Shown: piece after piece, positions 1 through 24,785 of the stretch | Numbering within the stretch: position 1 is the stretch's first letter | Layout of the letters: each line of letters opens with the position of its first letter | Origin: a virus | Reading direction: 5' to 3' (one strand) | IMG/VR virus record: IMGVR_UViG_3300037117_000075 | Span: 1-24,785 of that record | DNA: 24,785 nucleotides | Program-made: the position numbers and the translations under genes | Notes under the pieces: generated by a model | Database searches by the model: none | Seen by the model: the letters and a program-made list of their open reading frames with translations, nothing else | Told to the model about the DNA's origin: nothing

Positions 1-32
1 CGCGTCCATTCCGGCAGATAACGTTTCGGAAT

Positions 33-109
33 GGCGGGGTAGCTCAGCTGGTTAGAGCAGCGGAATCATAATCCGGAGGTCGGGGGTTCAAATCCCTCCC
101 CCGCTACCA
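33..109 (+). tRNA. tRNA-Met (CAT), elongator type
   Basis: A complete cloverleaf can be drawn: acceptor stem 33-39/99-105 (first pair G-U), D stem 42-45/55-58, anticodon CAT at 67-69, T stem 82-86/94-98, discriminator A106 and encoded CCA 107-109. It resembles alphaproteobacterial elongator tRNA-Met. One oddity: the top pair of the anticodon stem (27-43, bases 60 and 76) is G-G, whereas from memory this tRNA has G-C there. The 3' half from the anticodon loop onward doubles as the antisense 3' end of the recombinase gene, so this half was probably supplied by the prophage attachment site. Confidence 0.95.
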
Positions 110-1679
110 TCGCTGACCGATGGAGTGGCCCACTCGGGAATAACTCACCACCGGCCAGCGCTGCGAGCCGGCCGGAGACGGTCAGTTCCGGCTCGTTGCC
201 AGCACCAGGTGCGACCGTCACGGCGGCGACCAGCTCGCGCAGCGCGCCGGCGACGTCCTCGTGGCCCTCGACTGTGCGGGCGCGCAGCGTCGCGGCCAGC
301 TCGGCGACGGCGGCCAGATAACGCTCGATCACGGCCGGATGCAGCGCGACGATCTTGTCGGGCGGCGCCAGCGCGGCCAGTTCGGCCTCGAGCGCGCCGC
401 GGCGCGCGCGCAGCGGTGCCATGCGCTCGGTGATTTCCTGCTCGACGATTCTGCCTTGCGCGATGGCGTCGACGATTCGGTCGAGCTCGCGCTTGGCCTG
501 CGCCAGGCCCCGCTCGAGGACGCCGCGCCTGCTGGCCGAGCCGCTGGCCAGCCGTTTGCGCTCGGCGCGGTAAGTTGTGAGATAGAGCGCGATCGCCTCC
601 GGGCGCGCCAGCTGGGCCTTGAGGCCATCGACGACACGGCCCTCGATGGCGGCCAGCGCATAGGTCTTGCCATTGGTGCACAGCCCTCCCTCGCGCCGCT
701 GGCTGCAATAGATGCGCCGTCCGGCCCGGTCGATATTGTTGACCACCATGGCACCGCCGCAGCAGCCGCAGCGCAGCAGCCCGGACAGCAGATGTTTGGG
801 TCGCCGCGCCCGCTCCGGCCGCTGCTTGGCGCGCGCCGCCATGGCCGCCTGCACGCGCTCGAACAACGCGGGCTCGACGATGCGCAGCTCGGGCACGGCA
901 TGCACGATCCACTCGGCCGTCGGGTTGGCGCGCGAAACGCGCTTGCCGCTGCGAGGATCCTTGCGCATGGTGACCCGGTTCCAGACCATGTGGCCGTCAT
1001 AAAGCGCGTTGCCCAGAATGCCGGAGCCGCGCTTGGCGTTGCCGACAATCGAAGAGGCGCGCCAGATGGCGCCGCGCGGCGGTTTGACGCCAGCGCGATT
1101 GAGCGACTCGGCGATGGCGCGCGGCGAGCGGCCGGCGGCGTAATCGGTAAAGATGCGGACGACGATCGCGGCCTCATGCTCGACGATGATGCGGCTGCCC
1201 TTGGCCGGGCCCGGGGTGTAGCCATAGGTCAGCCCGCCGGCCGATAGACCTTGCGCGACGCGGCCGCGCATGCCGCGCCTGGTGTGCTTCTTGAGGTCTT
1301 CGAGGTATTCGGAATCGAGCACGGCGCGCACGCCGTCGACGATCGGGGTCACCACGCCCTCGGCCGGGGTCTCGATCGCGATGTCGTAAAACTTGAGCCG
1401 CTTGCGCAACATGGCGCGGTCTTCCTGATCGCGCCCGATACGGCTCATGCTCTCGGTTAGCAGCACGCCGAAGGTGCCGGTTTCGGCTTCCGCCAGTAGG
1501 CGCAGAATCTCCGGGCGGCCGCGCAGCGAGGCGCCGGAGGCGGCGGCATCGGAATAGACGCGCGCGACGGCGTAGCCCTTGCGCGCGGCATAGTCACAGC
1601 AGAGCGCAACCTGATCGACGATCGAACGGTCAGACTGTAGGTCGGAGGAAAAGCGGGCGTAGATGGCGGCGCGGGTCAT
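66..1679 (-). CDS. Large serine recombinase (prophage integrase)
   Basis: A 537-residue serine recombinase, the likely integrase/excisionase of this prophage. The N-terminal resolvase domain (about 1-145) has the YxRxS motif at residues 7-11 (nucleophile Ser11) and an SRIGRD segment at 79-84. A recombinase domain follows (about 150-275), then a zinc ribbon with Cys304, Cys306/307, Cys325 and Cys334, and an Arg/Ala/Glu-rich helical coiled coil (about 370-440). This is the normal order and length for the large serine family. The last residues (GEGFEPPTSGL) are the antisense translation of the tRNA, and the TGA stop lies opposite tRNA positions 33-35. The start at 1679 precedes the catalytic motif by the usual distance. 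The rightward frames across this gene are GC-driven shadows. Confidence 0.95.
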   Translation of the reverse strand: MTRAAIYARFSSDLQSDRSIVDQVALCCDYAARKGYAVARVYSDAAASGASLRGRPEILRLLAEAETGTFGVLLTESMSRIGRDQEDRAMLRKRLKFYDIAIETPAEGVVTPIVDGVRAVLDSEYLEDLKKHTRRGMRGRVAQGLSAGGLTYGYTPGPAKGSRIIVEHEAAIVVRIFTDYAAGRSPRAIAESLNRAGVKPPRGAIWRASSIVGNAKRGSGILGNALYDGHMVWNRVTMRKDPRSGKRVSRANPTAEWIVHAVPELRIVEPALFERVQAAMAARAKQRPERARRPKHLLSGLLRCGCCGGAMVVNNIDRAGRRIYCSQRREGGLCTNGKTYALAAIEGRVVDGLKAQLARPEAIALYLTTYRAERKRLASGSASRRGVLERGLAQAKRELDRIVDAIAQGRIVEQEITERMAPLRARRGALEAELAALAPPDKIVALHPAVIERYLAAVAELAATLRARTVEGHEDVAGALRELVAAVTVAPGAGNEPELTVSGRLAALAGGELFPSGPLHRSAMVAGEGFEPPTSGL

Positions 1680-1747
1680 GCGAGGAAGCCTAGCCGAGCG
1701 CGACGATCGGGGCCAGCTGGCAAAGCGAGCTTGTTAAGCGGCGGTGA

Positions 1748-1996
1748 CTAGCTGTCTGCTGAAGTTTTTTTGTCGGTTAAACGGTTGTATGCGTCGGTTT
1801 TGTAGTCGAAGCCCGGCTGCGGCTCGATGCCGTGCAACTTCATATATTCGATCTCGGCCTCAATTTCGGCCGGCGAATGTATGTTCAGCAGCGCTCGATA
1901 TTTTGGCCACTGCTCATGAAGCAAAGCGCGCACTCGCGATTGCATCACGACTTTAATCTCTTTGACAGTTTCAAGATATGTCTTTTCTTTAGCCAC
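1748..1996 (-). CDS. Small hypothetical protein (82 aa)
   Basis: An 82-residue protein with no family that I recognise. It is charged and helical (Lys/Glu-rich N-terminus, then a HEQWPKYRALL segment) with a polar tail. The start is GTG, supported by a strong purine-rich GGAAGGGAG ribosome site about 6 nt upstream. It is the last gene of the long leftward operon before the recombinase, 68 bp from the recombinase start. It is probably a small cytoplasmic phage accessory protein; function unknown. Confidence 0.7.
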   Translation of the reverse strand: MAKEKTYLETVKEIKVVMQSRVRALLHEQWPKYRALLNIHSPAEIEAEIEYMKLHGIEPQPGFDYKTDAYNRLTDKKTSADS

Positions 1997-2017
1997 GCGC
2001 GTCTCCCTTCCTGATTC

Positions 2018-2236
2018 TCACTCTGCGGCTTCGGGAATGAACCATGGGGCTGGTCGCGGTTTGTAACTCGCCTCAGTTGGGCCGAGATATTTTGGCCCGA
2101 TCTTTGAAAGCATCCATGCGCCGAAGCGTTGTGTTGGGCAGCCAAGCCACTCATGCGAGTGGCAAAAGATGACATCGTAAACCATGACCACAATCATGGC
2201 GGGGACCATCGCCAAACAGAACAAAAACGCTTTCAT
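2018..2236 (-). CDS. Small membrane protein (72 aa)
   Basis: A 72-residue protein with a hydrophobic N-terminal segment (about residues 3-24, AFLFCLAMVPAMIVVMVYDV) that should form one membrane span or a signal anchor. A polar tail follows, with His and Pro residues and WLGCP. The start has a clear GGAGGG ribosome site (6 nt spacing). It lies 21 bp upstream of the next leftward gene in the operon. No family recognised. The overlapping leftward frame over 1945-2193 is a shadow. Confidence 0.7.
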   Translation of the reverse strand: MKAFLFCLAMVPAMIVVMVYDVIFCHSHEWLGCPTQRFGAWMLSKIGPKYLGPTEASYKPRPAPWFIPEAAE

Positions 2237-2309
2237 TTATCCCTCCGTTGCTAACCACTACTAAACGCCGCTCAATCCGGCTGCGAAGAAGCCCACTCGC
2301 TGCGCTCCG

Positions 2310-2531
2310 CTATTGTTTGGTGTGTTGCCAAGAACGACCGCAATCGCCTCGGCAGATTTGATCTAGGTCGGTAAGATCGTGGCTTCGGCTTCCGAATAGC
2401 GTGCCACAATGGATACACTTGCAGACGATTGACACGCCGGGGCCAACGCCGCCGCCAACGTCAAAGAACCGATCCCGCGGAAGCCCAATGGAGATCCGCG
2501 CCTTGGTTACTTCGTCGTCTGCGTCTGCCAC
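2310..2531 (-). CDS. Small zinc-ribbon-like protein (73 aa)
   Basis: A 73-residue protein whose C-terminal half carries CKCIHCG and CRGDCG, two Cys clusters spaced like a treble-clef or ribbon zinc site. I choose the GTG at 2531 because it follows the preceding gene's stop by 10 bp and has AGGGA just upstream. The frame stays open to a TTG at 2588, but that start would run inside the upstream gene. It belongs to the leftward operon and may bind nucleic acid; the function is not known. Confidence 0.6.
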   Translation of the reverse strand: MADADDEVTKARISIGLPRDRFFDVGGGVGPGVSIVCKCIHCGTLFGSRSHDLTDLDQICRGDCGRSWQHTKQ

Positions 2532-2541
2532 GGTCGGTTCC

Positions 2542-2694
2542 CTACTTAGGCGGCCATGTATGAGAATTGCGAACCTTGCGGTAAGCAACCTCCCTGGCCT
2601 TGGTTGAATTACATCCCTTCGCCGCGTAGTACATCGTCCAAGCTGCGATGCGCGGACTTTCGTTCTTATATTCGTTCCATGAAAATGTTGACAA
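2542..2694 (-). CDS. Small hypothetical protein (50 aa, TTG start)
   Basis: A 50-residue basic, aromatic-rich protein (MSTFSWNEYKN to RNSHTWPPK) read from a TTG with a perfect-looking GGAAAGGAG ribosome site 5 nt upstream. It starts 14 bp after the stop of the 42-residue gene and ends 10 bp before the next start, so it fits the operon rhythm exactly. No family recognised. The strong ribosome site and packing are the main support. Confidence 0.6.
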   Translation of the reverse strand: MSTFSWNEYKNESPRIAAWTMYYAAKGCNSTKAREVAYRKVRNSHTWPPK

Positions 2695-2708
2695 GGTCGC
2701 TCCTTTCC

Positions 2709-2837
2709 TCACGATCGCCGATCGGCCGCGGCGCGCTTATGATCCTCGGCTGCCTGGGCGCGCGCAAGGGCCTCGATCAGCCTGATTACTGCCGGATCGA
2801 GCGGCGTGGCCGGCTGGCGCTGCGGGCGGGCGTTCAT
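2709..2837 (-). CDS. Small helical protein (42 aa)
   Basis: A 42-residue protein (MNARPQRQPATPLDPAVIRL, then an Ala/Arg-rich helix IEALARAQAAEDHKRAAADR). The PLDPAVIRLIEALARAQAxED core is, from memory, recurrent in Rhizobiales prophages. Its ATG overlaps the stop of the upstream HNH gene by 4 nt (TCAT on the plus strand), indicating translational coupling. Function unknown; it is probably a single amphipathic helix. Confidence 0.7.
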   Translation of the reverse strand: MNARPQRQPATPLDPAVIRLIEALARAQAAEDHKRAAADRRS

Positions 2838-3238
2838 TGGCTGCCTCGCCATGGCAATCCGGTCTTGCGATCAATCGGGGTGGTGCTTCCGGGGGTGAAA
2901 TAGAACGGATCTCCGCGCCCGCCGGGGAGCGTTCGCCTGGGCCGCACGATGCCGTTGTGAGAATCGAAGTTGCGCTTGGCCTTGGCGATGATCGGGAGAT
3001 CGTGGTGATCGGTCTTGTAACGAAAACACGTCTTCGTCAGGCACGCGCAATTTGAGATCGAATTGTCCTTGGAAATATTGTCGGGCAGCACGTGTTCGAA
3101 GTAGGTGTTGCCGACGCTAAGCGAGAGCCCGCAAAAAACCTCGAACACATGTGGGATCAGGTGACACTCACAGATGCCGCCGCTGCGCTCGATCGCCTGG
3201 CGCTTGACTGAGGCAGGGAATTCGCGACGATTTCTCAT
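2834..3238 (-). CDS. HNH endonuclease-like protein
   Basis: A 134-residue protein resembling phage HNH nucleases: N-terminal EFPASVKRQAIERSGGICEC, a first-His region FEHVLPDN, the Asn-containing ISNCACLTKTC and a final TDHHDLPIIAKAKRNFDSHNG stretch. This is the usual order (metal-binding Cys, D/E-H, N, then H near a conserved IAKAKR tail). The DH of typical members is EH here, and the second Cys pair sits within CACLTKTC. It is coupled to the second HNH gene upstream by a 4-nt overlap. It may act in DNA packaging, homing or defence; HNH identity is fairly sure, the role is not. Confidence 0.8.
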   Translation of the reverse strand: MRNRREFPASVKRQAIERSGGICECHLIPHVFEVFCGLSLSVGNTYFEHVLPDNISKDNSISNCACLTKTCFRYKTDHHDLPIIAKAKRNFDSHNGIVRPRRTLPGGRGDPFYFTPGSTTPIDRKTGLPWRGSQ

Positions 3239-4062
3239 GTTGCTACCGCGCGCGGGCGACGTGCTTTCTCACGAACACTGTGTTCCAATTTTGCGACAGA
3301 CATTATCGTCGGCTTGAGATTGGCCGGGGCATCATCATAGCCGCGACCAAAGCGACCATTGAGACGCGGCAATATTGCGCGCGGCACAATCTCCCAATTC
3401 GACGGATCGGTATTGAGATGATCGCCTTTACACTTAAGGACCATGCCGTCGGGAATTGGGCCGTGTGCCTGTTCCCATAGCCATCGATGCTTCAGAACGT
3501 ATCGGCGTTCGAAGCCCGTATGCGGGTTGGTTTCTTTAACGCTGATCTCAATATATCCGTGCGTCGCAATTCGCTCATGGCCCTCATATTTGGTGTTGTG
3601 AGGCCGCTCCCCGGCTTTGAATTGGGTGCGCGCGCTGTTCGGATTGAAGGGCAGCTTCTTGCCCTTGGTCCAAGGTGTGTGGCCTTTATCGAAGCGGCCG
3701 GAACGACCCGTCTTCCAACCTTTCCTCTTTCGGAGGGAGTGGAGACTTACCGATGACATATCGTCTCGGCCAAATTCGGCGCAAAACGCACGATGATAGT
3801 CGTTGATCTCCATCGTGCAGTTGTCGCATAGCCACAGTATCTCAGCGGCGTTGAAGAGCAGGTGACGGCCCGCGAAGCGGCCAGGTGCTCGTCCCACCTT
3901 CCATCCCCTGCTCTTGCGCAGTCCGTGAAGATTGGTGGCGGACACATCCCGCCGATCGAACGCGGCGCAAAACGCGCGATGATAGTCGCTGATCACCATC
4001 ATCCGATTGGTTTCCAGCCACTGCATCTCTGAGGCGGAGTATGAAATTGCGCGCGGCTTCAC
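3235..4062 (-). CDS. HNH homing-endonuclease-like protein with duplicated N-terminal domain
   Basis: A 275-residue protein. Residues about 5-62 and 66-127 are two copies of one module, each with SA(S)E/NAAE..W, a shared DYHRAFCAxF core and an LHxLRKxxGWKxGR tail, probably helix-turn-helix DNA-binding repeats. The C-terminal part (about 155-235) is an HNH_3-type nuclease: GYIEISV, RRYVLKHRWLWEQAHGPIPDG and DHLNTDPSNWEIVPR. A Lys/Gly-rich linker joins them. The HHxDG typical of the family is replaced by KCKGDHLN, so catalysis should be checked. It overlaps both neighbours by 4 nt. Free-standing homing nucleases of this design are common in phage accessory regions. Confidence 0.85.
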   Translation of the reverse strand: MKPRAISYSASEMQWLETNRMMVISDYHRAFCAAFDRRDVSATNLHGLRKSRGWKVGRAPGRFAGRHLLFNAAEILWLCDNCTMEINDYHRAFCAEFGRDDMSSVSLHSLRKRKGWKTGRSGRFDKGHTPWTKGKKLPFNPNSARTQFKAGERPHNTKYEGHERIATHGYIEISVKETNPHTGFERRYVLKHRWLWEQAHGPIPDGMVLKCKGDHLNTDPSNWEIVPRAILPRLNGRFGRGYDDAPANLKPTIMSVAKLEHSVREKARRPRAVAT

Positions 4063-4325
4063 GGCTTCTTGCCCTCGATCGCACGCAGTTGGGGTTTGGC
4101 CTCGACCGCCGGAAGCTGCGGCGAAGGATCGATGCCGTGATCCGAAAGGATCTTCGCCGCCTGGATCTTGAGGCTGGCGTTTCTAATGATCTGGTCGGCG
4201 ACCGCAACGATGGCCTGTCCGCGCTCGGCCTCGATGCCGATTTGCTCGGCTGTCATGTCCTCGTCCGACAACCGCTCAAGCTGCGCGAATAAATGATCGT
4301 TTAGATCTGAGAGGCGGTTTTTCAT
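4059..4325 (-). CDS. Phage small helical protein (88 aa)
   Basis: An 88-residue protein starting MKNRLSDLNDHLFAQLERLS, followed by a helical region (EAERGQAIVAVADQIIRNASLKIQAAKIL) and a Pro-rich tail. From memory, this DLNxHLFAQLERL pattern with a later AxxIIxNxxL is frequent in proteobacterial prophages, often near HNH genes. It overlaps its neighbours by 4 nt on both sides, so it is part of a tightly coupled leftward operon. Molecular function unknown. Confidence 0.75.
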   Translation of the reverse strand: MKNRLSDLNDHLFAQLERLSDEDMTAEQIGIEAERGQAIVAVADQIIRNASLKIQAAKILSDHGIDPSPQLPAVEAKPQLRAIEGKKP

Positions 4326-4579
4326 CCCGCCCTCCGATAAACCCGCATCATCGGCCGGCGCCCGATTCCCGGTGCGTCCTCTGCTACCGCAATCCCATCG
4401 CGGGTGAATTCTGAAAGAATGAGGCGTGCAGTTCCGAGTGAGCCGAAGATGGCCTTATCGAAAATCTTGCGCGCGCTCAGCGGTTCGGCGTCCGATGCGG
4501 GTAGCGCGGCCTCGACGAATGGGGCGATATTCGGATAGCGCGTATGTGCTTGCGAGCGTTTTGTCGCTTCATCGGCCAT
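4322..4579 (-). CDS. Possible winged-helix phage protein (85 aa)
   Basis: An 85-residue protein. The central part (PLSARKIFDKAIFGSLGTARLILSEFTRDGIAVAED) reads like a helix-turn-helix followed by a short wing (GIGRRPMMRVYRR), so a small DNA-binding role is possible but only inferred. It overlaps the 3' end of the upstream gene by 11 nt and the next gene by 4 nt. No named family recognised. Confidence 0.65.
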   Translation of the reverse strand: MADEATKRSQAHTRYPNIAPFVEAALPASDAEPLSARKIFDKAIFGSLGTARLILSEFTRDGIAVAEDAPGIGRRPMMRVYRRAG

Positions 4580-4793
4580 TGGATTGCATCCGCCAAGGTT
4601 TGATCGCGAGAAACGCCAGCGCGCTATGTGGCGTCTTGTTGAAATTCCTGACTGTTGCCTTCACCCGCTTCGCCATCGTCACTGCCCCGATGCGGTCCTC
4701 GTCTGAGAGCATTTCGAATTCACGCGCAACGGTCGCTGGTATTGGGGCTGGATAGGCGAGGGCGAAGTCGAGGGCGGTTGGGATGAAACTCAT
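4569..4793 (-). CDS. Hypothetical phage protein (74 aa)
   Basis: A 74-residue, mostly helical protein (AREFEMLSDEDRIGAVTMAKRVKATVRNF). No catalytic motifs are visible. The ATG overlaps the stop of the upstream 58-residue gene (4790-4793), supporting both starts. It belongs to the leftward coupled operon. Function unknown. Confidence 0.65.
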   Translation of the reverse strand: MSFIPTALDFALAYPAPIPATVAREFEMLSDEDRIGAVTMAKRVKATVRNFNKTPHSALAFLAIKPWRMQSNGR

Positions 4794-4966
4794 GGCTCAC
4801 TTTTCCTTCCACAATAGAGACAGTGGCCGGCGTTGTTGTCGCGCAGAAATTCGCATTTTCCGCTCGGACTTTCCTCGCATGGCTCGGCATCATCATCGAA
4901 ATAGGCAAAGTCAGGATCGAGCATGCCGATGGCTTCGCTCGCATCGTCAATCTCAATCAGTTCCAT
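4790..4966 (-). CDS. Small acidic Cys-rich protein (58 aa)
   Basis: A 58-residue protein with an acidic N-terminal half (MELIEIDDASEAIGMLDPDF, AYFDDDAEPCEE) and a Cys-containing C-terminus (GKCEFLRDN and HCLYCGRKSEP), suggestive of a small metal site. The ATG lies just inside the end of the interrupted gene (10-nt overlap with its stop at 4957), and its stop overlaps the next start by 4 nt. Other frames over this stretch break this pattern of overlaps, so I prefer this one. Function unknown. Confidence 0.6.
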   Translation of the reverse strand: MELIEIDDASEAIGMLDPDFAYFDDDAEPCEESPSGKCEFLRDNNAGHCLYCGRKSEP

Positions 4967-5102
4967 CCCGCATTCTCCACTTTCCTCGGTGCCAGTGACT
5001 TGTGCAAACCATTTATCACCTCAAGCGAACGAATGTGTTGCGAGTGAGCGTTGATCGCTTTCATGCTTATCCGGTTGACGCCCACAGTCCTACATCTTGT
5101 GG

Positions 5103-5501
5103 TCATGTTAGTTCACGCCGGACGCGCACAGGACAACCCCTGTTCTGGCAAAACCCAAGCGTGAGGGGTCCGATTGCTTCCTCGCACTTCGGACAGACCG
5201 TTAATGCCGATGGTGATACTTCGATAGTTTCGACCGGCGCGTAGGCGTGTTCAGCTTTCTCGACGTACATCGCAACTGGCGGCTGCCACGAAACGACGCG
5301 CAGGATGATTGATCCGCCAGCGTTTAGCTGCTCTAGCTCTTTCGGCGTTGGTTCCCATGCACTCTCACACCAACCATTCCCTTGGCGTGGGTCGCCTGTC
5401 GTGCGGATTGCAAGGTGGCCACAATCGCCATCCTTATCGGGACGCCAGCCAGCGGGCGCGCCAAGCCAATGTGAGGCCCCTATAATGCGACGGGAGATCA
5501 T
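5103..5501 (-). CDS. Element 1 cargo: zinc-ribbon phage protein (132 aa)
   Basis: A 132-residue protein. The N-terminal part has HWLGAPAGWRPDKDGDCGHL and GNGWCESAWEPTPKELEQLN, a pattern I remember from small phage proteins of unknown function. The C-terminal part ends in a four-Cys ribbon, CPKC...CQNRGC (about residues 103-124), likely binding zinc. Its final Thr-stop (ACA TGA) lies in the conserved element end and is the same as in element 3. The start overlaps the upstream cargo gene's stop by 4 nt. Function unknown. Confidence 0.75.
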   Translation of the reverse strand: MISRRIIGASHWLGAPAGWRPDKDGDCGHLAIRTTGDPRQGNGWCESAWEPTPKELEQLNAGGSIILRVVSWQPPVAMYVEKAEHAYAPVETIEVSPSALTVCPKCEEAIGPLTLGFCQNRGCPVRVRRELT

Positions 5502-5710
5502 GGTTGCTCTCGCTGATTATTGGCAATGATAAGTTCATCGCACAGTTCGGCAATCGTCATTTCCGACGGCAATTCTTGAGCAACGGCTAAGACGATGGCG
5601 CGCGTAAGATCAAAACTGCGATGCCGTTGCGGTTGCGCAAGGTGATACTTGGTCGGCGTCGCCTCGACAGTGCAGGCGCTTTCAATCGCGTCTTTAATCT
5701 CACTGCGCAT
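5498..5710 (-). CDS. Element 1 cargo: small helical protein (70 aa)
   Basis: A 70-residue protein (MRSEIKDAIESACTVEATPT, then LTRAIVLAVAQELPSEMTIAELCDELI). The ATG at 5710 is preceded by GGAGG, which lies just inside the conserved element end. The conserved CTAGATG start of the other two elements is here followed at once by TAG, so this second ATG is used. It is coupled by a 4-nt overlap to the zinc-ribbon gene. No family recognised. Confidence 0.7.
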   Translation of the reverse strand: MRSEIKDAIESACTVEATPTKYHLAQPQRHRSFDLTRAIVLAVAQELPSEMTIAELCDELIIANNQREQP

Positions 5711-6368
5711 GGGGCCTCCTACATCTAGTGGGTTTCAGAGTTTGTGGGTGTCAACCGGATAAGCATGATCGCTTTCAACTGCATGTTGTCGCCGCGGCGA
5801 AGTCCGCATGACCAGCCGCAGGTGCAATGGAGCGATGTGCTGGCGCCGACATTGCCGCCGATCCAGGGTGTGTGAATCTTGTGATCGCGCACCAATTGCC
5901 GGCCGATCAAATCGCAAATTCGCGCGCCGCTGGTGGTGAGGGAATGATATTTCTGACCGTCGAGTAATTCGGCCAATTTCAATTCACGCAATTGCCGAAA
6001 GGCTGATCGATCAAAGGGCGCGGCCTCGTATTTCTCTTTCATCGCGCGCCAGATCGCCTGATGCGATATGCGTCGGCTCATTTGCAGAAGCGCGAGTTTT
6101 TGCTGCGTCGATAAAGGTTCGATGTTGGCTTCCGCCGGCGGCTGATATTCGACGCGCGGCGCGATCTGCATCCGCTCAGGTAACGGTGTCCAAGTCCAAG
6201 CCTTTGCGATTGCGGTACTCATGACAAACACTCCACACAAAAGGATTACACAGACATAGAACTGCGCCGTGGCACTTCGCCGGTTACACGATGACGGAAA
6301 AGGCCACGGCGCTATCCCGCCGCGCATGGGTTGGGGCAGGGGGTAATGTGCGCGGAGGGAATTCATGA

Positions 6369-6809
6369 TCAGGCAGTTGGGGTTGCCGGTGCAGTAGTCG
6401 CCATGCCAGGGGCAGTAGTCGAAGTGATCGGGGTGTTTGCCGTGACGGCCGCTGCAACAGTCGGGACCGCCGAAGTCAATGACGCATTGTTCGCAGTGAT
6501 GGCGTCGACCGCTGCCTTCACGTCGGCGTCGTCGCTGGCATCGCTCGCGGCAATGGCGGCCTGGAGTTGCGTCGTCAGATCGGCATTGGATTTCACAAAT
6601 CCGTTGAGCGCGAGCGCCGCTGATGTAGTGGCGTCGGTATTAGCCTTCACGGTTGCTGTGAGGGCATCGAGTGTAGCCTTTGTGGCCATGGTGTCGATCT
6701 CCTGGTCTTCGATGATGATGCCCAGCATGAATCTGAGTTCAAGAGCCCATGCTGGCGCATCGGTCCATGGGTCTTGATTGTGATGATGGTCGAGGGCGAA
6801 GAGTTTCAT
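6369..6809 (-). CDS. Ala/Thr-rich helical phage protein (146 aa)
   Basis: Low-complexity protein dominated by Ala, Thr, Asp and Asn: residues from about 41 (MATKATLDALTATVKANTDA) form a long amphipathic helix, followed by an Ala/Thr/Pro tail. The N-terminus (MKLFALDHHHNQDPW, LRFMLGIIIEDQEID) is distinct. The ATG at 6809 has no obvious ribosome site, whereas the internal ATG at 6689 has CAGGAG at 9 nt, so a 106-residue product is a real alternative. Similar Ala-rich proteins occur in tailed prophages; I cannot assign a role. The rightward frame over it is a shadow. Confidence 0.6.
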   Translation of the reverse strand: MKLFALDHHHNQDPWTDAPAWALELRFMLGIIIEDQEIDTMATKATLDALTATVKANTDATTSAALALNGFVKSNADLTTQLQAAIAASDASDDADVKAAVDAITANNASLTSAVPTVAAAVTANTPITSTTAPGMATTAPATPTA

Positions 6810-6854
6810 GTGAGACAATTTCTGCTTTTGGTTTTGGATGCGAATGACTGGTGA

Positions 6855-7040
6855 TCAGGGGTCGGTGCGCAAAGTAGGAACAAGGCGATATGCGATGCCA
6901 TCCGTCACGACGTATCCGGACTTGACGTTGATGCGGTCCTGATTAATCGAAAGCCATGTCGCGCAAAGAACGCCGGCGACAAAGAAAAGCATTGCTATCC
7001 AGGCATATCGATCAAACATTTTGGGAATGCCTTTTTTCAT
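6855..7040 (-). CDS. Small membrane protein (61 aa)
   Basis: A 61-residue protein with one strong transmembrane segment (YAWIAMLFFVAGVLCATWLSI) followed by a short polar domain. The start at ATG 7040 follows a GGTGA; a longer GTG start at 7058 is possible. Together with the next gene it forms a pair of small single-span proteins just downstream (in transcription) of the RlpA-like gene. That position is compatible with a lysis or envelope role (holin or spanin-like), but there is no diagnostic motif. Confidence 0.6.
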   Translation of the reverse strand: MKKGIPKMFDRYAWIAMLFFVAGVLCATWLSINQDRINVKSGYVVTDGIAYRLVPTLRTDP

Positions 7041-7044
7041 CGTT

Positions 7045-7083
7045 CGATCACCAGTCACGATTCCAGAGCGGTCATTGTCTCAA
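7045..7083. repeat. 39-bp imperfect direct repeat, copy A
   Basis: Matches copy B at 7388-7426 with about three mismatches in 39. In leftward reading it begins at the stop codon of one gene (7080-7082) and runs through the intergenic gap into the start region of the next gene. Confidence 0.8.
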
Positions 7084-7376
7084 ATCCTTTTTTGAACGCC
7101 GCTTCCGGTTTTCGGAATTGCCGGACGATGATTGCCAGGGCGCGGTTGATATCCGCCCGACCGTAAAAGATTGGAATCCGGTCTCACGTAACGGTTTTCA
7201 ACTGATCTAACCGTTCGCGTTTCATTCGGACTGATCGCTACAATTTCCGGCTCACTGCGCCGGCGGGTGCTCGTCGCCGCACTCTCATCGATGCGCTTCG
7301 CTATCAATATGCAAGCGAGAAAGACACATGATGCAACAATCGAGATCGAGCAAAACCAAAATATCTCTAACCACAT
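7080..7376 (-). CDS. Membrane-anchored basic protein (98 aa)
   Basis: A 98-residue protein with an N-terminal membrane anchor (WLEIFWFCSISIVASCVFLACILIA) and a basic, Ser/Arg/Pro-rich tail that should be either cytoplasmic or periplasmic. ATG 7376 has a GGAGG site 7 nt upstream and is preferred over a GTG 18 nt earlier. Its stop lies in repeat copy A. As with its neighbour, an envelope or lysis role is possible by position only. Confidence 0.65.
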   Translation of the reverse strand: MWLEIFWFCSISIVASCVFLACILIAKRIDESAATSTRRRSEPEIVAISPNETRTVRSVENRYVRPDSNLLRSGGYQPRPGNHRPAIPKTGSGVQKRI

Positions 7377-7387
7377 ATGCAAGCCTC

Positions 7388-7426
7388 CGATCACCGGTCA
7401 GGATTCCAGAGAGGTCATTGTCTCAA
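7388..7426. repeat. 39-bp imperfect direct repeat, copy B
   Basis: Second copy of the repeat at 7045-7083. It spans the stop codon of the RlpA-like gene (7423-7425) and the gap before the membrane-anchor gene. A local duplication of a gene junction is the simplest explanation. Confidence 0.8.
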
Positions 7427-7917
7427 CCCGAAACGCAGACCCAACCCGTTTGATTCATGCCGAGTCGCCGCGCGGCGCCGCGCGCGAGATCGAGCTTCAC
7501 GCCCATCGCGTGCGCGATGCCGTAGGGCCCGTGATCGTTCACCCGAATAGTGAGCGATTTTCCGGTATGCGGATTGGAGACATTCAAAATGGTGCCGATT
7601 GGATAGATCCTGCTCGCCGCCGTGTTGCCGTTGGCGTTGAAAACCTCACCGTTCGCCGTGCGCCGGCCGCTCCAATAGAACGAGGCGGCGACTTCGTGCC
7701 CAGCACAGTTCCCGGTCGGTCTGACGTGCTGAAAAAACCAAGGGAAGCCGCGCGCATCGGCCGTGCGCATCAAAAGCATGAAGGCGAAGATTGCGATTGC
7801 CGCCATGAGAAGCATCGCTGCAATGCCAGAGACGATCCCGAGCTCTTTGCTGGCGCCGAGCAAGCCAGCGGATCGTTCTTGATTGAAGGTGAAGCCTAGC
7901 GGTTTATAGAAGCCCAT
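7423..7917 (-). CDS. RlpA-like double-psi beta-barrel protein (164 aa)
   Basis: Residues 27-50 form a membrane anchor and 76-164 an RlpA-type double-psi barrel: ASFYWSGRRTANGE, PIGTILNV, RVNDHGPYG (the conserved ND-G-P, 127-133) and VKLDLARGAARRLG. Members of this family are septal-ring lytic transglycosylases acting on peptidoglycan. In a prophage it may be a lysis enzyme or a cell-wall modifier; that role is inference. The ATG at 7917 has GGGGGA 7 nt upstream; a longer frame upstream lacks support. It is an early gene of the leftward operon behind the repressor-controlled promoter near 8340. Confidence 0.85.
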   Translation of the reverse strand: MGFYKPLGFTFNQERSAGLLGASKELGIVSGIAAMLLMAAIAIFAFMLLMRTADARGFPWFFQHVRPTGNCAGHEVAASFYWSGRRTANGEVFNANGNTAASRIYPIGTILNVSNPHTGKSLTIRVNDHGPYGIAHAMGVKLDLARGAARRLGMNQTGWVCVSG

Positions 7918-7972
7918 GCTGCTGTCCCCCGAATGTGTTAGCTTTCCCCGGTCAGTATCCAGGGAGGTAGTC

Positions 7973-8200
7973 ATGTTGCGTTTGCGTGAAATCAAAACGG
8001 TCGAAGCCGATGACACCGAACCAGAATGGCTCTTGGTCACATTCGAAGGTAAGACCGACTATGCGGACGTGACGATTACCCTGCATGTCGAGCCTCAGAA
8101 GAACGACCAGGCCGTGCTGGAATCCGCGCGCGTCGTTCTTCGCGATACCGTCGATCAGCTTCATCGCGAGATAATTGAAAATGCCGTACAGAAACCTTGA
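7973..8200 (+). CDS. Small hypothetical protein (75 aa)
   Basis: A 75-residue protein (MLRLREIKTVEADDTEPEWL, then VTFEGKTDYADVTITLHVEP and a C-terminal amphipathic helix). It looks like a folded beta-plus-helix domain. ATG 7973 has a strong GGAGG 5-6 nt upstream. It is the only rightward gene in the left arm, divergent from the RlpA-like gene with a 55-bp gap that must hold any promoter. Its 3' half overlaps a leftward reading frame. Function unknown. Confidence 0.7.
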   Translation: MLRLREIKTVEADDTEPEWLLVTFEGKTDYADVTITLHVEPQKNDQAVLESARVVLRDTVDQLHREIIENAVQKP

Positions 8201-8255
8201 GTAGGTCTCTGATCTCTACGAGCAGCACTTCAATGCGGTCGGTTGGAAGGCTCAT
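8076..8255 (-). CDS. Possible small leftward leader gene (59 aa), antisense to its neighbour
   Basis: A 59-codon frame starting MSLPTDRIEVLLVEIRDLLK, an acidic/aliphatic helix of a kind I remember in small Rhizobiales phage proteins. It starts right behind a GGAGGGG ribosome site and is the first start codon downstream of the strong leftward promoter at 8315-8342. Its last two-thirds are antisense to the rightward 75-residue gene, so the C-terminus (Arg-rich) may be non-functional. I regard it as plausible only. Confidence 0.4.
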   Translation of the reverse strand: MSLPTDRIEVLLVEIRDLLKVSVRHFQLSRDEADRRYREERRARIPARPGRSSEARHAG

Positions 8256-8256
8256 T

Positions 8257-8281
8257 GCCCCTCCCTGATTTGGTGAGGGGC
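8257..8281 (-). promoter_or_regulatory. Hairpin that buries a ribosome binding site
   Basis: In the leftward transcript GCCCCTC (8275-8281 complement) pairs with GAGGGGC (8257-8263 complement), an 11-nt loop between. The second arm is the ribosome site of the frame starting at 8255, so translation should be low unless the stem opens. It could equally act as a terminator on the rightward strand; no T-run is present. Confidence 0.5.
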
Positions 8282-8292
8282 GGATTAGATGC

Positions 8293-8314
8293 CTCCCCCT
8301 GAATCAGTGGGGAG
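8293..8314. terminator. Hairpin between convergent transcripts
   Basis: CTCCCC (8293-8298) and GGGGAG (8309-8314) form a 6-bp GC stem, with CTGA/TCAG able to extend it. It lies downstream of the rightward gene ending at 8200 and at the start of the leftward transcript. There is no T-run, so a terminator role is tentative. Confidence 0.35.
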
Positions 8315-8342
8315 AGTGTAGCGATATACGCTACGTTGTCAA
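8315..8342 (-). promoter_or_regulatory. Repressor-controlled leftward promoter (pL-like)
   Basis: On the minus strand a perfect -35 TTGACA (8342-8337) is followed by a 16-bp spacer and a -10 TACACT (8320-8315). The operator at 8318-8334 fills the spacer and overlaps the -10, so bound repressor would block it. It points at the long leftward operon. Confidence 0.7.
8318..8334. promoter_or_regulatory. Operator O1
   Basis: Perfect 6+6 palindrome GTAGCG-ATATA-CGCTAC. One of five copies flanking the repressor/lipoprotein operon; it sits inside the leftward promoter. Confidence 0.85.
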
Positions 8343-8348
8343 CAGCAG

Positions 8349-8365
8349 GTAGCGAAAATCACTAC
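8349..8365. promoter_or_regulatory. Operator O2
   Basis: GTAGCG-AAAAT-CACTAC, one mismatch from the palindromic consensus, 31 bp (about three helical turns) from O1. This spacing suits cooperative binding upstream of the leftward promoter. Confidence 0.75.
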
Positions 8366-8425
8366 GGTGTTTTTGGGGCCTGTTTCCCGGAACATCAGGA
8401 AGGGACTCGTATAGGGTCGAAAAAA

Positions 8426-8833
8426 TTAGAGGGTGATGCCGGATTGCCCGCAGACCTGGTGGACGGATGCAGTTTTGTCGTCCGTCCCGCCCATTGCAGC
8501 GACAGCAAAACCCTTGTCCGCGAGGATGCCGAGAAATGGCTTTTCGCCGGTGTAACCACCATAGCTGTTTCGCGCGTTCACATATCCGCAAACAGTGATC
8601 ACACCTTCGCTGTTTTTGCCGCCCCGCATTGTGCCGAACCTTGCGGATTCGGGATCTTTAAGCGACCTGATGACGCCGGCGCGGACGTATTCCATTTGCG
8701 TTTTTGTTAGCATTACAGGCGTCAACTGCTCTAGCTGCACCACTGGCGGCGTCGAAGGCCGGGATGTATATGCCGACGGCGCCGCGCAGCCAGCGAGCAG
8801 GAAAGCAAAAAGTAGCATTGCGTGCGGTCTCAT
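8426..8833 (-). CDS. Prophage lipoprotein co-transcribed with the repressor (135 aa)
   Basis: A 135-residue protein with a lipoprotein signal: basic start, hydrophobic LLFAFLLAGC with lipobox LAGC (Cys16), so it is expected to be exported and lipidated. The mature part has MEYVRAGVIRSLKDPESARF and a VCGYVNARNSYGGYTGEKPF segment, a pattern I recall from uncharacterised proteobacterial lipoproteins. Its ATG overlaps the repressor stop by 4 nt, so it should be made in lysogens. Such genes often alter the cell surface or block superinfection; that is inference here. Confidence 0.85.
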   Translation of the reverse strand: MRPHAMLLFAFLLAGCAAPSAYTSRPSTPPVVQLEQLTPVMLTKTQMEYVRAGVIRSLKDPESARFGTMRGGKNSEGVITVCGYVNARNSYGGYTGEKPFLGILADKGFAVAAMGGTDDKTASVHQVCGQSGITL

Positions 8834-9432
8834 AGGTCAAGCACCGTTCGTCGAACACGTCCAATGACTTCCAGATCGCGTTTTCGCTTCACAAAAATGG
8901 GCTTGTAAATTTGATCAGATGAGTTCGGCTCTAAATACGGGGGAGGTCCCGCATGCCATCGCTTATATGTGGTCTCTCCCCTCACCGAAAAGACGTAGCA
9001 CTTGCCCGAAACCAGGACGCGATCCGACTTATCCACCACAATGATCGAACCTTCGGGCGAAACCCTATCCATCGATCCACCTTCGACCTTGAGGGCGAAA
9101 AAATCTCCCCTGCCGAGATCCGCAAATGCGAGCAGAGGCACGTCTTCGATAGGAATCTGTGACTTCGATTCGGTAAACCGGCCGGCCCTTACCCAATCGA
9201 TTAAAGGGACCTTCGCTGGGACGTTTGGGGATGGTATAGACAGCCCGGTTGTAGCCTCTATCGCCAATAACTCATCAGCGGCCACGGATCGATCTCCTGC
9301 GATCATTTTATTCACAGCCGCGCGATCCACATTCCGGCGTAACTCCTTTGTAATGCGGCGCGCCAGTTCGGCTTGACCGCCGGCAATTTTTACAGCCGAA
9401 GCAACCCATTGGTTCAAAGAACGAATTTGCAT
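8830..9432 (-). CDS. CI/LexA-type self-cleaving phage repressor
   Basis: A 200-residue repressor. The N-terminal part (about 1-60) is a helix-turn-helix DNA-binding domain (GGQAELARRI, AAVNKMIAGDRSV). The C-terminal part is a peptidase S24 domain: cleavage site Ala83-Gly84 in VRAGRF, nucleophile Ser120 in EGGSMD and general base Lys157 in TTYKRW. It should cleave itself upon RecA activation and induce the prophage. The ATG at 9432 lies 9 bp beyond operator O3 without a ribosome site, and a -10-like TACATT ends 6 nt upstream of it, so the mRNA is probably leaderless, as for lambda cI. A longer open frame upstream reads through the operators and is rejected. Confidence 0.93.
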   Translation of the reverse strand: MQIRSLNQWVASAVKIAGGQAELARRITKELRRNVDRAAVNKMIAGDRSVAADELLAIEATTGLSIPSPNVPAKVPLIDWVRAGRFTESKSQIPIEDVPLLAFADLGRGDFFALKVEGGSMDRVSPEGSIIVVDKSDRVLVSGKCYVFSVRGETTYKRWHAGPPPYLEPNSSDQIYKPIFVKRKRDLEVIGRVRRTVLDL

Positions 9433-9441
9433 GCGAATAAT

Positions 9442-9458
9442 GTAGCGTAGAACGCTAC
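9442..9458. promoter_or_regulatory. Operator O3 (repressor promoter)
   Basis: Perfect palindrome GTAGCG-TAGAA-CGCTAC. Read leftward, its final TAC forms the start of the -10 box (TACATT) for the repressor gene. The matching -35 position (AGACGG) is poor, as expected for a weak maintenance promoter. Confidence 0.85.
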
Positions 9459-9466
9459 ATCCGTCT

Positions 9467-9483
9467 GTTGTGGGTTTCGCTAC
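9467..9483. promoter_or_regulatory. Operator O4 (degenerate)
   Basis: GTTGTG-GGTTT-CGCTAC: one perfect half and one degenerate half, 25 bp from O3 and 33 bp from O5. This middle position recalls OR2 of lambdoid phages. Confidence 0.55.
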
Positions 9484-9490
9484 ATGAGGC

Positions 9491-9519
9491 TTGCCATCCG
9501 TAGCGCGAATCGCTACAAA
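9491..9519 (+). promoter_or_regulatory. Rightward early promoter (pR-like) with operator O5
   Basis: -35 TTGCCA (9491-9496), 17-bp spacer, -10 TACAAA (9514-9519). Operator O5, GTAGCG-CGAAT-CGCTAC (9500-9516), fills the spacer and overlaps the -10. Predicted transcription start is about 9526-9527, which is the GTG start of the Cro-like gene. Confidence 0.7.
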
Positions 9520-9526
9520 TGCTCCC

Positions 9527-9787
9527 GTGGAACCCGCACAGACAATCATTCGCAAGTTAGGTGGCCCGAATGCCGTGGCGAAAATCGCCGGGCTACATCG
9601 GACAAGGGTTTCCAGTTGGCAGCGTTCGCGCGCTGCTGGTGGTACTGACGGACGAATTCCCCAAAAGCACATTCAGGCGCTACTCGCGTTCGCGCGCGAA
9701 CAGGGTCTCGATCTAAAGGCCGAAGATTTTCTCGACAACGAAGCCCAATCCGCCCCTCGCCCTGAAACAGCAGGGGTGGCGCGATGA
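9527..9787 (+). CDS. Cro-like helix-turn-helix protein (86 aa)
   Basis: An 86-residue Cro/YdaS-like DNA-binding protein: IIRKLGGPNAVAKIAGLHRTRVSSWQRSR is a classic helix-turn-helix of this group, followed by IPQKHIQALLAFAREQGLDL. It is divergent from the repressor and shares the operator region, so it is the likely Cro counterpart. The frame is open back to 9491, but that would translate the operator and the -35. GTG 9527 coincides with the predicted transcription start, so a leaderless start is favoured. Its stop overlaps the next ATG by 4 nt. Confidence 0.85.
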   Translation: MEPAQTIIRKLGGPNAVAKIAGLHRTRVSSWQRSRAAGGTDGRIPQKHIQALLAFAREQGLDLKAEDFLDNEAQSAPRPETAGVAR

Positions 9788-10359
9788 GTTCTGCACAAGC
9801 TCGCGGCATCGTCAAAAACCCTAGTGCTTTGCCTCAGACTGTAGAGGCGATTTACGTGGATCATGGAGTGCGCCTATGGACTGCGCTGCAACGATCTCGC
9901 GCGCGAAAAAAGCCGCATGGCCTAATCGAACTTCGATGCGCTGAAATTCGGATGTTCCGACTTGGACGCGGCGGGCACTTCGCCAATCTCAATTATGACA
10001 CCGCCCTTGCTGTCATGAACCATCATGGCAAGGGGCTGCTCGGCACCGAGGAATTCTTCGCTGCCGCCTTCGGTGTGACCGAAAGAACGTCCCGGCGCAG
10101 CGACCCGCGCGTTACCGGCCTCGATGCACCGCGCACCAGCAAGTTCGGCGTGATGCAGGCGACCGGAAACATGTGGACGTGGGGACACGACGGCGATCCC
10201 GACGAGCCACAAGCTTCTCTCTTCGGCGGCGCCTGGAGCTTCGGCGCGATCTGCGGGTCGCGCGCGTCGAACTGGTACGTCACTCCGTCGCTCTCGTACG
10301 ACGGCATCGGGGCGCGCGGCCGCTGTGACCACCTGCAACCTGAATATCCGTCGCGATAG
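9784..10359 (+). CDS. Mtd-like C-type-lectin protein, apparent DGR target (191 aa)
   Basis: Residues from about 95 resemble the lectin-fold variable domain of Bordetella phage Mtd: TEEFFAAAFGVTE, SKFGVMQATGNMWTWG, LFGGAW, CGSRASNW, PSLSY and the near-invariant GIGARGRCDHL at the end. In such proteins the last ~40 residues are diversified by a retroelement. The varying positions here (Ser, Phe, Ile, Tyr, Val, Leu, Tyr, Asp) are all encoded by NNC codons, as expected if AAC codons in a template were mutated at A. The N-terminal half is unlike Mtd and the protein is about half its length. No reverse transcriptase or template repeat is visible in the window. It is translationally coupled to the Cro-like gene, an odd place for a receptor-binding protein. 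Confidence 0.75.
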   Translation: MSSAQARGIVKNPSALPQTVEAIYVDHGVRLWTALQRSRARKKPHGLIELRCAEIRMFRLGRGGHFANLNYDTALAVMNHHGKGLLGTEEFFAAAFGVTERTSRRSDPRVTGLDAPRTSKFGVMQATGNMWTWGHDGDPDEPQASLFGGAWSFGAICGSRASNWYVTPSLSYDGIGARGRCDHLQPEYPSR

Positions 10360-10365
10360 CGACGG
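10348..10365 (+). other. 7-bp hairpin at the end of the lectin gene (IMH-like)
   Basis: CCGTCGC-GATA-GCGACGG, a perfect GC-rich stem with a 4-nt loop that overlaps the stop codon (10357-10359). In Bordetella phage a GC-rich hairpin with a 4-nt loop just behind the variable repeat is needed for retrohoming. A terminator is less likely since no T-run follows. Confidence 0.5.
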
Positions 10366-10448
10366 CTCGTGAGCGCCGCTTGTGGCGGCGGCGTTAGTTC
10401 CCAGTCAGTAGCGCGTGCGTGTTTCCCATTTTCACAGAAGGGAAAGCC

Positions 10449-10733
10449 ATGTCTGGATTCTGGCGCAGACTATTCGGCCGCAAGGACGAATTCGACTTCG
10501 ATGACGAGCTCGCAAAGCTGGTCGCCCAGATGCCGCCAACTGCGGCAACACCTGCCGCTGAACTTCGCAAACCCACGCGCTCATCCGAAGAGGCAAGATG
10601 GCCGCCCCACGTTCTGCCTCGCACACCGACATCGACCCCCATGCCAAAGAACATCGCAAAGTCGAAGGCGCCGAAGCGTGTTGCCAATGCGCGACCGTCG
10701 GCAAAATCTAAAACCCATAAGAGCAGGTTATGA
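10449..10733 (+). CDS. Basic tail hypothetical protein (94 aa)
   Basis: A 94-residue protein: MSGFWRRLFGRKDEFDFDDE start (amphipathic, possibly membrane-associating), then a Pro/Thr/Lys-rich basic, probably disordered tail. ATG 10449 has AAGGGAAAG upstream; a longer start at 10419 is open. Its TGA overlaps the next ATG (10730-10733). Function unknown. Confidence 0.65.
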   Translation: MSGFWRRLFGRKDEFDFDDELAKLVAQMPPTAATPAAELRKPTRSSEEARWPPHVLPRTPTSTPMPKNIAKSKAPKRVANARPSAKSKTHKSRL

Positions 10734-11185
10734 CCACCCTTCGCATCCATCTGCCCGCCATCACCGAGCCGTCGATCGGCGTGCCTTTGCCGCTGCAATT
10801 GGTGGCCGCACTTCAGGCGTCATATACGGACGGCGGCGTTACGTCACCGCGCGCGTCGAGCCAGCCGGCTGCCTGGCCCATCTTTAAAATGCAGGCGGCA
10901 AGGTGGCGCGCCACCATCGGGTTCAATAATATTTCGATCTCGCTGCCGCCGCGCGTCGCCATGCGAAATCCGATGCCGGCGTTTAAGAGGCCGACGGAAA
11001 AGGCCTCGACCTGCGGCATGGCCAAGAGCTCGCGCTCGTTGATCGGCTCGGGCTTCTTGTCATCCATCGCCCGCGACCACTCTTTCATCTCCGCATCCGT
11101 GAAGGCCGTGCGTCGGTTCATCGTCGTTCCTTCCGAAAAATTTGCCCAACTCATCATAAAGCCTTTTCGAGCGGGAGGGTATGCA
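10730..11185. mobile_element. Moron-like insertion bracketed by 15-bp direct repeats
   Basis: ATGACCACCCTTCGC occurs at 10730-10744 and again at 11186-11200, where it is the start of the next rightward gene. The 456-bp segment between the repeat starts holds one complete leftward gene. Deleting one repeat plus the segment would leave the upstream gene's stop overlapping the downstream ATG in the ATGA style used throughout this operon. A moron inserted with duplication of the downstream gene start is inferred. Confidence 0.6.
10813..11121 (-). CDS. Leftward moron-like gene (102 aa)
   Basis: A 102-residue protein: MNRRTAFTDAEMKEWSRAMD, then AFSVGLLNAGIGFRMATRGGSEIEILLNPMVARHLAACILKMGQAAGWL. 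It has normal composition and a very good GGAAGGAA ribosome site before ATG 11121, whereas the rightward frame across it is Ser/Arg-rich and unconvincing. It runs against the surrounding operon, so it must have its own promoter, probably between 11122 and 11185. No family recognised. Confidence 0.75.
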   Translation of the reverse strand: MNRRTAFTDAEMKEWSRAMDDKKPEPINERELLAMPQVEAFSVGLLNAGIGFRMATRGGSEIEILLNPMVARHLAACILKMGQAAGWLDARGDVTPPSVYDA

Positions 11186-11449
11186 ATGACCACCCTTCGC
11201 GCGATCCACAACCGCAACGGCGAGGTTGATCGCTTTATCCCTGACCATGTCAGCCGGGTGGGTGAGATTAACTGGCGCCCGATGCCTCCGAGCGCTGCTC
11301 GCCTTTCACCGTTGTGGATTATCCCCGCCCTTCTGCTCGCAATCGTGGCCGTGGTGCTCGGTATCGGTCACCACCTTCACGACAACCCTGGCCGCGCGGC
11401 TGCCTCGCAGGCCGGGGTTTTTGTTTCCGGCGGGGAACGGGCGCCATGA
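11186..11449 (+). CDS. Small membrane protein (87 aa)
   Basis: An 87-residue protein: polar N-terminus (MTTLRAIHNRNGEVDRFIPD) and one transmembrane helix (PLWIIPALLLAIVAVVLGIG) near residues 48-67. ATG 11186 has GGGAGGG upstream. The same frame is open back to 10730 but would cross the antisense gene; that upstream part is the duplicated gene start. The stop overlaps the next ATG by 4 nt. Confidence 0.75.
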   Translation: MTTLRAIHNRNGEVDRFIPDHVSRVGEINWRPMPPSAARLSPLWIIPALLLAIVAVVLGIGHHLHDNPGRAAASQAGVFVSGGERAP

Positions 11450-11676
11450 GCAACTTCGACTTGAAACTGCCGCGCTGGACACATGCAGAGGACGCGTTCC
11501 TGCGCGCACAGTGGTTAGCCGGCGCTTCCATGTTGACGATTGCTGGAATACTGTACGGCAGATCGCGCGGCGCGGTCGCAGGTAGGATCTCACGGCTACA
11601 CCTCAAGCTTTCCAAACTCGAGCGCTTACGCCGCATTTCAGCGGGATCCGCGATCGGTCGGGGAGCGGCGCCATGA
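11446..11676 (+). CDS. GcrA-like regulator (76 aa)
   Basis: A 76-residue protein matching the N-terminal DNA-binding part of GcrA: WTHAEDAFLRAQWLAGASMLTIAGILYGRSRGAVAGRISRL follows the W-T-x-E...LRxxW...G.S...IA..L...SR.AV.GR..RL pattern. GcrA is an alphaproteobacterial cell-cycle activator that works with sigma-70 at CcrM-methylated promoters; phage versions are common. The C-terminal sigma-binding part of GcrA is absent. It is coupled at both ends through 4-nt overlaps, the downstream ATG being that of the left 24-bp repeat. Confidence 0.85.
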   Translation: MSNFDLKLPRWTHAEDAFLRAQWLAGASMLTIAGILYGRSRGAVAGRISRLHLKLSKLERLRRISAGSAIGRGAAP

Positions 11677-11773
11677 GCCACGCCCAGCACATCGCCACCG
11701 CTTTAATGTCTTGGCTTGCTCGGCGTTGGCACAATCTTGGTGACGTGCGCCAGCATATTATCGCTAAACGATT

Positions 11774-12544
11774 CATGCTTATCCGGTTGACACACACAGG
11801 TACTAGATGTTGACGCTGGCCGAACCGCACATGACCGAACCGCAGCCGCAACAGGTAGTGGCTACGGCGCGCGCGCGCGGAACCGTGGCCGCGCTCTACG
11901 TCGCCGATGGTGGATGCTATTGCGACCTGCCCGGCGTTGAGCCGTGGGACGAAGCCAAGGACGCGCGCACCTATGCTGGCCCTTGGCCGGTCGTGGCGCA
12001 CCCGCCCTGCCAGCGGTGGGGAGCGATGGCGTCGGTCAATTACGCTCGGTGGGGCGGCGAACATAATCGTCCCGGCAACGATGGCGGATGCTTCGCGGCC
12101 GTGCTTGCCGCTGTCCGCAAATGGGGCGGCGTTCTCGAGCATCCAGCCAAATCGCGTGCATGGGCTTACTACGATCTCCCGAATCCGCCCTCGCATGGCT
12201 GGATACGGACGTTCTGTGGCGGGTGGGTCTGCGAAGTATGGCAATCGGCTTACGGTCATCGCGCTGCGAAAGCCACATGGCTTTACGCTGTCGGCTTGGA
12301 CCCGCCTCAATTGAACTGGCTGCGCTTGCCGGGAACACATCAAATCGGGTTTCACGACCAGCGCGGACCTGATCGCAACAAGCCGACGCTCAGCCGACGT
12401 GAGGCAAGCGCGACGCCACTTGCGTTCCGAGATTTGCTGATCTCGATTGCGCGCGCGGCGCATCCCGACGCTACAGGTAGATAGCCATGGAGACACAATA
12501 TGTGGGGTCATTTTCAGCCTGTGTGTGTCAACCGGATAAGCATG
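11774..12544 (+). mobile_element. Cargo-bearing mini-transposon, element 2 (771 bp)
   Basis: The ends are perfect inverted repeats for 27 bp starting CATGCTTATCCGGTTGAC. The flanks are AAACGATT (11766-11773 and 12545-12552), an unambiguous 8-bp duplication. It carries one rightward gene and no transposase. It is inserted in the leftward moron-like gene, in the opposite orientation. Compared with elements 1 and 3, its upstream end lacks about 12 bp between the terminal repeat and CTAGATG. Confidence 0.95.
11807..12484 (+). CDS. Element 2 cargo: PPC-motif methyltransferase-like protein (225 aa)
   Basis: A 225-residue protein with VVAHPPCQRWG (about residues 61-71), like the catalytic PPC motif of C5-cytosine methyltransferases, and VLEHPAKSRAW, like the following ENV-type motif. 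Further conserved-looking segments are DGGCFAAVLAAVRKWGG and GHRAAKATWLYAVG. The FxGxG SAM motif near the N-terminus is not seen, so it may be a divergent or non-methylating member. Related proteins are, from memory, common small phage genes. ATG 11807 is part of the conserved element end (CTAGATGTTGA); ATG 11831 is an alternative. Confidence 0.8.
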   Translation: MLTLAEPHMTEPQPQQVVATARARGTVAALYVADGGCYCDLPGVEPWDEAKDARTYAGPWPVVAHPPCQRWGAMASVNYARWGGEHNRPGNDGGCFAAVLAAVRKWGGVLEHPAKSRAWAYYDLPNPPSHGWIRTFCGGWVCEVWQSAYGHRAAKATWLYAVGLDPPQLNWLRLPGTHQIGFHDQRGPDRNKPTLSRREASATPLAFRDLLISIARAAHPDATGR

Positions 12545-12870
12545 AAACGATTTGAACGCCACCAGGCTGTAGGCCGCCATCTTTTGCTCATCCGCATCGG
12601 CGGTGCTTGCGGCCGCCTTCTGCAACGATGCCTCAGCATCGCCCATGATCTGCGCGATGAAAGTGACCGGGTTGCTGGTGTTGGCGGCGATGTGAGCCAG
12701 CAGCGTGAACATCACGGTTTCAACGGCCACTTGGCGGCCGCGCATCTCGGCAGTGAGTTCTTCCATTTTGCCCCCCAATTCAAGTTGGCGCCGCAGCCAC
12801 TCTCTGCTGCGGCGCTGGGCACCGACTGTGGCCGCTGGCGCGCATTGCTGCAAGCCAATGAGGCCGCACA

Positions 12871-13236
12871 ATGAGCCACGCCCAGCACATCGCCGATGTT
12901 CTTTCCACGCTGATTGGCGTTACTGAAATCATCATCAAAGACCATGCATGGCTCATCGACATGGCAGCGCTGGTCGATCTCGACACCGAAGTCGACAACG
13001 CGCGCGCCCTCATGATCGAAGGCGGCAATCCGATCGGGGCGGAAGCCTCGATGCTGATCGAATGTCTCGCGCATGTTGGTCGCTGCCGGGGCACGATTGA
13101 GCGCGATCTCGAAACAAAATGGTTGGCAATCGCCGCGGCGCTCCTGCCGATGGTGCAGGAAAATCTAGCCGAAGCGTTCGAGCGCTTGCGTCCGATGCCG
13201 GCTGATCATGTCGCCCGGGGGGGGCAGTATAGGTGA
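12871..13236 (+). CDS. Hypothetical helical phage protein (121 aa)
   Basis: A 121-residue, largely helical protein (MSHAQHIADVLSTLIGVTEI, AALVDLDTEVDNARALMIEGG, RGTIERDLETKWLAIAAALL). No motif recognised. Its first eight codons are duplicated at 11673. Before the insertion its ATG would have overlapped the GcrA-like gene's stop. Its stop is close to or overlapping the start of the methyltransferase. Confidence 0.75.
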   Translation: MSHAQHIADVLSTLIGVTEIIIKDHAWLIDMAALVDLDTEVDNARALMIEGGNPIGAEASMLIECLAHVGRCRGTIERDLETKWLAIAAALLPMVQENLAEAFERLRPMPADHVARGGQYR

Positions 13237-13241
13237 GCAAA

Positions 13242-15224
13242 ATGAGCAAGCGCGTAAAATCATCGGCCAAGAAAAAGCCCGCGAAACGCACCTTCAAGAC
13301 TTTGAAGGCGGCAGGCCGCGCGATCATGGAAAGAAACACGCGCGCGCAAGCGATGGTGCGTGCCCGGATACGTGCCTCAGCACCTGGATTGAGCGTGGTT
13401 TGTCCTATCTGCAAAGTGCCTAAAGACATGTGGTGCCTACGCCGGCGGCAATCAGGCAGCGTCGTGGTGGCGAGTGATCTTCATGCCGACCGCGTTGATG
13501 CCGCGCGCATGAAAGCTAAAGTGAAGCTCGGCACCGGCACGCCGGCCGCGCCCGACGCGATGACGCGGCGGATTGAGCGGCTGGAGATGCCGAAAGGCTT
13601 TGGACCGCGTCCGGCGAATACGCGCTGGCCGGCCGAGATATCGATCGGCAAGCGGCATCGCAAGGAATTTGGCGACATCGAGGCACTGGCGCTTTCCTAC
13701 AACGAGCGCGGCGCCATCATCCAGCCGATCGCGATCACCACCGACAACAAGCTGATCGCCGGCGAACGCCGCATCAAGGCCTGGCTGCATCCGAAATCTA
13801 ACTTCCGCGATCAGCCCATGCCCGTGCACGTGATCACCGTCGATTCCATCGTCGCCGGCGAGTGGGATGAAAACGCTCACCGTAAAGACTTCACACCATC
13901 AGAAGCCGTTGCCATCAAGCGCGAGATCGAAGTGCTGCTCAAAAAGCACGCCAAGGATCGCCAGCGCGCGCACGGCGGCACGACCCACGGCAAAAAATCA
14001 AACGCAACCGACAAACTCAATGTCCGCGACCGCGCCGCCGCGATGACCGGAAAGAAACGCAGCTCGCTCGACAAGGCAGAAAAGATCGAGGCCGCCGCCG
14101 AGCAAGATCCCAAGCGGTTCGGCAAGCTGCGCGACGATATGAATCGCACCGGCCGCGTCAATGGTCCTTTCAAGCGCCTGCAGGTAATGCAGCAGACCGA
14201 TGCGTTGAGGAAGGCGCCATCACCGCTGCCGATGTGCGGGCCCTACATGGCGCTCTCGATCGACTATCCATGGCCGGCCGAACGCGATGCCGAGCAGATC
14301 GACATCGATAAGCGCGGGCGCTCGATGCGCAACTATCCCGAAATGGCGATCCCGACCGGCGAGAAGCTTTTCAAATCGAAAGAATTCCGGGCACTGATCG
14401 CGCCGGATTGCACGGTCTACTTCTGGACCACGAATTTCCACATGGAAGAGGCTTTCGTGCTGCTCAACGCCATGGGCTTTTCTGGCCACTCGACCATCGG
14501 CACCTGGGTGAAGAATAAAATGGGCCGCGGCCAGGTGCTGCGCGGCCAGACCGAGCATTGCATCATCGCGACGCGCGGCAAGCCGACCATCAATCTCACC
14601 AACCAGACCACGGCCTGGCAGGGCAACGGCTGGGACGTGCGCGAGGACTCGCGCAAGCCCGATGCATTCTACGCCATGGTCGAGGAACTGACGCCGGCGC
14701 CGCGCTATGCGGAGATATTCTCGCGCGGCGGGCGCAACGAAAAGTGGGATTGCCATGGCGACCAGGCCGGAGAGTTTACGCCGGCGCCGGCCAAGACCGA
14801 GCGCAAGTCTAAATCGGTCCGCCGCACGCTGCCCGGCCGCAGCGCCAAGCTGATCAGCTTTGCCGAAAAGCACGGTCACATCGTCTCTATGACGATCGAT
14901 GCCGCGACGAATGAAAGCGTCGGCACCTGCGCCTGCGGCTTCGAACATCGTGAGCAACGCGACGAGCTCGCCCAGGACGATCCGGAAGGCATCAAGCTTC
15001 GCATCGCGCGCGCGAAGGCGATGGATGCCGTGGTCACAGAACACTGGCGTGAACAATGTGAGGCTCAATCTAAGCCGACCGCGGATGAACCGGCGGCTAC
15101 GGCGCCGGCGGGAAATGGTGAAAAGTCTGCCAAGTCTGCCGCCATTCCCGCCGGCGATTCCGAACAGCTCAAAATCCCTGGCTTCCTCGATCGCAACGCG
15201 CCGGCAGCGGAGGCCGCAGAATGA
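13242..15224 (+). CDS. ParB-domain / MT-A70 adenine methyltransferase fusion (660 aa)
   Basis: A 660-residue multidomain protein. After a Lys-rich start and a CPIC...WC zinc motif (about 54-65), residues about 120-215 form a ParB/Srx-like domain (IEALALSYNERGAIIQPIAITTDNKLIAGERRIKAW). Residues about 330-500 are an MT-A70 N6-adenine methyltransferase: MALSIDYPWPAE, VYFWTTNFHMEEAFVLLNAMGF, TIGTWVKN and EIFSRGGRNEKWDCHGDQ. The family catalytic DPPW is DYPW here, one substitution. The C-terminal tail has another CACGF motif. Such fusions are frequent in alphaproteobacterial phages and probably protect phage DNA. The start at 13242 has AGGTGA upstream; GTG 13233 would overlap the previous stop. 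Confidence 0.9.
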   Translation: MSKRVKSSAKKKPAKRTFKTLKAAGRAIMERNTRAQAMVRARIRASAPGLSVVCPICKVPKDMWCLRRRQSGSVVVASDLHADRVDAARMKAKVKLGTGTPAAPDAMTRRIERLEMPKGFGPRPANTRWPAEISIGKRHRKEFGDIEALALSYNERGAIIQPIAITTDNKLIAGERRIKAWLHPKSNFRDQPMPVHVITVDSIVAGEWDENAHRKDFTPSEAVAIKREIEVLLKKHAKDRQRAHGGTTHGKKSNATDKLNVRDRAAAMTGKKRSSLDKAEKIEAAAEQDPKRFGKLRDDMNRTGRVNGPFKRLQVMQQTDALRKAPSPLPMCGPYMALSIDYPWPAERDAEQIDIDKRGRSMRNYPEMAIPTGEKLFKSKEFRALIAPDCTVYFWTTNFHMEEAFVLLNAMGFSGHSTIGTWVKNKMGRGQVLRGQTEHCIIATRGKPTINLTNQTTAWQGNGWDVREDSRKPDAFYAMVEELTPAPRYAEIFSRGGRNEKWDCHGDQAGEFTPAPAKTERKSKSVRRTLPGRSAKLISFAEKHGHIVSMTIDAATNESVGTCACGFEHREQRDELAQDDPEGIKLRIARAKAMDAVVTEHWREQCEAQSKPTADEPAATAPAGNGEKSAKSAAIPAGDSEQLKIPGFLDRNAPAAEAAE

Positions 15225-15451
15225 GGCCGGATGTTTGGTACGATCGGCGCGTCGGTGACAACGTGGTGCGCGTGCGCCACTTCCATAACGCGCCACTGCG
15301 CGTGCAGGCGCGTCCGACTGAGCCAGCGCAGATCATCATCCTGCCGGTGATCCGCATCGAGCGCCGGCGGCGAGATATTCCCTCCGTATTTTGTTTCGAA
15401 CTGCCATGTGACTGCGGCGAGTCTGACATTCGCGAACAGCCGCCGCCTTAA
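15221..15451 (+). CDS. Hypothetical protein (76 aa)
   Basis: A 76-residue beta-rich, Arg-rich protein (MRPDVWYDRRVGDNVVRVRH, QIIILPVIRIERRRRDIP) ending in CDCGESDIREQPPP. It is coupled by a 4-nt overlap to the methyltransferase. No family recognised. Confidence 0.65.
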   Translation: MRPDVWYDRRVGDNVVRVRHFHNAPLRVQARPTEPAQIIILPVIRIERRRRDIPSVFCFELPCDCGESDIREQPPP

Positions 15452-15534
15452 CCGGCGCAGCTGACGGTTTCACTCAAGTAGCCATTGCGTCGCCGCGGGA
15501 CGTTTTCCCGCCACGGGAGAGCTTTGCGCCGCAC

Positions 15535-15837
15535 ATGACCCTCTTCGGACGCCGCATCATCGTCACCACGCTCGATCCGGTCCCACGCCTATTCCGCGCG
15601 GCATCCGGTGTGCTGGTGATGAACGCGCGCGAGATCGAGGCCTTCGAGCAGCATGACCATGGCGTATTCGCGATGGTGGTCGACATCTGCAAGGCCGAGG
15701 ACATGGCGGAAGCAATCCTGCAGCTGTGCCCGCGGCGCGCGCGTCGGCGCCGGCCATTCTCACCCTCGGCGCGGCTTTTCATGCTCGGCGCGGTGTCGCC
15801 GGGCCGACGCGAAAACATCATGGAGAAGCGATCGTGA
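15535..15837 (+). CDS. Hypothetical protein (100 aa)
   Basis: A 100-residue protein: a beta/alpha N-terminal part (MTLFGRRIIVTTLDPVPRLF, FAMVVDICKAEDMAEAILQL) and an Arg-rich C-terminus. The ribosome site before ATG 15535 is weak (GGGAGAG at 14 nt). In the 84-bp gap before it, GCGGGA/TCCCGC can form a hairpin. The TGA overlaps the next GTG. The leftward frame over the same DNA is less protein-like. Confidence 0.55.
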   Translation: MTLFGRRIIVTTLDPVPRLFRAASGVLVMNAREIEAFEQHDHGVFAMVVDICKAEDMAEAILQLCPRRARRRRPFSPSARLFMLGAVSPGRRENIMEKRS

Positions 15838-16370
15838 AGCAATCAAAGGCTATGTCGCTGATCGAGAGTCTACTCAATATCGCGGTCGGCTTCGGCATTT
15901 CGCTGGGCGCGCAGGTGTTCTTTCTACCGCTGCTCGGGGTGACGATCGACTTCAAGCAGAACCTTTATTTTGCGCTGATCATGACGGTGATCTCGATCGC
16001 GCGTTCCTTCGCGCTGCGGCGGGTATTCGAGATGCTGCACATCCGTCGGCCGCTGTCGCCGGCAATGCATGCAGTGATCGCCGAGCGCTTCCACCAGATC
16101 GAGGGCGAGGGCTTCGGGACTTCCCATGATGATGGCCATGCTGCCGGCGAATTGGCGCGCGCCGGTGCTTGCTATCTGGCGATCGCCGGGCGCGGGCAAG
16201 CTGGCGATCCGCCGCGGCTGTGGCCGTGGGCTGACCAATGGTGGAATCCGAAGGATACGCGCCGCGACCTGGTGCGCGGCTTGGCGCTGGCATTAGCCGA
16301 GCTCGAGCGCTTCGACCGCAAGCGAAAGAGGGGGGTATATGAGCAAGTTGCGACCGATCGCTGCGGTTAA
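15834..16370 (+). CDS. DUF7220-like membrane protein with C-terminal domain (178 aa)
   Basis: The N-terminal ~65 residues (MSLIESLLNIAVGFGISLGAQVFFLPLLG, ALIMTVISIARSFALRRVFE) form two membrane helices of the kind I remember as DUF7220 in phages. The C-terminal part (FHQIEGEGFGTSHDDGHAAGELARAGACYLA, WPWADQWWNPKDTRRDLVRGLALALAELERFDR) is a domain usually found as a separate phage protein, so this looks like a fusion. The start is GTG 15834 (overlapping the previous stop) or ATG 15852. It overlaps the next gene by 32 nt. Confidence 0.75.
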   Translation: MKQSKAMSLIESLLNIAVGFGISLGAQVFFLPLLGVTIDFKQNLYFALIMTVISIARSFALRRVFEMLHIRRPLSPAMHAVIAERFHQIEGEGFGTSHDDGHAAGELARAGACYLAIAGRGQAGDPPRLWPWADQWWNPKDTRRDLVRGLALALAELERFDRKRKRGVYEQVATDRCG

Positions 16371-17145
16371 GCTCCCCGGCGTGAAAGTGCAGCTGCCGGC
16401 CGGGGCGCGGCCCGAGCTGTTCTGGATTCCACCAACGGGACTCCTGGTCGATGAGGCCTATCAGCGTGGGCTCTCGAAAGAATCCTATCGCCTGATCCGT
16501 AAGCTTGCTGCCGGCTTTGCCTGGAACCGAATGAAGCCGCCGATCGTGGTCAAGACCGAGAGTGGATGGCATGTGATCGACGGCCAGCATACCGCGATCG
16601 CCGCCGCATCGATCGGACTCAAGGAAATTCCGGTATTAATGGTCGAGGCCGGAACAGCGCAGATCCGCGCCGCCGCTTTCGTCGGGCACAATACCGATCG
16701 CATGAGAGTGTCGCCTATCGCAGTTTACCGGGCAATGGTGGCGGCCGAGGATCCCGATGCTCTCGATGTTGCGAACGTATGCCGGCGCGCCGGCGTGAGG
16801 ATCTGCGCCTTCAACAATGCGAGCGTGGTCGCCGAAGGCGACACCATGGCGATCGGCACCATCCGGGCGCTGATCAAGAAACGTGGCGTGCGCAAGTCGC
16901 GTTTCGTGTTGGAGGCGCTTCGCAAGGGCCGGCTGGCGCCGATCTCGGCGCATGAGATCGCTGCGGCCGACCGGCTGATGCATGGGCTGCCGCCCGGCTG
17001 CGACATGGATGTTCTGGCGGCGATCGTGCGCGCCGACCCCGACGGCTTCCATCTCGCGCGCGTGAGCGCAGTCAAGCAGAAGAGGCTCGTGTGCGACGTT
17101 CTGGCGGAACGCTGGGCGGCCGCACTGGCGAAGGTGAAGGTATGA
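16339..17145 (+). CDS. ParB-like nuclease-fold protein (268 aa)
   Basis: A 268-residue protein. Residues about 35-105 are ParB-N-like: VDEAYQRGLSKESYRLIRKLAAGFAW, PPIVVKTESGWHVIDGQHTAIAAASIGLKEIPVLMV, where VIDGQH is the equivalent of the GxxR/H segment. The rest is helical (DALDVANVCRRAGVRI, IRALIKKRGVRKSRFVLEAL). This fits the phage DUF6551 type from memory. A role in DNA binding or single-strand nuclease action is inferred. It has its own GAGGGGGG ribosome site inside the preceding gene. Confidence 0.8.
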   Translation: MSKLRPIAAVKLPGVKVQLPAGARPELFWIPPTGLLVDEAYQRGLSKESYRLIRKLAAGFAWNRMKPPIVVKTESGWHVIDGQHTAIAAASIGLKEIPVLMVEAGTAQIRAAAFVGHNTDRMRVSPIAVYRAMVAAEDPDALDVANVCRRAGVRICAFNNASVVAEGDTMAIGTIRALIKKRGVRKSRFVLEALRKGRLAPISAHEIAAADRLMHGLPPGCDMDVLAAIVRADPDGFHLARVSAVKQKRLVCDVLAERWAAALAKVKV

Positions 17146-17262
17146 CCAGCGCTGCGCGCCTGAATAATAAACACATCGTTGTGCTGCGCACGTTGGCCAA
17201 GTGCGACACCACCGCGCGCGGCATCACACTTCCGAAGTGGATGAGGCGGCCATCGATTCACC

Positions 17263-18151
17263 CATGCTTATCCGGTTAACGCACACAAACGCTGAGACCT
17301 ACTAGATGTTGATGCCACGGATCATCTGTCGGTTTTCTTGCGGCGCGGCCTCGGCTGTCGCCACCAAGTTGACGCTTGGCAAATATGAGCGTGAACGCAT
17401 CGAAATAAGTTATTCGAACCCCGGCTCAGAACACCCCGATAACGAGCGTTTTTTGGCCGACTGCCAGAGGTGGTTCAATCATCCTATTACCGTCCTGAAA
17501 TCGGACAGATACGCCGATACATGGGCTGTGTGGGAGGGCGTGCGGTTCATCACTTCGAAAGCAGGAGCCCCTTGCACGGGCATCCTAAAGCGAGAGCCGA
17601 CCTACGCGACGGCCAGGCCAGATGACATCCTTGTCTTTGGCTATACGGCCGAAGAAAAGGACCGGGCGGAATCCTTCCGCAAGCAAAACTTTGAAATTGT
17701 GTTCGAAACGCCGTTGATTGAGGCGGGTCTGACCAAGACAGACTGTCTCGCGATGATTGAGCGCGCCGGGATCAAACTGCCAGCCATGTACCTGCTTGGC
17801 TATCACAACAACAACTGCGTTGGCTGCCCAAAGGGCGGGATGGGCTACTGGAACAAGATCAGGAAAGACTTCCCCGAGGTATTTGAGCGCATGGCAGCCC
17901 TACAGCGCGATCTAGGCCGAGGATCGGCGTTCTTCCGAGACGGACGGCACAAAGGCGCTAAGCGGATCACGCTGGACGAATTAGCCCCCGACCGAGGCAA
18001 CCACGATACCGAACCGAAGATCGAATGCTCAATGCAATGCTACGCCGCAGAACGGAATTTTACATGACCACAACATCTAGGGCTGTGTGTCTAAACCGGA
18101 TAAGCATGGATACCAAGGGAGGTATGCGTGGGACGCAACCGGATAGGCATG
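17263..18151 (+). mobile_element. Cargo-bearing mini-transposon, element 3 (889 bp)
   Basis: The left end is CATGCTTATCCGGTT (17263). On the right there are two terminal copies: an inner one ending at 18108 (CCGGATAAGCATG) and an outer, slightly diverged one ending at 18151 (CCGGATAGGCATG). The 8-bp duplication GATTCACC at 17255-17262 and 18152-18159 fits only the outer end. It carries one rightward gene and no transposase. The inner parts of its ends match those of element 1 closely. Confidence 0.93.
17306..18067 (+). CDS. Element 3 cargo: PAPS-reductase-like ATP pyrophosphatase (253 aa)
   Basis: A 253-residue member of the adenine-nucleotide alpha-hydrolase / PAPS reductase superfamily. 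The PP-loop is FSCGAASAVATKL (SxGxxS) near residue 8; SNPGSEHPDNERFLADC, GYTAEEKDRAESF, CVGCPKGGMGYWNKIRKDFPE and the terminal CSMQC follow. Phage members of this group have been linked to sulfur- or nucleotide-related DNA chemistry and to defence systems such as Dnd, but the reaction of this one is unknown. ATG 17306 is the conserved element start (CTAGATGTTGA). The last codons ACA TGA lie in the conserved right end. Confidence 0.88.
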   Translation: MLMPRIICRFSCGAASAVATKLTLGKYERERIEISYSNPGSEHPDNERFLADCQRWFNHPITVLKSDRYADTWAVWEGVRFITSKAGAPCTGILKREPTYATARPDDILVFGYTAEEKDRAESFRKQNFEIVFETPLIEAGLTKTDCLAMIERAGIKLPAMYLLGYHNNNCVGCPKGGMGYWNKIRKDFPEVFERMAALQRDLGRGSAFFRDGRHKGAKRITLDELAPDRGNHDTEPKIECSMQCYAAERNFT

Positions 18152-18303
18152 GATTCACCTGTGGCGTCGAAGCCTGATCGAGATTTGGTATCGGCAATCG
18201 CCGAGCGGAGCGTTTGAGGGGCCGTTCTTCCGGCTCACCGAGATCGGCGCGTTTCTCGCGCTGAAGTTTTTCCCGGCACCTCGCGGGCTTTCAGGGGCGG
18301 AGA

Positions 18304-18609
18304 ATGGCAATGGGAAAGCAGGCTAAGCAAAACGGCAAAGAGCGTGCCGTGCTGGTGACGACGCAGCATCGCGGCGTGTTCTTCGGCTACGCCACGAAAA
18401 CAGACGGCGCGATCATCAATCTGCGCGCGGCGCGCAACTGCCTCTATTGGTCGAAAGATGTGAAAGGCTTCATCGGGCTCGCCACCGCCGGCCCGATCGG
18501 CGGATCGCGTGTCGGACCGCCGGCCGATATCGAGCTGCGCGACATCACTTCGGTGACGGCCGTGCTGCCCGAAGCCGTCAAGGTTTGGGAGAGCGCGCCA
18601 TGGAAATAA
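18304..18609 (+). CDS. DUF6948-like phage protein (101 aa)
   Basis: A 101-residue protein matching, from memory, the phage DUF6948 pattern: VLVTTQHRGVFFGYATKTDG, INLRAARNCLYWSKDVKGFIGLATAGP, IGGSRVGPPADIELRDITSVTAV and EAVKVWESAPWK. Function unknown. The start is ATG 18304 or, with a better-spaced GGAG, ATG 18310. It overlaps the split gene upstream and the next gene by 10 nt. Confidence 0.85.
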   Translation: MAMGKQAKQNGKERAVLVTTQHRGVFFGYATKTDGAIINLRAARNCLYWSKDVKGFIGLATAGPIGGSRVGPPADIELRDITSVTAVLPEAVKVWESAPWK

Positions 18610-19118
18610 AGTCGGCACAAGTCGCGCTGTTGCGCGGCGCCGTGCCGGCCGATCTTAACTCCGGCTACGGCGACGGCTACGGCTACGGCTACGGCTACGG
18701 CTACAGCGACGGCTACGGCGACGGCTACGGCGACGGCGACGGCTCCGGCGACGGCTCCGGCTCCGGCTCGAAAGAATATTGGCTGGCCTGCGTTGACCAT
18801 TTTGCGGCGAAGTGGCCGCAAAATGCGCAGGCCAGACTTATTGAGTTGCGCCGTTCCGGCGCGACGATCGGCTTCTGGAAATCCGACGCACAAGGCCGTG
18901 CCTGCAATGGTGGCAAGAACAATCCCGTCTCACCGGGCAAAGTCGAGACGATCCCTGGGCCTCTGAAGATCTGCTGCGAGCACGCGCTGCACGCCACCTT
19001 CATCCCGCCAAAATGGAAAGGCGATCGTTGGTGGATAGTGGCACTGATCGGCGACGTGCAGATCGACGAGGACAAGGCCGGAGCACTCACCCGCGAGATC
19101 ATCGGCGAGTGCCTATGA
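18600..19118 (+). CDS. Gly/Tyr/Asp-repeat phage protein (172 aa)
   Basis: A 172-residue protein. Residues about 22-57 are a low-complexity run of GY, GD and GS dipeptides encoded by tandem hexamers (18661-18770). The C-terminal part (GATIGFWKSDAQGRACNGG, VETIPGPLKICCEHALHATFIPPKWKGDRWWIVALIGDV, ALTREIIGE) looks like a known but uncharacterised phage domain. The repeats may change length by slippage. ATG 18600 overlaps the previous stop; the frame is open upstream but only as a shadow. Confidence 0.8.
   Translation: MEIKSAQVALLRGAVPADLNSGYGDGYGYGYGYGYSDGYGDGYGDGDGSGDGSGSGSKEYWLACVDHFAAKWPQNAQARLIELRRSGATIGFWKSDAQGRACNGGKNNPVSPGKVETIPGPLKICCEHALHATFIPPKWKGDRWWIVALIGDVQIDEDKAGALTREIIGECL
18661..18770. 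repeat. Hexanucleotide tandem repeats (GGCTAC/GGCGAC/GGCTCC)
   Basis: About 18 units of GGC-NAC or GGC-TCC, coding for Gly-Tyr, Gly-Asp and Gly-Ser. The purest stretch is the GGCTAC run around 18678-18702. Unit length divisible by three keeps the frame if copies are gained or lost. Confidence 0.85.
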
Positions 19119-19165
19119 CCGCCGCGCCCGCACCTTATATTTCCCCGCCTTCGGACGAAAAGTGA
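19115..19165 (+). CDS. Tiny coupled reading frame (16 aa)
   Basis: MTAAPAPYISPPSDEK, whose ATG overlaps the previous stop and whose TGA overlaps the next GTG. It may be a real micro-protein or merely serve to carry ribosomes to the next gene. Confidence 0.35.
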   Translation: MTAAPAPYISPPSDEK

Positions 19166-19338
19166 GCGATTCCACCACCCGGATGCTGCAGGTCGAAATC
19201 CCGGCCACGCTCGATCCCATGCTCGAGAAATTCGTGGTGCGCTTTGCGCGCAAGCTGGCGAAGGATTTGCACGCGGCCGAACGGATATTCAGCCACCACG
19301 ACGTCGTGCTCGAGCTCGATGGGGAAGGCCACGCATGA
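19162..19338 (+). CDS. Small hypothetical protein (58 aa, GTG start)
   Basis: A 58-residue protein: MSDSTTRMLQVEIPATLDPM, then a basic helix and SHHDVVLELDGEGHA. It starts at GTG 19162 and ends overlapping the next ATG by 4 nt. No family recognised. The leftward frame over the same DNA is a shadow. Confidence 0.6.
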   Translation: MSDSTTRMLQVEIPATLDPMLEKFVVRFARKLAKDLHAAERIFSHHDVVLELDGEGHA

Positions 19339-19688
19339 GCGAAGCCGATGACGTCCAGACGTCAGAACGGCCGGCCACCTGCAAGGTGGTCGAATCCGGC
19401 GAGCTGATGGTGTGCGAGCGCTGCGCGATCCAGTGGGACCTCAGCGATCCTACGCCGCCGGCGTGCGAGCCCATGACCTTTGCGCGCATGCGCAAGCGGC
19501 TATGCGCTGAAATCGAAGCGGCAGAAACGTCACTCAAGGTGGTCGCCGCATTGAAGCGCGCCGGCACGCCTGCGGATCCGCGCGCTGCGCATCGCCGCAG
19601 GGGCGAGCTCGAGGCCGTGTTGCGACTCTACGACAAGGTGACCGAAAGCAAAGAGATTCGGGAACTGATCAATGGGAAAAAACAATGA
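19335..19688 (+). CDS. Hypothetical protein with Cys cluster (117 aa)
   Basis: A 117-residue protein: N-terminal half with ATCKVV...MVCERCAIQWDLSDPTPPAC, a likely zinc-binding ribbon, and a C-terminal helical hairpin (FARMRKRLCAEIEAAETSLKVV, RRGELEAVLRLYDKVTESKEI). It overlaps both neighbours by 4 nt. It could be a small nucleic-acid-binding protein; no family recognised. Confidence 0.7.
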   Translation: MSEADDVQTSERPATCKVVESGELMVCERCAIQWDLSDPTPPACEPMTFARMRKRLCAEIEAAETSLKVVAALKRAGTPADPRAAHRRRGELEAVLRLYDKVTESKEIRELINGKKQ

Positions 19689-19993
19689 CCGCGTACGTCG
19701 ACGACGTCCGGCATAAATACGGTCGAATGATCATGTGCCACCTATGGGCGGACACGATCGAGGAATTACTGGCGATGGTCGATCGGATTGGCGTGCAGCG
19801 CAAATGGCTGCAGCAGCCGCCGAAAGCGTCATGGATGCATTTCGATATCAGCCTCGGCAAAAAGATCCTGGCGATCACCGCCGGCGCCGTGTTGACCGAT
19901 AAATATGGGCCGAGCGAATTCGTTGCGCGCCAGCGCGGCAATCAAAAAATGCTCGATCAAATCGCCACCTGTAGGCAGCTGCCAAAGCAGTAA
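19685..19993 (+). CDS. DUF4031-like protein (102 aa)
   Basis: A 102-residue protein of DUF4031 type: MTAYVDDVRHKYGRMIMCHL, WADTIEELLAMVDRIGV and WMHFDISLGKKILAITAGAV follow the family pattern (TVYVDD, M.MCH..AD..EEL, H.D....R..A...GA). Function unknown; such genes sit in phage and plasmid replication regions. It starts overlapping the previous stop and ends 4 bp before the primase start. Confidence 0.85.
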   Translation: MTAYVDDVRHKYGRMIMCHLWADTIEELLAMVDRIGVQRKWLQQPPKASWMHFDISLGKKILAITAGAVLTDKYGPSEFVARQRGNQKMLDQIATCRQLPKQ

Positions 19994-19997
19994 GAGA

Positions 19998-22832
19998 ATG
20001 ACCGCCGGGCGTATCACCGAAGCCGAGCTCGAGGATATCAAAGCGCGCAGTCCGTGCGATGTTGTCGCCGGCGCGTGGGTAAGCTTGCGCCGGCACGGGC
20101 AGAAGATGATCGGGCCCTGTCCGATCTGTTCGGCCGATCCAAAATCCCGCGACGCCACGCGCTTTGAATGCTGGGTCGACGGCTGGGTCTGCGCAGTCTG
20201 CGCCGATGGCGGCGACGTGATCCGCCTGGTCGAGCGCGTCAACGGCTGCTCGTTCATGGACGCGATTGCGTTCCTCGGCGGCAAGCGCGAGCTGGTCCCG
20301 GGCGAGGCAATGCTCGCCGAAGCTCATCGCGCCAAATTGCGGGCCGAGCGCGAGCGCGAATCCAAAGCCTATCGCGAGCGCGAGCGGCAGCGGCTATGGG
20401 CGATGTGGCATCCGGCACTGCCGATCGCCGGCACGATCGCCGAATCCTATCTGACACTGCGCGGGGTGCGCGCGCCAGCGACGTCGCCGGCCCGGCTGCG
20501 GTATCTCGCCAACTGTCCCATGTATGCGACCGGCGCGGCTGGCGCTAAGCCCGTGCACACAGGGCCCGCTATTCTCACCGCGATTGTTAACATCGATGGG
20601 CGATTTTCCGGGCTGCATATCACCTGGCTCGACCTGGCGCGGCCGAAGGGCAAAGCCGAAGTGCCGGATCCGGGCGGCGGCGGGTTGCTTCCGGCCAAGA
20701 AAGTCCGCGGCTCCAAATCTGGCGGCCGCATTGAGCTGGTGCCGCGCGAGGCGCCGCGGCGACTGATCATCGGTGAGGGTATCGAGACGGTGCTAGCGGT
20801 CTGGACCGTGCTCGAGGGTGCCGGCCAGGATCTAACCGACACGGCATTTTGGTCGGCCGTCGATCTCGGCAACCTGGGCGGCCGCGCGGCCGCGACCGTG
20901 CCACACCCGACGCTTAAGACCGCGAATAACCACACCCAGCGCGTGCCTGGGCCCGTGCCGGATCTCACATCGCCAGGCCTGGCGATCCCCAACAGCGTTG
21001 AAGAGATCGTGCTGCTGGGAGACGGCGACAGCGATCGCTTCCTGACTGAATGCACACTCGCTCGAGCAGCTGCGCGCTTTGCCCGTGAAGGCCGCACGGT
21101 GTGCATCGCATGGGCGTCGGCCGGTAGCGACTTCAACGACGTGCTGCAGCAGGCCGAAGGCGGCGCAGCAAAGGTCCTCGCGGCGATCGCCGCGGCCGCA
21201 CCGCCAGAACCGATCGCGATTGCAACCCCCGCGCCCCCAATTTCGCGTGACCGTCGAAAGAAAGTCCAAGTATCCCAAACGGGAGGCGGCGGCGATAATC
21301 CTCCTGATGAGGGGGCCGGGGGTACCGGTGCGGACCTCAATGAGCAGCTGGCGTTCTACCCGCAGACTGATCTGGGCAATGCCGAGCGCTTCCGCGAGCG
21401 CAACATCGGCAAGATTTTGTGGTGCCCGGCGCTCGGCTGGCTGGCCTGGGACGGCAAGCGCTGGTCGCGCGAGGCGGCCGAAGAGGCGGTCAAGATTGCC
21501 GAGCACGACACGGTGCGAGCGATCCAAAAGGAAGCGCGCACCATCAAGGGCAGCAAGCTCGACAAGATCGTCGCCTATGAGCGCAACGGCGATCCGATCT
21601 ATTTATCCGCCAAACTGAAAAAATGGGGCCGCGCGTCGGAAGCGGCCAACAAGCTCAACGCGATCTCACGCCGCGCCGGGCCCTACATGCACATCACACC
21701 GTCGAAACTCGACGCCGATCGCTTCATGATCAACGTCAACAATGGCACGTTGGTAGTGCGGCGTGGAGGAGAAGGCGACTGCATTTCTTTCGTCAAGCAC
21801 AATCCCGCTGATCTGATCACCAAGATCATACCAGTTGATTATGACCCGGCGGCGACGTGCCCAACTTACGATCGCTTTCTTAGTGATGTGCAGCCGCGTG
21901 AGAGTGCACGAATATTCCTGCATCAATGGTTTGGCCTTTCGCTCACCGGCGACACGTCCGAACAGAAGCTCTTATTTTTGCACGGCAAGGGCAAGAACGG
22001 CAAGACGACGCTGCTGCAGGCGATCGGTCACGTAGCAGGCGATTATTCCAAAGCACTGCCGATCGAGACCTTCATCGATCAAGGAAGAGCCCGCAATGCC
22101 GGCCAGGCGACGCCCGATCTCGCGATCTTGCCCGGCGTGCGCTTCCTGCAGACATCCGAGCCGGAGCGTGGGGCGAAGCTCGCTGAGGCGCTGATCAAGC
22201 TGGCAACTGGTGGCGATCCGATCCAGGCCCGTCACCTGCAGCGCGACTATTTCGAGTTTATGCCGCAGTTCAAGCTGACCATGTCGGGCAACTACAAGCC
22301 CAAGATCGAGGGCACCGATGAAGGTATCTGGCGCCGCGTGGTGCTGGTGCCCTGGGAAGTCACGATCGAGAAGCCCGACAAGCTGCTAATCGACAAAATC
22401 AAGGTCGAAGCATCCGGCATCCTGAATAGGCTGCTGGACGGCCTCAGGGACTGGCTGGATCGCGGCCTGGTGTTGCCTGAGGAGATTATCCAGGCGACGG
22501 CTGAATTCCGCACCGACAGCGATCCTATTGGCCGCTTCCTGATCGCCTGCACCAAATCTGATCCGGGCGCGCGCACGCAAGGCAGTGAGCTGCATAAGGT
22601 TTACATCGCCTGGGCGAAGGCCAGCGGCGAGCGCGAGTCGACCGTGCAATATTTTGGCCGCGCACTAAGCGAGCGCGGCATCGCCTGGAAACATTCGAAC
22701 GTCAATTGGTGGCTCGGCATCGAGCTCACCAAGAGCGTCAACGACTTTGTCGATCATGAGGGCAAACCGCTGCGTCTGAGCAACGAAACGGGGGCGACGG
22801 TGGCAACCACGGAGGAGGAATTCATCGGCTGA
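19998..22832 (+). CDS. Phage primase-helicase (P4-alpha/D5-type), 944 aa
   Basis: The N-terminal zinc ribbon (Cys41, Cys44, Cys65, Cys68) plus a Toprim-like region (about 250-380; LIIGEGIETVLAVW, EIVLLGDGDSDRF, ASAGSDFNDVL) give the primase half. After a Pro/Gly linker (about 410-445) comes a D5_N/SF3-type helicase: Walker A GKGKNGKTT near residues 660-668, RFLQTSEPERGAKLAEALIK, KLTMSGNYKP and EGIWRRVVLVPWE. The C-terminal part resembles a winged helix. The protein should unwind and prime phage DNA, as the P4 alpha protein does. ATG 19998 follows the DUF4031 stop; longer in-frame starts overlap that gene. Confidence 0.93.
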   Translation: MTAGRITEAELEDIKARSPCDVVAGAWVSLRRHGQKMIGPCPICSADPKSRDATRFECWVDGWVCAVCADGGDVIRLVERVNGCSFMDAIAFLGGKRELVPGEAMLAEAHRAKLRAERERESKAYRERERQRLWAMWHPALPIAGTIAESYLTLRGVRAPATSPARLRYLANCPMYATGAAGAKPVHTGPAILTAIVNIDGRFSGLHITWLDLARPKGKAEVPDPGGGGLLPAKKVRGSKSGGRIELVPREAPRRLIIGEGIETVLAVWTVLEGAGQDLTDTAFWSAVDLGNLGGRAAATVPHPTLKTANNHTQRVPGPVPDLTSPGLAIPNSVEEIVLLGDGDSDRFLTECTLARAAARFAREGRTVCIAWASAGSDFNDVLQQAEGGAAKVLAAIAAAAPPEPIAIATPAPPISRDRRKKVQVSQTGGGGDNPPDEGAGGTGADLNEQLAFYPQTDLGNAERFRERNIGKILWCPALGWLAWDGKRWSREAAEEAVKIAEHDTVRAIQKEARTIKGSKLDKIVAYERNGDPIYLSAKLKKWGRASEAANKLNAISRRAGPYMHITPSKLDADRFMINVNNGTLVVRRGGEGDCISFVKHNPADLITKIIPVDYDPAATCPTYDRFLSDVQPRESARIFLHQWFGLSLTGDTSEQKLLFLHGKGKNGKTTLLQAIGHVAGDYSKALPIETFIDQGRARNAGQATPDLAILPGVRFLQTSEPERGAKLAEALIKLATGGDPIQARHLQRDYFEFMPQFKLTMSGNYKPKIEGTDEGIWRRVVLVPWEVTIEKPDKLLIDKIKVEASGILNRLLDGLRDWLDRGLVLPEEIIQATAEFRTDSDPIGRFLIACTKSDPGARTQGSELHKVYIAWAKASGERESTVQYFGRALSERGIAWKHSNVNWWLGIELTKSVNDFVDHEGKPLRLSNETGATVATTEEEFIG

Positions 22833-22835
22833 TAA

Positions 22836-23006
22836 TGTCCCATCATCCCATTTTGGGACATTTGACCGTTTGGCTAACTGCCTGATCCGTAAAGGATTGG
22901 GATGTTTCGGGATGTTTGGGACGTTTTTTCGGCAATGGACTCACATGCGCGCGCACATGTGAGAGAACATATAAATAAATATCCCAAATATCCCAAAGCA
23001 TCCCAA
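22836..23006. other. Candidate replication origin: opposed iterons around a palindrome
   Basis: No convincing gene lies between 22833 and 23142. Three direct units GGGATG/GGGATG/GGGACG start at 22899, 22909 and 22918. The mirror set (TATCCC, TATCCC, CATCCC) starts at 22980, 22989 and 22999. Between them lies the palindrome CTCACATG-N8-CATGTGAG (22940-22963), then an AT-rich stretch ACATATAAATAAATA. A further TGTCCCA...TGGGACA pair (22836-22860) follows the primase stop and may also act as a terminator. P4-type primase-helicases bind such iterons. Confidence 0.6.
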
Positions 23007-23063
23007 GAATACGAAAAATGCCTGAGTTTGTTGGGCTTTTTCGAGATCATGGATTTTAGACGA

Positions 23064-23082
23064 GCCTCCCACAATGGGAGGC
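23064..23082. other. Strong 7-bp hairpin
   Basis: GCCTCCC-ACAAT-GGGAGGC with a 5-nt loop, 60 bp before the NusG-like gene. No T-run follows. It may be an RNA signal in the leader, for example for antitermination. Confidence 0.45.
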
Positions 23083-23142
23083 TGAATATCCCACCGATCA
23101 CTCTTGCCAACTTGGCCACAGTGATTTTTGAAGGAGAACGCG

Positions 23143-23814
23143 ATGGCGGAAGCAATTGATCGGAAATTCTGGGAAGCCGGACGGGCGGCGGCCGCGCAGG
23201 CTTCGGCGCGCGAAGTGTGGCAGTTTCCGGTGCCCGCAACCGCAGGCACGCTGCGCTGGCATATCGTGCACGTCGTCGCCAAGTTCGAGCGCGGTATCGC
23301 CCAGCCCGAAAGCTTCGTCGCCAAGGAGATCATGCGGGCCGGCTTCGAGGTTTATTCGGTACGGCTGCGCAAGATGGTGATGCCACGCTCCAACCAACTG
23401 CCGCCATCGCAGCGCCAACATCGCCACATGCTGGCGCGCGAGAAGATCGAACCGATGTTTCCCGGCTATGACTTTGTGCGCTTCGATCCATGTGGCGGCG
23501 CCTGGCATGATATTTTCCGACTGGTCGGCGTCTACGGCATGCTTTGCGCCAACAATCTGCCGGTGCCGATGCCGGATGCATTCATCGCCGGCTTGCGCGC
23601 GTGTGAAGTGAACGGCGCCATTCCGGCGGCAATGTCGGTCGATGAGGTGTTTACGTTGGGCGAGACGGTGCGCATCACCAAGGATGGCCCGTTCAAGGGA
23701 TTAACAGGCCCGATCGAAAGACTGGACGAGCGCGGGAGAATCAGATTGCTTCTTGCTCTGTTTGGTGGCGACACGCCGATCGAGCTCACCACCGCCGACA
23801 TCGAAAAGCTCTAA
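23143..23814 (+). CDS. NusG-like transcription antiterminator (223 aa)
   Basis: A 223-residue NusG/RfaH-type protein. The NGN domain (about 35-150) has WHIVHVVAKFERGIAQPESFVAKEIMRAGFEVYSV and the family hallmark MFPGYDFVRF. The C-terminal KOW domain (about 175-223) has FTLGETVRITKDGPFKGLTGPIERLD. NusG proteins ride on RNA polymerase; phage copies placed before the late region plausibly let polymerase read through terminators. GGAG lies 6 nt before ATG 23143. It ends just before direct repeats and three terminators. Confidence 0.92.
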   Translation: MAEAIDRKFWEAGRAAAAQASAREVWQFPVPATAGTLRWHIVHVVAKFERGIAQPESFVAKEIMRAGFEVYSVRLRKMVMPRSNQLPPSQRQHRHMLAREKIEPMFPGYDFVRFDPCGGAWHDIFRLVGVYGMLCANNLPVPMPDAFIAGLRACEVNGAIPAAMSVDEVFTLGETVRITKDGPFKGLTGPIERLDERGRIRLLLALFGGDTPIELTTADIEKL

Positions 23815-23845
23815 GACGGTCGTTTGAGCCAGTATCACAGGGGTA

Positions 23846-23888
23846 ATCACACCCCGATCACACCCCGATCACATCCGGATCACACCGG
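23846..23888 (+). repeat. Four 11-bp tandem repeats after the antiterminator gene
   Basis: ATCACACCCCG twice, then ATCACATCCGG and ATCACACCGG (23846, 23857, 23868, 23879); a partial ATCACAGGGG precedes at 23834. One helical turn per unit suggests a protein site on DNA, or a loading site on RNA for antitermination. Confidence 0.75.
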
Positions 23889-23905
23889 AGTGCGAAGCTC
23901 AAAAC

Positions 23906-23934
23906 AAAGCCCGGCCATCGTGCCGGGCTTTTCG
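23906..23934 (+). terminator. Intrinsic terminator 1
   Basis: AAAGCCCGGC (23906-23915) pairs with GCCGGGCTTT (23922-23931), a 10-bp stem with 6-nt loop followed by TT. Confidence 0.9.
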
Positions 23935-24037
23935 CGTCATAGGGTATAGGGACTACCGCGTGCTCGGAACCATCCATCGGCATCGTGGTTTATCTATATG
24001 CGAGGCGTATTGCCTCAGTCTTCAACAGGAGATTATT

Positions 24038-24118
24038 ATGTCCAACCCAAATCCCCCGAACAAACCGAATCCCCCAAATCCCCCGAACAAACCGAACGAG
24101 CCCAATCAGCCGCGGTAG
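24038..24118 (+). CDS. 26-residue Pro/Asn-rich peptide
   Basis: MSNPNPPNKPNPPNPPNKPN-EPNQPR, a near-perfect repeat of NPPNKPN. It has an excellent AGGAG ribosome site 7 nt upstream and lies alone between two strong terminators, as a separate transcription unit would. Similar Pro/Asn peptides occur in Rhizobiales genomes from memory. No function known. Confidence 0.6.
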   Translation: MSNPNPPNKPNPPNPPNKPNEPNQPR

Positions 24119-24150
24119 CTGACGGAACTTGCAGGGAACCGATTTACCAA

Positions 24151-24181
24151 CGCCCGGCGGCGACAAACCGTCGGGCGTTTT
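24151..24181 (+). terminator. Intrinsic terminator 2
   Basis: CGCCCGGCGG (24151-24160) pairs with CCGTCGGGCG (24168-24177, one G-T), 7-nt loop, then TTTT. Confidence 0.9.
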
Positions 24182-24263
24182 GATTCACATAGGGTAGGAG
24201 CTCGGTCCGTTCACTCGGGTCTTGCTCTGCCCTCCTTGGGCAATCCTCCCAACGTGAAGACTT

Positions 24264-24304
24264 GGGCCGTCTGTCGCGCACCATGCATTCGGACGGCCCC
24301 TTTT
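24264..24304 (+). terminator. Intrinsic terminator 3, directly before the late gene
   Basis: GGGCCGTC (24264-24271) pairs with GACGGCCC (24292-24299) around a 20-nt loop, followed by TTTT at 24301-24304, only 4 nt before the HNH start codon. The 24182-24263 stretch before it holds no gene that I can support. Confidence 0.8.
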
Positions 24305-24308
24305 ATAG

Positions 24309-24707
24309 ATGCCCTTCAAACCACCATCGTTCAGACCTAGTTACCTGCCCGCCCCATCCGAGCGAACCAAGGCATACGACAGGGGTCGTGGTAGTGCTCG
24401 CGCCCGTGGTTATGACGCGAGATGGGACAAGGTAGCCAAGCTGTTCAAGGCAGAGCATCCCTTGTGCCTTGGATGCCAAGCGATCGGTAGGGTGGAACCA
24501 ACCGCGATCGTTGATCATATCGTACCGCACAGAGGCGACGCGGCATTGATGTGGCAGGGCGCCAACCTTCAATCATCGTGCGTGCCACACCATTCGGTCG
24601 TCAAGCAGAGGCTTGAGGTGATGGTGGCCAAGGGTGAGGCTACCCTCGCCGACCTCCGACTCGATAGCGCTCTGGCGATTGTGTTAACGCGCGAGTTGCT
24701 GCGTTGA
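24309..24707 (+). CDS. HNH endonuclease of the packaging region (132 aa)
   Basis: A 132-residue HNH nuclease of the type found next to terminase genes: RARGYDARWDKVAKLFKAEHPLCLGC, then VDHIVPHRGD (the His of HNH), an Asn in GANLQSSC, and PHHSVVKQRLE (last His). Two Cys pairs (CLGC, and C in SSCVPHH) bind zinc. Such nucleases help terminase cut and package DNA. The frame begins right after terminator 3 without a ribosome site, so a leaderless message or a different start is possible. It marks the start of the late region, which continues beyond the window. Confidence 0.9.
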   Translation: MPFKPPSFRPSYLPAPSERTKAYDRGRGSARARGYDARWDKVAKLFKAEHPLCLGCQAIGRVEPTAIVDHIVPHRGDAALMWQGANLQSSCVPHHSVVKQRLEVMVAKGEATLADLRLDSALAIVLTRELLR

Positions 24708-24713
24708 CCGACC

Positions 24714-24785
<72 letters not shown>

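Follow-up and report, generated by a model that had tools for sequence, protein, structure and literature searches.

Transposase-less gene cassettes with IS1595-type ends in a phage genome, very probably mobilized in trans

The viral sequence analyzed here in its full length of 24,785 nucleotides (IMG/VR record IMGVR_UViG_3300037117_000075, positions 1 to 24,785; hereafter the window) carries three short elements that share inverted ends and are each bordered by a perfect target duplication. We consider it highly probable that they are phage-adapted mobile insertion cassettes of the IS1595 type, moved in trans by a transposase of a phage-borne IS1595 clade, and they are part of a large family, to all appearances undescribed, whose members in uncultured phages are mostly cassettes with a single gene. 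Exchange between phage genomes, which are mosaics, is usually ascribed to recombination; the ends, duplications, and empty sites described below provide direct sequence evidence of single accessory genes transposing among uncultured phages as cassettes, and suggest that phages may trade genes, notably DNA-modification genes, by transposition.

Results

Three inward-facing pairs of the 15-base end CATGCTTATCCGGTT are evident in the window, with exact copies at 5062 (+) and 5753 (-), 11774 (+) and 12530 (-), and 17263 (+) and 18094 (-), and a further copy with one mismatch at 18137 (-). When up to three mismatches are allowed, the window holds 8 matches compared with 0.43 expected and a maximum of 3 in 100 shuffles. 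The 8-bp duplications ATCGCTTT, AAACGATT, and GATTCACC that border elements 1, 2, and 3, respectively, are each perfect (8/8), and each is different. A sequence-only reading of this DNA had claimed three segments with common inverted ends, each with its own perfect duplication, and on both points it is borne out.

The features of element 3 are as follows.

17263..18151, plus strand: element 3, non-autonomous cassette of 889 bp with a double, chimeric right end (ends, duplication; empty site in viral contig L286)
17255..17262, no strand: left 8-bp duplication GATTCACC (right copy 18152-18159; one copy, GATCCACC, in L286)
17306..18067, plus strand: cargo, 253 aa, phosphoadenosine-phosphosulfate-reductase-like (PHROG 424; weak SspD-like match)
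18094..18108, minus strand: inner right end, with no duplication beside it
18109..18151, minus strand: outer right end, adjoined by the duplication
17142..17262, plus strand: 5' part of the 95-codon gene cut by element 3 (3' part 18160-18326; joined frame)

The L286 contig carries the target gene of element 3 intact, 96% identical over 95 aa, and its DNA, from a 93%-identical relative, spans both flanks gap-free with the single 8-bp copy; the L286 record was searched for CATGCYTATCCGSTT and no match was found. The cargo, whose PHROG family is placed in the category "moron", has homologues in two other cassettes (L096 and L101) and in an autonomous copy (L151). The right end that had been claimed for this element proves to be one of two, the outer (18137-18151) and the inner (18094-18108) lying 43 bp apart, and the outer alone is bordered by the duplication. 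The first 35 bp of the outer right end are those of the 5' end of the autonomous copies L157, L162, L168, L203, and L212 and of the L079 element, with at most three mismatches.

This chimeric end, together with the up to ~44 bp of left end that cassettes with unrelated cargo have in common, would fit a reading in which the common ends serve mainly as anchors for homologous recombination that swaps cargo, transposition being rare. We regard this as unlikely, since anchored recombination alone does not produce an own 8-bp duplication at each insertion or empty sites. A search within 300-bp flanks for a pair of phages with the same insertion site and duplication but different cargo found none.

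The features of element 1 are as follows.

5062..5767, minus strand (that of the cargo): element 1, non-autonomous cassette of 706 bp (15/15 identical inverted ends, 8/8 duplication, contiguous relative at the site in viral contig L291)
5054..5061, no strand: left 8-bp duplication ATCGCTTT (right copy 5768-5775)
5103..5501, minus strand: cargo ORF, 132 aa, no assigned function (weak PHROG 34105 match, E=8e-5)
5498..5710, minus strand: cargo ORF, 70 aa, no assigned function (an ORF of viral locus L182 is 45% identical)
5725..6366, minus strand: gene cut near its 3' end by element 1 (joined frame; uninterrupted relative in L291)
4957..5061, minus strand: 3' remnant, 34 codons, of the gene cut by element 1 (joined frame)

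The last 13 codons of the gene at 5725..6366 are supplied by the end of element 1. In L291 the homologue of this gene is uninterrupted, with 76% identity over 118 aa spanning the junction.

The features of element 2 are as follows.

11774..12544, plus strand: element 2, non-autonomous one-gene cassette of 771 bp (inverted ends and duplication)
11766..11773, no strand: left 8-bp duplication AAACGATT (right copy 12545-12552)
11807..12484, plus strand: cargo, 225 aa, PHROG 12600 family, function unassigned (PHROG E=1e-69)
12545..12766, minus strand: probable gene (MEELTAEMRG...) cut near its 3' end by element 2 (joined frame)

The remnant of this probable target gene lies at about 11702-11773, and removal of element 2 restores, on paper, a 95-codon minus-strand frame. 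A relative of the target gene was looked for and none was found; the nearest relative phage lacks the whole stretch around the site. The cargo, whose start codon falls within CTAGATGTTGA, has homologues in cultured phages, in two autonomous elements (L112 and L191), and in a cassette (L102). It matched no Pfam family and no PDB relative, and its structure model is of modest confidence (mean pLDDT 67); the presence of PPCQ and LEHP motifs suggests a candidate cytosine-methyltransferase-like core.

The claim that excision restores an open frame is upheld on paper by the joined frames at all three elements. That each element interrupts a gene is supported for elements 1 and 3 by uninterrupted relatives, which also answer the concern that related phages might offer no empty sites, and is left without such a relative for element 2. 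Phage-type cargo, likewise claimed for all three, is evident in elements 2 and 3 and comes down to one weak match for element 1.

A search of the window for a transposase gave a best tblastn match of E=0.002 over 46 aa, which is not convincing, and the window elements are therefore called non-autonomous derivatives rather than insertion sequences (ISs). Longer copies with the same ends, whose existence the sequence-only reading had proposed to check, are found in other phage contigs, where they encode an IS1595-family transposase together with passenger genes. The transposase has the IS1595 zinc ribbon and DDE_Tnp_IS1595 domains (Pfam PF12762/PF12760) and scores above the curated cut-offs, at 111-118 bits for PF12762 (cut-off 27), 44-47 bits for PF12760 (cut-off 25.4), and 182 bits for NCBIfam NF033547 (cut-off 75). 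The autonomous relatives have perfect 8-bp duplications, and their ends and those of chromosomal IS1595 elements are related. The description of the window elements as transposase-less cargo elements with common ends stands, and transposase-bearing copies with the same ends exist. Identical ends, relatives of the cargos of elements 2 and 3 beside a transposase (L112, L191, and L151), and the 35-bp end shared by element 3 together tie the window elements to this enzyme. No close transposase was found in cultured phages, the two that were recovered being 22-26% identical.

Integron-like gene cassettes, moved site-specifically, would also consist of a single compact gene per unit and carry many cargos. 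Here, however, each site has a different 8-bp duplication, no stable single-strand fold of the attC kind is formed by the left end of element 2 or element 3, and the enzyme encoded by the longer relatives is a DDE-family transposase rather than a tyrosine recombinase; the duplications and the transposase-bearing copies refute this reading.

The trans-acting enzyme might instead be the host's ordinary chromosomal IS1595 transposase. The window itself lacks a transposase, and the chromosomal relatives, 60-67% identical to the phage enzyme, belong for the most part to plain ISs ~1.1 kb long, which have ends of a similar kind (e.g. CGTGCCTATCCGCTTGACG) and are likewise flanked by 8-bp duplications. 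Most chromosomal ends, however, show 1-4 deviations from the 15-base end, exact copies of which are rare in one bacterial host family (15 matches in 9 of 392 genomes), and the outer end of element 3 matches that of phage-type autonomous copies. We judge a host enzyme to be a distinctly less probable source than a phage-borne one, at perhaps one chance among several.

More than 300 bp of extra DNA, i.e. passengers, is present in 52 of 54 viral elements as against 12 of 35 genomic ones (p=1.5e-10), and the transposase tree groups 52 passenger-type rows, of which 45 are viral and 7 come from bacterial genomes, in a clade with SH-aLRT support of 99 that includes no plain IS.

The sequence-only reading had allowed that the repeats might be ordinary regulatory motifs present without duplications. 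In the viral collection exact CATGCTTATCCGGTT is found in at least 120 stretches, of which many hold a pair with duplications, whereas a complete scan of that collection with the reversed 15-mer gave 6 matches and 0 pairs. All fetched viral loci together yield 118 distinct elements whose 8-bp duplications are perfect; a control motif in the fetched viral loci gave 39 pairs, 0 with a duplication. A transposase is encoded in 51 of the 118 and absent from 67 (median 594 bp), a proportion that depends on how the loci were gathered, one scan having been selected by transposase. Most of the transposase-less elements are compact one-gene cassettes.

Decay offers another account of such elements, as immobile IS1595 remnants akin to MITE-like relics in which the coding sequence is incidental: they are short and without transposase, and in L014 an HNH gene sits inside the transposase gene. 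Against it, the elements retain intact ends and duplications, a single ORF takes up a median of 82% of a cassette compared with 50% of random windows, the cargo families are diverse and some also occur as free phage genes, and close copies lie at different sites, with L011 and L071 98% alike and L110 and L125 92% alike, each pair having unrelated flanks and different duplications. We consider decayed relics very improbable.

The cargo of the cassettes is enriched in DNA methyltransferases, to the approximation that the control allows. The 52 cargos examined include at least 9 from DNA methyltransferase families, 1 Mom-like, and 4 phosphoadenosine-phosphosulfate (PAPS)-reductase-like proteins, while among 55 neighboring ORFs at least 1 is a methyltransferase (in the PHROG control, from the best 25 of 73 families). 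The resulting contrast, 10 of 52 cargos versus 1 (at least) of 55 neighbors, gives a Fisher p of 0.003, or 0.03 with Pfam alone, and is approximate because the flanking-ORF control includes spurious frames. Sulfur-transfer enzymes and a TnpB are also found among the cargo.

Of 51 autonomous copies, 29 have a promoter-like site (TTGACA, 16-18 bases, TAnnnT) in the upstream end and 1 has it in the opposite end, and 1 cassette of 57 has it, so the cassettes seem to be without the promoter of the autonomous copies. Among 47 cassettes with a confident cargo call, 35 point the same way as the flanking genes (p=0.001), a result that depends on those calls, as a cruder assignment of the cargo strand gives 33 of 57, which is not significant. 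The left end sets a stop between 12 nt before and 8 nt after the cargo start in 1.68 of the 3 incoming frames per cassette, compared with 0.71 in shuffled sequence and 0.72 at ordinary ORF starts; cassettes with a common leader are not independent, and the result holds for 25 leaders that are <70% identical. In elements 2 and 3 the incoming-frame stops at the cargo start lie in TAGATGTTGA. The frame that actually enters element 3 stops 26 nt upstream of the start, i.e. the tightest frame is not the one used. These arrangements are consistent with a translational coupling of the cargo to incoming translation.

Discussion

In the mechanism that we propose, one or two phage genes would be held between ends recognized by the phage-borne IS1595 transposase clade, and the transposase, supplied in trans from larger copies that other phages or prophages carry, would insert the cassette and leave an 8-bp duplication. 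The ends and cargo families held in common, together with the empty sites, point to such mobilization in trans by a related transposase. The cargo, apparently having no promoter of its own, would most likely be expressed from phage transcription crossing the site, and the end sequence would aid its expression by bringing incoming translation to a halt at the start codon of the cargo. The genes carried are accessory genes of phages, among which DNA modification enzymes are over-represented, and may benefit the phage.

A more ambitious reading is that of a phage-specialized gene trade, in which the phage IS1595 clade captures single phage genes, especially those for DNA modification (anti-restriction), in promoterless cassettes whose ends act as landing pads: translation arriving from the interrupted gene would be stopped at the cargo start codon, allowing the cargo to be expressed at any site of insertion. 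We put this forward tentatively, rating its chances somewhat below even.

The sequence-only reading knew of no described family with these ends. This does not hold for the transposase, which belongs to the described IS1595 family, but does for the one-gene cassettes of phages: no description of phage-borne one-gene IS1595 cassettes, of their cargo bias, or of the start-codon arrangement was found in the literature, most subscription papers and preprints aside. IS1595 elements with passenger genes (tIS, e.g. ISNha5) have already been reported (PMC11891212, citing Siguier et al. 2009). They share with the autonomous phage copies the transposase family, the 8-bp duplications, and the passengers; a transposase with passengers is found in 52 of 54 phage autonomous copies and not in the window copies. 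The present family differs further in occurring mainly in uncultured phages, and in that transposase-less one-gene forms are about as common as complete ones (67 versus 51 in this sample).

The window elements are closer to mobile insertion cassettes (MICs), of which the qnrD MIC is a known example (cited in PMC9229222, reference 16); MICs have cargo between IS-type ends, no transposase, and presumed movement in trans, and IS-type inverted ends enclosing cargo with no transposase are what the window elements show. The cassettes described here differ in carrying dozens of different phage genes, in having phages as hosts, and in the start-codon arrangement within the end. MICs have been described for bacterial and plasmid genes.

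Integron gene cassettes are also compact, promoterless one-gene units common to many genomes, but they move by attC x attI recombination, whereas the elements here transpose with target duplication. Phage morons likewise place accessory genes between or within phage genes; they are usually described as having their own promoter and terminator, while the cassettes have transposon ends and are seemingly promoterless.

With the end motif as a simple handle, such cargo can be located and phage genes that have moved horizontally can be recognized; the cassettes are also small enough for immediate testing. The motif is absent from 50,697 cultured-phage records, where a low-stringency search gave one partial, non-significant match, and this absence may explain why the family went unnoticed; a low-stringency search of plasmids gave no match. 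Four cassette regions in genomes of the one bacterial host family were also examined: three, scanned jointly, gave mixed phage and cellular matches that are not attributable region by region, and the other lies amid phage-type recombination genes (Erf, RecE, ParB-like).

Doubled element ends, and a direct repeat on either side of element 2

In a group of autonomous, transposase-encoding copies (L162, L168, L212, L157, L161, L203 and L079) the 5' end is doubled, the outer end being followed about 40 bp inward by a partial second CTATCCGGTT end; the right end of element 3 in the window is likewise doubled. Element 2 lies between the two copies of a direct repeat, ATGAGCCACGCCCAGCACATCGCC, found at 11674 and 12871 of the window, each time at the start of an ORF. 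Because a related phage, L286, lacks the stretch between these repeats, element 2 included, the region may also have been lost by recombination.

Cassette cargo and an interrupted transposase gene

The cassette at L058 1253-2408 has IS1595-type ends, is flanked by the duplication ATATCAGA, and carries TnpB alone (Cas12f1-like, OrfB_IS605). Another, on a bacterial genome contig (G114:C51:27849-28709, equivalent to L345 9850-10710), has intact ends, the duplication CCCCCTTC and a DNA-methyltransferase-like ORF with the motifs TDPPF and DPFMGSGTTG. In the loci L014 (400-2382) and L204, the IS1595 transposase gene is interrupted by an HNH endonuclease that also has an HTH and shares one reading frame (307 aa) with the zinc ribbon of the transposase, as a fusion; the transposase looks to have been invaded by a homing-type endonuclease.

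Other genes of the window

66-1679, at the left edge, large serine recombinase containing both a Resolvase and a Recombinase domain
18447-19118, ORF whose product has a long run of Gly-Tyr/Gly-Asp repeats (GYGYGYGYSDGYGDG)
23128-23814, phage-encoded NusG-like protein

The recombinase at the left edge suggests that the window derives from a temperate phage. The Gly-Tyr/Gly-Asp repeat arises from a simple DNA repeat.
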